Positions 1 to 64,000 of a stretch of DNA of 64,000 nt are shown piece by piece. The first letter of the stretch is position 1. Each line of letters opens with the position of its first letter. Source of the DNA: Thermaceae bacterium (GTDB lineage Bacteria; Deinococcota; Deinococci; Deinococcales; Marinithermaceae); NCBI GenBank assembly GCA_026984675.1, contig JALSRQ010000044.1, positions 1 through 64,000 of the forward strand, given 5' to 3'. The notes below the pieces were generated by a model. The model searched no databases, was not told the origin of the DNA, and saw only the letters and a program-made list of their open reading frames with translations. The position numbers and the translations under genes are program-made.

Positions 1-884
1 CCCAGGTTGCCGTCCAGCCACATGTGGTAGCCGCCCTCCTCGACGATCGCCCGCTGGGTGACCAGGTTGTACATGTTGGTCGGCCAGTTCTGGATGGTGG
101 TGTAGCGGGAGTGGGCGTTTTTGTGGACGTAGATCTCGATCACCCCGGTGTGGAGCGCCTCGGTGGTGTAGAGGGGGGCGGTGCAGCCCTCGATGTAGTG
201 CACCTTGGCCCCCTCGTCGACCACGATCAGGGTGCGCTCGAACTGGCCGAACCCGGCGGTGTTGACCCGGAAGTAGGCCTGCAGCGGCACCTCGACCTCG
301 ACCCCGGGGGGCACGTAGACGAAGGAGCCGCCGGACCAGACCGCCGAGTTCAGGGCGGCGAACTTGTTGTCGGTGGGGGGGACGATCTTGGCGAAGTAGC
401 GCCGAAAGATCTCCTCGTGCTTCCGGAGCCCCTCCTCGATCGAGACGAAGATCACGCCCTTTTTCTCGAGCTCCTCCTTGATCTTGTGGTAGACCACCTC
501 GGAGTCGTACTGGGCGCCGACCCCCGCCAGCACCTTGCGCTCGGCCTCGGGGATGCCGAGCCGCTCGTAGGTCTTCTTGATCTCCTCGGGGACCTCCTCC
601 CAGCTCTCGACCGGGCCCCTCGAGGGCGGCTTGACGTAGTAGTAGAAGTCGTCGAGCTTTCCCTCCAGCCCCGAGAGGTCGGGGCCCCACTTCGGCATCG
701 GCATCTTGAAGAAGGCCTCGAGGGCCCTGAGGCGGAACTCGGTCATCCAGGCCGGTTCCCCCTTGGCCTCGGAGATCCGCCGCACCGTCTCGGGGGTGAG
801 CCCTTTGAGGGCGAGCTCGGGCTCGACCTCGTCCTTGAACCCCCAGCGGTAGTCGTCGGCGATGTGTTTCAGGTCCTCAGGCAC
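1..884 (-). CDS. sufB: Fe-S cluster assembly protein SufB (partial, C-terminus outside window)
   Basis: Reverse strand reads [23 protein letters not shown]... in a SufB-like frame, overlapping the sufC stop; adjacent to sufC. Confidence 0.85.
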
Positions 885-1629
885 CGGCCACCTCCTCCTT
901 GAGCCAGTCGTAGCCGCGCTTTTCGAGCTCCAGCGCGAGCTCGGCCCCGCCGGTCTTGACCACCCGACCGTCCATCATCACGTGGACCACGTCGGGAACG
1001 ATGTAGTTGAGGAGGCGCTGGTAGTGGGTGATGACCAGGGCGGAAAACTCCGGCCCCCGCATCGAGTTCACCCCCCGGGCCACCACCTTGAGGGCGTCGA
1101 TGTCGAGGCCGGAGTCGGTCTCGTCGAGGATCGCGTAGCGGGGCCTTAGCACCAGGAGCTGGAGGATCTCGTTCTTCTTCTTCTCCCCGCCGGAGAACCC
1201 CTCGTTCAGGTAGCGGGAAAGCACCCCCTCGTCCCAGTCGAGGAGCTCGATCGCCTCCTTGAGCCGGGCGTAGAACTCGGCGATCGGGGGCTCCTTGCCG
1301 AGCCGCTCTTTCAGCGCAAGGCGCAGGAAGTTCGCCACCTGCACCCCGGGCACCTCGACCGGGTACTGGAAGGCGAGGAAGAGCCCTTTGCGGGCGCGCT
1401 CGTCGGGGGCAAGCTCGGTGATCTCCTCGCCGTCGAGGAGAATCCTCCCCTTTTCCACCTGGTAGTTGGGGTCGCCGGCGATCACCTTGCCGAGGGTGCT
1501 CTTGCCGGCGCCGTTGGGGCCCATGAGGGCGTGGACCTCGCCGAGGGGCAGGGTGAGGTTCACGCCCTTCAAGATCGTCTTGCCGTCGTGCGAGACCCAG
1601 AGGTCTTGGATTTCCAGGCGCTTCGTCAT
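877..1629 (-). CDS. sufC: Fe-S cluster assembly ATPase SufC
   Basis: ABC ATPase with GPNGAGKS Walker A and [13 protein letters not shown] signature typical of SufC. Confidence 0.95.
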
Positions 1630-1703
1630 CTTCGACTCCTCCAACGCGCTCCCGCGCTAAGGGCCAGTCTAGCCGGCGGGCCGCCTAATGTCTAGTGGTT
1701 TAG

Positions 1704-2798
1704 TCAGGATTCCTCGAGGCCCCGCTCCAGGTCGCGAAGCAGCGCCTCGGCCGGTTCCAGCCCTACCGAGAGCCGCACCAGCCCCTCCGGGAAGCGGTAG
1801 GCCCGGGCGACCCTGGGCTGGGCGAAGAGCGGCAGCACCAGCGACTCGAAGCCGCCCCAGGAGACCCCGACCCGGAAGTGCTCCAGGCGGTCGGCGAAGC
1901 GACGGGCGGCCTCGGCGTCGGCGAGCTCGACCGAGAGCAGCCCGGCGCCGCTCCTTAGGTAGCGGGCGAAGAGCGGGTCGTCCTCCACCCAATGGACCCG
2001 GCGGACCGCCGGGTGTCCTTTCAGGAAGGCGGCCACCCTCCGGGCGTTCTCGGCGTGGCGGGCCAGGCGGAGTTCGAGGGTCTGGAGCCCCCGCACCAGC
2101 AGCCAGGCCTCGAAGGGGGCGAGCTTGGCCCCGAGCAGCATGTAGGGTTCCTTGAGCCGATCGACGAGCTCCCGGCGGCCGGCCACCGCCCCGGCGATCA
2201 CGTCGGAGTGGCCCGAGAAGTACTTGCTGGCCGAGTGGACGACCAGGTCGATCCCGTGGGCCAGCGGCCGGGCCAGCACCCCGGCGGTGTAGGTGGCGTC
2301 GATCACGCTCACCGCCCCGGCCCGGCGGGCGGCGGCGGCCACCGGTTCCAGGTCCACCAGCTCGAAGGTGTAGGAGGCCGGCGACTCCAGGTAGACCAGC
2401 CGGGCCCCCGGGATCGCCCGCAGGATCCCCTCGGTGTCGGCGGCGGGGACGAAGGCGGTCTCGACCCCGAACTCGGCGAGGAGGCCGGTGAGCAGGGCGT
2501 GGGTGCCGGCGTAGACGGGGGCGGTGGCCACCACCCGGTCGCCGGGCCGCAAAAAGGCAAAGAGGGTGGCCGCCACCGCCGCCATGCCGCTGGCGAAGGC
2601 ACGGGCGGCCTCGGCCCCTTCCAACGCGGCCACCTGCGTTTCGAAGAGCCCCACGGTGGGGTTGGCGCCCCGGGTGTAGTAGGGGCGCCCCTGGCGCACC
2701 GCCTCCTCGAAGTCCCGGACGCTGTCGAAGGCGAAGAGCGAGGTCTGGAAGATGGCGGGGGCGGCCTCGCCCAGGAGGTTCGGCTCGGGAACGTCCAT
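1704..2798 (-). CDS. Cys/Met metabolism PLP-dependent enzyme (cystathionine gamma-synthase/lyase family)
   Basis: ORF protein with PYYTRGANPT, SASKYFSGHSD lysine motif; start MDVPEPNLLG preceded by TACCCT. Confidence 0.85.
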   Translation of the reverse strand: MDVPEPNLLGEAAPAIFQTSLFAFDSVRDFEEAVRQGRPYYTRGANPTVGLFETQVAALEGAEAARAFASGMAAVAATLFAFLRPGDRVVATAPVYAGTHALLTGLLAEFGVETAFVPAADTEGILRAIPGARLVYLESPASYTFELVDLEPVAAAARRAGAVSVIDATYTAGVLARPLAHGIDLVVHSASKYFSGHSDVIAGAVAGRRELVDRLKEPYMLLGAKLAPFEAWLLVRGLQTLELRLARHAENARRVAAFLKGHPAVRRVHWVEDDPLFARYLRSGAGLLSVELADAEAARRFADRLEHFRVGVSWGGFESLVLPLFAQPRVARAYRFPEGLVRLSVGLEPAEALLRDLERGLEES

Positions 2799-2866
2799 GG
2801 CCCAAGGGTACACGCCATGGGAGATGTAACGCTTTGGCCACGCCGCCCCGCTAGGCTTGCGGCGTC

Positions 2867-5569
2867 ATGAGGAGGATCGCGAGTCTAGTTGGAATCCTTT
2901 TGCTTCTGGCCGCGTGCGGCGCCCCGCCCGCGAAGCGGCTTACGGTCGTTCCCGACGCGCTGGTGCTGGCGCCGGGGGGCGAGGCCCGGCTGGAGGCGCG
3001 CCTCTCCGGGGTCACCGGCGGGGTGCGCTGGCGGGCCGAGCGGGGCGCGATCGTAGGCGCCGGCACGGCGGTGACCTACCGCGCGCCCGGCCATCCCGCC
3101 GACGACCGGGTGGTGGTCGAGAGCCTGGCCGACCCCGGGCTTCGGGCCGAGGTCCGGGTCTCGGTGCGCTCCGGCGGGGTGGTCGGAAACCGGATCCGGG
3201 TCGTCAGCGACCGGGCCCTGATCTTCGGCCGGGTGGGCGAGCAGCGGGTCTTCGAGGTCGAGGTCCTCGACGACCTCGGTCGGCCGGTCCCCGACGCCCG
3301 GGTACGGTTTGAAAGCGCCGACCCTGCCCGCTTCCGGGTGACGCCCATCGGACCCCGTAAGGCCCGGGTCGAGGCGCTCGACGACGCCCTGGGCACGGTC
3401 CGCATCCTGGCCCGCTACCGCGACGCCGAGACCTGGGGCGAGGCGGTCTTCGCCGAGTTCCAGCCGGACGCCCTCCACCTCGCCGGCGACCTCGTCCTCG
3501 ACGCCGACTGGGACCCCGCCCGGCGGGCCTGGGTGCGGGTGGTCCTCAGGCGCACCCCCGAGACCGAGGGGCTCCGGGCCGGTCAGGTCTTCTTCACCGG
3601 CGACCGCACCGGGGTTTGGGGCCGGATCGCGTCGGTCCGCGTCGAGTCCGACCGGGTGGTGCTCGTCACCGGCAAGGCGGCGCTCCCCGATCTCTTTCGG
3701 CGGTTGCGCTACCGCGACGAGACCCCCGAGGTGGCGGTGCAGAGCGTGCTCCTGCCCGGTGGGCGGGCGGCGCTCCGGGTTCAGAGCGGGGGCGACGTCC
3801 GGTTGGTGCCGCTGGGCGCCTGCGAGACCGACCTCGAGGGCGTCGAGGTCACCGAGCCCTACCTCGGGGAGATCCGCCGCTTCTGGATCGAGGCCTACGT
3901 CGAGCTCGAGTTCGGCCTCGACCCCCTCGACCGCGCCGGCCTCATCTTTCACGGCGAGGCCGGGCTGGTCGCCGACGGGGGCCGGGTCCGGGTGGACACC
4001 CCCAGCGGCGAGGTCTACTGCCGCCTCTGGCAGGGGGAGGTCAGCCTCCCCGCCGTCTCGATCCTGGTGCTCTCGATCAACGTCGACCTCTACCCCCAGG
4101 TCTACGTCTACGCCGACGTCACCGCCAGCGGCGCCTCGCTCCTGTTGCAGGGCCCCCGGGCCCGGGCGGTGGCCCGCGCGGCGGTGGGCTTTCGCTACGA
4201 CGACGCCCACGGCTGGCAGTTCGTTGACGATTTCGGCTTCGACACCGGGCTCGACCGGCCCCGCCTTGCGATGACCCTGAGGAGCCACCTCGAGCTCGAG
4301 ACCGGCCCCGGCGCCGCCGTCGAGCTGGGCGCCTCGGTCCGGGCCTTCGGGGAGAACCTCCTCTCCGGGCGGCTCCTTGAGCTGGTCGGCGAGCTCCCCT
4401 TCTTCGTGCGGGTGCCGGTGTGGGCGGTCGAGCGGGCCGACTACGCGGGGGTGGACTGGGGGTTCGGCTACCGGCTTCTCGGCTACCTGAAGCTGGAGCT
4501 CGGGGGTCCGCTCGCCGACCTGGTGACCGAGATCTTCGGGGAGGGGGCCACCGACCTGGGCCGAACCAAGCTCTTCGAGGCCGAGGACCGCAAGGCCTTC
4601 CTGGCCGCCACCCGGACGCGCATCCGGCTCGCTCCCGCGGCGGTGGACCTCGGGCGGGGGGAGGCGGCGACCTTCGTGCTCAGCGACGACGACGGGCTCT
4701 CCGGCCGGGTCGAGGCCTGGCTGCGGGGCGGGGTCTGCCCGAGCAACCTCGCCTGCTTCGGGCCCGGCGTCCCCTTGAGGCGGGTCGCCTCCGGCCCCGA
4801 CGGCGGCGGTCCCGAGGTGCGCCTCACCTGGACGCCGGGCCCGGGGGACGTCGGCTACTACGAGGTGCAGGGGCGCCACTGGCTGGGCCTTTTCAAGGAG
4901 GTCGCCCCCTACGCCTCCCGCGCCGCCCGGGGGCTGATCGTGCGCGCCCCCGAGCTCGACGCCCTGCCCGCCGGCCTCTTGCTGAAGGGCAAGTACGACG
5001 CCGAGGCGATCGGGGTGCTCAGCTACCAGAACCGCACGGTGAGCGGGCTCGGCCCGGACGGCACCCCCCACGACTTCACCAGCCCGCTCTCGGTCACCCT
5101 CTCCCCGCCGGCCGGGGTGGCCGCCGACCCGGCCTCGGTCACCCTCGGCTCGGGGGACTGGGCCTTCCACCGCCTCAGCTACCCCTGCCCCGGTTCCCCC
5201 ACCGCCTTCGACGCCGCCCTTCGCCTGACCACCAACGACCCCGACGAGGGCCGCGTGGATCTCCCGGTCAGGGTCGAGTGCACCCCCAACAACCCGCCGA
5301 CCGCCCGGATCCTGAAGACCGCGGTGAGCGGGAACGAGCTCCGGGTGATCGGCCGGGGACGCGACCCCGACGGCGACCCCCTCGGCTGCTACTTCGACTT
5401 CGGCGACGGCAGCCCCCGCGAGGAGCGGCCGCTCGGCTCGCCGGACTGCGACGCCCTCGACGTGCGGCACACCTACGCCGAGGCCGGCACCTACCAGGTG
5501 ACCTTCGTGGTCTTCGACTCGGACGGCGACCGCGACGTCGACCGCAAGACCGAGACGGTGGGCCCCTAG
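2867..5569 (+). CDS. Large secreted lipoprotein with C-terminal PKD-like domain
   Basis: Lipobox signal MRRIASLVGILLLLAACGAPP; C-term PPTARI...DPDGDPLGCYFDFGDGS...HTYAEAGTYQVTFVVFDSDG. Confidence 0.75.
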   Translation: MRRIASLVGILLLLAACGAPPAKRLTVVPDALVLAPGGEARLEARLSGVTGGVRWRAERGAIVGAGTAVTYRAPGHPADDRVVVESLADPGLRAEVRVSVRSGGVVGNRIRVVSDRALIFGRVGEQRVFEVEVLDDLGRPVPDARVRFESADPARFRVTPIGPRKARVEALDDALGTVRILARYRDAETWGEAVFAEFQPDALHLAGDLVLDADWDPARRAWVRVVLRRTPETEGLRAGQVFFTGDRTGVWGRIASVRVESDRVVLVTGKAALPDLFRRLRYRDETPEVAVQSVLLPGGRAALRVQSGGDVRLVPLGACETDLEGVEVTEPYLGEIRRFWIEAYVELEFGLDPLDRAGLIFHGEAGLVADGGRVRVDTPSGEVYCRLWQGEVSLPAVSILVLSINVDLYPQVYVYADVTASGASLLLQGPRARAVARAAVGFRYDDAHGWQFVDDFGFDTGLDRPRLAMTLRSHLELETGPGAAVELGASVRAFGENLLSGRLLELVGELPFFVRVPVWAVERADYAGVDWGFGYRLLGYLKLELGGPLADLVTEIFGEGATDLGRTKLFEAEDRKAFLAATRTRIRLAPAAVDLGRGEAATFVLSDDDGLSGRVEAWLRGGVCPSNLACFGPGVPLRRVASGPDGGGPEVRLTWTPGPGDVGYYEVQGRHWLGLFKEVAPYASRAARGLIVRAPELDALPAGLLLKGKYDAEAIGVLSYQNRTVSGLGPDGTPHDFTSPLSVTLSPPAGVAADPASVTLGSGDWAFHRLSYPCPGSPTAFDAALRLTTNDPDEGRVDLPVRVECTPNNPPTARILKTAVSGNELRVIGRGRDPDGDPLGCYFDFGDGSPREERPLGSPDCDALDVRHTYAEAGTYQVTFVVFDSDGDRDVDRKTETVGP

Positions 5570-5576
5570 GCGGGCG

Positions 5577-6650
5577 CTAGACCCCGGCGGCGACCGCCAC
5601 CCGGTTGCCGCCGGCTCGCTTGGCCCGGTAGAGCAGGCCGTCGACCCGGGCCAGGAAGCGGGCCGGGGTCTCCCCGGGGAGCAGGCGGCCCAGCCCGACG
5701 CTCAGGGTGACCCCGGCGAGGGGCTCGCGGGCGGCGTCCACCGCCCGGCAGAGGCGGTCGGCGATCATCTGGCCCTCGGAGGCGGGGCAGTCGTAGAGGA
5801 GGATGGCGAACTCGTCGCCGCCGGTGCGGGCCAGCAGGTCGCCCTCCCGCAGGTGGGCGGCCAGCGTCGCCGCTATCCGGCGGAGCACCTCGTCGCCGCG
5901 GGCGTGGCCGTGGCGGTCGTTGACCTCCTTGAAGCGGTCCAGGTCGATGGCCAGCAACAGCGGCGGCAGGCGCTGGCGGGCGCTTTGCCGCATCTCGGCC
6001 TCGAGGGCCTCGAGGAACCCCCGCCGGTTGGCCGCTCCGGTGAGGGGGTCGGTGCGGGCCTCCTCCTCGGCGTGGGCGGCCCGGCGCCCCATCTCGAAGA
6101 TCCTCGAGGACAGCACCCAGAGCCCGGCCTGCGAGGCCAGCCACTGGAGGTAGGTGTTCCAGAGCCCGGCGTCGCCGAACTCGCCGGAGAGCCCGAAGGA
6201 GAGGAAGCTCACCCCCACCAGCAGGAGGAAGTAGCGCAGGAGGAAGACCCGGGCGGCCTCCGGGCTCAGGGCGACGTAGGCCCCGGGGTAGACCAGCGGG
6301 GTCCAAAGCAGCGAGGGCCAGAGCCCCTGGTTCAGGTGGCGCAGGGAGAGGAAGGCGGTGTAGAGGAGGAACGCCCCCAGCGTTCGCATGGCCAAGAGGG
6401 CCAGGCCCTCCTCCCGACCCCGGACCGCCCGCCCGAGGAGGTGGCCGAGCCAAAGCGCCAGGGCCAACAGGGCGTAGTCCTCCGGCGCCCCGCCGCCGGT
6501 GGCCCAAAACCCCACCCCGGCGGCCACCCCGCCAAGGGCGAAGAGGCCGATGAGGATGCGGCGCCGGGAGGTCCGCGCGGCCAGGGGCATGCCCCAGTCT
6601 ACGCGCAAAGATCCCCCCGCCGGCCCGCCATCGTCTAGGCTTGGGGGCAT
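5577..6650 (-). CDS. Membrane-anchored GGDEF domain protein (putative diguanylate cyclase)
   Basis: Multiple hydrophobic segments then DPLTGAANRRGF...GGDEFAILLYDC. Confidence 0.85.
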   Translation of the reverse strand: MPPSLDDGGPAGGSLRVDWGMPLAARTSRRRILIGLFALGGVAAGVGFWATGGGAPEDYALLALALWLGHLLGRAVRGREEGLALLAMRTLGAFLLYTAFLSLRHLNQGLWPSLLWTPLVYPGAYVALSPEAARVFLLRYFLLLVGVSFLSFGLSGEFGDAGLWNTYLQWLASQAGLWVLSSRIFEMGRRAAHAEEEARTDPLTGAANRRGFLEALEAEMRQSARQRLPPLLLAIDLDRFKEVNDRHGHARGDEVLRRIAATLAAHLREGDLLARTGGDEFAILLYDCPASEGQMIADRLCRAVDAAREPLAGVTLSVGLGRLLPGETPARFLARVDGLLYRAKRAGGNRVAVAAGV

Positions 6651-7017
6651 GAAGGCGTACCTCTTCGTCGCCCTGGGGGGGTCGCTCGGGGCCGTGCTCC
6701 GTTACGCCGCCAGCGGCTGGGTCCAGCAGCTGGCCGGCGGCCTGTTTCCCTGGGGTACGCTTTTCGTGAACGTGGTGGGCAGCTTCCTCCTGGGCGCCCT
6801 CTACGAGGCCGCGATGCGGGCGGTTTTGCCCCCCGAGTGGCGGCTCTTCTGGGCGGTGGGGGTGCTGGGGGCGTTCACCACGTTCTCGACCCTGAGCTAC
6901 GAGACGCTCGGCATGCTGCGCGAAGGGGCCCTGGCCCCGGCCCTCGCCTACGCCCTCGGCTCGCTGGCGCTGGGGGTGGGGGCGGCGTTGGCTGGGGTCT
7001 GGGCGGTGGGGAGGTAG
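6649..7017 (+). CDS. crcB: Fluoride efflux transporter CrcB
   Basis: GGSLGAVLRY, GTLFVNVVGSFLLG, TTFSTLSYET motifs. Confidence 0.93.
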   Translation: MKAYLFVALGGSLGAVLRYAASGWVQQLAGGLFPWGTLFVNVVGSFLLGALYEAAMRAVLPPEWRLFWAVGVLGAFTTFSTLSYETLGMLREGALAPALAYALGSLALGVGAALAGVWAVGR

Positions 7018-7020
7018 ACG

Positions 7021-7362
7021 GTGGGACTGCGAGGCGAGGCCAAGCTCCTCCGGATCTTCATCGGCGAGTCCGATCGCTACAAGGGTCGGCCGCTCTTCGA
7101 GGCGATCGTGGAGAAGGGCCGGGAGGCGGGGCTGGCGGGGGCCTCGGTCTTCCGGGGGATCATGGGCTACGGGGGCCACTCCCGCATCCACAGCGCCCGG
7201 GTGCTCCGGCTCTCCGAGGACCTCCCGGTGATGATCGAGTTCGTCGACACCGCCGAGAAGATCGAGGCCTTCCTGCCCACCCTCGACGGCATGATCGCCG
7301 AGGGGCTGGTGACCCTGGAGCGGGTCGAGGTGGTCTGGTACCGCCGGGGCGAAAACGCGTAG
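7021..7362 (+). CDS. DUF190 family protein
   Basis: LLRIFIGESDRYKGRPLFEAIVEKGREAGLAGASVFRGIMGYG typical of DUF190, next to crcB. Confidence 0.85.
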   Translation: MGLRGEAKLLRIFIGESDRYKGRPLFEAIVEKGREAGLAGASVFRGIMGYGGHSRIHSARVLRLSEDLPVMIEFVDTAEKIEAFLPTLDGMIAEGLVTLERVEVVWYRRGENA

Positions 7363-7374
7363 GATGAGGCTGCT

Positions 7375-8208
7375 ATGAAAAAGTTTGCATGGACGATCGG
7401 TACCGTGCTCGCCCTGGTCGCCCTGGCCTCCGGCGCGGCGGCAATCGCCGACGCCCTCTACGTTGCCTTCGTGGCCAAGGTGCCGGCGGTGGCCCCGGGG
7501 GTGCGCACCCTCGCCGAGGCCTACCGGGTGCAGGACGCCTTCGTCCGGCGCCTCTCGGTGCCCCTGGGGCCGGTGGTGGGCTACAAGGTGGGCCTCACCA
7601 GCAAAGCGGTGCAGAAGCGGTTCGGCGTCGACCACCCGCTCCGGGGTCAGCTCCTTGAGCGGATGCTCCTTAAGGACGGAGCCCGGGTGCCGGCCCGCTT
7701 CGGCGCCCGGCCGATCGCCGAGGCCGACCTCTTGGTGCGGGTCAAAGACGCCGGGATCAACCAGGCGAGAACGGTCGCCGAGGTCTGGGACCACCTCGAC
7801 GCGGTGATCCCCTTCATCGAGCTGCCGGACCTTCTGGTTAGGAAGGGCGACCCCCTCACCGCCCCGGTGATCACCGCCATCAACGTCGGCGCCCGGCTGG
7901 GGGTCATGGGGGCGGAGATCCCCACCGAGCGGCTCGCCGCCGGCGACCTGGCGGCGATGACCGTGCACGTCTACGCGGGGGGCAAGGAGGCGATGGCGGT
8001 GCCCGGGAAGGCGATCCTCGGCCACCCCCTGAACGCCCTGCTCTGGCTGGTGAGGGACCTAAAGGCCGACGGCAAGGCCCTGAGGGCGGGCGATCTGGTG
8101 AGCCTCGGGAGCTTCGGACGGCCGCTTTTGCCCCGGCCGGGGACCGAGCTAAGGGTCGTCTACGAGGGCCTTTTTGGCAACCAGTCGGTGGCGGTGCGGT
8201 TTAAGTGA
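7375..8208 (+). CDS. 2-keto-4-pentenoate hydratase/FAH-superfamily-like protein with predicted signal peptide
   Basis: VGYKVGLTSKAVQKRFGVDHPLRG and HPLNALLWLVRDL as in MhpD-like hydratases; N-term MKKFAWTIGTVLALVALASGAAA. Confidence 0.75.
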   Translation: MKKFAWTIGTVLALVALASGAAAIADALYVAFVAKVPAVAPGVRTLAEAYRVQDAFVRRLSVPLGPVVGYKVGLTSKAVQKRFGVDHPLRGQLLERMLLKDGARVPARFGARPIAEADLLVRVKDAGINQARTVAEVWDHLDAVIPFIELPDLLVRKGDPLTAPVITAINVGARLGVMGAEIPTERLAAGDLAAMTVHVYAGGKEAMAVPGKAILGHPLNALLWLVRDLKADGKALRAGDLVSLGSFGRPLLPRPGTELRVVYEGLFGNQSVAVRFK

Positions 8209-8660
8209 GCGAGGGCCCGCCCCCCCGGTTGCGGCCGGTTCGCCGGCTGGCCGACTTCGACTGGGAGGCGCTCCGCGCCGCCGCCCGGGCCGAGGGGTGC
8301 GGGGGCCTCGAGCGGCTCCTGGCCGAGCTCGGCGAGGAGGGTGCCCGGGACCGGCGGGCCGGGCTTTGGGCGATCGCCGCCGGCGGCCGGGCGGTGGCGG
8401 CGGCCGGCGTGGCCCCGGAGCCCTGCCCCGGCTGGCTCGGCGCCGCCCGGCTTTGGGCGATCTACGTCCACCCCGACCACCGCGGCCGGGGCTTCGGCCA
8501 CCGCCTGCTCGCCCGGATCCTCCGCCACCTCCGGGGCCGCTTTCGGCGGCTCACCGCCGGGGTCGAGGACCGCCCGACCGCAAGCTTTTTGGAGCACCAC
8601 GGCTTCGTGCCGCTTGACGACGCTTGCGTAAGCCACTTTCGTCTGGTGGGGAAGGGGTAG
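8205..8660 (+). CDS. GNAT family N-acetyltransferase
   Basis: LWAIYVHPDHRGRGFGHRLLARIL acetyl-CoA binding motif. Confidence 0.85.
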   Translation: MSEGPPPRLRPVRRLADFDWEALRAAARAEGCGGLERLLAELGEEGARDRRAGLWAIAAGGRAVAAAGVAPEPCPGWLGAARLWAIYVHPDHRGRGFGHRLLARILRHLRGRFRRLTAGVEDRPTASFLEHHGFVPLDDACVSHFRLVGKG

Positions 8661-8669
8661 GGTGGGGGC

Positions 8670-9218
8670 ATGGCGCTCCCTCCCGGTCAGCGGGCGGTCC
8701 CCAAGCTGCCGGTCTTCACGGTCGTGCCCCCGGCCGGTCTGCCCGAGCCCGGGAAGTACCGGGTCTGGGTGCGGGGCCGGGTGGAGCGGCCGCTCTCCCT
8801 TACCCTCGCGGAGCTTTTGCCCCGGGCCGAGGTGGTCCACGACTTCCACTGCGTCACCGGCTGGAGCCGGGAGCGGGTTCGATGGGAGGGGATCCCGCTT
8901 GCCGAGGTGCTCGAGGAGGCAGGCCCCCTTCCCGACGCCCGCTGGCTCCTCGCCTTCGCGTTCGGCGCGTATTCGGCGGCGATCCCCCTGGACGAAGCGC
9001 TCCGGCCGGGGGTGTTGCTCGCCACCCGGCTCGAAGGCCGGCCGATCCCCGCGCCCTACGGCGGCCCGGTGCGCCTGGTGGTGCCCCACCTCTACGGCTG
9101 GAAGAGCGTGAAGTGGCTGATGGGGATCAAGGTGCTCGAGCGCTACGAGCCCGGCTACTGGGAGGCCCGGGGCTACCACCCAAGGGGCGACCCCTGGAAG
9201 GAGGAGCGCTACGGTTAG
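8670..9218 (+). CDS. Molybdopterin-dependent oxidoreductase (sulfite oxidase-like domain)
   Basis: DFHCVTGWSRERVRWEGIPLAEVL and GGPVRLVVPHLYGWKSVKWLMGIKVLE. Confidence 0.85.
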   Translation: MALPPGQRAVPKLPVFTVVPPAGLPEPGKYRVWVRGRVERPLSLTLAELLPRAEVVHDFHCVTGWSRERVRWEGIPLAEVLEEAGPLPDARWLLAFAFGAYSAAIPLDEALRPGVLLATRLEGRPIPAPYGGPVRLVVPHLYGWKSVKWLMGIKVLERYEPGYWEARGYHPRGDPWKEERYG

Positions 9219-9220
9219 CC

Positions 9221-10102
9221 ATGCGGGTTTTGCTGATCGGCGGCAGCGGGTTCTTGGGCACCCACCTGGCCCGGGCGCTGCGGGCGGCGGGGCACGAGGT
9301 TTCGGCGCTCTCGCGGCGGGGGCGGGGGCCGCTTCCCGGGGTCCGCTACCTCGAGGGCGACGCCGCCCGGAACCTCGGGCTCGCGGAGGCGGTGGCGGGG
9401 GCGGACGCCGTCTTCTACCTCGCGGGCATCATCCGGGAGCGGGATCAGACCTTCGAGGCGGTGCACGTTCGGGGTGTGGAGCACGCGGTGCGGGCGATGC
9501 GGGCGGCGGGGGTGGGGCGCCTTTTGCACGTGAGCGCCCTCGGCGCCCGGCGGGGGACGAAAAGCCGCTACTTCGAGACCAAGGCCGGGGGCGAGGCGAT
9601 CGTGCGGGAAAGCGGCCTCGAATGGACGATCTTTCGCCCGAGTCTCGTCTTCGGCGAGGGCGACGAGTTCTTTTCCAAGATCCTCAAAGGGCTCGTGCGC
9701 ATGCCGCTTCCCTTCATCCCCCTCGTCGGCTCCGGCGAGTATCCTTTCCGGCCCGTCTGGGCCGGCGACGTGGCCGAGGCGATGCGCCAGAGCCTGGAAA
9801 AGCCCGAGACGATCGGCGAGGCCTACGACCTGGTGGGGCCCCGGGAATACCCCTACCGGGCGCTCGTCCTGCTCGTGCGCGACGCCCTGGGTTCGAAAAA
9901 ACCCCTGCTTTCGCTTCCCGCCTGGTTCTTCGCCCTGCTCGACCGGCTGCCCGCGGCCCCGATCACACGGGACCAGCTCTATATGCTGCTTTTGGGCAAT
10001 ACCGGCGATCCCGCCAAGATGCGGGCGACGTTTTCGCTCGCGTGGCGACCGCTGGAAGCGGAGTTGCCGCGGATCCTAGGGGTAAAAGGCGCGGAGCGTT
10101 AG
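9221..10102 (+). CDS. NAD(P)-dependent epimerase/NmrA-like (complex I NDUFA9-like) protein
   Basis: MRVLLIGGSGFLGTHLARALRAAGHEVSALSR Rossmann motif. Confidence 0.85.
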   Translation: MRVLLIGGSGFLGTHLARALRAAGHEVSALSRRGRGPLPGVRYLEGDAARNLGLAEAVAGADAVFYLAGIIRERDQTFEAVHVRGVEHAVRAMRAAGVGRLLHVSALGARRGTKSRYFETKAGGEAIVRESGLEWTIFRPSLVFGEGDEFFSKILKGLVRMPLPFIPLVGSGEYPFRPVWAGDVAEAMRQSLEKPETIGEAYDLVGPREYPYRALVLLVRDALGSKKPLLSLPAWFFALLDRLPAAPITRDQLYMLLLGNTGDPAKMRATFSLAWRPLEAELPRILGVKGAER

Positions 10103-10463
10103 CCTCGCCACCGCCGCGATCGCCTCGAAGTGCCGGTCGGCGGGCCAGCGCTCGAGGCCCCCGAGCTCGGCGCTGGCGGCGAGGGCCGGGTCGGTGAGGG
10201 GAACGGTTTGGCCCTTTCGCCGGAGCTTTTGCCCGAGCTCGCCGGCGCGAAGCCAAACATCGGTGCCGCGGGAAGGGCGAGGAGGTTCGCCTTTGGTAGC
10301 GCCGCCTCTCCATCCGAGCGTGCCCCCTGGATCGGTTCGGCGAGGAACGGGGACGAGCGGCGGACCCGCCCCTCGACGAGCGCCTGGGCCAGGCCCTTTT
10401 CGACGCTGGGGTCCCCTGGCTTTTAAGGAAGAGGATCCAGACCGGGGTGTCGGGCAGGAGCCT
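10081..10463 (-). pseudogene. vapC-like PIN-domain toxin, disrupted by two frameshifts
   Basis: PIN-like segments in three successive frames: LLPDTPVWILFLK / DPSVEKGLAQALVEGRVRRSSPFLAEPIQGARSD / DVWLRAGELGQKLRRKGQTVPLTDPALAASAELG..RHFEAIA. Confidence 0.75.
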
Positions 10464-10685
10464 TTATGGCTTTTGGGCCTCGAGCTCGCGGTAAGCCGCC
10501 AGGTCCTCAAGGTCCCGGTCCACGATCCCCGAGCCCGCAAGCCGGACGAGGTTCTTGATGCGCTCTTCCCGCACGTAGGCCCGGAGCGCGGCCTCGATCG
10601 CCTCCCGCTTGGTGCGGGCCCCGGAAAGCTTTTGGACCTCCGTGAGAAACTCCTCGTCCAGGGCCACGCTAAGGCGCTTGGTCAT
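10464..10685 (-). CDS. VapB-like antitoxin
   Basis: MTKRLSVALDEEFLTEVQKLSGARTKREAIEAALRAYV; upstream of vapC remnant. Confidence 0.8.
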   Translation of the reverse strand: MTKRLSVALDEEFLTEVQKLSGARTKREAIEAALRAYVREERIKNLVRLAGSGIVDRDLEDLAAYRELEAQKP

Positions 10686-10721
10686 GGCACCAACCTTTCA
10701 TACCGGCTGTGTGCGCCGCCA

Positions 10722-11789
10722 TTAGATGTACCTTCGCGGCAGCCGGGGACTTAGCGCGGTGGCGAGCTCGTAGTTGATGGTACCGAGCGCCCGGGCCCGG
10801 CCGGTGAGGCTGGTCCTCGGGTCGAAATCGGCGGTGACCACCTCGAAGACCGCGTCCGGGGGCGGGGGGGTTTTCAGCAGCACGGTGGTTTGGTCCATGC
10901 TGACCCGGCCGACGACCGGGAGGTATTCTCGCCCCAGGCGCACGAAGCCGCGGTTGGAAAGCGCCCGGTGAAAGCCGTCGGCGTAGCCGAAGGGGAGGGT
11001 GGCCAGGGTCTCGCCGCCCCTTGCCTTCCAGGTCAGGCCGTAGCCCACGCCGTGGCCTGCGGGGAGGGTCTTTACCAGCGTGGCCTTGGCCTTCCAGCGG
11101 AGGATGGGGGAGAGCTCGCTAGTAAGGCTCTGGTCGGGGGGCAGGCCGTAAAGGGCGATGCCGGGGCGGACGAAGTCGAGGTCGGTGCCGATTCCGGCGA
11201 GGACGGCGGCCGAGTTCGCGGCGTGGAGGAGGTAGCGCTTTTTGAGGGGGCGGACGGCGGCCAGAAAGCGCGCGAGCTGGGCCCGGGTGAGGGCGGGGTC
11301 CTCGTCGGCCACCGCGAAGTGGGTGAGGATGCCCTCGACCTCGATCCCCATCGCCTCGACCTCGGCGAGGAAGTCGGCGAGGTCGTCGGGGGGGACCCCG
11401 ACCCGTCCCATCCCGGTGTCCACCTTGACGTGGACGGTTGCGCCCGGGCGAAGGGCGGAAAGCGCCCGGGCGGCCTCCAGGGTGGCGAGGGTGGGGACGA
11501 GATCCGCCTTCAGGGCGTCCTCGGCCTCGTCGGGGTGGAGGCTTCCAAGAAGGTGGATGGGGGCTTCGATCCCCGCACGCCGGAGCTCGGCCCCCTCGCC
11601 GGCGGTGGCGACCGCGAGGCGGGCGGCCCCGAGCTCGAGGAGCCTTTTCGCCACCGGCACCGCGCCGTGGCCGTAGGCGTTCGCCTTGACCACCCCGATC
11701 ACCCGCGTCTTCGGCCCCAGCTGCCCGGCGAGCCGCCGGTAGTTCGCGGCCAGGCGCCCGAGATCGATCTCCAGCCAGGTCGCCCGCAC
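10722..11789 (-). CDS. alr: Alanine racemase
   Basis: VIGVVKANAYGHG PLP motif; GRVSMDQT; Ala racemase architecture. Confidence 0.95.
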   Translation of the reverse strand: MRATWLEIDLGRLAANYRRLAGQLGPKTRVIGVVKANAYGHGAVPVAKRLLELGAARLAVATAGEGAELRRAGIEAPIHLLGSLHPDEAEDALKADLVPTLATLEAARALSALRPGATVHVKVDTGMGRVGVPPDDLADFLAEVEAMGIEVEGILTHFAVADEDPALTRAQLARFLAAVRPLKKRYLLHAANSAAVLAGIGTDLDFVRPGIALYGLPPDQSLTSELSPILRWKAKATLVKTLPAGHGVGYGLTWKARGGETLATLPFGYADGFHRALSNRGFVRLGREYLPVVGRVSMDQTTVLLKTPPPPDAVFEVVTADFDPRTSLTGRARALGTINYELATALSPRLPRRYI

Positions 11790-11934
11790 GGTTTCGAGTC
11801 TACGTCCCCGGCCGGGCGGGACACCTGTCCCCCGCCGCCCGCGCTACCTTGACCCTAGCCGCGCCCGGATGATCCATGAATCCCTCCCTCCTGGCCCCGC
11901 CCCGAAAGGGGCGGGTCGCCGTATCATGGGGGCG

Positions 11935-12495
11935 ATGCCGATCTACACCCGCACCGGCGACGAGGGGCTCACCGCCCTGGTGGGGGGCGAGCGGGTCAAG
12001 AAGAGCACCCTCCGGGTCGCCGCCTACGGCACCGTGGACGAGGCCAACAGCGCCCTGGGGCTGGCCCGGAGCCTGCTCCCCTCCGAGCTGGCCGAGCTCG
12101 ATCCCCTCTTCGATCGCTTGCAGCGGGCCCTCTTCGAGCTCGGCAGCGACCTCGCCACCCTCAAAAACAGCCCCGCCGAGCGCCACATCGCCCGCATGAC
12201 GGCGGACGACGTGGCCGGCCTCGAGGCCGAGATCGACCGCTTGGAGGCCGACCTCCCGCCCCTAAAGCTCTTCATCCTCCCCGGCGGCCACCCGGCCGCG
12301 GCCGCGCTGCACCTGGCCCGCACCGTCGCCCGCCGGGCCGAGCGCGAGGCGGTGGCGCTGGCCGAGCACGAGTGGGTGAACCCCGAGGCGCTCCGCTACC
12401 TCAACCGCCTGTCCGACCTCCTCTTCGTCCTGGCCCGCTACGTCAACCACCGCCTGGGGATCGCCGAGCCGATCTGGAGGGCGCGGGGGTCGTGA
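11935..12495 (+). CDS. Cob(I)yrinic acid a,c-diamide adenosyltransferase (PduO type)
   Basis: MPIYTRTGDEGLTALVGGERVKKSTLRVAAYGTVDEANSALG. Confidence 0.93.
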   Translation: MPIYTRTGDEGLTALVGGERVKKSTLRVAAYGTVDEANSALGLARSLLPSELAELDPLFDRLQRALFELGSDLATLKNSPAERHIARMTADDVAGLEAEIDRLEADLPPLKLFILPGGHPAAAALHLARTVARRAEREAVALAEHEWVNPEALRYLNRLSDLLFVLARYVNHRLGIAEPIWRARGS

Positions 12496-12794
12496 GGCTT
12501 TTGGTCCGCACCTACTGGCTCCGGCCGCGGCGGAGCCTCGGGGTGCTGCCCCCGGCCGGGCCCCGCATGCGGGCGGTGCTGGCGACCTTTTTGGAGGCGT
12601 TCCCCGAGTACCAGGGCTGCCTGGCCTACTCGCAGTCGCCCCGCCGGCCCCGCTACCTCTTCGTCTACGTCACCCAATGCGCCGGGCTTTTGCCCGAGGC
12701 CGCCGAGCACCTGGGCCGGCTCCTGGCGGCGGCCTTCCCCGGCAGCCGGGTGCTGCCCTACGGCCGGCCCTTCCCCGAGCCCTCCGAGGGCTGA
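12492..12794 (+). CDS. Conserved hypothetical protein
   Basis: ORF overlapping the upstream stop (GTG/TGA). Confidence 0.6.
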   Translation: MRLLVRTYWLRPRRSLGVLPPAGPRMRAVLATFLEAFPEYQGCLAYSQSPRRPRYLFVYVTQCAGLLPEAAEHLGRLLAAAFPGSRVLPYGRPFPEPSEG

Positions 12795-12820
12795 CCCCCT
12801 TTTTGCTAAACTGGGTTCCA

Positions 12821-12847
12821 TGATACTCCGGGTCGTCCGCCGCTAGT
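12821..12847 (+). other. Candidate leaderless short uORF MILRVVRR*
   Basis: ATGATACTCCGGGTCGTCCGCCGCTAG preceded by TAAACT 7 nt upstream; 49 nt before ABC-2 permease ATG. Confidence 0.35.
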
Positions 12848-12896
12848 CCGGTTCGGCTTTCAGGAAACTTTCCGCCAAAGATGGGAGGTCGGGCGG

Positions 12897-13670
12897 ATGA
12901 CCCGTAGATTCTTGCTTGGGAAGTTTTCGGTCCTGGTCGGGACCTTTCTGGCGCAAAACCTCGCCTACCGTGGCGAACTCTTCTTCTGGGTGCTGGCCCA
13001 GAGCCTGCCCTTGATCTTCCTAGGGCTCTGGGTCGAGGCCGGGCCTCGGCCCGGCCTCGACTACGCCCGCTACTTCTTCTTCGCCTGGCTGGCCGGGCTG
13101 TTCCGGCCCACCGGGGTGGCCGACTACCTCGGCTACGAGATCCGCACCGGCCGGCTCTCGCCCCTGTTGCTGCGGCCGTTTTCGCCGGTTCTTGACCACC
13201 TCGCCGACCAGCTTTCGCTCCTGCTCGTCTACCTCGTCCTCGGCCTGCCGGTGGCGGGGGTTTTGGGGGCCCTCTTTCCGGGGATCCTCGCCGGGCTCGA
13301 GCCGGCCCGCCTGATCGGCTACGCCGGTTTCCTGGCCCTGGGGTTCGCCTTCCACTTCGCCCTGGGCTGGCTCTTGGGCGCCCTGGCCTTCTTCCTCGAG
13401 CGGAGCGAGGGGTTCCTCGAGGCCTACTACGGGGCGCTGTTCTTCTTCGGCGGGCTCGCGATCCCCCTGGACGCCTTCTCCCCGGGGCTTCGCCGCTTCC
13501 TCGCGTGGACCCCGCTGCCCTACGCGGTCTACCACCCGGCGGCGCTGGCGGCGGGGTGGCCGGGGGCCCGGGGGCCGCTGCCGCTGGTGCTCTGGACCCT
13601 CGGGGTGGCGGCGCTGGCCGGCTGGGTTTGGCGCCGGGGGCTTTTGCGCTACCGCGCGGCGGGGGGCTAG
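12897..13670 (+). CDS. ABC-2 type transporter permease (paralog A1)
   Basis: Six hydrophobic segments; homologous to 15435-16217. Confidence 0.8.
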   Translation: MTRRFLLGKFSVLVGTFLAQNLAYRGELFFWVLAQSLPLIFLGLWVEAGPRPGLDYARYFFFAWLAGLFRPTGVADYLGYEIRTGRLSPLLLRPFSPVLDHLADQLSLLLVYLVLGLPVAGVLGALFPGILAGLEPARLIGYAGFLALGFAFHFALGWLLGALAFFLERSEGFLEAYYGALFFFGGLAIPLDAFSPGLRRFLAWTPLPYAVYHPAALAAGWPGARGPLPLVLWTLGVAALAGWVWRRGLLRYRAAGG

Positions 13671-14441
13671 ATGGGCGGCTACCTCCGCGTCCTCGCCCGC
13701 TCGGCGGCGGCCGCCGCGGCGGTCTGGACGGCCTACCGGGCCGACTTCCTCGCCGCCCTCCTCGGCGCCCTGGTGGAGACCGCCGGCCGGGTGGCGGCGC
13801 TCTTCGCCCTGGTGCGGGCGGGGGTGCTCGACCTCGCCCCCGACGAGGGGCTCGTCTACCTGGGGGTGGCCTCGATCGCGATCGGCTTCTTCCGGTGCGT
13901 GGTGGGGCCCAACCTGGTGGCGTTCTCGGAGCGGGTGTGGGAGGGGAGCCTCGAGTTCGTGCTGCTCAGGCCCAAGCACCCGGTCTTCCTGCTCCTGGTG
14001 CAGACCGCCTCGCCCTGGGGCCTGCCCGACCTGCTGGCCGGGGCGGCGCTCCTCGGCCTGGGGCACCGCGCGTTGGGGGCCCAAGCGGCGGTCCTCGGCT
14101 CGCTCGCGATCGGTCCGGCCCTCCTGGTCGCCTACCTCTTCGCCTTCCTCCTCGCCCTGGTGGGCTTCTTCTCGGTGCACGTCCACAACCTGGTCCACCT
14201 GGTGACCGGCCTGTTCGCGGCCGGGCAGTACCCGGTGCGGGCCTACGCGCTTCCGGTACGGGTCTTCCTCACCTTCGTAGTGCCGGTCTACGGGGCGGTC
14301 AACCTGCCCGCCGAGCTGGCCCTGGGGCGGGTGGGCCCGGCGGGGTTGCTCGGGCTTTGGGCGGGGGTGGCGGTTTTTTGGCTGTTGACAGATAGGCTCT
14401 TTCGCCTCGCGGTTCGGGCCTACGCCTCGGCCTCGGGGTAG
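13671..14441 (+). CDS. ABC-2 type transporter permease (paralog B1)
   Basis: Hydrophobic protein ending LAVRAYASASG; homologous to 16217-16987. Confidence 0.8.
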   Translation: MGGYLRVLARSAAAAAAVWTAYRADFLAALLGALVETAGRVAALFALVRAGVLDLAPDEGLVYLGVASIAIGFFRCVVGPNLVAFSERVWEGSLEFVLLRPKHPVFLLLVQTASPWGLPDLLAGAALLGLGHRALGAQAAVLGSLAIGPALLVAYLFAFLLALVGFFSVHVHNLVHLVTGLFAAGQYPVRAYALPVRVFLTFVVPVYGAVNLPAELALGRVGPAGLLGLWAGVAVFWLLTDRLFRLAVRAYASASG

Positions 14442-14455
14442 ATTGGAGGCACGCC

Positions 14456-15442
14456 GTGGAAGACGTGGTGGTGGCCGAAGACCTTTCCAAGACCTACCTG
14501 GTGGCCGAGAAGGACCCGGGGTTCCTGGGCACCCTGCGGCACTTCGTTCGCCGCCGCTACAAGCGGATCGAGGCGGTGAAGGGGGTGAGCTTCCGGCTCC
14601 GTCCCGGCGAGATCGTGGGCTTTCTGGGCCCGAACGGGGCGGGGAAGACCACCACCCTGAAGATGCTGGCCGGGCTGCTCTACCCTTCGAGGGGGCGGGT
14701 TCGGGTGCTGGGCTACGCGCCGTTCGAGCGGCGGCCCGGGTTCCTGAAACGGATCACCCTGGTGATGGGCAACAAGGCCCAGCTGCTTTGGGACCTGCCG
14801 GTCCTCGACACCCTCCGGATCAACGCCGCGGTTTACGACATCCCCGAGCCCGAGTACCGCCGGCGGGTGGAGCGGTTCGCCGCCATGCTGGAGATCGAGG
14901 CGATCCTCACCCAGCCGGTCCGCAAGCTCTCGCTCGGCGAGCGGATGAAGGCCGAGCTGATGGCGGCGCTCCTCCACCACCCCCGGGTGCTGTTCCTCGA
15001 CGAGCCCACCTTAGGGCTCGACGTCAACGCCCAGGCGGCGGTGCGCGACTTCGTCCGGCGCTACGCCCGGGAGGAGGGGGCCACCGTGCTGCTCACCAGC
15101 CACTACATGGCCGACATCGAGGCGCTGGCCGAGCGGGTGATCCTGATCCACCGGGGCCGGCTGCTCTTCGACGGGGGGCTCCGGGCGTTGGTGGCGCGGT
15201 TCGCCCCTTACAAGGAGGTCCGGCTCGACCTCGAGGCCCCCCTGGAACCGGCCGCCCTCGCCCCCTACGGCGAGGTGGTGGGGGTCGAGGGGCAGAGCGC
15301 CCGGCTCCTGGTGGAAAAGCCCCGCCTCACCGCGGCGGTGGCCCGGATGCTGGCCGCGCTCCCGGTCCGGGACCTGGCGGTCGAGGAGCCGCCTTTGGAA
15401 GAGGTGATCGGGCGGGTCTTCCGGGAGGGGCGCCTTGGTTAG
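14456..15442 (+). CDS. ABC transporter ATP-binding protein (ABC-2/daunorubicin-type)
   Basis: GPNGAGKTTTLKMLAGLL, LSLGERMKAELMAALLHHPRVLFLDEPTLGLD. Confidence 0.95.
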   Translation: MEDVVVAEDLSKTYLVAEKDPGFLGTLRHFVRRRYKRIEAVKGVSFRLRPGEIVGFLGPNGAGKTTTLKMLAGLLYPSRGRVRVLGYAPFERRPGFLKRITLVMGNKAQLLWDLPVLDTLRINAAVYDIPEPEYRRRVERFAAMLEIEAILTQPVRKLSLGERMKAELMAALLHHPRVLFLDEPTLGLDVNAQAAVRDFVRRYAREEGATVLLTSHYMADIEALAERVILIHRGRLLFDGGLRALVARFAPYKEVRLDLEAPLEPAALAPYGEVVGVEGQSARLLVEKPRLTAAVARMLAALPVRDLAVEEPPLEEVIGRVFREGRLG

Positions 15443-16217
15443 GAAGCTCCTCGCCTTCCTCTCGGTCTACTACGCCCACATGACGGTCTACCGGGGCGAG
15501 ATCCTCTTCTGGCTGCTCTCCGGTCTCGCCCCCTTCTTCTTCATGGCGATCTGGGTGGCGGCGGCCCGGGAGGGGCTCACCGACCGCGATCCCCTCTCCT
15601 TCGCCCGCTACTTCTTCTTCGTCTTCGCGGCCCGCCAGCTCCAGGTGGTCTGGGTCACCTGGACCCTCTCCGAGGAGATCAAAAACGGCGCCCTCGCCTT
15701 CAAGCTCCTAAAGCCCCTCGACCCCCTCTGGCACTACCTGGCCCAGCACCTCGCCGAGCGCGGGGTGCGGCTGCCGATGATCCTGGTGCTGGTCGGGGTT
15801 TTCTGGCTCCTCTACCCCGGGGCGCTGGTCTGGACCGGCCCCGGGGCCCTTTTCCTCGGGCTCCTTGCCAGCCTCCTGGGGTTCCTGCTCAACTTCTTCG
15901 TGGCCTACGTCCTCGGCCTGCTGGCCCTTTGGCTGGAGGAGTCCACCGACCTCTACAACGCCTGGTACGTCCTCTTCATGCTGTTTTCCGGTTACCTCGC
16001 CCCCCTCGACCTCTACCCCGAGGCGGTGCGGGCGTTCCTCTTTTGGACCCCCTTCCCCTACCTCGCCTACCTGCCGGCGGCGCTCTGGGCCGGCGAGCCG
16101 GTGGCCGGGGCGGGGCGGGCGTTTGGGGTTCTGGCCGGCTGGACCCTCCTCGCCTGGCTCCTCGCGCGGGGGCTTTGGCGCGCCGGGCTTCGGCGGTTTT
16201 CCGCTATGGGGGCGTGA
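15435..16217 (+). CDS. ABC-2 type transporter permease (paralog A2)
   Basis: Shared YRGE(L/I)(F/L)FW, FARYFFF, LKPLDPLWHYLA pattern with A1. Confidence 0.85.
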   Translation: MVRKLLAFLSVYYAHMTVYRGEILFWLLSGLAPFFFMAIWVAAAREGLTDRDPLSFARYFFFVFAARQLQVVWVTWTLSEEIKNGALAFKLLKPLDPLWHYLAQHLAERGVRLPMILVLVGVFWLLYPGALVWTGPGALFLGLLASLLGFLLNFFVAYVLGLLALWLEESTDLYNAWYVLFMLFSGYLAPLDLYPEAVRAFLFWTPFPYLAYLPAALWAGEPVAGAGRAFGVLAGWTLLAWLLARGLWRAGLRRFSAMGA

Positions 16218-16987
16218 TGCGCTACCTGAGGCTCTTTGGGGTCTTCCTGCTGACCGCGCTCTCGGCCCGGATGGAGTACCGGGCGAACTTCCTGGCGGCC
16301 CTGGTCATCGTCTTGCTGGAGTCGCTGGGGATGCTCTTTGGCCTTTTCCTCTTCTACCAAAACGGCTACGACCTCGGGGGCTGGCGGTGGCAGGAGGCGC
16401 TGGCGGTGATGGGGGTGGCGCGGTTCCTCGAGGGGGTCTTCGCGAGCTGGCTGAACCCGAACCTCCAGAAGATCTCCGAGCGGGTGCAGCAGGGGACCCT
16501 CGACTACGTGCTCCTGAAACCGGTGGACAGCCAGTTCTGGGTGAGCGTCGAGGGGTTCGCCGTCTGGGGCCTGCCCTCGTTCCTGGTGGCGGGGCTGCTC
16601 CTGGCGTACGCCGCCGGCACCGTGGGGATGAACCCCCTCTATCTGGTCCTCGCCCTCGCCCTTGCCACCCTGCTCTTTTACGCCCTGGCCTTCGTCCTGG
16701 CGACCACCACGATCTGGTTCGTCAAGCTCTACAACGTGGTCAACTTTCTGGGGGCGGTGCTCTGGAACGCCCAGTATCCGGTGAGCGCCTTCGACCGGCC
16801 CTTCCGCCTTTTCCTGACCTACGTCCTGCCGGTCTCCTTCATGACCACGGTGCCGGCCGAGGTGGCCCTGGGCCGGAAGGGGCCGGGGTTCCTGGTCCTT
16901 CTGGCCCTGCTTGCGGGGGCGTTCCTGCTTTTTTCGCGGGTCTTCTGGCGGTTTGCCCTAAGGGGCTACGGCTCGGCCTCGAGCTAG
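16217..16987 (+). CDS. ABC-2 type transporter permease (paralog B2)
   Basis: ISERVQQGTLDYVLLKPVDSQFW, ending RGYGSASS. Confidence 0.85.
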   Translation: MRYLRLFGVFLLTALSARMEYRANFLAALVIVLLESLGMLFGLFLFYQNGYDLGGWRWQEALAVMGVARFLEGVFASWLNPNLQKISERVQQGTLDYVLLKPVDSQFWVSVEGFAVWGLPSFLVAGLLLAYAAGTVGMNPLYLVLALALATLLFYALAFVLATTTIWFVKLYNVVNFLGAVLWNAQYPVSAFDRPFRLFLTYVLPVSFMTTVPAEVALGRKGPGFLVLLALLAGAFLLFSRVFWRFALRGYGSASS

Positions 16988-17005
16988 GGGTAGAATCCCC
17001 TCGGC

Positions 17006-17617
17006 ATGCGGCTCGACTGGGTTTCCGCCGCCGTCCTTTTGCTCGCCTACCTCTTCGGCTCGATCCCCGGCGGGGTGCTGGTGGCCCGGCTCTACCGGGT
17101 CGACCTGCGCCAGGTGGGCTCGGGGAACATCGGGGCTACCAACGTGCAGCGGGCGCTGGGCTGGGGGCCGGCGATCGTGGTGGCGCTCTTCGACATCTTC
17201 AAGGGGGGGATCGCGGTCTGGATCGCCCGGCTGGCCGGGGTCGAGGGCTGGCTCCTCGGCGGGGTGGCGGTGGCCGCCGTGCTGGGGCATAACTTCCCGG
17301 TGACCCTCCGGTTCTCCGGCGGCAAGGGGGTGGCCACCAGCCTGGGCACCCTCTTCTTCCTGGACCCCGAGGTCGCCGCCTACGCCGCGGTGATCGGGTT
17401 GGTGGTGGTGGCGCTGACCCGGTTCGTCTCGGCCGGGAGCCTGACCGGGGCGGTGGCGGCGGTGGTGCTGGCCTACGCGCTGGGCCGCCCGGGGTGGGAG
17501 CTCGCCACCCTCGCCCTCATGGCCGCGATGATCTTCCTCACCCACCGCCACAACCTGGTGCGGCTTTGGCGGGGGGAGGAGCGGCGGCTGGGGCGGCCGC
17601 AGCGCCCCGAGGGCTAG
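17006..17617 (+). CDS. plsY: Glycerol-3-phosphate acyltransferase PlsY
   Basis: FGSIPGGVLVARL, GSGNIGATNVQRALGWG, GHNFPVTLRFSGGKGVATSLG. Confidence 0.95.
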   Translation: MRLDWVSAAVLLLAYLFGSIPGGVLVARLYRVDLRQVGSGNIGATNVQRALGWGPAIVVALFDIFKGGIAVWIARLAGVEGWLLGGVAVAAVLGHNFPVTLRFSGGKGVATSLGTLFFLDPEVAAYAAVIGLVVVALTRFVSAGSLTGAVAAVVLAYALGRPGWELATLALMAAMIFLTHRHNLVRLWRGEERRLGRPQRPEG

Positions 17618-19317
17618 TCGCCGGCCGGGGCCAGGTGGGCCTCGCCCTTAAGCTCGGCGTCGGGGATGAGCAGGGTGGCCAAAAACCCCAGCAGCACGAA
17701 GCCGGCCCCGTAGAGGTAGACCTTGCGGATGGCCTCGACGATGGCCAGGTCGAGGGCCTTTTGCATCTCGGCCTTGAGCGCCTCCATCCGGGCCTTGAGG
17801 GCGTCCTGGACCCGCTTCAGGATGGTCTCCCGCAGGGCGGGGGGCACCGGTCGGCCCAGCATCGCCTTGAAGTCCTCGGGGAGGAGGGGGTTCGCCTTGA
17901 GCTTGGCGACGGCCTCCCGGTCGCCGTTTAGGGCCCGCCGGAGTTCCTCCAGGGTCGCCCGCTCGCTCTCGGCGAAGCGCTTTTCGATCGCGGTGGGATC
18001 CCGCATCGAGATCGAGCCGCCCTTGAACCCGGCGGGCAGGTGGCTCTGGATCGCCCCCTGCAGGCTGGCGGCCAGGATCGCCCCCAGCAGGGCGGTGCCC
18101 AGGGTCGAGCCGATCTGCCGGAAGAACTGGGTCGCCGAGCTGGCGGTGCCCATCCGGGCCGGCTCCACCGAGTTCTGCACCGCCAGGGTGTAGAGCGGCA
18201 TCGAGGGGCCGAGCCCGAGCCCCATGCTCACCATCAGCGCCAGCACCAGCCAGAGGGGGGTGTCGAGGTCGATCAGGTAGTGCATCGCCAGGAAGTTGAG
18301 CAATAGCCAGAGGTTCCCGATGAGCATCCAGGGCTTGTAGCGGCCGGTGCGGCTGGCCAGCTGGCCGCCGGCCACGCTGCCGAAGACCGCCCCCAGGGTG
18401 AGCGGCATCAGGGTGAGGCCGGAGCTGGTGGCGCTGATCCCCTTGACCTGGATCAGATAGAGCGGCAGGAAGAACATCGCCGAGAGGAAGGCGGCCCCGA
18501 AGAAGAAGAGGGCCAGGCTGGCGTAGCGGAAGATCGGGTTTTGAAAGAGGGTGAGGTCGAAAAGCGGCTCGGGGACGTGGGTCTCGACCCAGACGAAGAG
18601 CCCGAGGCCCAGTGCGGCCAGGGCGAAGAGGCCGAGCTCGGTGGGGGAAGTCCAGGGGTAGGTGGTGCCGCCCCAGGAGAGGGCGAGCAAGAGCGGCACC
18701 GTCCACAGGATCAGGGTCGCCGCCCCCCAGTAGTCGAAGCGGTGGCGGGAGGGGGCCGCCGCCGCCGGCATGTAGCGGGCGATGAACCAAAGCGCCACCG
18801 CCCCCACCGGCATGTTGATGTAGAAGACCCAGCGCCAGGAGAGGTGGTCGGTGAGCAGCCCGCCGAGCCAGGGGCCGACGATGCTGGCGATCCCGAACAC
18901 CGCCCCGAACGCTCCCTGGATCCGCCCCCGCTCCCGGGGCGGGATCAGGAGGCCGATGGTGGTCACCGCCACCGCGAAGAGCGCCCCGCCGCCGATCCCT
19001 TGGAGGCCCCGGAACCCGATCAGGGCGTTCATGCTGGGGGAGAGGCCGGAGAGGGCGGAGCCGGCGAGGAAGATCAGCACCGCCCAAAAGAGCAGCACCT
19101 TGGCCCGCACCAGGTCGGCGAGCCGGCCGAAGATCGGCACCCCCACGGTGGAGGCCAGCAGGTAGCTGGTGGCCACCCAGGCGTACTTGTCGACCCCGCC
19201 GAGGTCCTGGACGATGCGGGGCAGGGCGGTGGCCACGATGGTCTGGTCGAGGGCGGCCAGGAAGATGCCGAGGAAGATCCCGACCAGGGTGAGCTGAACT
19301 TGACGGGCGGGGCTCAT
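17614..19317 (-). CDS. MFS transporter, DHA2 (EmrB/QacA) family
   Basis: FLAALDQTIVATALPRIVQDLGG; ~14 hydrophobic segments. Confidence 0.9.
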   Translation of the reverse strand: MSPARQVQLTLVGIFLGIFLAALDQTIVATALPRIVQDLGGVDKYAWVATSYLLASTVGVPIFGRLADLVRAKVLLFWAVLIFLAGSALSGLSPSMNALIGFRGLQGIGGGALFAVAVTTIGLLIPPRERGRIQGAFGAVFGIASIVGPWLGGLLTDHLSWRWVFYINMPVGAVALWFIARYMPAAAAPSRHRFDYWGAATLILWTVPLLLALSWGGTTYPWTSPTELGLFALAALGLGLFVWVETHVPEPLFDLTLFQNPIFRYASLALFFFGAAFLSAMFFLPLYLIQVKGISATSSGLTLMPLTLGAVFGSVAGGQLASRTGRYKPWMLIGNLWLLLNFLAMHYLIDLDTPLWLVLALMVSMGLGLGPSMPLYTLAVQNSVEPARMGTASSATQFFRQIGSTLGTALLGAILAASLQGAIQSHLPAGFKGGSISMRDPTAIEKRFAESERATLEELRRALNGDREAVAKLKANPLLPEDFKAMLGRPVPPALRETILKRVQDALKARMEALKAEMQKALDLAIVEAIRKVYLYGAGFVLLGFLATLLIPDAELKGEAHLAPAGD

Positions 19318-19716
19318 GCTTCCTCCTCCAATCGTTCGAGCAACCGGATGAGCGCGTGTTTCTCGTCTTCGTCGAGGCGGGCCAGGGCGGCCTCGCCGGC
19401 GGCCTCGAGGCACCCCCGGGCGGCCCCGAGCCGCCGCCGGCCCGCCTCGGTGAGCTCTAGGAGGGTGCTCCGGCGGTCCTCGGGGTTGGGTCGGCGGACG
19501 ATCAGGCCGGCCTCCTCCAGGCCCGCCAGCAGGTGGCTGACGCTGGGCGGGGGCAGGTGGAGGGCCTGGGCGAGCGGGCCGCCCGCCCCGCTCGATCTGG
19601 GCCAGCAGGAAGTAGCGCTTAAAGTCGATCCCTTCCGCCTTGAGGCAGGGCTTGGCCCGTTCCAGGAGCCGCCGCTGCAGGCGCCAGAGCCGGGTGAGGA
19701 GGGTCGGGGCGCGCAC
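19314..19716 (-). pseudogene. MarR family regulator, apparently frameshifted
   Basis: N-term LWRLQRRLLERAKPCLKAEGIDFKRYFLLAQIERG in one frame; continuation PLAQALHLPPPSVSHLLAGLEEAGLIVRRPNPEDRRSTLLELTEAGRR in another; break near 19575-19590. Confidence 0.75.
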
Positions 19717-19796
19717 GTACGTCAGGATAGTTCAAAACTTAAACATTTTCAAGCCTTAAGAAGCGCGGCATAAATATCGGGTTTAAACTTAGCTTC

Positions 19797-20678
19797 ATGC
19801 AGGTGCGCGACTTCCTCGACGTCGACGCCCTCGACCCCGAAACCCTGGCGGCCCTGCTCGACCGGGCCGCCCGGCTCAAGGCCGAGCGCTACCGCGGCCG
19901 CGAGCTGGCCGGTCGGACCTGGGCACTGATCTTCGAAAAGCCCTCGCTGCGAACCCGCTCGACCCTGGAGATCGCCGTCTACGAGCTCGGCGGCCACCCG
20001 CTCTACCTCGATCAGAACGGGATCGGCCTCGGGGAGCGCGAGCCCGTCCGCGACGTGGCCCGAAACCTCGAGCGCTGGGTGGCCGGGATCGCCGCCCGGG
20101 TCCACGACCACGCCACCCTCGAGGCCCTGGCCGCGCACGCCGGGGTGCCGGTGGTCAACGCCCTCTCCGACCGGGCCCACCCCCTGCAGGCGATCGCCGA
20201 CCTGCTGACCTTGAGGGAGGCGTTCTTGGGCCTTGCGGGCCTCACCGTCGCCTGGGTGGGGGACGGGAACAACGTCCTCGCCTCCTTCGCCAAGGCGGCG
20301 GCGATGGCCGGGATCCGGGTGGTGGCCGCGATCCCCGAGGGCTACGACCCCCCCGAGCCCCTCCCGATCGAGATCGTCCGCGATCCCGAGGCGGCGGTGC
20401 GGGGGGCCGACGCGGTCTACACCGACGTCTGGGTCTCGATGGGGCAGGAGGCCGAGGCCGAGCGGCGCCGTGCCGACTTCGCCGGGTTCGCGGTGACCCC
20501 GGCGCTCTTCGAGCGGGCCAAGCCGACCGCCGCCTTCCTCCACTGCCTGCCGGCCCACTACGGCGAGGAGACCACCGAGGCGATGGTCGACCACCCCCGG
20601 AGCCGGGTCTTCGACCAGGCGGAAAACCGGCTCCACGCCGCCAAGGCGGTGCTGCTCTGGCTTACGGAGGGGACATGA
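19797..20678 (+). CDS. argF: Ornithine carbamoyltransferase
   Basis: EKPSLRTRSTLE, VHDHATLEALA, FLHCLPAHYGEE. Confidence 0.93.
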   Translation: MQVRDFLDVDALDPETLAALLDRAARLKAERYRGRELAGRTWALIFEKPSLRTRSTLEIAVYELGGHPLYLDQNGIGLGEREPVRDVARNLERWVAGIAARVHDHATLEALAAHAGVPVVNALSDRAHPLQAIADLLTLREAFLGLAGLTVAWVGDGNNVLASFAKAAAMAGIRVVAAIPEGYDPPEPLPIEIVRDPEAAVRGADAVYTDVWVSMGQEAEAERRRADFAGFAVTPALFERAKPTAAFLHCLPAHYGEETTEAMVDHPRSRVFDQAENRLHAAKAVLLWLTEGT

Positions 20679-21721
20679 TCCGAGCCGCGGTCGTGGGGGC
20701 CAGCGGCTACGGCGGGGCCGAGCTGATCCGGCTTCTAAAGGCCCACCCCGAGGTCAAGCTGGTGGGGCTCGCGAGCCGGGCCTACGCCGGCCGGCCGGCG
20801 ACCGCCGCCTGGCCGCAGCTCCTTTCGGCCCCCGACTTTTCCCCGGTGGAGGACGCGGTGGCCGGGGCCGAGGTGGTCTTCCTGGCCACCCCAAACGGGG
20901 TGGCGATGGATCTGGCCCCCCGGCTCCTTAAGGACGGCAAGCGGGTGATCGATCTCTCGGCCGACTTCCGGCTCGACCCCGCGGTCTTCGAGGCCTGGTA
21001 CGGCTTTCCCCACCGGGCCCCCGACCTCCTCAAGGAGGCCCGCTACGGCCTGGTGGAGCTCCACCGAAGGGAGCTCGCCGGCGCTCGACTGGTCGCCAAC
21101 CCGGGTTGCTACGTCACCGCCGCCACCCTGGCCCTGGCCCCGCTCTTCGCCGAGGGCCTGGCCGGCGAGGTGCTGCTCTCGGCCGCCAGCGGGGTCTCGG
21201 GCGCGGGCCGCGACGCGGAGGGAACGGCCTTCGCCGAGACCAACGAGGACTTCCGCCCCTACCGTCCGGCCGGCCGCCACCGCCACACCCCCGAGATCGA
21301 GCAGAACCTCGGCCGGGCGCGGGCCCAGGGGCGCTGGCTCAGGACCTGGGGCCCCGAGGACCCGGTGCGGCTCACCTTCGTCCCCCACCTGGCCCCGATG
21401 ACCCGGGGGATCCTGGTCACCGCCTTCGTGCGGCCGGTCCGGGAGCTAAAGGAGGCCGGTCTCCTGGAGCTCTACCGCGGCTTCTACGCCGACGAGCCGT
21501 TCGTCGCGGTTGGCGAGGGGCTGCCCCGCACCAAGGCGGTCTGCGGCGCCAACGCGGTGCGGATCGCCCTCCGGGCCGACGCCCGCACCGGCTGGTGGGT
21601 GGTCTTTTCGGCGATCGACAACCTGGTCAAGGGGGCGGCCGGCCAGGCGGTGCAGAACCTGAACGCGGTCTACCGCCTGAACGAGACCCATGGGCTCGCC
21701 CTCGAGGGCCTCTGGCCGTAG
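20675..21721 (+). CDS. argC: N-acetyl-gamma-glutamyl-phosphate reductase
   Basis: [31 protein letters not shown]. Confidence 0.95.
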
Positions 21722-21732
21722 ACTATAGGGCC

Positions 21733-22875
21733 ATGGAGCTGCCGCTGGGATTTCTGGCCGGGGCCACCCGGGCCGGCCTCAAGCCCTCGGGGAACCCCGA
21801 CCTCGCCCTGCTCTACGGCGAGGGCCCCCTCGCCTGGGCCTACGTCGCCACCACCAACCGGGCCGCCGCCCCCTGCGTCCTTCGGGGGCGGCAGCGCCAC
21901 GCCTCGGAGGCGCCCCTGCGGGCCCTGGTGGTGAACGCCGGGAACGCCAACGCCGCCACCGGCGAGGCCGGGGTCGCCGCCGACCTCGGCATGGCCGAGC
22001 TCGCCGCCGAACGCCTGGGGGTCCGGCCCGACGAGGTGCTCACCGCCTCCACCGGGGTGATCGGGGTGCCCCTGCCGGTGGACCGGATCGCCGCCGCGCT
22101 GCCGGGGATCCGGCTGGGTTCGAGCCTCGAGCCCTTCGCCGAGGCGATCCTCACCACCGACACCCGCCCCAAGCTGGCCGAGGTCCCCCTGCCGGGGGGC
22201 GCCCGGGTGGTGGGGGTGGCCAAAGGGAGCGGCATGATCCACCCCAACATGGCGACGATGTTCGGCTTCCTCCTCACCGACGCCGCCCTCGACCAGGCCG
22301 AGCTGCGGGCCCGCTGGCCGGAGGTGGTGAACGCCACCTTTAACCAGGTCACGGTCGACGGCGATACCTCGACCAACGACATGGCGGCGATCTTCGCCAG
22401 CGGCGCCAAGGGCCGGGTGGAGCCGGGCTTCTTCTGGGAGGCGGTGACGGCGGTGGCCCGCGACCTGGCCCGCCAGATCGCCGCCGACGGCGAGGGGGCC
22501 ACCAAGCTGATCGAGGTGCGGGTGGTGGGGGCGGCGAGCCTTACGGACGCCCGGCGGGCGGCCCGGGCGGTGGCCGGCAGCCTCCTATGGAAGGCGGCGG
22601 TCTACGGCAACGACCCCAACTGGGGGCGGGTGCTCGCGGCCCTGGGGTACTCCGGCGCCCTCCTCGACCCCGCCCGGGTCCGGATCGAGCTCGAGGGCAT
22701 CCCCCTCTACGACGGCGCCCCCCTGCCCTTCGACCGCGAGGAGGCGGCGCGGGCGATGCAGCGGGCGGAGGTGCGGGTGCGCGCCGACCTCCGCCAGGGC
22801 GGCTTCGAGGCCGAGGCCTGGGGCTCGGATCTCACCGAGGGGTACGTCAAGATCAACGCCGAATACACGACGTAA
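21733..22875 (+). CDS. argJ: Bifunctional ornithine acetyltransferase/N-acetylglutamate synthase
   Basis: [20 protein letters not shown] autoprocessing motif. Confidence 0.95.
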
Positions 22876-22939
22876 ACCCCTCCCGGTGGCAAACGTCCCC
22901 ATCCTCATGCTATTCTTAGGGGCGTAAGAAAGGGGCGTG

Positions 22940-23410
22940 ATGGCTATGAAGAAGGTTTTGGTGGCACTTTTTGCTTTCGCGGCGCTGGCTTTCGCCGGCC
23001 TAGGTTCGGCCCAGAAGTACGGCCTCTACAGCGGTTACCCCGGGGGCATCGGGGGGATGATCTTCTTTGATAACCTCCGCCTCAGCGTGGGCCTGCCCTT
23101 CTGGTACGGCTTCGGCATCGAGGGGGGCGTCGACATGATGCTGGGACAGGGCGCCCTCTCCAAGGAGCAACCCCTCAGCTATTACTACGGGGCCGGCGCC
23201 GACGCCGCCTTCTACGCCGGCTATCTGGGGTACAGCGCCTTCGGCTTCGACGTGCACGGCCTCGGCGGCATCGTCTACAAGTTCAGCGACAGCATGGGCT
23301 TCTTTGGCGAGGCCCTTTTGGGCGTGGGTTACGTGGGGGTGACCGGCTGCTCTGGCTGCAGCGGTTTCGGCCCCGCCTACGGGGCCAAGGTGGGCCTTTA
23401 CTTCTACTAA
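22940..23410 (+). CDS. Predicted secreted/outer-membrane beta-barrel-like hypothetical protein
   Basis: Signal peptide MKKVLVALFAFAALAFAGLGSAQ; glycine/aromatic-rich, terminal aromatic residues. Confidence 0.55.
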   Translation: MAMKKVLVALFAFAALAFAGLGSAQKYGLYSGYPGGIGGMIFFDNLRLSVGLPFWYGFGIEGGVDMMLGQGALSKEQPLSYYYGAGADAAFYAGYLGYSAFGFDVHGLGGIVYKFSDSMGFFGEALLGVGYVGVTGCSGCSGFGPAYGAKVGLYFY

Positions 23411-23434
23411 TCGGAACCTTTTAAGCTGAAGGGG

Positions 23435-24031
23435 ATGCGCTGGCGTCCCCTTCTTCTTTTGCCCCTGCTTCTCACCGCCTGCGCCGCCCGCTCCGACGAG
23501 ACCCCGCCGTTTTTGGGCATCACCCAGCCCGCCGGGGGGGCGGTGGCCAAGGGCCAGGCGGTGATCGTCGAGGGCTACGCCTTCGACGACACCGGGGTGG
23601 TGAGCGTTACCGCCGGGGGCACCGAGGTCCTGGCCAAGCCGGCCCGGGGCAAGAAGCTGGTCCGCTTCCGCTTTAAGCTCGAGGCCCCCAAGGCCGGCCG
23701 GGTTCGGGTCGAGGTCGTGGCCAAGGACGCCGCCGGCCACGCCCGCAGCCGCGAGCTCTCGCTGATCCTCGACCGCGCCGCCCCCAAGGTGAGGATCGAG
23801 CGGGTGGAGGACGCCGACGGGCGGCTCCGGATCGTTGGGGTGGCCACCGACGACGTCGAGGTCGACCGGGTGGTGGTGCGGTACGGCCGGACCTACAGCC
23901 GGCTCAACCTCCCCAAGGGAAAGACCGTGCGGTTTTTCGTCGAGGTGCCGGCCAGGGCCGCCAAGGTCATCGCGGTGGACGCCGTGGGGCGGCGCACCGA
24001 GGCCGCCGCCAAGGCCTTGACCGAGCCCTAG
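23435..24031 (+). CDS. Lipoprotein with bacterial Ig-like repeats
   Basis: MRWRPLLLLPLLLTACAARS lipobox; VTAGGTEVLAKP, KDAAGHARSRELSLILDRAAP pattern. Confidence 0.6.
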   Translation: MRWRPLLLLPLLLTACAARSDETPPFLGITQPAGGAVAKGQAVIVEGYAFDDTGVVSVTAGGTEVLAKPARGKKLVRFRFKLEAPKAGRVRVEVVAKDAAGHARSRELSLILDRAAPKVRIERVEDADGRLRIVGVATDDVEVDRVVVRYGRTYSRLNLPKGKTVRFFVEVPARAAKVIAVDAVGRRTEAAAKALTEP

Positions 24032-24059
24032 CCGCCCGCTAAGCTGGGGGGTGCTGGGC

Positions 24060-24136
<77 letters not shown>

Positions 24137-24152
24137 GGAAGAGAACGAGGAA

Positions 24153-24178
24153 AACCCCCGGTCTTCCGACCGGGGGTT
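24153..24178. terminator. Hairpin between tRNA-Ile and the convergent integrase
   Basis: AACCCCCGGT-cttccg-ACCGGGGGTT. Confidence 0.7.
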
Positions 24179-24206
24179 CCTCGCTTTTGACCACCATTTG
24201 ACCACC

Positions 24207-25331
24207 CTACTGGCAGTTCGGCCCGTCGGCGAGGCCCAAAATGTTTTGCACCGCCCGCTTCATCCGCTCGCGCTCGAGGTGGGTGTAGATGTCGAGGGTC
24301 AGGGCCACGGTGGTGTGCCCCAGCAGGCCGGAGACGGTCTTGGGGTCCACCCCCCGGGCAAGCGCCCGGGTGGCGAAGGTGTGGCGCAGGTCGTGGAAGC
24401 GGTACTCCGGCAGGCCCGCCTTCTTGAGCAGGTTCTTGTAGCCCCGCTCGAGGTTCCGGGGGTTAATCGGCGTCTCGGCGCCGGTCTCGGCGGGGAAGAC
24501 CCAGCCGCCGTAGAGACCGAGCCGTTCCAGCTCCACGCCCCAATCGAGGAGCACGTCGCGTAGGTCGGGCGGCAACGGCAGCACCCGCCGGCTCCCCGTG
24601 GTCTTGGGGTCGCCGACCACGACCTTGCCGTCGACCAGGGTGACGATGCGCTGGATGGCGAGCTCATCATGGTCAAAGTCCACGTCCTCCCAGCGCAGGC
24701 CGAGGACCTCGCCACGCCGGAGGCCCAGGGCCAGGGTGGCGTAGAGGATGGGATAGTAGCGGGTGCCCCTGGCCGCCTCGAGGAGCCGCTCCACCTCGTC
24801 CTGGCTGAGCGCCCTGGCCCGCCGGGTCTCCGGCCGTGTCTTGGGAAGCTCGGCAATTTCGGCGGGGGAGTGCTCCAGGTAGCCGTATCTCACCGCCTTG
24901 CGCAGCGCCGCCCGGAGGAAGGTGCGGACGTGGGCCAGGTGGCTGCGGCCGATCCGGGTGGAGAGGTCCTTGTAGAGAGCCTCGAGCTGGGCCACCTTGA
25001 TCTCGGCCAGGGGGTAGCGGCTCAGGGGCTCCAGGTGCTTGGCGTAGGTGCGGTAGCGGGCCAGGGTGTTGGGCCTGACCTCCCCCTCGCGGCTCTGCAG
25101 GTACCCCTGGATCCACTCGCCGAGCGTGATGGACCGACCGGCGTCCTCGGGGGCCTCCCGGCCGGCCTTGATCAGGAGCTCGGCGCGCTTTCTGAGTGCG
25201 TCTTCCCAGGTGCGCGCGTAGGCCACCAGGCGCCGGCGCCTGCCATCAGGGCCGCGAGGAGCCTCGACGCGGATCTCCCACCGCCCGTCCTGGCGGAGCC
25301 GGATTAGGCCTTCTCCCTTGCGGCGGGGCAT
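24207..25331 (-). CDS. int: Site-specific tyrosine recombinase (phage integrase)
   Basis: HDLRHTFATRALARG...LLGHTTVALTLDIYTH catalytic motif. Confidence 0.95.
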   Translation of the reverse strand: MPRRKGEGLIRLRQDGRWEIRVEAPRGPDGRRRRLVAYARTWEDALRKRAELLIKAGREAPEDAGRSITLGEWIQGYLQSREGEVRPNTLARYRTYAKHLEPLSRYPLAEIKVAQLEALYKDLSTRIGRSHLAHVRTFLRAALRKAVRYGYLEHSPAEIAELPKTRPETRRARALSQDEVERLLEAARGTRYYPILYATLALGLRRGEVLGLRWEDVDFDHDELAIQRIVTLVDGKVVVGDPKTTGSRRVLPLPPDLRDVLLDWGVELERLGLYGGWVFPAETGAETPINPRNLERGYKNLLKKAGLPEYRFHDLRHTFATRALARGVDPKTVSGLLGHTTVALTLDIYTHLERERMKRAVQNILGLADGPNCQ

Positions 25332-25342
25332 GGGTTAAGTAC

Positions 25343-25981
25343 TCAAGGCTTTGGGAAGGTTCTCGAAGCCTCCCAGTGCACTTGGAAATACTCTTTTTGT
25401 CCGCCGACATTTAACGCCAACAGCAAGGTTATTCCTTGCCCATTGTGAAGGGACCTGAACATCGGCATGACTACCCACTCAGTTCGCGAGTCGCTCCAAT
25501 AAATCAGATCACTCGGGGCCGCTAGGTCAGAAAGGATAGCGCCGGGAGGAATGATTGACGGAGGCGCAGGGCGATCCTTCTCAAGGAACTTTTGCCCCTT
25601 ATGCATTACCCTCGAGGCGCTCCCATCTGGCAGGACGATCGAACTGCTAGCCCAGATGATTTCGATGGGCTCTTTGGTCTTGTTTTTTAAGTCAAACTCT
25701 ATTTGCTTGGGGCCACCTTCGGCTATGCCACCTTTTTCGTCGGTGTAAATGACAACGTAATCGGGGACCAAGCTCGCGGCGAACGCAAAATCGCTGGTTT
25801 CAACAACCCAAGATGAGTATTTAGGTTTAACCTTGTAGGTTTCGCCTTTATATTTGGCAGTTGCCATCAGGTAGTCGTAAACATATTCTTTTGCCTTCGG
25901 ACGCGTCATCGTAGGCGCGCAGGCAGAGATAAGCAACAAGACCACAGCGCCGGCTGTCAGAACTCTTGTTTTAAGCTCCAT
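25343..25981 (-). CDS. Prophage-encoded lipoprotein of unknown function (candidate moron)
   Basis: Lipobox MELKTRVLTAGAVVLLLISACAPT; low-GC gene between int and repressor. Confidence 0.7.
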   Translation of the reverse strand: MELKTRVLTAGAVVLLLISACAPTMTRPKAKEYVYDYLMATAKYKGETYKVKPKYSSWVVETSDFAFAASLVPDYVVIYTDEKGGIAEGGPKQIEFDLKNKTKEPIEIIWASSSIVLPDGSASRVMHKGQKFLEKDRPAPPSIIPPGAILSDLAAPSDLIYWSDSRTEWVVMPMFRSLHNGQGITLLLALNVGGQKEYFQVHWEASRTFPKP

Positions 25982-25984
25982 CTC

Positions 25985-26701
25985 CTACCTCCTCACCTTC
26001 CTCGGGTCAAACCCCACGTGCACCACCACGCCCTGGACCTCCACCTGGTCCTCTGGGCTTACCACGATCGGGGGCACCTCGGGGTTCCAGGACTTGAGCA
26101 CCTGGTGGCCTCGACGCCGCTCGAGCTCCTTCAGGTACCCCACCCCCTTGCCCTTGAGCCAGGCGATCACCAGGTCGCCCGGGCGGGGCTCCAGATCGCG
26201 AGCGACCACCACAAAGGAGCCGGGCGGGATGGAGTAGGGGAGGTCCTCGCAGAACATGGAGTCGCCGTCCACCTCGAGGGCGTAGAGCCCGTAAGATCCG
26301 TAGCGCTCGACCACCTCGGAGGACACCTCGATCTCGCCCATCGGCTCGGCGTGGCTCGTGCCGCGACCCGCGGACACCACGCCGAGGAGGGGGACGGTGG
26401 TCATGGTGACTGGGCGAGCGCCCATGCGCTCGAGAGAGGCGCCGGGGAGCTCGATGCCGGTGGCGCGGGTGAACTCTTCGGGGGTCCAGCGAAGGGCGTT
26501 CAGTAGCGCATCCAAAGCTTCTTTGTCGCGTGCCCAGAGATACTTCACGGTCTTCTCCGTATCGCGCAAGAGCTCTTGCGATACCCAACCCTGCGAGCGC
26601 CCGACTCTCATACCAAGCTCCTTTTGGCTTAACCCTAGCTCATGCATCCGCCGACGGATGGCTATTCCAGGCTCTACCGACGCTTCTGCGGCCATCATCA
26701 T
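25985..26701 (-). CDS. Phage repressor: HTH plus S24 peptidase domain (CI/LexA-like)
   Basis: HELGLSQKELGMRVGRSQGWVSQ HTH; VVSAG putative cleavage site; EVDGDSM Ser and GYLKEL Lys. Confidence 0.9.
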   Translation of the reverse strand: MMMAAEASVEPGIAIRRRMHELGLSQKELGMRVGRSQGWVSQELLRDTEKTVKYLWARDKEALDALLNALRWTPEEFTRATGIELPGASLERMGARPVTMTTVPLLGVVSAGRGTSHAEPMGEIEVSSEVVERYGSYGLYALEVDGDSMFCEDLPYSIPPGSFVVVARDLEPRPGDLVIAWLKGKGVGYLKELERRRGHQVLKSWNPEVPPIVVSPEDQVEVQGVVVHVGFDPRKVRR

Positions 26702-26771
26702 TAGCCCCCCTTATGCGTGAGTATAAGTGAAACTATTGACAAGGGTGGTTTATCAGTCGTACTATTGAAGC
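26702..26771. promoter_or_regulatory. Divergent lysis/lysogeny control region
   Basis: Between S24 repressor and Cro-like gene; TTGAC...TACTAT on +; TATACT on -; ACTATTG repeated at 26732 and 26761. Confidence 0.7.
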
Positions 26772-26774
26772 GTG

Positions 26775-27002
26775 ATGCATGAAACTCCCGACGTGATCGG
26801 TGAGAAAATACGCCAGGCAAGGGAAAAGCTCGGCCTTAGCCAGGCGGAGCTGGCGAGCAAAGTGGGCGTCAGCCAAGCCGCAATCAGTCAGTTCGAGAAG
26901 GGCTCCGCGCGCCCGTCGTTGCTCGTGTTCATCCGGCTTTCTCGTGTGCTTGGGCTATCAATGGAGCAACTGATAACCGAGGAGGCCCCTCATGCCCAGT
27001 AG
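26775..27002 (+). CDS. Cro-like HTH transcriptional regulator
   Basis: IRQAREKLGLSQAELASKVGVSQAAISQFEKGSARPS. Confidence 0.9.
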   Translation: MHETPDVIGEKIRQAREKLGLSQAELASKVGVSQAAISQFEKGSARPSLLVFIRLSRVLGLSMEQLITEEAPHAQ

Positions 27003-27363
27003 CTACCTCGAGGCCCGCGAGCGCTACCGCGAGCTCCTGCGGAGGAAGGCCCGGCTCCAGCGGGAGCTCACCGAGCTCGAGGCCGACATCGCCGAGGCGC
27101 TAATCGAGATGCAGCGCCTGGCCGAGCAGAGCTACATCAACGCCGAGCAGGAAACGCTCACCCTGGCCGACGCCGCGAAACTGCTCAACGTCAGCTACCA
27201 CACCGTCTACCAGATGGCCAGGGAGGGTCGGATCCAAACGATCCGCTTCGGCCGCACCTACCGCGTGCCGAGGCGGGCCCTGCGCGATCTGATCGGCCGC
27301 AACGGGGGAAACCCCGAGACCAAAGCGGCGGCCGGGGTGAGGGCCCCGGCCAGAAAGGAGTGA
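26992..27363 (+). CDS. Excisionase-family DNA-binding (HTH) protein
   Basis: LTLADAAKLLNVSYHTVYQMAREGRIQTIRFGRTYRVPRRAL. Confidence 0.85.
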   Translation: MPSSYLEARERYRELLRRKARLQRELTELEADIAEALIEMQRLAEQSYINAEQETLTLADAAKLLNVSYHTVYQMAREGRIQTIRFGRTYRVPRRALRDLIGRNGGNPETKAAAGVRAPARKE

Positions 27364-27367
27364 TAGC

Positions 27368-27571
27368 GTGCCAGCTACCACTAACAGGATACAGCGGACA
27401 GAGGAGTTCCTGCGCGAGGAAATCGCCCGCCTAGCTGATGAGTTAGTCCGCATCGGCTGGGGCGGCATCCGTCCAGAGAGAAGCGAGGAGTACCGCCGCG
27501 TGGCTCGGCGGAAGTGGGAGCTTGAGCAGAAGCTCCTGCGGATCCGGGCAATGAGGGAGGTGGCGCGGTGA
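27368..27571 (+). CDS. Small phage hypothetical protein
   Basis: ORF in collinear early operon. Confidence 0.6.
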   Translation: MPATTNRIQRTEEFLREEIARLADELVRIGWGGIRPERSEEYRRVARRKWELEQKLLRIRAMREVAR

Positions 27572-27813
27572 TCCGCGACCTACCCCCCCTTGCCAAGTGG
27601 CGCCACGTCGTCACCTGCCCCGTCTGCGGCGGTGACGGCACGGTGGAGCTCCCCCTCTCCGAGGACCCGGCCGACACCCGGGATCACCGGTGCCCGATCT
27701 GCGAGGGCATCGGCCGGGTGTGGGTCCTGGTCTACGAGATCGAGGGCCTTCCGGGCCGGCGCCTGACCTGGGAGGTCGAGGACCCGGCCTACGAGGAGGT
27801 GGAGGATGCCTAA
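27568..27813 (+). CDS. Small zinc-finger-like phage protein
   Basis: CPVCGGDG...CPICEGIG, DnaJ-like CxxCxGxG pairs. Confidence 0.7.
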   Translation: MIRDLPPLAKWRHVVTCPVCGGDGTVELPLSEDPADTRDHRCPICEGIGRVWVLVYEIEGLPGRRLTWEVEDPAYEEVEDA

Positions 27814-27997
27814 CGCCCTCGGCTGGACCATCCGCGAGAAGTTTGTCGGCTACGAGGTCCTGATCTGGTCCGGGGCCGACGTGCTCTACCGGGGGCACGC
27901 GCGGACCCGGGCCCAGGCCGCCAGGCTCGCCGAGCACTGGCGAAAAAAGCTCCTGCCGGAGGCCTTCCGGCGGGAGGAGAAGGAGGTGGATGCATGA
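27806..27997 (+). CDS. Small phage hypothetical protein
   Basis: Overlapping collinear ORF. Confidence 0.55.
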   Translation: MPNALGWTIREKFVGYEVLIWSGADVLYRGHARTRAQAARLAEHWRKKLLPEAFRREEKEVDA

Positions 27998-28299
27998 TCG
28001 CCCGCGGCCTCGCCCTCATCGCCGGGATCAAGGCCCGGCGCCCAGACCGCATAGTCCGAACCGACCGCAAGCACCTAGCCCGGGCCCTCGAGGCCCGGCG
28101 CCAGGCCCCATCCGAGGCCGACCGGATCGCCGAGCGGCTTAGGGGCCTCGGCTACGAGGTGGCCTACGGCTGGGATCCCGACCTCGGGGACTACGCCGAG
28201 GTGCGTATCGAGGGTCGCCTGGTGGCCCTGGCCAACCGGTGCGGCTCGGTGGAGGCGTGTTTGCGGCAGGTTGCGGGGGAGCTGGGGGTGGGGGTGTGA
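27994..28299 (+). CDS. Phage hypothetical protein
   Basis: Overlapping ATGA junction with previous ORF. Confidence 0.6.
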   Translation: MIARGLALIAGIKARRPDRIVRTDRKHLARALEARRQAPSEADRIAERLRGLGYEVAYGWDPDLGDYAEVRIEGRLVALANRCGSVEACLRQVAGELGVGV

Positions 28300-28805
28300 A
28301 AACCGGGGAAATCCTCATTGAAGCGGCTCGCCGCATGAGTGCGGCTGGTGATCACCTCTTGGCCACGCTGCTGGTAGCTGTGTGGGCAGCCCATACAGCC
28401 CGTGAAGAAGGTGACGAGCGGGGGCGCCAAATGGCCCTCGTAAGCGCTCTTCAGTCGCTTGCCACCGAACGCGGCTACGAGTTCAGCCGGCACTTGACCC
28501 CAGCCCAACCCCAGGACCGGAGGCCAAGCAACATCGCTGCCGTTTTTCTCACTAAGAACGGGGAGATCTTCTTCGCCCCGCCCGGATCGGTAATTGAAAA
28601 GGGGTACTCCCCAGGGTTGGGAAACGTTGTTGAGCTGGGAACTCCAGACCAACGCTACGTCACCCTCGCCTATAACGTGGACGAACCGCATTGTCTCATT
28701 TCTGCAATGCTTGCCGATCTGTCCCGGCAGGCAAAAAGCGGAGTCGCATTCGCGGTACTCGACGTAGCAAAGCTCGCGCAGACCGGCCAGGGGGTTGAAG
28801 GGTGA
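28296..28805 (+). CDS. Phage hypothetical protein, lower GC
   Basis: GTG start overlapping previous stop; no recognised domain. Confidence 0.65.
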   Translation: MKTGEILIEAARRMSAAGDHLLATLLVAVWAAHTAREEGDERGRQMALVSALQSLATERGYEFSRHLTPAQPQDRRPSNIAAVFLTKNGEIFFAPPGSVIEKGYSPGLGNVVELGTPDQRYVTLAYNVDEPHCLISAMLADLSRQAKSGVAFAVLDVAKLAQTGQGVEG

Positions 28806-28993
28806 TCTCCCTCTGGCTCGCCGCCTTCATTGGCTTTGCATCCGGTTTTATCGGCCTCTTCGTTGCCGCCCTGCTCTGCGCCGCGGGGCGGAGCGAGGAC
28901 GCCCTCGAGGCCCGGGAGCGGGCGGGCCTCGAGCTGGAGCTGGACCCGCTCATGGAAAGCGAGGAGGCGGGCCGAAAGCCCGCCGGGAGGTGA
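28802..28993 (+). CDS. Small predicted membrane protein
   Basis: Single hydrophobic N-terminal segment ISLWLAAFIGFASGFIGLFVAALLCAAG. Confidence 0.55.
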   Translation: MISLWLAAFIGFASGFIGLFVAALLCAAGRSEDALEARERAGLELELDPLMESEEAGRKPAGR

Positions 28994-28996
28994 CTC

Positions 28997-29974
28997 ATGA
29001 GTGAGTTGGCCCAGAAGCAGAATACCACCACCGGACTGGTGCCGTCTCCCAGCGAGGCGGCGGAACTGGCCCGCACCAAGATCTTCGCGGGCATACCGGA
29101 CGACGAGGTCAAGCTGGCCCTGGCCATCGCCGGGCGGTACGGGCTCGACCCGCTGCTCCGGCACCTGGTGCTCATCCCCGGAGGCCAGAACCGGCGCTAC
29201 AACGTCTACATCACCCGGGACGGCTTGCTGCACATTGCCCACACCAGCGGCAAGCCGTGGAGCATCGAGATCGACGAGCCGCAGAAGCGGGAGAACCCCT
29301 ACACCGGCCGCGAGGACATCTACCTCAAGGGCCGGGTGAAGGTGCTCGACCCCGCCACCGGTCAGACCCAGGTCTTTGAGGGCGGCGTCTGGTTCAGCGA
29401 GTACAACGCCGGGCGCGGCTCCTGGAAGACCCACCCGGCGGCGATGCACCAGAAGGTGCTCGAGGTCTACCTCCTACGCAGGGCCTTCGACGTGGCCCTG
29501 ACCCCGATCGAGGAGATGGACCGGGTGCAGGCGGTGCAGACCCAGGTGCCACAGCCCGAGCCGGTCCCGGTCGGGGCGCATGTGGAGCCGATCCCAACCG
29601 GCCCCGAGCGCATCAACAAGGCCCAGCTCAGCAAGATCGGGGCCACCCTGAACGAGCTCGGGCTGGTGAACGGGCGGTACCGCGATGTGAAGCTCCGCCT
29701 GGCGGAGATGGTCGTGGGGCGGCAGGTGACCACCTCCAAGGAGCTCACCAAGGAAGAGGCCTCCCGGTTCATCGACTACCTGGAAAAGCTTCGCGAGGGC
29801 CTCCAGGCGGCCGGGGTGAAGGACGCCGCCGAGGCCGCCAGCTACATCACCCGGATGGTCGAGTCGGGGGCGGTCCCGCCCACCGACGTCGAGGCGCTGA
29901 AGGCGGACCTCGAGGCCTTCCGCGCGGTGGGCGGCGACGCCCGCGAGGAGCTCTTCGAGAACGAGGACGCGTAG
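28997..29974 (+). CDS. RecT/Bet-like single-strand annealing protein
   Basis: YGLDPLLRHLVLIPGG..YITRDGLLHIAHTSG...KTHPAAMHQKVLEVYLLRRAFDV. Confidence 0.85.
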   Translation: MSELAQKQNTTTGLVPSPSEAAELARTKIFAGIPDDEVKLALAIAGRYGLDPLLRHLVLIPGGQNRRYNVYITRDGLLHIAHTSGKPWSIEIDEPQKRENPYTGREDIYLKGRVKVLDPATGQTQVFEGGVWFSEYNAGRGSWKTHPAAMHQKVLEVYLLRRAFDVALTPIEEMDRVQAVQTQVPQPEPVPVGAHVEPIPTGPERINKAQLSKIGATLNELGLVNGRYRDVKLRLAEMVVGRQVTTSKELTKEEASRFIDYLEKLREGLQAAGVKDAAEAASYITRMVESGAVPPTDVEALKADLEAFRAVGGDAREELFENEDA

Positions 29975-29976
29975 AC

Positions 29977-30000
29977 GTGGGGGCCCGCTCGGGCCCCCAC
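29977..30000. terminator. Perfect 10-bp stem, 4-nt loop hairpin after recT (no T-run)
   Basis: GTGGGGGCCC-GCTC-GGGCCCCCAC. Confidence 0.55.
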
Positions 30001-30020
30001 CCCTCTGGAGGTGGACGGGT

Positions 30021-30365
30021 TTGCGAGGCGAGATTACCGAAGCGGAACTCACCAGGGCGATCCGGCTCCTCGAGGAGCGCCGCGCTTGGGGGATCGCGCG
30101 CGAAGAGTTCGAGGACCTATTTGGTTCAGACCGACGGGGCCGGCAGGTCATGGCCGAGCTCAGGAAGCGGGGTCGGGCGGCGGTGGTGGTGGCCGCCGGC
30201 CCGGAGGGCAAGGAGGTCTACCGGCTCCCCGAGAACGAGGCGGAGTACCGCCAGTTCCGGACGAAGCTGATCAGCCGGATCAAGGAGCTCGAGGCCGCGC
30301 TCGCCGGGATGGAGCGGGCCTGGGAAGCGGGCGGTGTGCGCGTCGCCCAGGAGCAGCTGTTTTAG
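30021..30365 (+). CDS. Phage hypothetical protein
   Basis: ORF between recT and replication gene. Confidence 0.6.
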   Translation: MRGEITEAELTRAIRLLEERRAWGIAREEFEDLFGSDRRGRQVMAELRKRGRAAVVVAAGPEGKEVYRLPENEAEYRQFRTKLISRIKELEAALAGMERAWEAGGVRVAQEQLF

Positions 30366-30374
30366 GGGGTTGCG

Positions 30375-31250
30375 ATGGCAAGACCAAGAAGCAAGAGCGG
30401 AACGTGGACCAAGGTGCCGAACTGGGTCTTCGCTGTACTGCCAACGCTGAAGCCGCGAGCCCAGGCGGCCCTTTTTGTCCTCGCGGCGGAAGCGAACTTC
30501 GGTCGCGGGCTTGGTCATCTTTCGGTGGCCGAACGCACCGGCGTTGACCCCCGCACGGCTAAGCGAGCGCTCGAAGAACTTATGAGCGCAGGCTACGCAA
30601 CCAAGGAAGGGGGCATCTACCAGCTGGTCGCAGAACCGGAGCACGCTTTGGGCAAGACAGGCGCAAAACGTGCGCAAGGTTTGCAGCAAAACGTGCAAGC
30701 GGACATGCAAGAAACGCCGTCCAGGACGGGGCTCGCGAACGCCGAAGGAAGAAAGGAAGTAAAGGAAGAAGGAAGTATATATAACTCCCCCCCTTACCCC
30801 CCCTCTTCCAGCACCGGACCCTCTGGCCGGTTAGGCGAGGAAGAGGCCGCTAAAGACGCGGGGGTTCAGAGCACCGGACCAACGGCGCTTGAAGCGTCCC
30901 TCGGGCCGGCCGGTCAGGCGATCGTCTTCGTGGCGCCCGGGGCGCTCCACCGCCGGGTGCCCGGGCGGGATTACACCGTCCTCGACCGGCTCCGAGCCTG
31001 GGACGAGATGTGGTCCCCCGAGGAGGTCCGGGCAGCCTGGGCCCAGGCCAAGCGGGACGCCCACACCCACCCGTTGAAGGTCTTCTGGCTGATCCTCGAG
31101 GGCGAGATCCCGCTCGACGCCTCACTGGTCGAGCGCCCGCCGGAACTGCGAAGGCCCAAAAAGCCCTACCGCGAGTACCGCTACATCGGCATCGACGACG
31201 TGCCCGACCCGCTCGAGGTGCTTTATGGCCGCAAACCTGCCTCGGCGTGA
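30375..31250 (+). CDS. Phage replication initiation-like protein (winged HTH)
   Basis: LSVAERTGVDPRTAKRALEELMSAGYATKEGG; upstream of dnaB-like helicase. Confidence 0.7.
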   Translation: MARPRSKSGTWTKVPNWVFAVLPTLKPRAQAALFVLAAEANFGRGLGHLSVAERTGVDPRTAKRALEELMSAGYATKEGGIYQLVAEPEHALGKTGAKRAQGLQQNVQADMQETPSRTGLANAEGRKEVKEEGSIYNSPPYPPSSSTGPSGRLGEEEAAKDAGVQSTGPTALEASLGPAGQAIVFVAPGALHRRVPGRDYTVLDRLRAWDEMWSPEEVRAAWAQAKRDAHTHPLKVFWLILEGEIPLDASLVERPPELRRPKKPYREYRYIGIDDVPDPLEVLYGRKPASA

Positions 31251-32397
31251 CCTCGAGCGCATCACGCTCTCCTACGCCCTGGCCGGGCTGATCCGGCCCG
31301 AGCCCGAGCTCTACGCCATCCCGGAACACCGCACCCTGGCCGAGGCTCTGGCCGAGCACGGCCCCGAGGGGGTGGCGCTCGCCGAGGTCGAGCCCTCGCT
31401 GATCGCCAGCGTCACCGACCTGTACCTGGACTACGGCTCGGTGGCCGCCGAGGAGATGCAGCGCCGCCTGCGGGAAGCGGTGCGGCGCCAGCGAGTCACG
31501 GAGGCCGCCCTCCGGGTGGCCCAGGCGGCCAAGCGCGGCGAGGACTACCTGGCGGCCGTAGAGGCGCTCACCGAGGCGGCGGAAGGGCGCGAGGAGCGGG
31601 GCGCCGTGCCCGCGAGGGAGGCGGCGCGGCTCGCGCTCGAGCGCTGGCGGGCCGAGCGCGAGGGGCGCAGGAAGCCCCCGATCGCGGTGGCCCGCGACCC
31701 CGCCTTTCCCAGCTTCGACGGCGGCGGCCACTACATCCTGGCCGCCCGCACCGCGGTGGGGAAGACCGCGCTCGCCCTGCAGTTCGCCCTCATCGCCGCC
31801 CGGGCGGGGCGGAAGGTGGTCTTCTACAGCCTCGAGATGCCCGCCTGGACCCTCGGCGCCCGACTGATCTCGCAGGTGCTAGGGATCCCGCTGCACGAGC
31901 TCCGGGACGCGGAGGGCCTGGAGCGCGCCCTGGCGCTTCTCGACGTGCCGCTTTTCGTGCGCGACGACGTGGACCACGCCGAGGCGCTCTACGCCGACAT
32001 GCGCAGGGCGGGGGCCGACTTCTACGTGGTCGACTACCTTGGCCTGGTGCACCCCAGCGCCCGTGAGGAGCGCCGGGAGCTCGAGGTCGCCCGGATCAGC
32101 CGGGCCCTGAAGCGCCTGGCGGTGAAGCTCGACGTGCCCGTGCTCACCCTGGCCCAGATCAACCGGCAGGCCGAGCAGAAGCGCGACAAGCGCCCCGAGC
32201 TTTCGCACCTCCGCGACTCGGGGGCCATCGAGCAGGACGCCGACGTGGTGATGCTGCTCTGGCGCAAGCCCGAGCCCGGCGGAACCCTCTCCGACGAGGG
32301 CGAGCTGGTGGTGGCCAAGAACCGCCACGGCCCCACCGGGGTCTGGCCGGTGCACTTCCAGGGCGCGGCGCTCCGGTTTGCCTGGGAGGGGGCATGA
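31225..32397 (+). CDS. DnaB-like replicative helicase
   Basis: ILAARTAVGKTALALQFAL Walker A; FYSLEM; VVDYLGLV; SHLRDSGAIEQDADVVMLLWR. Confidence 0.93.
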   Translation: MAANLPRRDLERITLSYALAGLIRPEPELYAIPEHRTLAEALAEHGPEGVALAEVEPSLIASVTDLYLDYGSVAAEEMQRRLREAVRRQRVTEAALRVAQAAKRGEDYLAAVEALTEAAEGREERGAVPAREAARLALERWRAEREGRRKPPIAVARDPAFPSFDGGGHYILAARTAVGKTALALQFALIAARAGRKVVFYSLEMPAWTLGARLISQVLGIPLHELRDAEGLERALALLDVPLFVRDDVDHAEALYADMRRAGADFYVVDYLGLVHPSAREERRELEVARISRALKRLAVKLDVPVLTLAQINRQAEQKRDKRPELSHLRDSGAIEQDADVVMLLWRKPEPGGTLSDEGELVVAKNRHGPTGVWPVHFQGAALRFAWEGA

Positions 32398-32783
32398 AGC
32401 TGATCGAGCGGCTGGCCCGCGACCTGAACGCGAAGGGGACCCGGGCCTTCGCGGCCCCCGGCGGCCTGGTGGTAAACGGCGAGCGGTTCGGTCTCAAGGA
32501 GGCCGCCCGGATCGCGGTCGCGGTCTACGGGACCCCGCGCGTCGAGGTGGCCCCCAGGCGCCGGGAGCGCGGCCTGGCCTGGGAGCCGGACGAGCTGCTC
32601 GGTCCGCTCCTCGACTGGGCCGAGGATCACACCCTCACCCCTGGCGAGGAACGGCTGCTCGCTGCCCTGGTGGCTGGAAAGATCGACCCCGTCGAGGCGG
32701 CCGGCTGGGCGGCGATCAACGGATGGACCGCGTTCGCGCTCGCGCTCGGTGAAGTCGCCGAGCGCTGGCTGGAGGAGCGATGA
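32394..32783 (+). CDS. Phage hypothetical protein
   Basis: Overlapping collinear ORF. Confidence 0.6.
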   Translation: MKLIERLARDLNAKGTRAFAAPGGLVVNGERFGLKEAARIAVAVYGTPRVEVAPRRRERGLAWEPDELLGPLLDWAEDHTLTPGEERLLAALVAGKIDPVEAAGWAAINGWTAFALALGEVAERWLEER

Positions 32784-33613
32784 AGGGCAAGTACCTGAAG
32801 AAGGTCGACTGGGAGCACTCGAGGGGATACCTGTCCCTGAAGGAGGCCGCCCGCTTGGCCGGGGTCTACCCCGACTCCATCCGCACCTGGCTGATGCGGC
32901 ACGGCCTGTACCGCTACCCCTACGCGGTCTTCTGGCGGGGCCAGGCGATGCTGAACCGGAACGCCCTGGAGGCCTACCTCTACCGGGGGAACCTGGTCCG
33001 CCTGCCGAAGCTCTACCCCGGGTGGCGGAAGCTCGCCGACATCGCCCGCGAGTACCCGCTCTCCTACAGCATGGTGCAGCGGGCGGCCTACCGCGGGGAG
33101 TTTCGGGCCGGTCGCTGGCGGCGGGCGATCTACGTCGAGCCCTACAGCTTCCGCCGCTGGGCGGAGGCGGCGCTTGCCCCGATCCGTCACCCCTGGATCC
33201 GGGCCTCCGACCTGGCCCGGCGGCTTGGCATGCACCCGGGGAGCGTGCGGCAAACGGCGCACCAGCACGGGATCACCGTGGTCCACCGCTACGACCCCAA
33301 GAGCCGCGCCCGGGTGGCGGTGATCCACCTGATCGAGTGGGAGGACACCTTTGGGCCGGTGGACCGGATCCGGGCACGGCGGTTGCCGGAACTGCCCGAA
33401 GGGTACGTCCTGGTCACCGACGTGGCCCGCCGGGAGGGGGTCAGCCGGCAATCGGTCCTCATCTGGGCCCGTTCACGACGGGCCCGGGTGGTCTACGTGG
33501 ATGCCCCGGGTGTGCCCAGGAAGGCGGCGATCCCGGAGACCACCGCCCGGCTCTACGCGCGCATGCGGGCCCGCCGCCGGCGGCACCGGGAGGAGGCCGG
33601 CCGTGCCGCTTGA
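32780..33613 (+). CDS. Multi-HTH phage protein (about four tandem Xis/MerR-like modules)
   Basis: Repeated modules YLSLKEAARLAGVYPDSIRTWL / WRKLADIAREYPLSYSMVQRAA / WIRASDLARRLGMHPGSVRQTA / YVLVTDVARREGVSRQSVLIWA. Confidence 0.75.
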   Translation: MKGKYLKKVDWEHSRGYLSLKEAARLAGVYPDSIRTWLMRHGLYRYPYAVFWRGQAMLNRNALEAYLYRGNLVRLPKLYPGWRKLADIAREYPLSYSMVQRAAYRGEFRAGRWRRAIYVEPYSFRRWAEAALAPIRHPWIRASDLARRLGMHPGSVRQTAHQHGITVVHRYDPKSRARVAVIHLIEWEDTFGPVDRIRARRLPELPEGYVLVTDVARREGVSRQSVLIWARSRRARVVYVDAPGVPRKAAIPETTARLYARMRARRRRHREEAGRAA

Positions 33614-33782
33614 GCTCGCCCTGGCCGCCGTCCTGGCCTGGCTGGCGGCGTTCGTGCTCGGGTTTTTCCTGCTCTTTGAGGGGGTGCCGCCGCGAAGCCC
33701 AAGGGCGCTCTTGATCCAGCTTCTGGCGGCTGCGGTGCTGGCCACCGGCTGGGTGGTGCTGGTAGTGGAGGTGGCGCGGTGA
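33603..33782 (+). CDS. Small two-TM membrane protein
   Basis: MPLELALAAVLAWLAAFVLGFFLLFEGVPPRSPRALLIQLLAAAVLATGWVVLVVEVAR. Confidence 0.6.
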   Translation: MPLELALAAVLAWLAAFVLGFFLLFEGVPPRSPRALLIQLLAAAVLATGWVVLVVEVAR

Positions 33783-34273
33783 AGCGGGTCGTCGCGCGCC
33801 CCTGGACCCCCCGCGATGACGCCATCATCGTCGAGCTCACCCGCCGCGGCTGGCCGCCGCACGCGATCGCGCTGGTGGTGCCTCGTAGCTTTGGCTCGAT
33901 CCGCGCTCGCCTGGCCCGCTTGCGGCGCCGTGGCACGGATCTGCCCCGCTTCCGGCCCGGAGGACAGCACCAGCGCCCGGTCGCCTTGGCCGAGCTCAGA
34001 GCCGACTACGAGGAGATCACTGCGGGGCTTGACCGGCAGAGCGTGGCCTACGAGGAGGCCCGGGCCTATGCGCGGCGGCTCCGCGCGGCCGGTCCCGAGC
34101 TTGCGTTGCCAGAACCGATGAGCGACGAGGAGGTTGCTGCCGTGATCGAGCGGGCGGCCCGACTCGCCGGCCCAGCGATGGCGATGGCGATTGCCGAGGC
34201 CCACCGGGCCTGGCGAGCGCAAAACCGGCTGCGGCCGGTGGAGGGGGTTTGCGCCTCGACGAGGAGGAGGTAG
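33779..34273 (+). CDS. Myb/GcrA-like HTH phage protein
   Basis: RPWTPRDDAIIVELTRRGWPPHAIALVVPRSFGSIRARLARL. Confidence 0.6.
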   Translation: MKRVVARPWTPRDDAIIVELTRRGWPPHAIALVVPRSFGSIRARLARLRRRGTDLPRFRPGGQHQRPVALAELRADYEEITAGLDRQSVAYEEARAYARRLRAAGPELALPEPMSDEEVAAVIERAARLAGPAMAMAIAEAHRAWRAQNRLRPVEGVCASTRRR

Positions 34274-34276
34274 GAC

Positions 34277-34861
34277 GTGGCTGTTAGTGAGCTTAGGTTC
34301 CCTGGATTACGAGGTGGCTACCGCAGCTACCGCATTGCCCTTGAGCTCTACCGGTTGGGGGAGATCGCTAGGCTGGAATCGGGGCTCTGGGCCCGTGGTC
34401 AGCTCACCAGCCGAAAGGTGAGCGACCTCCTCTTTGACGAGGACCGCTCCCTGCTGGAGAGACTCGCCGAGCTCGACGAACACATCGAGCTCATGATGCG
34501 GTTGGGGCACGAGCCGGCCACGCTCCGCCAGCAGCGCGAGGAGCTGGTGGAGAAGATTCGGCGCGTCTACCGCCACGCCTACTCCACCGGCGACCTTCCT
34601 GGCAGTGAGCCCATCGTCCCCTGGGGGGAGCGGTGGCCGGAGGGTGCGGAGAGCGACCAAGACTTCGCGAAGTGGCCGGTGTGGGAGCTCGACACCACCG
34701 GCCTCAGGGTGCACGAGACCGACAGCGGGGTCGACTGGGCGGAGTTGCGGGGGAAGTTCGACCTGGTGTTCGACACCGCCAAGAGGCAGTATTTCCTCCT
34801 CCATCCGGTCGAGGACTACGCGTGGAACATGATCGCCGGGAAGGGGGCGCACCTGCTTTGA
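34277..34861 (+). CDS. Phage hypothetical protein
   Basis: Collinear ORF with coding-like composition. Confidence 0.6.
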   Translation: MAVSELRFPGLRGGYRSYRIALELYRLGEIARLESGLWARGQLTSRKVSDLLFDEDRSLLERLAELDEHIELMMRLGHEPATLRQQREELVEKIRRVYRHAYSTGDLPGSEPIVPWGERWPEGAESDQDFAKWPVWELDTTGLRVHETDSGVDWAELRGKFDLVFDTAKRQYFLLHPVEDYAWNMIAGKGAHLL

Positions 34862-34863
34862 GG

Positions 34864-35001
34864 GTGATCCAAATCGAGTGGGGGGCGACCGGTCTCGAGG
34901 TCTGGTTCCCCGAGCGGCTGGCGGTGGCGCTCGTGATCATCGCGGTGATCCTGGCCGTGCTCGGCCTGGGCACCGCGTGGCGTGGGGGGTGGATCGGGTG
35001 A
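34864..35001 (+). CDS. Small single-TM phage protein
   Basis: GTG start; LAVALVIIAVILAVLGLG hydrophobic segment; stop overlaps next GTG. Confidence 0.5.
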   Translation: MIQIEWGATGLEVWFPERLAVALVIIAVILAVLGLGTAWRGGWIG

Positions 35002-35249
35002 CGACGCGGGAGTGGTTGCGCCCGATTGTCGAGCGTGTGGTGCGCGAGGTCGTTGAGCAGGTGGGAACCGACGATCGCGAGCGGTTGCGCCGAGAGCTGC
35101 GCCGGGCGTTGCGCGATGCGTACCCGGGCAGGGCGCGGCGCGGTGCTTTTTACCAGGTTTGGCGCGATGAGTGCCGTCGCGCGATGTGGAAGCTCGGCCT
35201 CGAGCTCCCGCGTGTTGAGGCGCCGCTGTTCGAGGAGGGGCGCTCATGA
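34998..35249 (+). CDS. Phage hypothetical protein
   Basis: Overlaps flanking ORFs by GTGA/ATGA junctions. Confidence 0.55.
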   Translation: MTTREWLRPIVERVVREVVEQVGTDDRERLRRELRRALRDAYPGRARRGAFYQVWRDECRRAMWKLGLELPRVEAPLFEEGRS

Positions 35250-35596
35250 GGCTCGTACTGCCCTGGCCCCCCTCCGTAAACCGCTACTGGCGTCACGACC
35301 GCGGCCGCACCCACATCAGCGCCGAGGGGCGCCGGTACCGCGCGGACGTGTGGGCGATCGTGGCCGAACGCGGGACGGGTGGTCTGCCCTTTCGCGGCCC
35401 GGTGCGGGTGGTGATCCGCGCCTATCCGCCGGACCGGCGGCGGCGGGACGTGGACAACCTCGCCAAGGCGATCCTGGATGCCCTGGAGTTCGCACGGGTC
35501 CTCGAAAACGACCACCAGGTGGCGGACCTGCGGATTGTGCGGGAGGAGCCGGTGCGCGGCGGCCGCATCGAGGTGGAGGTGGAGGAGGCCCTATGA
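35246..35596 (+). CDS. RusA-family Holliday junction resolvase
   Basis: LPWPPSVNRYWRH...YPPDRRRRDVDNLAKAILDALE..VLENDHQVADLRI. Confidence 0.92.
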   Translation: MRLVLPWPPSVNRYWRHDRGRTHISAEGRRYRADVWAIVAERGTGGLPFRGPVRVVIRAYPPDRRRRDVDNLAKAILDALEFARVLENDHQVADLRIVREEPVRGGRIEVEVEEAL

Positions 35597-36174
35597 CCGC
35601 CGAGGAGCGCAAACTCGCCGAGGCCTGGTACCAGGCCCTCCGCGCCTGGAAGACCAGGACCCTCACCGACACCGTCCCCCGCGGCCCCCGGCGCACTCCC
35701 GGCGGCCCCCCGGCCCGGGTGGTCTGGGGGTGCCCGGTTTGCCGCTCGACCCGGGTGGCGGAGTGGGACGAGCGGATCCTCGAGGCCCGCGCCCGCGGTG
35801 AGGACCTCACCCCGGTGGTGCGCGAGATCGCCCGCGTCCTCCGTGTGCGGGAGGCGGTGGTGTGGTCGCACGCCCGCGACCACCTCGACCCCGAGCCGCC
35901 CCGCCCGCTGATCGGTGTCTGGGTGTACGACCGGCGCGTCCGCCTCGGCGAGCACCTCCTGACCCCGGCCGGGTGGATCCCGGTCGAGCGCGTACTGGCG
36001 GCGGTCCGGGAGGCGCCTGAGGCCGTGCGTGTGCGGCTCGACGAGATCAGGATAGCCAGGCGCCTCCCTCGCTCGCTCCTCGACGGCGACGGCCAGTTCA
36101 AGGACAAAAAGCGCCGCCTCCTGGCCGAGGCGGCGCTGTGGCTCGCCGATGTGCTCAGTCCTCGGCGAGCCTGA
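35593..36174 (+). CDS. Phage hypothetical protein with CxxC motif
   Basis: VWGCPVCRSTRVAEWD; overlaps rusA stop. Confidence 0.6.
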   Translation: MTAEERKLAEAWYQALRAWKTRTLTDTVPRGPRRTPGGPPARVVWGCPVCRSTRVAEWDERILEARARGEDLTPVVREIARVLRVREAVVWSHARDHLDPEPPRPLIGVWVYDRRVRLGEHLLTPAGWIPVERVLAAVREAPEAVRVRLDEIRIARRLPRSLLDGDGQFKDKKRRLLAEAALWLADVLSPRRA

Positions 36175-36396
36175 ACCAGATCGCGAGGGCGGTGGTGCGC
36201 CCTTGCTCGGCGAGTTCGTCGAGGAGGCCCAAGCTACCACCGGTTCGGTGAGGTCGTAGACCTCGGCCGCCTCGACCACGGCCGGTAGCAGGACCGGCCG
36301 GTCGCGGCGGTGGCCAGGGAGGCGGAGTTCGAGCTCATGCCGCCGGAGCGCTGCGCCATCCCCCGCTTTTTGGTAAGATTTCTCTAGGATGAGCAA
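36165..36396 (-). pseudogene. Candidate decayed small antisense gene between early and late modules
   Basis: Coding-like HELELRLPGHRRDRPVLLPAVVEAAEVYDLTEPVV then, after a frame change, LGLLDELAEQGRTTALAIWFRLAED*. Confidence 0.4.
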
Positions 36397-36424
36397 ACCC
36401 CTGCCCGACGGCGGGGGTTTTGCT
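36396..36424. terminator. Hairpin upstream of terminase small subunit
   Basis: AAACCCCTGCC-cgac-GGCGGGGGTTTT. Confidence 0.65.
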
Positions 36425-36443
36425 TTGTCACAAGGTCACAACT

Positions 36444-36770
36444 ATGCCGCTCAGGAAGAAAGAGGTCGCCAAGGCCTTGCGCGAAACGCACGGGGTCATC
36501 ACCCGGGCCGCCCGAAAGCTCGGCGTGGCCCGTGAGACTTTGAGTCGTTACGTCTCGAAGCACCCCGATCTCCAGCGGGTGCGCGACGAGGCTAAAGAGG
36601 CTCTCGTCGACCTGGCCGAGGAAGGCCTGGTGGAGGCGCTTGAGAAGCGCCGCCCGTGGGCGGTGCAGTTTACGCTGGCTCGCCTTGGCAAAGATCGCGG
36701 CTACACCGAGCGCACCGAGCAGGAGCAGGTCGGCGAGATCCGGGTGAAGGTGATCCGTGAAGACGCTTGA
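36444..36770 (+). CDS. Terminase small subunit-like HTH protein
   Basis: VAKALRETHGVITRAARKLGVARETLSRYVSKHPDL directly upstream of terminase large subunit. Confidence 0.75.
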   Translation: MPLRKKEVAKALRETHGVITRAARKLGVARETLSRYVSKHPDLQRVRDEAKEALVDLAEEGLVEALEKRRPWAVQFTLARLGKDRGYTERTEQEQVGEIRVKVIREDA

Positions 36771-37965
36771 GGTCGAAGTCCGCCTGCCCCGGTTGCATCC
36801 GGGTCAGGAACAGGTGCTCGCCGAGACCCGCCGGTACAACGTCCTGGCCTGCGGGCGCCGCTGGGGGAAGACCACGCTGCTCGTGGACCTGGCGGTGAAC
36901 GCGGCCCTGGATGGCAAGCGGGTGGGCTGGTTCGCGCCCACCTACGCCCTCCTCGAGGAGGCCTACGGCCGCATGCGGCGGACCCTCGAGGGGGTGATCA
37001 CCCAGGCGGCCCAGTCGCCCCATCCCCGCCTCGAGCTCTACACCGGCGGGGCTATCGAGTTCTGGACCCTCGACGATCCCTACAAGGCCGGTCGCGGCCG
37101 GGCCTACCACCTGGCGATCGTGGACGAGGCTGCCTTCGCTAAGCGCCTCGACGTGGCCTGGGAGGAAAGCGTGGGGCCCACCCTGACCGACTACCGGGGC
37201 TCGGCGTGGTTTGCTTCAACCCCGAAGGGGAAGAACTACTTCTTCGAGCTCTGGAGCCGGGGCCAGGGCGATGATCCCGACTGGAAGAGCTGGCGGATGC
37301 CCACCAGCACCAATCCCCACATCAGCGCTGAGGAACTCGCCGCCCGCCGCCGCTCGATGCCCGAGCTGGCCTGGCGGCAGGAGTACGAGGCCGAGTTCGT
37401 GGACGCCGAGGGCGCGGTGATTCGCCGCGAGTGGATCCGCGTCGCTGACCCCCCGGAGCGGAAGGCCCTCGAGGTCTACCAGGGGGTGGACCTGGCCATC
37501 AGCACCCGCGAGGACGCCGACTACACCGCCGTGGTGACGGTCGGAAAGGACAAGGAGGGGCGCATCTGGGTGCTCGACGCGGTGCGCACGCGCGAGACCT
37601 TCCACCGGGTGCTCGAGCTCATCAAGTCCCAGGCGGCAAGGTGGCAGCCACGGGTGATCGCGATCGAGCAGGTGCAGTACCAGGCGGCGGTGGTGCAGGA
37701 GCTTTTGCGCACCACCGCACTGCCGGTGCGCGGCGTGCGTCCCGACCGCGACAAGCTGGCCCGGGCCATGCCGCTTATCGCCCGCTACGAGCAGGGGCTG
37801 GTCTACCACGCGCCCGCCCTCCCCAAGGCCTTTGAAGAGGAGCTTACCGCCTTCCCCCTCGCCGAGCACGATGACCAGGTGGACGCCCTGGTCTACGCCT
37901 ACCAGGCTTCGGCCGGCGGGTGGGGGCTCAAGCCCGAGACCCAACGGAGGTACGCCGTACGGTGA
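36757..37965 (+). CDS. Terminase large subunit
   Basis: ACGRRWGKTTLL Walker A; LAIVDEAAF Walker B; TPKGKNYFF; nuclease DLAISTREDADYTA. Confidence 0.92.
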   Translation: MKTLEVEVRLPRLHPGQEQVLAETRRYNVLACGRRWGKTTLLVDLAVNAALDGKRVGWFAPTYALLEEAYGRMRRTLEGVITQAAQSPHPRLELYTGGAIEFWTLDDPYKAGRGRAYHLAIVDEAAFAKRLDVAWEESVGPTLTDYRGSAWFASTPKGKNYFFELWSRGQGDDPDWKSWRMPTSTNPHISAEELAARRRSMPELAWRQEYEAEFVDAEGAVIRREWIRVADPPERKALEVYQGVDLAISTREDADYTAVVTVGKDKEGRIWVLDAVRTRETFHRVLELIKSQAARWQPRVIAIEQVQYQAAVVQELLRTTALPVRGVRPDRDKLARAMPLIARYEQGLVYHAPALPKAFEEELTAFPLAEHDDQVDALVYAYQASAGGWGLKPETQRRYAVR

Positions 37966-39239
37966 TCGACGTTCGTGAACTCGCGGCCCGGCTCCAGCTC
38001 CATGCCGTGGCCACCCGCATCGCTGAGCACGAGGAGGCCTGGGAGATGGCCCAGGGGCTCTTCGAGCCTGCTCCTGGCTTCCTCACCCCGCCGCTCGGGC
38101 CAAGCCCCGAGAGCCGGGAGGCGTGGGCTCGGGCTCTTCGCCGCGTCCGCGCCTACGGTCCGCGAGTGGTCTCCACCCTGGTCAACGCTGCCGTCGGTGA
38201 CGTGAACTGGGGCGGCCAGTCGAAACGGCTCGACGAGGCGATCGGCGAGCAGGGGCTCATCCGTCTGGTCCGCAACCTCGCCCGCGACTACTACGTGGCG
38301 GGAGTGGCGGCCGGCTACGCCTACCAACCCGAGACCGGCCCGCCCCGGATCGGCCGGCTCACCGGCTACATCGAGCCCTACACCCACCCGATGGACGCCG
38401 ACGTGGTGACCGGGCTCTACCAGGCCAAGACGGTCACCACCCGCCGGGGGATCCGCTACTGGGTGAGGGTCTGGGACATTGAGGACGGCCAGGTCCGCGA
38501 GTGGCGCGAGCTCCAGACGCCGACCGACCTCGGCTACCCGCCGGATCGGGTTCTCGAGGGGCTCACGCCCCGCTTCGCCTTCTATGACCTGACCCCGGAG
38601 GGGCTTCCCTGGAGCCCGTTCTTCTGGGCGGTGCCGATGCTGCGCGACCTGATGGCCTCGGAGCTCTTCCTGGCCCGGGTCGAGGAATACGCGGCCTACC
38701 CGGTCCCCCGTTTCGGCCCCGAGACCGAGGTGCAGCAGATCGCCCCTGGCCTGCCGGTTCAGGGCGAGTTCGAGTGGAGCGCCCCCGGCTCCCTCGCCGA
38801 GCTCAGGGAGCAGCGGGCGGTGAAGCTCGAGCGCCTCCGGGACGCGATGGCCCTGCCCGGCGGTTTCCTCGGTAACGACAGCCCGTCGGGGGAGGCGCTC
38901 AAGGAGGCCAACCGCCGCTTCTACCAGGAGGCCAAGAGTACCGCCCGGGTACTCTCCGAGCTGCTCACCGACCTGGTGGCCGACCTGGCCGCGCTGGTCG
39001 GGGCCGAGCCGGTCGAGGTGGTGGTCCTGCCCAACCGCGACTACATCCGGGACCAGGTGATTCAGGGGGTGCTCGTGCTCTACGAGAAGGGCGTGATCCC
39101 CCTGGCGGTGGCTGCCCGCGAGGTGCAGCCCTACCTGCCCACCTGGAGCGACGAGGAACTCAACCGGTGGCTTGAGGCCAACAAGGACGTGGTCACGCCG
39201 GACGTGCTGGCCCGGGTTCTCGGGGGAGGTAACGCGTGA
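37962..39239 (+). CDS. Phage portal protein
   Basis: Position after terminase; WSPFFWAVPMLRDLMASELFLARVEEYAAYPVP..., GFLGNDSPSGEALKEANRRFYQEA. Confidence 0.8.
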   Translation: MIDVRELAARLQLHAVATRIAEHEEAWEMAQGLFEPAPGFLTPPLGPSPESREAWARALRRVRAYGPRVVSTLVNAAVGDVNWGGQSKRLDEAIGEQGLIRLVRNLARDYYVAGVAAGYAYQPETGPPRIGRLTGYIEPYTHPMDADVVTGLYQAKTVTTRRGIRYWVRVWDIEDGQVREWRELQTPTDLGYPPDRVLEGLTPRFAFYDLTPEGLPWSPFFWAVPMLRDLMASELFLARVEEYAAYPVPRFGPETEVQQIAPGLPVQGEFEWSAPGSLAELREQRAVKLERLRDAMALPGGFLGNDSPSGEALKEANRRFYQEAKSTARVLSELLTDLVADLAALVGAEPVEVVVLPNRDYIRDQVIQGVLVLYEKGVIPLAVAAREVQPYLPTWSDEELNRWLEANKDVVTPDVLARVLGGGNA

Positions 39240-39883
39240 CGCTTGAAAAGCTCGGTGAGATCATCCGCCGCCTCGAAGAGCGCTTCGAGCGCGAGGGGCG
39301 TCGCGACCTCCTCGAGCGCATGTACCGGCTCATCGACCGCGGCGACATCTGGGTCCTCTGGAACTGGGCGGCCAACATGCGACTGGTTTCCGCGCAGGCG
39401 GCCTGGACCGCCCACGCGATGTGGCTCAAGGGTCTGAAGGCCCACCCCCCACCCGCGCGGCTGGAGTGCATGATCCAGCGGGCCTACGACTGGGGCGGGG
39501 TGGTGGCCGCCCGGTTCCAGGCGGTCATGGTGCGGGAGCGGCCCGGCATCCACCCCCGCTTGTGGCTCAAGCTCGCGGTCCGTGCCGGGGTGCGCGGCGG
39601 CTGGGCCGAGGGGGCTCGCGAGGCCGCCGAGGAGGCCGGCGCCGGGTTCAAGACCTGGATCCGCACCTGGCCGGCGAAGGAGCCCCGCGACTGGCACGAC
39701 GCCCTCGAGGGCAAGACCATCCCCGCCAATGCCCTCTTCACCCTTCCCGGCGGCCCAAACATCGGCGCGAAGGTCGAGGCGCCCCACGACTGGCAGCGCC
39801 TGCCCGACCCCGCCGAGTGGATCAACTGCGGGCACGCGGTGGTCTACACCCCGCACGCCCGTCTGCGCGACCTGGCGAGGTGA
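39236..39883 (+). CDS. Minor head / MuF-like head morphogenesis protein
   Basis: C-terminal RDWHDALEGKTIPANALFTLPGGPNIGAKVEAPHDW..PAEWINCGHAV. Confidence 0.65.
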   Translation: MTLEKLGEIIRRLEERFEREGRRDLLERMYRLIDRGDIWVLWNWAANMRLVSAQAAWTAHAMWLKGLKAHPPPARLECMIQRAYDWGGVVAARFQAVMVRERPGIHPRLWLKLAVRAGVRGGWAEGAREAAEEAGAGFKTWIRTWPAKEPRDWHDALEGKTIPANALFTLPGGPNIGAKVEAPHDWQRLPDPAEWINCGHAVVYTPHARLRDLAR

Positions 39884-39886
39884 ACG

Positions 39887-40135
39887 ATGAAAGGACCCAA
39901 GGTCAAGACCCCAGCCCTCACGAGCTCGAAGAGGGAGCGGGCCCAGGTTCCGGCGCACGTCTTCCTGCTCCCCTCGGAGCGTAAGTTCCCCTACAAGCGC
40001 TGGCGGAACGGAGAGTGGGTGATCTCCTGCGCCGACCTGCGCGACGCCATCCGGCTCGCGGCGGCGCACGGTTACCGCAAGGTGCTGGCGCGGGCGCAGA
40101 AGATCTACGCGGAGAAGTGCGGAGGCAAGCGGTGA
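39887..40135 (+). CDS. Phage hypothetical protein
   Basis: VFLLPSERKFPYKRWRNGEWVISCADLRDAIRLAAAHGY. Confidence 0.6.
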   Translation: MKGPKVKTPALTSSKRERAQVPAHVFLLPSERKFPYKRWRNGEWVISCADLRDAIRLAAAHGYRKVLARAQKIYAEKCGGKR

Positions 40136-40365
40136 CCCGTGCCACCGACATGTGGCTCGAACCTGCCGACGACGATGAGAGCGGCTGTGAGGAGAAGGTC
40201 GAGCTGGTGGTCGTTCGGGTGCGCTTGAGCAACGGCCGCGAGTTCTACCTCGATGCGAAGGGCATCGTGGATGAGGAGGGGAACGTGGTGGTGCTTTGGG
40301 ACCGGATCCTCGAGGACCTCGAGGAGACCGGCGTGCACCGAAGCGAGCTGCCGATAGACGCGTAG
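40132..40365 (+). CDS. Phage hypothetical protein
   Basis: GTG start overlapping previous stop; acidic. Confidence 0.5.
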   Translation: MTRATDMWLEPADDDESGCEEKVELVVVRVRLSNGREFYLDAKGIVDEEGNVVVLWDRILEDLEETGVHRSELPIDA

Positions 40366-40432
40366 CCAACGGGGCATCGCCCCGTGGTGAGCCCGCCCTG
40401 GAGGCGGGCCATTCGTTGCCCAGGAGGCAAGC

Positions 40433-41020
40433 ATGAGCGAGGACGTGAAGAACCAGGAAGCCCAAACCGAACCGGCCGCCCAGGAGGCGGCCCCCGAGAC
40501 CGACGTGCCCCAGGCGGGCGCGGAAGCAGCCGAGCAGGCCCCCGAGGGCCCCGACCCCAAGGCGGCGCTGGAACGGCTCCAGGCGCTGGAGCAGGAGGTC
40601 AAGCGCCTGCGGGCCGAGGCCGCCAAGTACCGGGTCAAGGCCAAGCAGACTGCCCAGGAGGCGGAGAAGGCCAAGACCCTCGAGGAACGGGTCGCCGAGA
40701 TGGAGCAGGCCTACCAGGAGATGCAGCGGCGGGCCTTCCTCGCCGAGGTCAAAGCGGAGATCATGCCCGCCCTTGGCGGCGACCTGAAGCGGGTCGAGGC
40801 CGCCCTGGCCCTGGCCGAGCGCGACGGCCTGCTCACCGAGGAGGGGGTGGACGTCGAGAAGCTCCTCGAGCGCTACCCCTTTCTGAAGCCCCAAACGGCC
40901 CCCAGGGACGCGGGGGCCAACCCGCCCTCCGGCGGGAAGATCAACCCCGCCGCTCTCAGCGACGAAGAGTTCGAAAAACTCGTCGCCCGGGTGAAGGCGG
41001 GGGAGAGCGTCCAGTTCTGA
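40433..41020 (+). CDS. Capsid scaffolding-like protein
   Basis: Acidic coiled coil ALEQEVKRLRAEAAKYRVKAKQTAQEAEKAKTLEERV immediately before capsid gene. Confidence 0.75.
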   Translation: MSEDVKNQEAQTEPAAQEAAPETDVPQAGAEAAEQAPEGPDPKAALERLQALEQEVKRLRAEAAKYRVKAKQTAQEAEKAKTLEERVAEMEQAYQEMQRRAFLAEVKAEIMPALGGDLKRVEAALALAERDGLLTEEGVDVEKLLERYPFLKPQTAPRDAGANPPSGGKINPAALSDEEFEKLVARVKAGESVQF

Positions 41021-41031
41021 GGAGGTAGGAA

Positions 41032-41958
41032 ATGGCCCTGAACACCACCGGTTCCCTTCCGGCAGAGATCAAGACCTTCTACGATCGGACCCTTCTGGCC
41101 CGGGCGGTGCCCCGGTTCGTGCACGCCCAGTTCGGCCAGCAGCGGTCCATCCGGCGCGCCAGCGGCAAGACCATTGAGTTCCGGCGGTTCGACTCGCTGC
41201 CGGCGGCCACCACCCCGCTTACCGAGGGCACCCCGCCCGCCGGTCAGAGCCTCTCGGTGACCGCCCTGACCGCCGCCCTCGCCCAGTACGGCGACGTGGT
41301 CTTCGGCACCGACCAGGTTCTGGAGACCGCGATCGACCCGATCCTCACCGAGACCGCCGAGCTTCTGGGCGAGCAGGCCGGCAACTCCCTGGATCAGATC
41401 GTCCGGGACGTGCTGGTCACCGGCACCAACGTGCAGTACGCCAATGGACGGGCTTCGCGGAGCGCCATCGTGGCCGGCGACGTGCTCAGCGTGGCCGAGA
41501 TCAAGAAGGCGGTCCGCACCCTCAAACGGGTCAACGCGCGGCCCGCGGTGGATGGCGACTTCATCGCCATCGTGCACCCCGACGCGGTGTACGACCTGAT
41601 GAACGACCCCGATTGGAAAACCCCCAACCAGTACGCCGGGGCCCAGCGGATCTTCGCCGGCGAGATCGGTCGGCTCTACGGCGTCCGCTTCATCGAGACC
41701 ACCAACGCCAAGGTGTGGGCCGGCGCCGGTGGCGGCACCCCTCCGGCGGACGTCTACGCCACCCTGGTGATTGGCGCCGATGCCTACGGCGTGGTGACCC
41801 TCGAGGGCAACAACCTGCAGACTATCTACAAGCCGGTGGGCTCGGGCGGGACCGCCGACCCCCTGGACCAGAAATGGTCGATGGGGTGGAAGGCTTACCT
41901 GGCGGTGAAGATCCTGAACGACAACTTCATGGTCCGCATCGAGCACACCGTGAGCTAA
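41032..41958 (+). CDS. Major capsid protein, N4-gp56-like
   Basis: KTFYDRTLLARAVPRFVHAQFGQQRSIRRASGKTIEFRRF...LTEGTPP. Confidence 0.85.
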   Translation: MALNTTGSLPAEIKTFYDRTLLARAVPRFVHAQFGQQRSIRRASGKTIEFRRFDSLPAATTPLTEGTPPAGQSLSVTALTAALAQYGDVVFGTDQVLETAIDPILTETAELLGEQAGNSLDQIVRDVLVTGTNVQYANGRASRSAIVAGDVLSVAEIKKAVRTLKRVNARPAVDGDFIAIVHPDAVYDLMNDPDWKTPNQYAGAQRIFAGEIGRLYGVRFIETTNAKVWAGAGGGTPPADVYATLVIGADAYGVVTLEGNNLQTIYKPVGSGGTADPLDQKWSMGWKAYLAVKILNDNFMVRIEHTVS

Positions 41959-41969
41959 GGAGGTGAGTG

Positions 41970-42149
41970 ATGGCTAAGGCAGAACAAGCAAAGGAAACCA
42001 GGGTCAAGATCAAGCTCCCGGTCCTCCCTGGCGAGCCCGAGACGGTCGACGTGACCGTCAATGGGAAGATGTACCGCATCAAGCGGGGGGAGACCGTCGA
42101 GGTACCATCGGTGGTCAAGGAGGTCCTCGAGCAGGCCGGGAAGCTCTGA
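41970..42149 (+). CDS. Small phage structural hypothetical protein
   Basis: SD plus ORF between capsid and connector genes. Confidence 0.6.
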   Translation: MAKAEQAKETRVKIKLPVLPGEPETVDVTVNGKMYRIKRGETVEVPSVVKEVLEQAGKL

Positions 42150-42160
42150 GGTAGACCGCC

Positions 42161-42562
42161 GTGGCCCGGACCTACAACCCCGCCGACCTCGCCCTCGCCG
42201 ACCCCAAGAGCGCCGCCTGGGCCCTGGCCTGGGCCCGGCGTCTCGCCGCCGATGTCCCGGCGGGGTCGGGGGCCTGGCCGGACCACTCCCTCGAGGACGC
42301 CGAGTGGCAGGCCTGGCTCGACGCCACGGCGGTCACCGACGCGGACGGCAACGTCTGGTACCGGCCCCACGAGGCGGCGGCGAGGGCCCTCGAGGCTAAC
42401 CCCGTCTGGCTTGAGCGGATCAGCGTCGGCGGGGTCTTCCAGCAGTTCCGCACCGCCCGCGAGGCCGCCGCCGCCATCCGCCGGGCCGGCGCTTGGGTGG
42501 ACGAGCTGATCGTGGCGAAAGGCGGCCCAGCGGCCGGCAAGGGAATCGCGCCGAGGTGGTGA
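42161..42562 (+). CDS. Head-tail connector-like protein
   Basis: Position and size. Confidence 0.5.
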   Translation: MARTYNPADLALADPKSAAWALAWARRLAADVPAGSGAWPDHSLEDAEWQAWLDATAVTDADGNVWYRPHEAAARALEANPVWLERISVGGVFQQFRTAREAAAAIRRAGAWVDELIVAKGGPAAGKGIAPRW

Positions 42563-42798
42563 GGGAGCTCCTGACCAACCAGCGCACCGGCCAGGCAGTC
42601 TCCGCCTGGTTCGGGGAGCCCAGGCCAGGCCTCGAGGCCGCCGTGTTCGCCGACTACGTCCCCTCGATGCGCCTGGTCACCCGCGACGACGTGCAAGAGG
42701 GCGACACGCTGGTGGCCGCGAGCGGCGAGCGCTACCGGGTGGCCCGGGTGCGCCTGGTGGGCGGCCGGATCGTGGCCGAGCTGGCCAAGGTGACCTGA
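42559..42798 (+). CDS. Head closure-like small protein
   Basis: GTG overlapping previous stop; VQEGDTLVAASGERYRVARVRLVGGRIVAELAKV. Confidence 0.5.
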   Translation: MRELLTNQRTGQAVSAWFGEPRPGLEAAVFADYVPSMRLVTRDDVQEGDTLVAASGERYRVARVRLVGGRIVAELAKVT

Positions 42799-43289
42799 TG
42801 GAGGTCGAGTTCAAGATCCCCCGCCAACTGCTGGCGATCGAGGCCAACGTCATTGCGGTGGCCAACGCCGCCTTCCGGCGGACCACCGCCGACGCCCGGG
42901 CCCGGGCCAGGGAAAACGTCACCCGTGGTCGGCCCGGCCTCATCGCCAGGAGCGGCGCCCTCTACCGGGGCATCAGCCTCGGTCCTTACGTCCAGCGGGC
43001 GCCCGGCGCGATCGCCGAGCAGAGGATCTACGTCAAGGGCCCGGCAGCCCGTTATGCCCACGTCCACGAGTACGGGGCGGTGATCCGGGCAAAACGGAAG
43101 CCCTGGCTGGTGTTCCGGCTCTACCAGCCCTGGGACACCGACCGCCCCACCGGCCCCTGGCGCCGGGCCAAGCAAGTGCGGATCCCGAAGCGGCCGTTCC
43201 TCTGGCCAGCGGCCAGGGCCGCCGCAGACGACTTCCCCCGCCACTTCGCCGAGGCGGCGACCCGCATCTTGGGGAGGTTCCACACGTGA
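42798..43289 (+). CDS. HK97 gp10-like neck/tail completion protein
   Basis: TRGRPGLIARSGALYRGI...YAHVHEYGAVIRAK. Confidence 0.7.
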   Translation: MEVEFKIPRQLLAIEANVIAVANAAFRRTTADARARARENVTRGRPGLIARSGALYRGISLGPYVQRAPGAIAEQRIYVKGPAARYAHVHEYGAVIRAKRKPWLVFRLYQPWDTDRPTGPWRRAKQVRIPKRPFLWPAARAAADDFPRHFAEAATRILGRFHT

Positions 43290-43705
43290 AGGCTAGCGAC
43301 GTCATCGCCGTCATCGCCCCCGCCCTCGAGGCCGCCCTGCCCGGCTGGACGGTGGTGCGCGGCAGCGCCCACGACCTGGCCGACCGCCAGGCGGACATCG
43401 CCGTGGCCGAGGCCACCCTGGGCGGTTCCAGCGGCCTGGGACGCTACGCGGTCATGGAGCGGTGGGTGGTGCGGCTCGCGGTGGCCACTGGGGCCGACCT
43501 CGAGGCCAGCTACCAGACTTTGCTGGACGCTCGTGACGCAGCCCTAAAGGCCATTGCCGAGGCCGGCAACCCATTCGGCAGCGAAACTTTCATCGAGTGG
43601 CAGCCCGAGCCAACGGTTGAACCGATCACCGCCCAGGAGGCTGCTTGGGGCGGCCTCTTTTTTGAGGCCACGATCGGCTTCTGGATCAGGAGGGCCATCG
43701 AGTGA
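43286..43705 (+). CDS. Tail terminator-like protein
   Basis: Size and position between gp10-like and tail tube genes. Confidence 0.6.
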   Translation: MKASDVIAVIAPALEAALPGWTVVRGSAHDLADRQADIAVAEATLGGSSGLGRYAVMERWVVRLAVATGADLEASYQTLLDARDAALKAIAEAGNPFGSETFIEWQPEPTVEPITAQEAAWGGLFFEATIGFWIRRAIE

Positions 43706-43872
43706 AGCTTAGATACGTACCGAACAAGAACGCCAAGGCCTTCGCCCCGGGCCTCCGCCCGGGGCAGGTCGTTGAGGTGAGCAAGGAAGAGGGCGAGCGT
43801 CTCCTCGCCACCGGGGCCTTCGAGGCCCTCGAGGAGCCGAAGCCCAAGAGGAAGAGCAAAGGAGGTAAGTGA
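43702..43872 (+). CDS. 56-aa phage protein (below ORF-track cutoff)
   Basis: VKLRYVPNKNAKAFAPGLRPGQVVEVSKEEGERLLATGAFEALEEPKPKRKSKGGK*; start and stop overlap neighbours. Confidence 0.65.
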   Translation: MKLRYVPNKNAKAFAPGLRPGQVVEVSKEEGERLLATGAFEALEEPKPKRKSKGGK

Positions 43873-44804
43873 TGGGTGTCGCGCAACTAGCTCACATCGG
43901 CCTGGGCAAGGAGGCCGCCTGGGGCACCGGCGTGCCCCCCACGGTCTTCTTTCCCGGTACCAAGGACATCAACATCGAGATCGGCCGGCTCCGCATTGAG
44001 GGGCCTCACGCCACGATCGCTCAGCTGCGTTCGGGCGCCGGCCGGAAGAGCGTACGGGGCGGCATGAGCGGGATCCCCGCCTACACTGACGCGATGGGGC
44101 ATCTGCTTGTGGCCCTGCTGGGCGCTCCGACCACCACCGGCACCGGTCCCTACACCCACACCTTCAAGGCTGACACGCTACCCGTGGCGAACGACCACCC
44201 CCGCCCGCCTTACTCGCTTCAGTGGACCGCTGACGGGGTCACCCGGCGCTACACCGGCGGCCAGCTGGGACAGATCGGCTTCAAGCAACCCGCCAACGAC
44301 TACCTCAAGATGGACCTCAACTGGGTCTTCCGGGATCACCAGAACGGGGTCGCCGAGGCCACGCCGACCTTCCCCACCGACGCCGTCTTCGACTTCCGCG
44401 ACCTGGCGGTCAGCCGGGGCGGTTCGCCGCTCGGGCTCCGGGTGGAAAGTCTTGACATCACCATCAACAACAACTTCGAGCCGGTCGAAGCGACGGGGTC
44501 GGACGTCATCGCGGCGATGGACATCGGGACGGTGACCGCCGAGGCTCAGCTCACCCTCGAGTTCAACGACGCGGCCATCTACGGCGACTTTGTGAACGAC
44601 ACCGCCAACCGCTACGACTTCGTCTGGACTCGGGGCGCGAAGAGCCTGACGATCACCTTCCACAGGGCGGTGGTCGCCGCCCACTCGCAGCCGATCCCCG
44701 CAAGCGGCCGCCTCACCGCCGCCGTCACCCTGGCCGCCGAGCTCGATCCGACCACCGGCGAGTTCATTGACGTGGTTCTGGTGAACGACACCGCCAGCTA
44801 CTAG
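43872..44804 (+). CDS. Phage tail tube protein
   Basis: HIGLGKEAAWGTGVPPTVFFPGTKDI...LTLEFNDAAIYGDFVND; upstream of chaperone/tape measure. Confidence 0.8.
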   Translation: MGVAQLAHIGLGKEAAWGTGVPPTVFFPGTKDINIEIGRLRIEGPHATIAQLRSGAGRKSVRGGMSGIPAYTDAMGHLLVALLGAPTTTGTGPYTHTFKADTLPVANDHPRPPYSLQWTADGVTRRYTGGQLGQIGFKQPANDYLKMDLNWVFRDHQNGVAEATPTFPTDAVFDFRDLAVSRGGSPLGLRVESLDITINNNFEPVEATGSDVIAAMDIGTVTAEAQLTLEFNDAAIYGDFVNDTANRYDFVWTRGAKSLTITFHRAVVAAHSQPIPASGRLTAAVTLAAELDPTTGEFIDVVLVNDTASY

Positions 44805-44812
44805 GAGGGCGC

Positions 44813-45349
44813 ATGGGAATCGCCGAGAGGCTCAAGGAGTACCAGGCCCAGCGGTTCGTCTTCCGCTTCCCCGACGGCGAAGAGCTCATCCTGCGCCCGG
44901 TCCGGGCGATCGAGATCATCCCCCGCCTGGGGGTGGCGCCGGACGCGGTGGGGCGGTTCCTCACCGCCGGAGAGGCCAGCGCCGAGACCCTGGACCCCGC
45001 CGACGTGCCCCAGGCGGCCCTCCTCGCCGGGCGGCTGGAGGAGGCCTACTACGTCTACGGCGTCGTGAGTGTCGCGATCTGTTTCGACCACGAGGCCCTC
45101 GAGGGCAAGTGCCCGGATGGGTCGGTGCCGGTGAGCGTGTTCCGGGCCTGGGTCCGGGATCAGTACGGGGAGGAGATCCTCGCCGCCCTCGAGCGCCGCT
45201 TGCGTGAGGTCTCCGGCGAGATCCGGCCCGATGAGGTGGCCCAGGACCGGGAATCCTTTCGTGAAGTGGCTCCGGGCCCTGCATTACATGGGGAAGACGT
45301 ACGGGACGAGCCCGATCGAGTTCCTCCACATGCCAATCGGCAGGCTTGA
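44813..45349 (+). CDS. Tail assembly chaperone, upstream frame
   Basis: Location between tail tube and tape measure. Confidence 0.7.
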   Translation: MGIAERLKEYQAQRFVFRFPDGEELILRPVRAIEIIPRLGVAPDAVGRFLTAGEASAETLDPADVPQAALLAGRLEEAYYVYGVVSVAICFDHEALEGKCPDGSVPVSVFRAWVRDQYGEEILAALERRLREVSGEIRPDEVAQDRESFREVAPGPALHGEDVRDEPDRVPPHANRQA

Positions 45350-45452
45350 GCTGCTCCTCCGCATCTTCGAGGAGGGCAGTGCCCACGAGCAGCTGATGGC
45401 CGAGAAGGAGCGCCAGAAGGCCGAACTGGAGGCCCGCCGTGCCGCGCAATGA
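45261..45452 (+). CDS. Tail assembly chaperone, downstream frame (frameshift extension or internal GTG start)
   Basis: VKWLRALHYMGKTYGTSPIEFLHMPIGRLELLLRIFEEG in the +1 frame overlapping the upstream chaperone gene. Confidence 0.65.
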   Translation: MKWLRALHYMGKTYGTSPIEFLHMPIGRLELLLRIFEEGSAHEQLMAEKERQKAELEARRAAQ

Positions 45453-48400
45453 ACTGGAGATCGTCCTCCGCCTCAGGGACGAGGCCACCCGGGCCCTGAA
45501 GCGGGCCCAGGGGGCCCTGAAGGGCCTCGAGGGGGAGCTGAAGCGGGCGAAGGCGGCGGCGGCCAGACTGAACGCCGAACTCGAGGCCGCCGCCCCGCAC
45601 AGCCTGAAGCTGGCGGCGGCGGTCTCCGCCGCCGGGGCGAGCCTCGCCGGGCTCGGCGTGAAGGCGATCGCCACCGCCGGCCAGTTCGAGCAGATGCGGA
45701 TCGCCTTCACCACCATGCTGGGCTCAGCGGAGAAGGCCGACCGCTTCCTCCGCGAGCTCTACGACTTCGCCGCCAAGACGCCCTTCGAGATCGAGGGGCT
45801 ACAGCAGCAGGTCCAGCTCCTCCTCGCCCTCGGGTTCAAGGCTGAGGAGGTGATCCCCACCCTGCGGGCGGTTGGCGACGCGGTGGCCGCCCTCGGCGGT
45901 TCGAGCGCCCTCCTGGATCGGGTAGTGCTCGCCCTCGGCCAGATCCGGGCCAAGGGCAAGGTGTCGGCCGAGGAGATGCGCCAGCTCGCCGAGGCCGGGA
46001 TCCCCGCCTGGGAGATGCTCGCCAAGAAGATCGGCGTCGACATCCCCACCGCCATGAAGCTCGCCCAGCAGGGAGCCATCGACGCCGCCACTGGGGTCTC
46101 GGCGATCCTCGAGGGCATGCAGGAGCGCTTCGCAGGCATGATGGAGCTTCAGAGCCGAACGCTCCTCGGCATTTGGTCCAACATCAAGGACAACCTGACC
46201 CGCACGCTCGCCGCCCTGGGCGAGGACCTCGACCGCACTTTCCACGTTCGGGAGGGCATGCAGGCGTTCCTCGCCTGGCTCGACCGGGTGCGGGCGTGGT
46301 TCGAGGGTGGGGGGATCCGGCGGTTTTTGAGGGAGCACGCCCGGAGCATCTTCGAGCTCGCCGGAGCCATCACCGGCGCCTTGCTGCCTGCCCTGGTCCA
46401 GGCCATCCGCGGCCTCGCGCTTTTTGCCGCCCGCCTCGCCCCCTGGGCCGCGGCAGGGTACGCGGCGGTAAAGGCGCTCGAGGCCCTCGGCGTATCCCTC
46501 GCCGATCTCAAGCGCTGGGCCGCGCTCGGGGCCCAGGCGATCAGCGGGCTCGGGAAGATCTTCCAGGCCGTGGTTGCCGACGCGGCCGGGGTGATCGCGT
46601 TCTGGCGGCGAGCGCTGAGCGGCATGATGGATGCTTTTCGCCGAGCGCTCTTCTTCCTGGATCGGGCATGGAAAGCGATCCAGGAGCGAAACATAGCGGG
46701 CGCCCGTTTCGCCCTGCAAACCGCCGCTACCGCGCTGTCGGGAAGCCTCGCACAGGCATTCGACGCAGCGACGCAGCAGAGCGCCGTCTTCTTCGACCGC
46801 GCCAACAAACTCGCCGAGGACGGGCTGACCAGGCTCTTTATGACGATGGACGGCACGCTCGGCGAAACCGCCCGGGCGACCCAGAAGGCCTTCAGCGAGA
46901 TCGTTGCCGGAGCCCGCCAGCTGAGCAAGAGCCTGACTGCGCTGGCGGGCGGCGGGAGCGCGCCCATCCCACAGCTAAATGCTGGCCTCGAGCAGACCGG
47001 CGATAAGGCGGACCAGGCGAAGGACAAGATCCTCTCCCTCAACGAGGCCATCCGGCGCCAGCTGGATCTCCTCGGCCAGACCGCGCCGCGGGTGGCCGAG
47101 TACGCGCAGGCCTTCCTGGGCGTGGTGTCGCCGCGAGAGGAGGCGCCGACCGCCAGCGGCGGCCAGACCCCAACCTGGCTCTTCCGCATGCCAGGCTACC
47201 GCCGCCGCCACGGGGGGCTCAGGGCCGAGATGCGAGCCCAGGCCGAGGCCGAACGGGAGGCCCTCGAGGCCGCTTCCAAGCTCACCGACGCGGAGCGGGA
47301 CCGCCGCCAGGCCCTCGCCGAGATCCGCGCCGAGCAAAAGCGGCTAAACGAGCTTGAGAAGGAGCACCTCGAGCTCCAGCAAAGCCTGCTCCGGGCGCGG
47401 CAGATGGAGATCGCCCGCATGCGCCGGCTCCTTGCTGAAGCCTCCAAGCTCACCGCTGCCGAGGCGGACCGGCGGCGGGCGGCGAGGGAACTTGGCAAGG
47501 TCTGGACGTACCAGGGCCAGCTCTACCGCGAGCACCTGCAGTATCAACGAAGCCTGCTCCGGGCGCGGGAGATGGAGATCAAAAAGGCCGAGGAGCTGAC
47601 TCGTAAGGAAAGGGAGCGCCTCCGGCTCGCCGAGCGGTACGTCAGCACCATCCAGACCGTCTACTCCGGCCTCAACCGCGTGCTCTCCTCGTTTAGCAAG
47701 GTGGGCAAGGACACCGGCGCGGCCATCCGGGATCTCTGGGGCGGCTTTGCCGACCTGGCCAAGGCCATCCCGGTGGTGGGCGGGCTCCTGAGCAAGGTCT
47801 TCAGCTTCTTCGGCTCCATCGCCGAGGGCCTCTACAAGCTCACCTGGCAGGCTACCGTCGAGAGCCTGAACCGGGCCAGGGCCGCCTACGAGAAGCTCGG
47901 CGAGCAGATGGTGCTGATCCACCAGCGCGCCTACGCTCGCATCAAGAAGTACCAGGAACGCTACTTCTTCGGCTTGATCAGCGTCGACCGGTACAAGGTC
48001 GAGGTGGACAAGTTCGCGCTGAAGATCGCCCAGACCCTGGAGCAAGGGGTCCTCGGCGGGCTCAGGAACGCGATGCGGGCGTTCCTCGAGGGCGCCCAGG
48101 ACTGGCAGGAGCAGCTCAAGGAGGGCCTCCGTTCCGCGATCGAGAACGCCGTCATCGAGGCGGTGATCCAGGGGGCGATCTTCAAGGGCGTGCTCGGTGA
48201 GGCGCTGACCAAGCTGACCGAGGCCCTGGCCAAGGGCAACTACGAAGCCGCCCGGACGTACGTCCGGGACATTGCGGCCCAGGTGCCCGAGCTGACCAAG
48301 AAGATCGCCGGGGTGCTCGAGCCCTTCCGTCGAGAAATGGCCGGCCTCAGGGGCGGGAAGAGCGGGGGAGAGGGCGGCTTGACCACCCCCGGCACCCAGA

Positions 48401-48576
48401 CCATCCGCTACGAGCTACCCACGGCCCCGGTGCTCGCCGCTCCTGCCTGGGTGGACGAGATGGGCCGGCACGTGGCGAAGTTCGGGGAGGCGGTGGATCG
48501 GTTTGCGAAAGCTCGGATTAGCGTGGACGTTCGCCTTTCTGGCGATCTGGCTTACAGCGTGCGGGGGCTTGCGTGA
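45439..48576 (+). CDS. Tail tape measure protein
   Basis: 1045 aa; GQFEQMRIAFTTMLGSAEKADRFLRELYDFAAKTPFE..; coiled coils and hydrophobic central segments. Confidence 0.92.
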   Translation: MPRNELEIVLRLRDEATRALKRAQGALKGLEGELKRAKAAAARLNAELEAAAPHSLKLAAAVSAAGASLAGLGVKAIATAGQFEQMRIAFTTMLGSAEKADRFLRELYDFAAKTPFEIEGLQQQVQLLLALGFKAEEVIPTLRAVGDAVAALGGSSALLDRVVLALGQIRAKGKVSAEEMRQLAEAGIPAWEMLAKKIGVDIPTAMKLAQQGAIDAATGVSAILEGMQERFAGMMELQSRTLLGIWSNIKDNLTRTLAALGEDLDRTFHVREGMQAFLAWLDRVRAWFEGGGIRRFLREHARSIFELAGAITGALLPALVQAIRGLALFAARLAPWAAAGYAAVKALEALGVSLADLKRWAALGAQAISGLGKIFQAVVADAAGVIAFWRRALSGMMDAFRRALFFLDRAWKAIQERNIAGARFALQTAATALSGSLAQAFDAATQQSAVFFDRANKLAEDGLTRLFMTMDGTLGETARATQKAFSEIVAGARQLSKSLTALAGGGSAPIPQLNAGLEQTGDKADQAKDKILSLNEAIRRQLDLLGQTAPRVAEYAQAFLGVVSPREEAPTASGGQTPTWLFRMPGYRRRHGGLRAEMRAQAEAEREALEAASKLTDAERDRRQALAEIRAEQKRLNELEKEHLELQQSLLRARQMEIARMRRLLAEASKLTAAEADRRRAARELGKVWTYQGQLYREHLQYQRSLLRAREMEIKKAEELTRKERERLRLAERYVSTIQTVYSGLNRVLSSFSKVGKDTGAAIRDLWGGFADLAKAIPVVGGLLSKVFSFFGSIAEGLYKLTWQATVESLNRARAAYEKLGEQMVLIHQRAYARIKKYQERYFFGLISVDRYKVEVDKFALKIAQTLEQGVLGGLRNAMRAFLEGAQDWQEQLKEGLRSAIENAVIEAVIQGAIFKGVLGEALTKLTEALAKGNYEAARTYVRDIAAQVPELTKKIAGVLEPFRREMAGLRGGKSGGEGGLTTPGTQTIRYELPTAPVLAAPAWVDEMGRHVAKFGEAVDRFAKARISVDVRLSGDLAYSVRGLA

Positions 48577-50140
48577 GCCTCAGCAGGACATCCGCTACTA
48601 CTCGACACACGCTAAGGGGAGGCCGGCGTTGAGCTGGGAATTGCGCGTCTGGACGCCCAACAAGGCCACGCTCAAGGCCACCTACACCGACGCCAGTCCG
48701 GGTGGCATCGCCGAGGGGTTCCGGTGGTCGGTCCGGGGCGACGGCAACTGCGAGCAGATGCGGTTCCAGGCGGCGCCCTCTAAGGTCGACATCGCCGCCC
48801 GCGATGTGGTGCAGCTCCTGGTGGATGGGCAGCCGGCGTTCTACGGCTACATCGAGACCTCCTGGCCAGCGAATGACGGCCGGGTGCGGGGGTACGTGGC
48901 GGTGGGGGCGGATCGGCTCCTGCAACAACGGCTCATGGACTCGACAACCTACGCCGAGCAAGATGTGGGCGCGATCGTGCGGGACATCGCCTCAAGGCTC
49001 CTGCATCCGGCGATCACCTATGACCCGGCGCGGGTGCCGGACACGGGCCGGAAGATCGTAATGGGTCCTAGCATTTTGGTTCCGCTTGCCCAGGTGCTCT
49101 CTGATTTAGCGCGTAGCGTTCCAGGTATTACGTGGGGTGTAGATGCCACCGGGGCATTCTGGTTCGCGCCAGAGTCTTCGTCCATTTCGGTCGGCTATGC
49201 CGAGCACGGCCTAAACTGGCTTCCTGTTGAAGGGGAGGAGGTCGTGACTCAGGTAGCGCTCCTGATGGCTTTACCGCCCGCGCCAGGAAATGCCGAGGTA
49301 TGGGAGTCGTTTTCCGGTGCTGGATACGGGTATGAGCAACGTGATCTACCAAATCGGTACTATGTTCACTACTACGAAGACCCGAGTAATGCTACGTATG
49401 GGGCGGAAAAGGCATATGTGTACCGCGATGCCATTGTGCCGTGGGCGGAGCGCGGAAGCAATGTCAGCGGTACGGTCAGCAATCCTACCAACGCAAGTGA
49501 CGGAAATGCGGCCACATACGCATCCGGCCCAGGTGATCTGACAGCAACACCGGGCCCTGGGACCCAGCGTTATGCCCCGCGCGCCACGATCATCTATGAG
49601 TCCACCGAAGCGGGTGGCACAGCGACTCTGAGGCACTCCTGCACAAACGCTGGGGCGATTACCGGTGACTGGTTGCGTATAGACCTCCCAAATACTGGCG
49701 GCAAACCGCGTTTAATCGAGCTCGTTTTGCCCGTCCTGGGGCCCAGCGGATTTTGTGAAACGGCTGGTACCTGGCTAGACATGGGTGGCATCCCGGCGTC
49801 GGGAAAGGTCTACGAAGTGGAGTTCTACGAATACGACACCGTCAGACTTGATAACTACGCTCGCTCCCTCATCCGCTTACCATCCCAAACCCCCGCCGAG
49901 GTCGAGTGGCCGGGCTACCACCCGCCTGCCCGCTACCTCACCGTCACCGGCGCCCCCGGCGGCGACCTCACCGGCGAGGTGGAGACCTGGGAGTACGAGT
50001 GGACCCCCCGCCGCATGCGGAGCGTGGCCAGGATGGGCTCGCGCGGCGCCGATCCGGCCGCCCGGGCCATCCGCATCCTCGCTGACCGGCGCCGCAAGGA
50101 GGCAGAGGGCACCGCCCTGGCCCTGACCAGGAGGAGGTGA
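48569..50140 (+). CDS. Tail protein downstream of tape measure (start uncertain: TTG 48569 or TTG 48503)
   Basis: Long ORF in tail module; mosaic composition. Confidence 0.7.
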   Translation: MREPQQDIRYYSTHAKGRPALSWELRVWTPNKATLKATYTDASPGGIAEGFRWSVRGDGNCEQMRFQAAPSKVDIAARDVVQLLVDGQPAFYGYIETSWPANDGRVRGYVAVGADRLLQQRLMDSTTYAEQDVGAIVRDIASRLLHPAITYDPARVPDTGRKIVMGPSILVPLAQVLSDLARSVPGITWGVDATGAFWFAPESSSISVGYAEHGLNWLPVEGEEVVTQVALLMALPPAPGNAEVWESFSGAGYGYEQRDLPNRYYVHYYEDPSNATYGAEKAYVYRDAIVPWAERGSNVSGTVSNPTNASDGNAATYASGPGDLTATPGPGTQRYAPRATIIYESTEAGGTATLRHSCTNAGAITGDWLRIDLPNTGGKPRLIELVLPVLGPSGFCETAGTWLDMGGIPASGKVYEVEFYEYDTVRLDNYARSLIRLPSQTPAEVEWPGYHPPARYLTVTGAPGGDLTGEVETWEYEWTPRRMRSVARMGSRGADPAARAIRILADRRRKEAEGTALALTRRR

Positions 50141-50143
50141 CCC

Positions 50144-50560
50144 GTGCCCTGGACGATCACCGACGGCACCAACACGGAGACGCTGACCGTCCTCAACACC
50201 CCCAGCCTCGACCACGCGATCGCCGTCGAGGCCTACGACTCCTCGGCGGGAATCAAGGTGCGGGGCGACCGGCTTCCCGAGGCCAAGCCGCTCGTCGTCG
50301 AGGTCGGCATTCACGAGGCGGACTATGGAGCGGCTCTCGCTAAGCTCTCGCGCATCCTGGCCATCGCCAAAGCAGGCGGGACGCTTCGCTACACCGAGGG
50401 CTCGGAGACGATCTCGCGGGCGTTTTTTGGCCTGAAGGGTTACGAAACCACCCGGCTGCTGCCCGCCCAGGGGCTGATCGAGGTGCGCCTCGAGCTGCTC
50501 CCGACCGCCCCCTACTGGTCGAGCACCAGCATGGGTGGCCGGGTGGTCTGGGTCTGGTAG
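50144..50560 (+). CDS. Tail hypothetical protein
   Basis: Collinear ORF in tail module. Confidence 0.6.
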   Translation: MPWTITDGTNTETLTVLNTPSLDHAIAVEAYDSSAGIKVRGDRLPEAKPLVVEVGIHEADYGAALAKLSRILAIAKAGGTLRYTEGSETISRAFFGLKGYETTRLLPAQGLIEVRLELLPTAPYWSSTSMGGRVVWVW

Positions 50561-50569
50561 GAGGCGAGC

Positions 50570-51043
50570 ATGCAGGTCTACCTGGACGACGGCGCCGGAG
50601 GCGAGACCAGGATCGTGGCCGTCTCCGGCATCGAGAGCCTGCTTCAGCACGCGTGGGCCCTCGACGTGGTGCGCCCGCCCCAGTCCGAGCAGTACGTCGA
50701 GGTCGGACTGGGCAATGACCTGCCCCGCGAGGTGGCCATCACCGCGTACGCCGGGGCCACCGGCGGCGCAAGCGGCGCCCAGGCGGTGGAGGCGCTCACG
50801 AACGCCGCCGAGGCCGCTCGCTGGCTCTACGTCGAGCACGGCGGCGACGCGGTGGTCGCGCACCTCGCCGCTTTCCAGGGCGCGGGCGGCGTGCAGCCGC
50901 GCGGGGCATTCAGCTACACCCTCGAGCTCCGCTGGATCGCGGACGCGGTGAGCCGTGCCGGACCTCTGACCAGCGACGACGGCGCCGACATGCTCACCGA
51001 CGACGGCGGGTCCTACCTGATCCTTTGGGAGGAGGGAATATAG
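50570..51043 (+). CDS. Tail hypothetical protein
   Basis: Collinear ORF in tail module. Confidence 0.6.
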   Translation: MQVYLDDGAGGETRIVAVSGIESLLQHAWALDVVRPPQSEQYVEVGLGNDLPREVAITAYAGATGGASGAQAVEALTNAAEAARWLYVEHGGDAVVAHLAAFQGAGGVQPRGAFSYTLELRWIADAVSRAGPLTSDDGADMLTDDGGSYLILWEEGI

Positions 51044-51550
51044 GTGGCGAACAAGACGTTCTCGAACTGGCTAGCATCCCTGGCGCAAGCCACGGTAGCC
51101 CCAGGTGACCTGATCCCGGTGGTGCAGGGTGGAGTCAGCAAGCGGGCCGCCGCCGGGCAGGCGGGCGGCCTAGCCACCCTCGATGCCAACGGCATGCCTC
51201 TCGACGCCAGCGGAACCCCAATCGTGGCCTACGGCTCCAACGCAAACGGCGAGTACGTGCGGTTCGCGGACGGGACGCAGATTTGCTGGGGGATGGTTGA
51301 CTTGGGCAACTTCACCGCAGACGGCTCGAAGCAGGCAGCAACAATAACCCTTCCTGCGGCATTCGTCAATCCCCCCAAACCGGCTGGGAGCGTGATTGAG
51401 GGCACGAACATCAATGGGGCCGCATTCTACGAGCAAGGAGGTATGGATGCACCTGATGGCACAACCGTACGTGTGGCATGGAGGAGCAGTTATGGCGGGG
51501 CGTCGATAAACGCAACATGCCGCTACGTTGCCATCGGGAGGTGGAAATGA
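51044..51550 (+). CDS. Tail fiber-like protein
   Basis: GSNANGEYVRFADGTQICWG...TLPAAFVNPPKP...CRYVAIGRW typical phage fiber C-terminal motif. Confidence 0.8.
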   Translation: MANKTFSNWLASLAQATVAPGDLIPVVQGGVSKRAAAGQAGGLATLDANGMPLDASGTPIVAYGSNANGEYVRFADGTQICWGMVDLGNFTADGSKQAATITLPAAFVNPPKPAGSVIEGTNINGAAFYEQGGMDAPDGTTVRVAWRSSYGGASINATCRYVAIGRWK

Positions 51551-51840
51551 TTAGAATCAGCTATAACTCTCAGTTCGGGCTCCCGGGCAAGCGCATCGCC
51601 TACTCCTGGTCCGGCCGGGTACTCACGGCAACGCTAGAGCCAGACGGCCTCAGCGAGGCGTTCGATTTTTCGGCCCTCCAGCCCGGCGACCGCGTGATGG
51701 AGATCGTGCCCGATGTATTGCCGTTCTCGCCCGTCGTGAGGGCCGAGGTGAACGACGCGGGCGATCTACACGTAGTGCTCCTCTACTGGCACCAGCCTGG
51801 GGAGCCAGATAGCAAGCCCGAGGAGGTCCTAAATGGCTAA
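51547..51840 (+). CDS. Phage hypothetical protein (tail fiber-associated)
   Basis: ATGA overlap with fiber gene. Confidence 0.55.
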   Translation: MIRISYNSQFGLPGKRIAYSWSGRVLTATLEPDGLSEAFDFSALQPGDRVMEIVPDVLPFSPVVRAEVNDAGDLHVVLLYWHQPGEPDSKPEEVLNG

Positions 51841-52489
51841 GCTCCAGGTCGAGACACTCGCCGACCGCCAGCATGCGGCAATGGAGGCCATCCGAGCCCA
51901 GCGCGCCCAGCGCCTGGCGCAAAGCGACTGGGTGGAGGCGCCCGACGCCTCCATATCGGCCGCCGCACGCGCCGGGTGGCGGGTTTACCGCCAACTGCTC
52001 CGCGACTGGCCTGCGCGGGTGGCGGACCCGCTCAACCCCCCGCCCTGGCCGGATGACCCGGCAATGGTGGGTACCACCGATACCTACCTCATCATCGCTC
52101 ACGGTGGATACCCCGACGGTGGGCTGGTCTATGGGGACCCAACCTTAGTCACCGACTGGGTGGCGCGGGTGCGGGCTGCGGCCCAGCGCAGGCTCCAGCT
52201 CAACGCCGCTGCCGCCCTGCATGTGATCCGCGCCGAGCTCGCTGAGGCCCAGGAGGCGGAAGCGCTGGGGGTTCCGCCCCCTGGTGGGCGCTCGAGCACC
52301 CAGCTCCAAACCCTGATCCAGCAGGGGCAGACGGCGTTTAAGAGCGTTTACCAGGCTGTTCAGTCGGCGACCACCATCGCCGGCATCAACGCCGCGCTGG
52401 AGGCCGCCCGCCAGCAAGGCCTCGACTGGCTTGTCGGTCCTGACTGGGATCCCTACCCCGAGACCTGTCCCTGGACGGTGGCAACCTGA
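51833..52489 (+). CDS. Phage hypothetical protein (tail fiber-associated)
   Basis: Collinear ORF. Confidence 0.6.
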   Translation: MAKLQVETLADRQHAAMEAIRAQRAQRLAQSDWVEAPDASISAAARAGWRVYRQLLRDWPARVADPLNPPPWPDDPAMVGTTDTYLIIAHGGYPDGGLVYGDPTLVTDWVARVRAAAQRRLQLNAAAALHVIRAELAEAQEAEALGVPPPGGRSSTQLQTLIQQGQTAFKSVYQAVQSATTIAGINAALEAARQQGLDWLVGPDWDPYPETCPWTVAT

Positions 52490-52509
52490 ACCAAGAAGGA
52501 GGTGAGCAC

Positions 52510-52536
52510 GGCCCCGCGCGAAGCGGGGCCTTTTTT
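52510..52536. terminator. Rho-independent terminator immediately before endolysin ATG
   Basis: GGCCCCGC-gcgaa-GCGGGGCC-TTTTTT. Confidence 0.85.
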
Positions 52537-53118
52537 ATGAGCACCTTCGAACTCGCCCTGGCCGAGGTCCTCCGCTGGGAGGGGGGCTACGTCAACGATG
52601 CCAACGACCCCGGCGGAGCCACCAACCGGGGCATCACCCAGGCCACCTACAATGCCTGGAGGCGGGATCGCGGCGAGCCGCCCCGGCCGGTGGCCGAGAT
52701 CGGCGAGGACGAGGTCCGGGCGATCTACCGCGAGCGCTACTGGGTCCCGGCGGCCGCCTACTGGGACGCCGCCGGCCACCCCGGCATCGCCCTCTACCTC
52801 TTCGACGCCGCCGTGCAGCACGGGGTGAGCACCGCGCGGGCGTTTGAGCGCCGTCTGGCCGACGTCCTCCGCCTGCACCCGCTACTCGGGCTGGCTTACC
52901 TGCACCGCGACCGGACGCTCTACTACGCCCGGCTTCGCCATTTCGCCCACTTCGGCCGCGGCTGGATGCGCCGGATCGCGAGCATTTACGCCAGAGCAAT
53001 GGAGCTCGAGCACCCCGGCGGTCTGATCCGGGTCCACCGGTTCTTCCTCGACGGGCACGAGCACCCCCTGGCAGCGGCCCGCTGGGTGGGGGAGAAGCTC
53101 TACGTGCGGAGGGCGTGA
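52537..53118 (+). CDS. Endolysin, GH108-like with C-terminal peptidoglycan-binding-like region
   Basis: LRWEGGYVNDANDPGGATNRGIT catalytic motif. Confidence 0.9.
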   Translation: MSTFELALAEVLRWEGGYVNDANDPGGATNRGITQATYNAWRRDRGEPPRPVAEIGEDEVRAIYRERYWVPAAAYWDAAGHPGIALYLFDAAVQHGVSTARAFERRLADVLRLHPLLGLAYLHRDRTLYYARLRHFAHFGRGWMRRIASIYARAMELEHPGGLIRVHRFFLDGHEHPLAAARWVGEKLYVRRA

Positions 53119-53396
53119 TGAGGGCGTTCTTCCGATCCTGGCACGCGGTGGCCCTGCTCTGGGCCCTGCTGGTGGTGGTGGCGGTGGGCCTTGGGTTTTA
53201 CTCCCTGGCCGTCGGCTACGCGATCCTCGGCGCCGCGCTCCTTATCGCTGAGCGCATCGAGATCGCACGAACCGGGCGGACGATCAGCGAGAACACCGGA
53301 ATCGAGCTGAACCACCGCCCCTGGAAAGTCTGGCTCCTGGCGGCGAGTTTGCTCGCCGCAATGGGCATGCTGGTGGCCCACTTCTGGGCCTATTAG
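53118..53396 (+). CDS. Membrane protein in lysis module (holin candidate)
   Basis: Several hydrophobic segments; overlaps endolysin stop. Confidence 0.6.
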   Translation: MRAFFRSWHAVALLWALLVVVAVGLGFYSLAVGYAILGAALLIAERIEIARTGRTISENTGIELNHRPWKVWLLAASLLAAMGMLVAHFWAY

Positions 53397-53406
53397 GAGG
53401 GAAACC

Positions 53407-53634
53407 ATGAAAGAGAAAAAGGCGTTTTGGAAAAGCAAGACCTTCTGGGGCATGGTGGTCACCGCCATCGTGCTCTTCTACCAGGCGCTGGAGCAGGCTC
53501 TTGGCCTGCCTCCGATCCCCGACGAGGTACTGAAGCTCCTGGGGGCCGCCGGGCTCCTGCTGGTGGGGTACGGCCGTGCGGTGGCGAACAAGCCTCTGGG
53601 TCTTAGCGACTACGGCCGCGCTCGCACCCGCTAG
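53407..53634 (+). CDS. Holin-like small membrane protein
   Basis: KAFWKSKTFWGMVVTAIVLFYQALEQALGLPPIPDEVLKLLGAAGLLLVGYGRAV. Confidence 0.65.
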   Translation: MKEKKAFWKSKTFWGMVVTAIVLFYQALEQALGLPPIPDEVLKLLGAAGLLLVGYGRAVANKPLGLSDYGRARTR

Positions 53635-53905
53635 CCTGGTCCTGGCCGGCCGGGCAGGGTTCCGCGCCGAGTACGGACCGACGGGCTTCAGCTTGCGCGG
53701 CTACCTCGAGGAGACCCTGGCCCGCCTGGGGCCCATCGAGGTCACCGCCGGCCTCGACCTCCGCCTGCCCGAGGTCGAGGCCACCCCCTACACGGCGGCG
53801 ATCTACGAGGGGGCGTGGTACTGGCTCGCGGTGGAGGTTGCGAAGCCGGTGCCGGGGGATCCCGGAGCGTTCCGCTTCGCGGTGATGGGCGGATGGGAGT
53901 GGTGA
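53576..53905 (+). CDS. Small secreted/envelope protein overlapping the holin-like gene
   Basis: Signal-like MRWRTSLWVLATTAALAPASLVLAG; 59-nt overlap with 53407-53634. Confidence 0.55.
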   Translation: MRWRTSLWVLATTAALAPASLVLAGRAGFRAEYGPTGFSLRGYLEETLARLGPIEVTAGLDLRLPEVEATPYTAAIYEGAWYWLAVEVAKPVPGDPGAFRFAVMGGWEW

Positions 53906-54210
53906 CGTTGGGGGAATTCGACGACGACAAGCTCAGACGCGTGCACGAGCGGCTCGACGTGCTCGATCGCCAGGTGGCGGTGCTGGAGGCCCACGTCGCC
54001 GACCTTAGAGCCGACATGAAACGGGTGGATACCGAGCACAACGCCACCCGCCGGCTCCTGGTTGAACTCAGAGCCGACGTGAAGTACATCCGCGAGCGCC
54101 TCGACGCCAGGTCCGGCGCCCCCGATTGGCCGAAGATCGCGGCGACCCTGATCGCCATCATCTCCACCGGGGTGCTCATCATCATGGAGCTGGTGCGCCG
54201 GTTGCCGTGA
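53893..54210 (+). CDS. Coiled-coil plus C-terminal TM protein (XhlA-like)
   Basis: RRVHERLDVLDRQVAVLEAHVADLRADMKRV...IAATLIAIISTGVLIIMELV. Confidence 0.6.
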   Translation: MGVVTLGEFDDDKLRRVHERLDVLDRQVAVLEAHVADLRADMKRVDTEHNATRRLLVELRADVKYIRERLDARSGAPDWPKIAATLIAIISTGVLIIMELVRRLP

Positions 54211-54259
54211 CCACCCGTTGACCACCATTCGCCCCTCAAACGAGCTGAAAGGAGGAAAA

Positions 54260-54274
54260 ATGAAGCGCTGGTAA
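54260..54274 (+). other. SD-preceded minigene ATG-AAG-CGC-TGG-TAA
   Basis: AAAGGAGG at 54248-54255 followed by ATGAAGCGCTGGTAA. Confidence 0.4.
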
Positions 54275-54333
54275 CACCGATAACGGTCGGTCCCACCGAA
54301 GGGCTCACAAAGAGGATGGAAAAACTTTTTAGT

Positions 54334-54379
54334 CCTGATAAGCGTGAGGTCGGTGGTTCAAGTCCACCGTCGCCCACCA
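54334..54379 (+). repeat. attR, 46-bp core
   Basis: Identical to 24091-24136; flanks diverge on both sides. Confidence 0.95.
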
Positions 54380-54382
54380 CCA

Positions 54383-54405
54383 GGACGGGGCCAAGCGCCC
54401 CGTCC
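54383..54405. terminator. Hairpin just outside attR (likely original tRNA-Ile terminator)
   Basis: GGACGGGGC-caagc-GCCCCGTCC. Confidence 0.65.
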
Positions 54406-54430
54406 CTTCCGTTTCACCCGGGCGGTGGGG

Positions 54431-55237
54431 CTAGCGAGGGGCCTTTTCCAGCTGGTAATAGACCCGCGGGCCCCGGCGGGCCAGCTCCACCGCCCGGTAG
54501 CCCTGGGCGAAGGCGGTCTTGAAGGCCTCGCGGGTGTGGAGCCGCCAGGCCCGGGCGAGCGCGAGGTCGTGCCGCTTCATCGCCTCGATGTCGCGGGGGA
54601 CCTCGAGGTAGACCCGCTCGGCTTTGGGCTCCAGCAGCCGTTCCGGCCGGAGGTCGGGCCCCTCGCCGGCGGTGACGTTGAGGGGCTCGCCCTCGGGCTC
54701 GGGGGGCGGCGGCACCGCCCCGGTCGCCCGCGCGACCACCCGGGGGTGGTCGAGCTCCCACTTGACGTACAGCCGGTCTGCGGGGAGCCCGGCGTAGAGG
54801 CCGGTGCGGACGCCGTAGAAGTCCTGGTAGTAGGTGTCGGCGTAGGCCCCGAGCTTGCCGAAGTTGAGCCGGGCGTTCTTGGTGAGCAGGGGGTCGAAGG
54901 TCCAGGTCACCAGGCCGACGCCGCGCTTTCGCGCCCAGTCGCGCTGGAACCACTTGAGGGCGGGGGCGACGCCGGTGCCCTGGAAGTCGGGGTGGACCGC
55001 CAGCATGTGGGAGTGCTGCCAGCGGCGGTCGCCCTCGCAGGCGGCGAGCCCGTAGACGAACCCCGCCGGACGGTCGCCCACCCAGGCCAGCGCCACCAGG
55101 CCGCCGGTGTGCCGGGCGACGATCATCGAGGAGTGGGGGACGACCTCGCGGTCCGAGAAGTTCCAGGCGGCGATCTGGAGCTCCTCGGTGGCCAGGGCGT
55201 CCTCCAGCGTCGCGGCCTCGCGGATGGTGAACTCCAT
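54431..55237 (-). CDS. GNAT superfamily acetyltransferase (COG3375-like)
   Basis: HSHMLAVHPDFQGTGVAPALKWFQRDWARKRGVGLVTWTFDPL. Confidence 0.85.
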   Translation of the reverse strand: MEFTIREAATLEDALATEELQIAAWNFSDREVVPHSSMIVARHTGGLVALAWVGDRPAGFVYGLAACEGDRRWQHSHMLAVHPDFQGTGVAPALKWFQRDWARKRGVGLVTWTFDPLLTKNARLNFGKLGAYADTYYQDFYGVRTGLYAGLPADRLYVKWELDHPRVVARATGAVPPPPEPEGEPLNVTAGEGPDLRPERLLEPKAERVYLEVPRDIEAMKRHDLALARAWRLHTREAFKTAFAQGYRAVELARRGPRVYYQLEKAPR

Positions 55238-55300
55238 GCCCCTAGCCTAACCATCCCGGCGGCTTGCCGGCGCCCCCGGGATGGGGTAGAAAGGCAGCCG

Positions 55301-55543
55301 ATGGAGCTCGGTCGCTGGCTCTTGGTGGTGGGGATCGTGCTGGCCCTCCTGGGGGCGCTCCTGCTTTACGCCCCCCGGCTCTTTGCCTGGTTCGGCCACC
55401 TCCCCGGCGACATCCGCATCGAGCGGGACGGGGTGCGGGTCTACATCCCGCTGGCCTCGATGCTGCTCCTCTCGGTCCTCCTGAGCCTGCTTTTGAACCT
55501 CCTCGGCTACCTGGCGAGCCTCCTGGGCCGGGGGCGGCCGTGA
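55301..55543 (+). CDS. DUF2905-like small membrane protein
   Basis: GRWLLVVGIVLALLGALLLYAPRLFAWFGHLPGDIRIERDGVRVYIPL. Confidence 0.85.
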   Translation: MELGRWLLVVGIVLALLGALLLYAPRLFAWFGHLPGDIRIERDGVRVYIPLASMLLLSVLLSLLLNLLGYLASLLGRGRP

Positions 55544-56358
55544 GCCCCCGGCTCGCCGGCGCGCTGGTCCTGGTGCTCCTCACCCTGATCTGGGGCTCCT
55601 CCTTCGCGGTGATCCGGGGGGCGGTGGCGAGCTTTCCCCCCAGCCTGCTGGTCTTCCTGCGGTTTTTGGTGGCCGCCCTCCTCTTCGTGCCCTGGCTGGT
55701 GCGCCGCCGGGGCTGGGGGCTCGCCGGGCTGGAGCTGGGGTTTTGGCTGGTCCTCGGCTACGGCACCCAGGCGGTGGGGCTGGCCACCACCACCGCCGGG
55801 CGGAGCGCCTTCATCACCGCCCTCAGCGTGGTGCTGGTGCCGGTCTTCGCCGGCGCGCTGGGGCGGGCGGTGCCCCGGCGGGTCTGGCTGGGGGCCGCCC
55901 TCGCCTTCGCCGGGGTGGGGCTTTTGACCTACGACGGCGCCCCCCCCAACCGGGGCGACCTCTGGACGCTGGGGACGGCGGTCACCTACGCGATCCTGAT
56001 CCTCCGGCTGGAGGACTACGCCCGCCGCCTCTCGGTGGGCCGCCTGACGCTGGCCCAGATCTTCGGGGTGCTGGCCTGGTCGGCCCTGTGGGTGGCGATC
56101 GACCGGCCGGCCCCGGCGGCGGTGCCCTGGCCGGCGGTGGTCTACCTCGGGGTGGTGGCCACCGCCCTCGCCACCTGGCTGATCTCGCTGGGGCAGAGCC
56201 GGGTCTCGGCCGCCGAGGCGGCGGTGATCTACGCCCTGGAGCCGGTGTGGGCGGCGATCTTCGCCTACCTGTTGCTGGGCGAGGCGCTGGGCCCCCGGGG
56301 GCTTTTGGGCGGGGGGCTGGTGCTCGCCGCCACCCTCTACAGCCAGCTCGGGAAGTAG
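55540..56358 (+). CDS. DMT/EamA family transporter
   Basis: LIWGSSFAVIRGAV; ten TM-like segments; AAVIYALEPVWAAIFAYLLLGEALG. Confidence 0.9.
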   Translation: MSPRLAGALVLVLLTLIWGSSFAVIRGAVASFPPSLLVFLRFLVAALLFVPWLVRRRGWGLAGLELGFWLVLGYGTQAVGLATTTAGRSAFITALSVVLVPVFAGALGRAVPRRVWLGAALAFAGVGLLTYDGAPPNRGDLWTLGTAVTYAILILRLEDYARRLSVGRLTLAQIFGVLAWSALWVAIDRPAPAAVPWPAVVYLGVVATALATWLISLGQSRVSAAEAAVIYALEPVWAAIFAYLLLGEALGPRGLLGGGLVLAATLYSQLGK

Positions 56359-56368
56359 GCTGGAGCCG

Positions 56369-57151
56369 GTGCGCCTGATCCTGGTCCCGACCCCGATCGG
56401 GAACCTCGAGGACATCACCCTCCGCGCCCTGCGGGTGCTCAAGGAGGCCGACGCGGTGGCCGCCGAGGACACCCGCCGGAGCCGGGTCCTGCTGGAACAC
56501 TACGGCATCCGGACCCGGCTGGTGCGGCTCGACCAGCACACCCTGGGGCGCCTCCCTGCCCTCTTTTCCCGCTACCCCACCCTGGCCTACGTCACCGACG
56601 CCGGCACCCCCGGGATCAGCGACCCCGGCGCCGAGCTGGTGGCCTGGGTGCTGGCCCGGGGCGGTCGGGTCGAGGCCCTGCCCGGGCCCACCGCCTTCGT
56701 GCCGGCGCTGGTCGCCTCCGGGTTCGACGTGCGCCGGTTCGCCTTCGAGGGGTTCCTGCCCCGGAAGGGCCGGGAGCGGCGGGAGCGGCTGGCCCGGATC
56801 CGGGCCGACGACCGGCCCACCGTGCTCTACGAGTCCCCCCACCGGCTTCCGGCCACCCTGGCCGAGCTCGCCGAGCTCTTTGGCCCCGACCACCCGGTTG
56901 CGGTGGCCCGGGAGCTCACCAAGCGCCACGAGGAGGTGTACCGGGGGCCGCTTTTGGGGGCCCTCCAGCGCTTCGAAAAGCCCCGGGGCGAGTTCGTCCT
57001 GGTGGTGCCCCCGGCCGCCCCCGAGCCCCCCGACGAGGCCGCCCTGGTCGAGGCGCTCCGCGCCCGCGGGCTTTCCGGCCGGGACCTGGCCGAGGCCCTG
57101 ACCCGGGCCGGGGTCCCCCGCAACCGGGCCTACCGTCTGGCCCTAAAATAG
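56369..57151 (+). CDS. rsmI: 16S rRNA (cytidine(1402)-2'-O)-methyltransferase
   Basis: VPTPIGNLEDITLRALRVL, AAEDTRRSRVLLEHYGI, VTDAGTPGISDPG. Confidence 0.95.
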   Translation: MRLILVPTPIGNLEDITLRALRVLKEADAVAAEDTRRSRVLLEHYGIRTRLVRLDQHTLGRLPALFSRYPTLAYVTDAGTPGISDPGAELVAWVLARGGRVEALPGPTAFVPALVASGFDVRRFAFEGFLPRKGRERRERLARIRADDRPTVLYESPHRLPATLAELAELFGPDHPVAVARELTKRHEEVYRGPLLGALQRFEKPRGEFVLVVPPAAPEPPDEAALVEALRARGLSGRDLAEALTRAGVPRNRAYRLALK

Positions 57152-57156
57152 GGGCC

Positions 57157-58125
57157 ATGAAGCGCATCGGGGTCTTCACCAGCGGCGGCGACGCACCGGG
57201 GATGAACGCCGGCATCCGGGCGGTGGTGCGGACCGCCGCCGGCCTCGGGGTCGAGGTGGTGGGGATCCGCCGCGGCTACGCCGGGATGATCGAGGGCGAG
57301 CTCGTGCCCCTGGGGGCCCGGGACGTGGCCAACATCATCCAGCGGGGGGGCACGATCCTTCTCACCGCCCGCTCCAAGGCCTTCCTGAGCGAGGAGGGGC
57401 GGGCCAAGGCGGCCGAAAAGCTGGCCGAGGCCGGGATCCAGGGGCTGGTCGCGATCGGCGGCGACGGCACCTTCCGGGGGGCCGAGCGCCTGATCGAGGA
57501 GCACCGGATTCCGGTGGTCGGTATCCCCGGAACCATCGACAACGACCTCTTCGGAACCGACTTCACCATCGGCTTCGACACCGCGGTCAACACCGCCCTG
57601 GACGCGATCGACCGCATCCGCGACACCGCCGCCAGCCACGAGCGGGTCTTCTTCATCGAGGTGATGGGGCGGTTCGCGGGGTTCATCGCCCTGGAGGTGG
57701 GGATCGCCGGCGGCGCCGAGGTGATCGCCCTCCCCGAGGTACCGGTGAGCCCTCAGGAGATCGCCGAGACCATCACCGCCTCCTTCAAGAAGGGCAAGCG
57801 CTCCTCGATCATCGTGGTCGCCGAGGGCGCCTACCCCGGCGGGGCCCAGGCCCTCTTCAAGGCGGTGCACGGCCTCACCGGCTTCGAGGCCCGGGTCACC
57901 GTGCTCGGCCACATCCAGCGGGGGGGCAGCCCCACCGCCAAGGACCGGGTGCTGGCCAGCCGGTTGGGGGCGGCGGCCGCCCGTACCCTGGTCGAGGGGA
58001 CCAGCGGGGTGATGATCGGCGAGGTCGAGGGCGAGATCACCCTCACCCCCCTCCACGAGGCGGTGAGCAAGAAGAAGCCGATCAGCCTCGAGCGGGTCGA
58101 GCTCGCCCGCTCACTGGCCGGCTGA
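57157..58125 (+). CDS. pfkA: 6-phosphofructokinase
   Basis: GVFTSGGDAPGMNAGIRAVVR, AIGGDGTFRGAERL, GIPGTIDNDLFGTDFTIGFDTAVNT. Confidence 0.97.
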   Translation: MKRIGVFTSGGDAPGMNAGIRAVVRTAAGLGVEVVGIRRGYAGMIEGELVPLGARDVANIIQRGGTILLTARSKAFLSEEGRAKAAEKLAEAGIQGLVAIGGDGTFRGAERLIEEHRIPVVGIPGTIDNDLFGTDFTIGFDTAVNTALDAIDRIRDTAASHERVFFIEVMGRFAGFIALEVGIAGGAEVIALPEVPVSPQEIAETITASFKKGKRSSIIVVAEGAYPGGAQALFKAVHGLTGFEARVTVLGHIQRGGSPTAKDRVLASRLGAAAARTLVEGTSGVMIGEVEGEITLTPLHEAVSKKKPISLERVELARSLAG

Positions 58126-58617
58126 CGCTTCCTTCGGGGCGGTCGGCCCGGGCGGCTGGTTGGCGTTGATCAAAAGCTTTTTGAGCACCGGCTCGCGTTG
58201 GATGAGGTCGAAGAGGGGCAGGGCGAAGGGGCTCTTGGCCACCGCCTCCTGCACCACCAGGGGGAGCTTCGGCGAGGGGTAGCGGTAGGCCCCGGTGGCC
58301 ACCGAGAACTCGGCGGGGAGGCCGGTCCAGAGGCTCACCGCCAGCAGCCCCCCCCAGGCCAGGCCGGCCAGGCCCCCAAGCAGGCTCTCCCAGAGCGCGC
58401 TGGTGTAGAAGTAGAGCCGCCCGACCGTCTGGGCCGCCAGGAAGCCGGCGACCAGGGCGGCGATCGGCCAGGCCAGGGGCGGCAGCCAGGGCAGCCCGGC
58501 GAGGTAGAGGGCCAGGGCCAGGGGGAAGACCAGCAGGAAGGCGAGCCCCTTGCGGGCGCCGACCGCGGTGGCGGCGGCGGCGGTCAGGAGCGCCAGCACG
58601 TCGAGCCAGGTGAGCAC
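58111..58617 (-). CDS. CvpA family protein
   Basis: LTWLDVLALLTAAAATAVGARKGLAF; four TM-like segments. Confidence 0.8.
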   Translation of the reverse strand: MLTWLDVLALLTAAAATAVGARKGLAFLLVFPLALALYLAGLPWLPPLAWPIAALVAGFLAAQTVGRLYFYTSALWESLLGGLAGLAWGGLLAVSLWTGLPAEFSVATGAYRYPSPKLPLVVQEAVAKSPFALPLFDLIQREPVLKKLLINANQPPGPTAPKEASAGQ

Positions 58618-58668
58618 GGTTACAAGTATAGGCGCTCCCGGCCGGCCCGGGACCCCCGGTTTGGGGGG

Positions 58669-59868
58669 CTACACCCAGCTCACGCCGCCGAAGGTGTCCT
58701 CCCGCCGGGGGCTGGTGGAGAACATCACCACCGGGACCCCCACCAGCTCCTCGACCCGGGCGACGAAGGCCAGCAGGTTTTCCGGCAGGTCCTCGCGGCG
58801 ACGGACGCCGGCGAGGTCGCCCCAGCCCGGCAGCTCCTCGTAGACCGGGGCGCCGTCCTCGTGGGCCACCGCGATCCTCACCCGCTCGAACCCCGAGAGG
58901 ACGTCGAGCTTGGTGAGGACCAGCCCGTCCATGCCGTTGACCTGGGCGGCGTAGCGGAGCAGGGCGGCGTCGAGCCAGCCCACCCGCCGGGGACGGCCGG
59001 TGGTCACCCCGTACTCGCCGCCCTTCTCCCGCAGCGCGTCGGCCAGCGGGCCGGTGATCTCGGTGGGGAAGGGGCCGTGGCCCACCCGGGTGGCGTAGGC
59101 CTTGGCCACCCCGTAGACCTTCTGGATCGCCTTGTGGGAGAGCCCGGTCCCCACCAGGATGCCGCCCACGGTGGGGTGGGAGCTGGTGACGTAGGGGTAG
59201 CTGCCGTAGTTGAGGTCGAGCATCGTGCCCTGGGCCCCCTCGAAGAGGATTCGCTTGCCCCGGGCGTGGGCCTTTCGGAGCAGGGCCCCGGTGTCGGCGA
59301 CGTAGGGGGCGAGGACCTCGCGCATCGGTTCCAGGTCGCGGAGGGCGGCCCCGACGTCGGTCCAGCCCACCGCCCGGGTGGAGTTGGGCTTGGCCTCGAG
59401 CAGCACGCCGACCCGCTCCTTAAGCACCGCCCGATCCATGAGGTCGCCGACCCGGATGCCGATCCGCCGCGCCCGGTCGGCGTAGGCGGGGCCGATGCCG
59501 CGGCCGGTGGTGCCGACGAAGTTCTTCCGCGACTCGACGTGCTTGTGGTGGGGAAGCACCAGGTGGGCCCGCTCGGAGACCCGGATCTGGGGATCGAAGC
59601 CGCGGGCCTTAAGGGCCCGGAGCTCCTCGTCGAAGGCCAGCGCGTCGATCACCATGCCGTCGGCCAGCACGCTCACCGCGTGGGGGTGGATCGCCCCGGT
59701 GGGGAGAAGGTGGAGCTTGAAGACCTCCTCGCCCACCACCACCGTGTGGCCGGCGTTGGCCCCGCCCTGGTAGCGGACCACGTAGTCGGCGCTCTCGACC
59801 AGGGCGTCGGTGACCTTACCCTTTCCCTCGTCGCCCCACTGGGCCCCAATGATCGCGATCCCCGGCAT
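58669..59868 (-). CDS. purA: Adenylosuccinate synthetase
   Basis: IIGAQWGDEGKGKVTDAL, YQGGANAGHTVV, FEGAQGTMLDL. Confidence 0.97.
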   Translation of the reverse strand: MPGIAIIGAQWGDEGKGKVTDALVESADYVVRYQGGANAGHTVVVGEEVFKLHLLPTGAIHPHAVSVLADGMVIDALAFDEELRALKARGFDPQIRVSERAHLVLPHHKHVESRKNFVGTTGRGIGPAYADRARRIGIRVGDLMDRAVLKERVGVLLEAKPNSTRAVGWTDVGAALRDLEPMREVLAPYVADTGALLRKAHARGKRILFEGAQGTMLDLNYGSYPYVTSSHPTVGGILVGTGLSHKAIQKVYGVAKAYATRVGHGPFPTEITGPLADALREKGGEYGVTTGRPRRVGWLDAALLRYAAQVNGMDGLVLTKLDVLSGFERVRIAVAHEDGAPVYEELPGWGDLAGVRRREDLPENLLAFVARVEELVGVPVVMFSTSPRREDTFGGVSWV

Positions 59869-59900
59869 ACGGGCCCATCATACGCCGGGAAACGCCCGGC

Positions 59901-60989
59901 TCAGCGGCGGGCGGCGCCGGCGGGGGCGGCCCCGGCCAGCCGGGTGAACTCCTTGGAGTCGACCGCCCGGGCCAGGCCCACCTCGTAGCTGATGATCCGC
60001 TTCTTGTAGAGGTCGGCCAGGTGGGCGTCCATGGTGATCATCCCATGCTGACCGCCGGTCTGGATCACGCTGGTCAGCTGGTGGCTCTTGCCCTCGCGGA
60101 TCAGCGCCCGCACCGCCGGGGTCGCCACCATCAACTCGTAGGCCAGCACCCGGCCGTTGCCGTCGATCCGGGGGAGGAGCTGTTGGGTGAGCACCCCGAC
60201 CAGGTTGTTGGAGAGCTGCACCCGCACCTGGGCCTGCTGGGCGTGGGGGAAGGCGTCGACGATGCGGTCCACGGTCTCGGGGGCGGAGTTGGTGTGGAGG
60301 GTGGCGAGCACCAGGTGGCCGGTCTCGGCGGCGGTGATCGCCATGCTGATCGTCTCCAGGTCGCGCATCTCGCCGACCATGATGACGTCGGGGGCCTGGC
60401 GGAGCACGCTCCTCAGCGCCTTGGCGAAGTTCGGGGTGTCGGCCCCGACCTCCCGCTGGTTGACGATTGCCAGCTTGTGGGCGTGGAAGAACTCGATCGG
60501 GTCCTCGATGGTGACGATGTGGCAGCGGCGGTTTTGGTTGATGTAGTCGATCATCGCCGCCAGCGTGGTCGACTTCCCCGATCCGGTGGGCCCGGTGACC
60601 AAGAAGAGGCCCCGGGGCTTGAGCGCCAGCTCGGCGATGATCTTGGGGAGACCGAGCTCCTCGAAGGTCTTGTCGAGGTCGGGGACCACCCGCATCACCC
60701 CCCCGACCGAACCGCGCTGGTGGAAGACGTTGATGCGGAACCGCCCCTCGCCGGGGAGGCTGAAGGAGAAGTCGAGCTCGCGCTGTTCCTCGAAGACCCG
60801 CTGCTGTTTCTCGTCCATCACCGCGTACATCAGCCGTCGGGTCTCCTGGGGGGTGAGCTTTTTATGCTCGGTGGGGACGAACTCCCCGTCGATCTTGAGC
60901 ATGGGGGGCACGCCCACGGTGATCACCAGGTCGGATGCCCCCCTTCGCTTGGCCAGCTTCAAAAGGTCAACGATGTCCAGTTCCGCCAT
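59901..60989 (-). CDS. pilT: Type IV pilus retraction ATPase PilT
   Basis: VTGPTGSGKSTTLAAMIDYIN, VGEMRDLETISMAITAAETGHLVLATLHTNSA. Confidence 0.96.
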   Translation of the reverse strand: MAELDIVDLLKLAKRRGASDLVITVGVPPMLKIDGEFVPTEHKKLTPQETRRLMYAVMDEKQQRVFEEQRELDFSFSLPGEGRFRINVFHQRGSVGGVMRVVPDLDKTFEELGLPKIIAELALKPRGLFLVTGPTGSGKSTTLAAMIDYINQNRRCHIVTIEDPIEFFHAHKLAIVNQREVGADTPNFAKALRSVLRQAPDVIMVGEMRDLETISMAITAAETGHLVLATLHTNSAPETVDRIVDAFPHAQQAQVRVQLSNNLVGVLTQQLLPRIDGNGRVLAYELMVATPAVRALIREGKSHQLTSVIQTGGQHGMITMDAHLADLYKKRIISYEVGLARAVDSKEFTRLAGAAPAGAARR

Positions 60990-60999
60990 AGGGTCCTCC

Positions 61000-63654
61000 T
61001 TACTCGATGGTCCGGGCCATGACCTCCTCCAGGGTGGTGATGCCCTGGAGGGCCTTTCGGATGCCGTCCTCGCGCAGGGTCTTCATGCCCCGCCGACGGG
61101 CGAGCTCCTTGATCTCGGTGGCCGACTTGCCCTCGACGATGGCCTTTCGGATCTCGTCGTCGATGACCAGCAGCTCGTGGATCGCGTAGCGACCCTTGTA
61201 GCCGGTGCCGTTGCAGCGCTCGCAGCCGGCCCCGCGGTAGAGGGTGGCGCCTTTGAGGTCCTCGGGCTTGAGGTCGAGCCGGGCCATTACCTCGGGGTCG
61301 GGCTCGACCTCGACCTTGCAGTGGTCGCAGACCTTGCGCACGAGCCGCTGGGCCAAGACCGCGATCAGCGAGGCCGAGATGTTGAAGAGCTCGACCCCCA
61401 TCTCGTCGAGGCGGGTGACCGCCCCGGCGGCGTCGTTGGTGTGCAGGGTGGCGATCACCAGGTGGCCGGTGAGGGCGGCCTCGACCGCGATCTTGGCGGT
61501 CTCGGTGTCGCGGATCTCGCCGACCATGATGATGTCCGGGTCCTGCCGCAGGAAGGACCGGAGGGCCTTGGCGAAGTCGAGCCCGGCCTGGGGGTTCACC
61601 TGGACCTGGTTGATCCCCGGGATCTCGTACTCCACCGGGTCCTCGACCGTCATCGTGTTCTTGTCGGGGGTGGAGATCCGCTTCAGGATCGAGAAGGTGG
61701 TGAACGACTTACCGGACCCGGTGGGGCCGGTGATCAGGAAGATCCCGTAGGGCTTGGAGATGACCTCCTTGAACTTCTCCAGGGTGTCGGGGGCGAAGCC
61801 GAGCTGCTCGATCTCGGGGATCTCGGCAGCCTTGCGCAGGAGGCGCATCACCGCCTTTTCGCCGTAGACGGTGGGGATCGTCGAGAGGCGGAGGTCGACG
61901 TCGATCGAGCGGTCCTTGAACCGGACCCTGCCGTCCTGGGGCAGGCGCTTTTCGGCGATGTTGAGCCGGCCCATGATCTTGATGCGGGCGATCACCGCGT
62001 TGGCCGCGCTCTTGGGGAGTTTGGTGTACTCGCGGAGGGCGCCGTCGACCCGGATGCGAACCAGGACGTGGTCCTCGCGGGGCTCGACGTGGATGTCGGA
62101 GGCCTCCTGGAGGTAGGCCTCGCGGATGATCTGGTTGACCAGCCGGACCACCGCGTTGTCGTCGAGGGCGCTCTCCTCGGTTTCCTCCTCGGTCGGTCCC
62201 CCGGCCGCGAGCTCCTTGGCCAGCTCGGAGAGGTCGCCGGTCGCTCCGTAGTAGCGTTCGATCAGCTTGGTGATCTTCTCCTCGGTGGCCACCGCCGGCT
62301 GGATCTCCTTGCCGGTGAGGATGCGGAGGTCATCGATCGCGAAGATGTTGCGGGGGTCCTTCATCAGGACCACCAGGCGGCCGTCCTCCAGGTGGTGGGG
62401 GAAGACCGTGTACCGGCGGGCGGCGGCCTCGGGGATCGCTTCGGCCGCGAGGGGGTCCGGCGGTTGCTCGTCGGGGTCGATGTAGGGGTAGCCGAGCTGG
62501 ATGGCCAGCGACTTGGCCAGCATCTCGGGGCTGATCTTGCCGGTCTGGATCAGGGTGTCCTCGAGCTTGCCGCCCCCCGCCCGCTGGCGCTTGAGCGCCT
62601 CCTCGACGTCCTCGGCGGAGACGAAGCCGAGCTCGACCAGGATCTCGCCGAGGGGCCGGGTCTTGCCGAGCCGGGACTGCACCAAGAGGGCCTCGGCGAG
62701 CTCCTCCCGGCCGAGCTTTCCCGACTCGACCAGGGTTTCCCCAAGCCGCGGGCGCTCGGGGTAGACCCGCTTAAAGAGCCGGTCCCAGGCCTCGGGGGGG
62801 GTGAGCAGGAAGCGGAGCCTTCGCTTGAGCAGGTCCTCGACCTCCCGCCGGAAACGGGGGTCGCCGAGGACCACCGTGACCTTGCCGCGTTTCTCCTCCA
62901 CCGGGATCGCCCGGTAGCGCAGGGCGTCGGAGCGAAGGAGGAGCGAGGCCACCGCGGGGTCGGGGTCGAGGTCGTCGGTTTCCTCCAGGAAGCGGAGGCC
63001 CTCCTTCTCGGCGATCGCCCGGTAGAGGGTCGGCTCGTCCACCCAGCCGCGGCGGGCGAGGATCCGGCCCAGAAGCTCGCCGGTCTTCTCCTGCTCGGCC
63101 AGGGCCTGCTCCAGCTGCTGGGAGCTGATGAGGCCCTTCTCCACCAGGTAGCGGCCGAGGCGGAGCTGATCCTCGGGGATCGGCTTGGGCTTTTCCGGCA
63201 CCTCCAGCCCCAGCTCGGGGTAGTTCTTGGCCAGGGCGTAGCGGAAGGCCGAGCGCAGCGCCTGGTAGGGTTCGACCTCGAGGCCGGTGAGCTCCTCGAC
63301 CTCCTCGATCTTGAGGTTGTCGAGGGGGTCGGTGAAGGCCACCCGAAGCTTCTCGCCCTCGCGGGCGAAGGGGATGGCCTCGAGCTCCTTGGCCCGTTCG
63401 GCGGGAAGGAGGGCCCGCACCTCGGGGGGGATCTCGAGCTCGTGGAGGTCGACCAGGGGGATTCCGAACTTCTCCTCGATCGCCTGGGCGATCCTCCGCT
63501 CGGAGAGGAAGCCCATCTCGACCAGGGTGTCGGCCAGCCGTCCTCCCACGGTGGCCTGCCGTTCCAGCGCCCGCTGCAGGTCCTCGTCGGAGACGAAGCC
63601 CCCCTCGATCAGGGCGGCTCCCAGGCGCTTGTCGGTTAGGGTCAGCGTGCTCAT
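61000..63654 (-). CDS. pilB: Type IV pilus assembly ATPase PilB/PilF with triplicated GspE-II N-terminal modules
   Basis: ITGPTGSGKSFTTFSIL, VGEIRDTETAKIAVEAALTGHLVIATLHTND, Zn CDHC...CERC; three LGxxLVExGxxxxxxLxxAL modules. Confidence 0.95.
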   Translation of the reverse strand: MSTLTLTDKRLGAALIEGGFVSDEDLQRALERQATVGGRLADTLVEMGFLSERRIAQAIEEKFGIPLVDLHELEIPPEVRALLPAERAKELEAIPFAREGEKLRVAFTDPLDNLKIEEVEELTGLEVEPYQALRSAFRYALAKNYPELGLEVPEKPKPIPEDQLRLGRYLVEKGLISSQQLEQALAEQEKTGELLGRILARRGWVDEPTLYRAIAEKEGLRFLEETDDLDPDPAVASLLLRSDALRYRAIPVEEKRGKVTVVLGDPRFRREVEDLLKRRLRFLLTPPEAWDRLFKRVYPERPRLGETLVESGKLGREELAEALLVQSRLGKTRPLGEILVELGFVSAEDVEEALKRQRAGGGKLEDTLIQTGKISPEMLAKSLAIQLGYPYIDPDEQPPDPLAAEAIPEAAARRYTVFPHHLEDGRLVVLMKDPRNIFAIDDLRILTGKEIQPAVATEEKITKLIERYYGATGDLSELAKELAAGGPTEEETEESALDDNAVVRLVNQIIREAYLQEASDIHVEPREDHVLVRIRVDGALREYTKLPKSAANAVIARIKIMGRLNIAEKRLPQDGRVRFKDRSIDVDLRLSTIPTVYGEKAVMRLLRKAAEIPEIEQLGFAPDTLEKFKEVISKPYGIFLITGPTGSGKSFTTFSILKRISTPDKNTMTVEDPVEYEIPGINQVQVNPQAGLDFAKALRSFLRQDPDIIMVGEIRDTETAKIAVEAALTGHLVIATLHTNDAAGAVTRLDEMGVELFNISASLIAVLAQRLVRKVCDHCKVEVEPDPEVMARLDLKPEDLKGATLYRGAGCERCNGTGYKGRYAIHELLVIDDEIRKAIVEGKSATEIKELARRRGMKTLREDGIRKALQGITTLEEVMARTIE

Positions 63655-64000
63655 CTCTTCTCCTCGGTCCTCCCGATCGCGGAACCGCTCCCATTGTAGC
63701 GGTCGCGGCAGCGGCGCTCGAGGCGCCGTAACCACCCGGTGTGGGGGAGCTCCCGGGGGCTGAGCGGCTCGACCAGGGCGGTGCGGACGCCGGCCAGCCG
63801 GCCGCCCAGGAGGTCGGTGAAGACCTGGTCGCCGACCAGCAGGAGCCCCGGCCGCGGCACCCCCAGTCGCCGGGCCGCCCAGTGGATCGCGAAGGGGAGC
63901 GGCTTGGCCGCGAAGGGCAGGGCCGGCAGCCCGAGCTTGGCCCCCCAGCGGAGGGATCGGCGGGGGTGGGCGTTGGTGACCAGGGCGGCGGCGATCCCCG
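63651..64000 (-). CDS. YqeG-like HAD-IIIA family phosphatase (partial)
   Basis: ALVTNAHPRRS...AKPLPFAIHWAARRLGVPRPGLLLVGDQVFTDLLGGRLAGVRTALVEPL. Confidence 0.85.
   Translation of the reverse strand, partial: GIAAALVTNAHPRRSLRWGAKLGLPALPFAAKPLPFAIHWAARRLGVPRPGLLLVGDQVFTDLLGGRLAGVRTALVEPLSPRELPHTGWLRRLERRCRDRYNGSGSAIGRTEEKR

Follow-up and report, generated by a model that had tools for sequence, protein, structure and literature searches.

At both ends of the prophage contained in the window (the whole stretch of 64,000 nucleotides that was analysed), a short repeat is present as a direct pair with an 11-bp period, and sequence comparison indicates that the four copies are very probably arm-type binding sites of the prophage's own tyrosine integrase. 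Paired arm-type sites are a known kind of site, newly located in this prophage, and the arm pairs of phiMa-like phages are apparently new relative to the literature searched. The features concerned are as follows.

24060-24136, plus strand: tRNA-Ile (GAT) gene found by ARAGORN, the host attachment gene, intact at the left junction and uninterrupted in L231 and L232
24091-24136, plus strand: left att core of 46 bp, from the tRNA-Ile anticodon loop to the CCA end, identical over 46 bp to 54334-54379
24146-24183, no strand assigned: hairpin resembling a terminator, located between core and inner arm pair, its T run entering the first repeat
24187-24195, plus strand: putative arm-type site, integrase side, copy 1, TTGACCACC (counterpart in phiMa at +95)
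24198-24206, plus strand: putative arm-type site, integrase side, copy 2, TTGACCACC (counterpart in phiMa at +106)
24207-25331, minus strand: tyrosine integrase of 374 aa (Pfam PF00589, E=1.1e-26; AlphaFold2 pLDDT 90; best PDB relative Tn1549 Int)
25985-26701, minus strand: LexA/CI-like repressor (PHROG 4, E=3.8e-27)
26992-27363, plus strand: excisionase-like helix-turn-helix (HTH) protein, candidate directionality factor (PHROG 66, E=1.2e-10)
53815-54210, plus strand: last phage ORF (from the ORF list and the sequence), its stop inside the outer repeat
54207-54215, plus strand: putative arm-type site, far side, copy 1, GTGACCACC (counterpart in phiMa at -126)
54218-54226, plus strand: putative arm-type site, far side, copy 2, TTGACCACC (counterpart in phiMa at -115)
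54334-54379, plus strand: right att core, a displaced 3' fragment of tRNA-Ile identical to the left core

The prophage extends from core to core (24091-54379). Besides the integrase, the repressor and the excisionase-like protein, the genes between the cores encode a DnaB-like helicase, a major head protein, a tape measure protein and an endolysin; thus, the element is a tailed-phage prophage. The empty site is found in L231 and L232, of the same genus, where the tRNA-Ile gene directly joins a homologue of the right flank. Both repeat pairs lie just inside the 46-bp att core and flank it once attP is rebuilt, with a separation of 223 bp between the two pairs. An ORF of 212 aa between the integrase and repressor genes (25343-25981) has no PHROG match; putative defence genes occupy this slot in Thermus phages, according to PMC11437467. 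ARAGORN also called a 93-nt tRNA-Pro (agg) at 39575-39667, in the structural gene region of the prophage, which may be a false positive.

All four repeats were found at exactly the coordinates that the original prediction had given, all on the plus strand, and the 11-bp period and common orientation claimed for them hold in each of the two pairs. The left pair (ending at 24206) does abut the stop codon of the integrase gene (starting at 24207), but the right pair, which had been said to abut the last phage ORF, overlaps it instead, with the TGA stop (54208-54210) falling within the first repeat. In the 2.08-Mb genome there are exactly two occurrences of the tandem pattern TGACCACC-NNN-TGACCACC, one at each prophage end (24187-24206 and 54207-54226); a whole-genome search that allowed up to one mismatch in its 8+8 bases returned the two prophage ends only, and the next best match has two mismatches. 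Counting the repeat across prophage and host, as had been proposed, gave a divided answer: the single 9-mer is frequent elsewhere (91 copies genome-wide, 9 within the window), the outcome that had been named in advance as a refutation, whereas the 11-bp-phased pair is unique to both ends. Since the 9-mer is so common, its count would show no enrichment near att, and monomer counting was set aside as an uninformative test of specificity. Another 110 genomes of the phylum yielded a single additional pair. No tRNA lies beside the pair in G083. The genome contains about six times as many copies of TTGACCACC as of the pattern read backwards (91 versus 15), an excess that is probably due to codon usage.

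The integrases of the Thermus phages phiMa and Cumys are about 80% identical to that of the window, and both phages have the same tRNA-Ile core. Relative to the core, TGACCACC starts at -127/-116 and +96/+107 in the window and at -126/-115 and +95/+106 in phiMa, so that the pairs have the same orientation and distances that agree within 1-2 bp; TGACCACC is common to all eight copies, and the preceding base is variable. Exactly two pairs each are present in phiMa (51.8 kb), in Cumys, where they too have the orientation of those in the window, and in an unrelated 42.5-kb virus contig (G111), which has them at both contig ends, one of them directly after a distantly related integrase gene. The outer arm, about 107 bp from pair to core, is 56% identical between the window and phiMa, a value also reached by the best of 200 shuffles (their mean being 50%); thus, the geometry and the repeat have been kept, and the rest of the outer arm has not. 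The tRNA-Ile core of phiMa and the integration of its relatives at tRNA-Ile are reported in PMC11437467, the available part of which does not mention the repeats.

A plain search of virus contigs for the pair yielded mostly unrelated loci, an integrase being present in the fetched stretch for only 7 of 120, and was rejected as an approach. Four loci with distant integrases (L025, L082, L102 and L223) have a pair at the 3' end of the integrase gene; the backward control pattern gave no match. These loci were found via the motif and share it by construction, so that the evidence they provide is its position at the integrase 3' end only. Three or four copies of TGACCACC in a row were noted in the virus contigs L031, L122, L136 and L030. 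Another contig (L058/L015; IMGVR_UViG_3300020567_000394) has a single tRNA-Ile core with an IN93-like integrase on one side and, facing it, a phiMa-like integrase on the other; tandem integration of two different phages at one tRNA gene would be expected to give this arrangement.

Elements with other integrases have other repeats in the same geometry. Thermus phage Lalka27a (integrase 38% identical), for which use of tRNA-Ala is reported in PMC11437467, has pairs of TTAGCTACAC at the integrase stop codon and, counting across the ends of the record, about 200 bp beyond it, and its sequence predicts that these are its arm sites. In IN93 and Tsatsa, which have the same tRNA-Ile core as the window, the repeats near the integrase gene and core are of the TTGACACCT type, not TTGACCACC, as they are in two same-genus elements with tRNA cores (L005 and L006); the integrases of these four are 36-40% identical to that of the window (36-39% for IN93 and Tsatsa). 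The TTGACACCT repeats of the related tRNA-targeting elements L005, L006, L018 and L019 are one step from TTGACCACC, and elements with TTGACACCT and with TTGACCACC would be useful pairs for mapping the integrase residues that read the site.

The integrase of the window was modelled (AlphaFold2, mean pLDDT 90) as an N-terminal domain of three strands and a helix, followed by a core-binding domain and a catalytic domain. The elements of the N-terminal domain in the full model are strands 10-12, 18-24 and 33-39 and helix 42-55; the domain modelled alone has the same elements at lower confidence. The catalytic residues R205, H313, R316, H339 and Y349 are invariant across 12 integrases. Among solved relatives, Tn1549 Int ranks first by sequence, and it and lambda Int rank best by fold. 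The isolated N-terminal domain has no significant match among arm-binding domains in the PDB, by sequence or by fold, and the Pfam arm-binding model Arm-DNA-bind_4 matches 3 of the 12 aligned relatives but not the integrase of the window, so that the domain is assigned as arm-binding by its topology and position. For the IntTn916 subgroup, PMC8138268 describes an arm-binding domain of three strands and one helix, which is also the topology modelled here. The phiMa geometry, the pairs in relatives and this predicted N-terminal domain together support the original prediction that the repeats are arm-type sites, the comparison with related phages being independent and the strongest evidence.

In the circular phage DNA, direct pairs lie about 107 bp before and about 50 bp after the tRNA-Ile core, the latter beside the integrase stop codon, and we infer that each copy of TGACCACC would be bound by a single integrase molecule through its small N-terminal domain. 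With a step of 11 bp, two subunits would be neighbours on the same face of the helix, and bending of the DNA would let the same subunits reach the core and the host tRNA-Ile gene. Strand exchange probably takes place within the 7-base anticodon loop, CTGATAA, where a 7-bp overlap is suggested by the start of the tRNA-Ile identity: exactly at the loop in IN93 and Tsatsa, and one base before it in the window and in phiMa. After integration one pair would remain at each junction, so that excision would need both, presumably helped by the excisionase-like protein.

The sequence between the left core and the inner pair is also structured, with a predicted folding energy of -32.3 kcal/mol (z -5.1) for 24140-24206, and phiMa has a similar hairpin between core and inner pair. 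The hairpin probably ends transcription of tRNA-Ile once the phage has displaced the host's own terminator. It is near-identical to the terminator after tRNA-Ile in a same-genus genome (G010; locus L239), which suggests that the phage arm derives from the 3' flank of a host tRNA or else that G010 retains an element remnant.

The 3' flanks of integrase genes were surveyed without reference to any motif. The sample consisted of 77 non-redundant flanks gathered by protein similarity, the criterion was an exact repeat of at least 8 bp at a given lag, and the controls were dinucleotide shuffles and a stretch inside the same integrase genes. At lag 11 a repeat was present in 34 of the 77 flanks, compared with 0.4 in shuffles and none inside the integrase genes. 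Lag 12 gave 8 and other lags 0 to 5, near background except for a smaller excess at lags 10 and 12. When 35 flanks with a pair at lag 11 were checked for a second one, 14 were scored as having a direct and 2 an inverted second pair; shuffles gave none. Two of the direct second pairs, both in L015, are weak matches in the tRNA core and were discounted; the remaining 12 or so lie 170-290 bp away, and are a lower bound because integrated copies cannot show a second pair beside the integrase gene. Similarity of the N-terminal domains was uncorrelated overall with similarity of the repeats among 40 integrases, and the nearest N-terminal domains (57-99% identical, some of them near-duplicates) nearly always share the repeat.

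On the evidence of the survey, 11-bp phasing may serve generally for finding the arm sites of such integrases. It is an evenly balanced proposition that arm-binding integrases as a family are marked by a direct pair with this phase, of any sequence, with two subunits that would always dock one helical turn apart on each arm while the sequence that they recognise changes freely. No systematic report of such a sequence-independent signature was found in the open-licence papers searched. If the proposition is true, arm sites, att arms and element ends could be read from sequence in uncharacterised phages and ICEs, and matched sets of integrases and repeats could yield a recognition code.

It is improbable, although less so than the other alternatives, that the binder of the repeats is not the integrase but the excisionase or the phage repressor. 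Excisionases, too, bind tandem direct repeats beside att cores and bend DNA, and genes for an excisionase-like HTH protein and a LexA-like repressor lie nearby. The former is itself conserved (41% identical to the annotated excisionase of Cumys), and so conserved sites do not by themselves tell integrase from excisionase. Excisionase sites are usually in one arm, however, whereas identical pairs are present here in both, and lag-11 pairs turned up in many unrelated phages when the integrase gene was the only guide. The intergenic region of the repressor and excisionase genes contains no pair. Much less probable is that TTGACCACC, as a common word of a GC-rich genome, stands at both ends by chance or as a by-product of coding: the 9-mer is abundant and the right pair is partly coding, but the pair is present at the two ends only, with 0.07 pairs expected genome-wide from the monomer rate, and the same position, orientation and phase in phiMa already refute this explanation. 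There is equally little to recommend a host DNA-bending or terminus-recognition protein as the binder, since the repeats do lie beside the core at both ends of the element, where accessory bending proteins act, but the host genome has no further copy of the pair and the phylum almost none, and the occurrence of different repeats at the same positions in Thermus thermophilus phages is the expectation for a phage-encoded binder.

With the repeats read as integrase arm sites, the window provides a complete predicted attP for a thermophile prophage, comprising the core, both arm pairs, the terminator, the integrase and a candidate excisionase, and comparison extends the prediction to the attP of phiMa and Cumys, which infect a laboratory Thermus strain. 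The window's arm sequence between pair and core is unrelated to theirs. Such a predicted attP could be the basis for a heat-stable site-specific integration system.

Among better known systems, the attP of lambda resembles that predicted here in having arms that flank the core and an integrase for both core and arms. Lambda attP has five arm sites (P1, P2 and P'1-P'3) together with IHF and Xis sites; the four repeats of the window differ from these in forming two direct pairs, one on each side, and in their sequence. The label "lambda-type" in the original prediction was loose, and the two-plus-two direct layout with a Tn1549-like integrase fits L5 and Giles and the IntTn916 subgroup better. 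The integrases of Tn916 and Tn1549 likewise have a domain of three strands and a helix followed by core-binding and catalytic domains; these elements insert with little site preference (PMC8138268), whereas the element in the window uses a tRNA-Ile core. The mycobacteriophages L5, Giles and CrimD have an attP whose common core is flanked by two pairs of 11-bp repeats, in direct orientation in L5 and Giles and inverted to each other in CrimD, which also has a putative terminator between the core and a pair (PMC3203893), and pairs of putative arm sites have been noted in other actinobacteriophages (PMC10865867). The prophage in the window is like L5 and Giles in its direct pairs of about 11 bp on both sides of the common core, and like CrimD in its hairpin between core and pair; it differs from all three in the sequences of its repeats and core and in phylum, and from L5 also in that L5 has extra sites, and its integrase is 33% identical to that of Giles.
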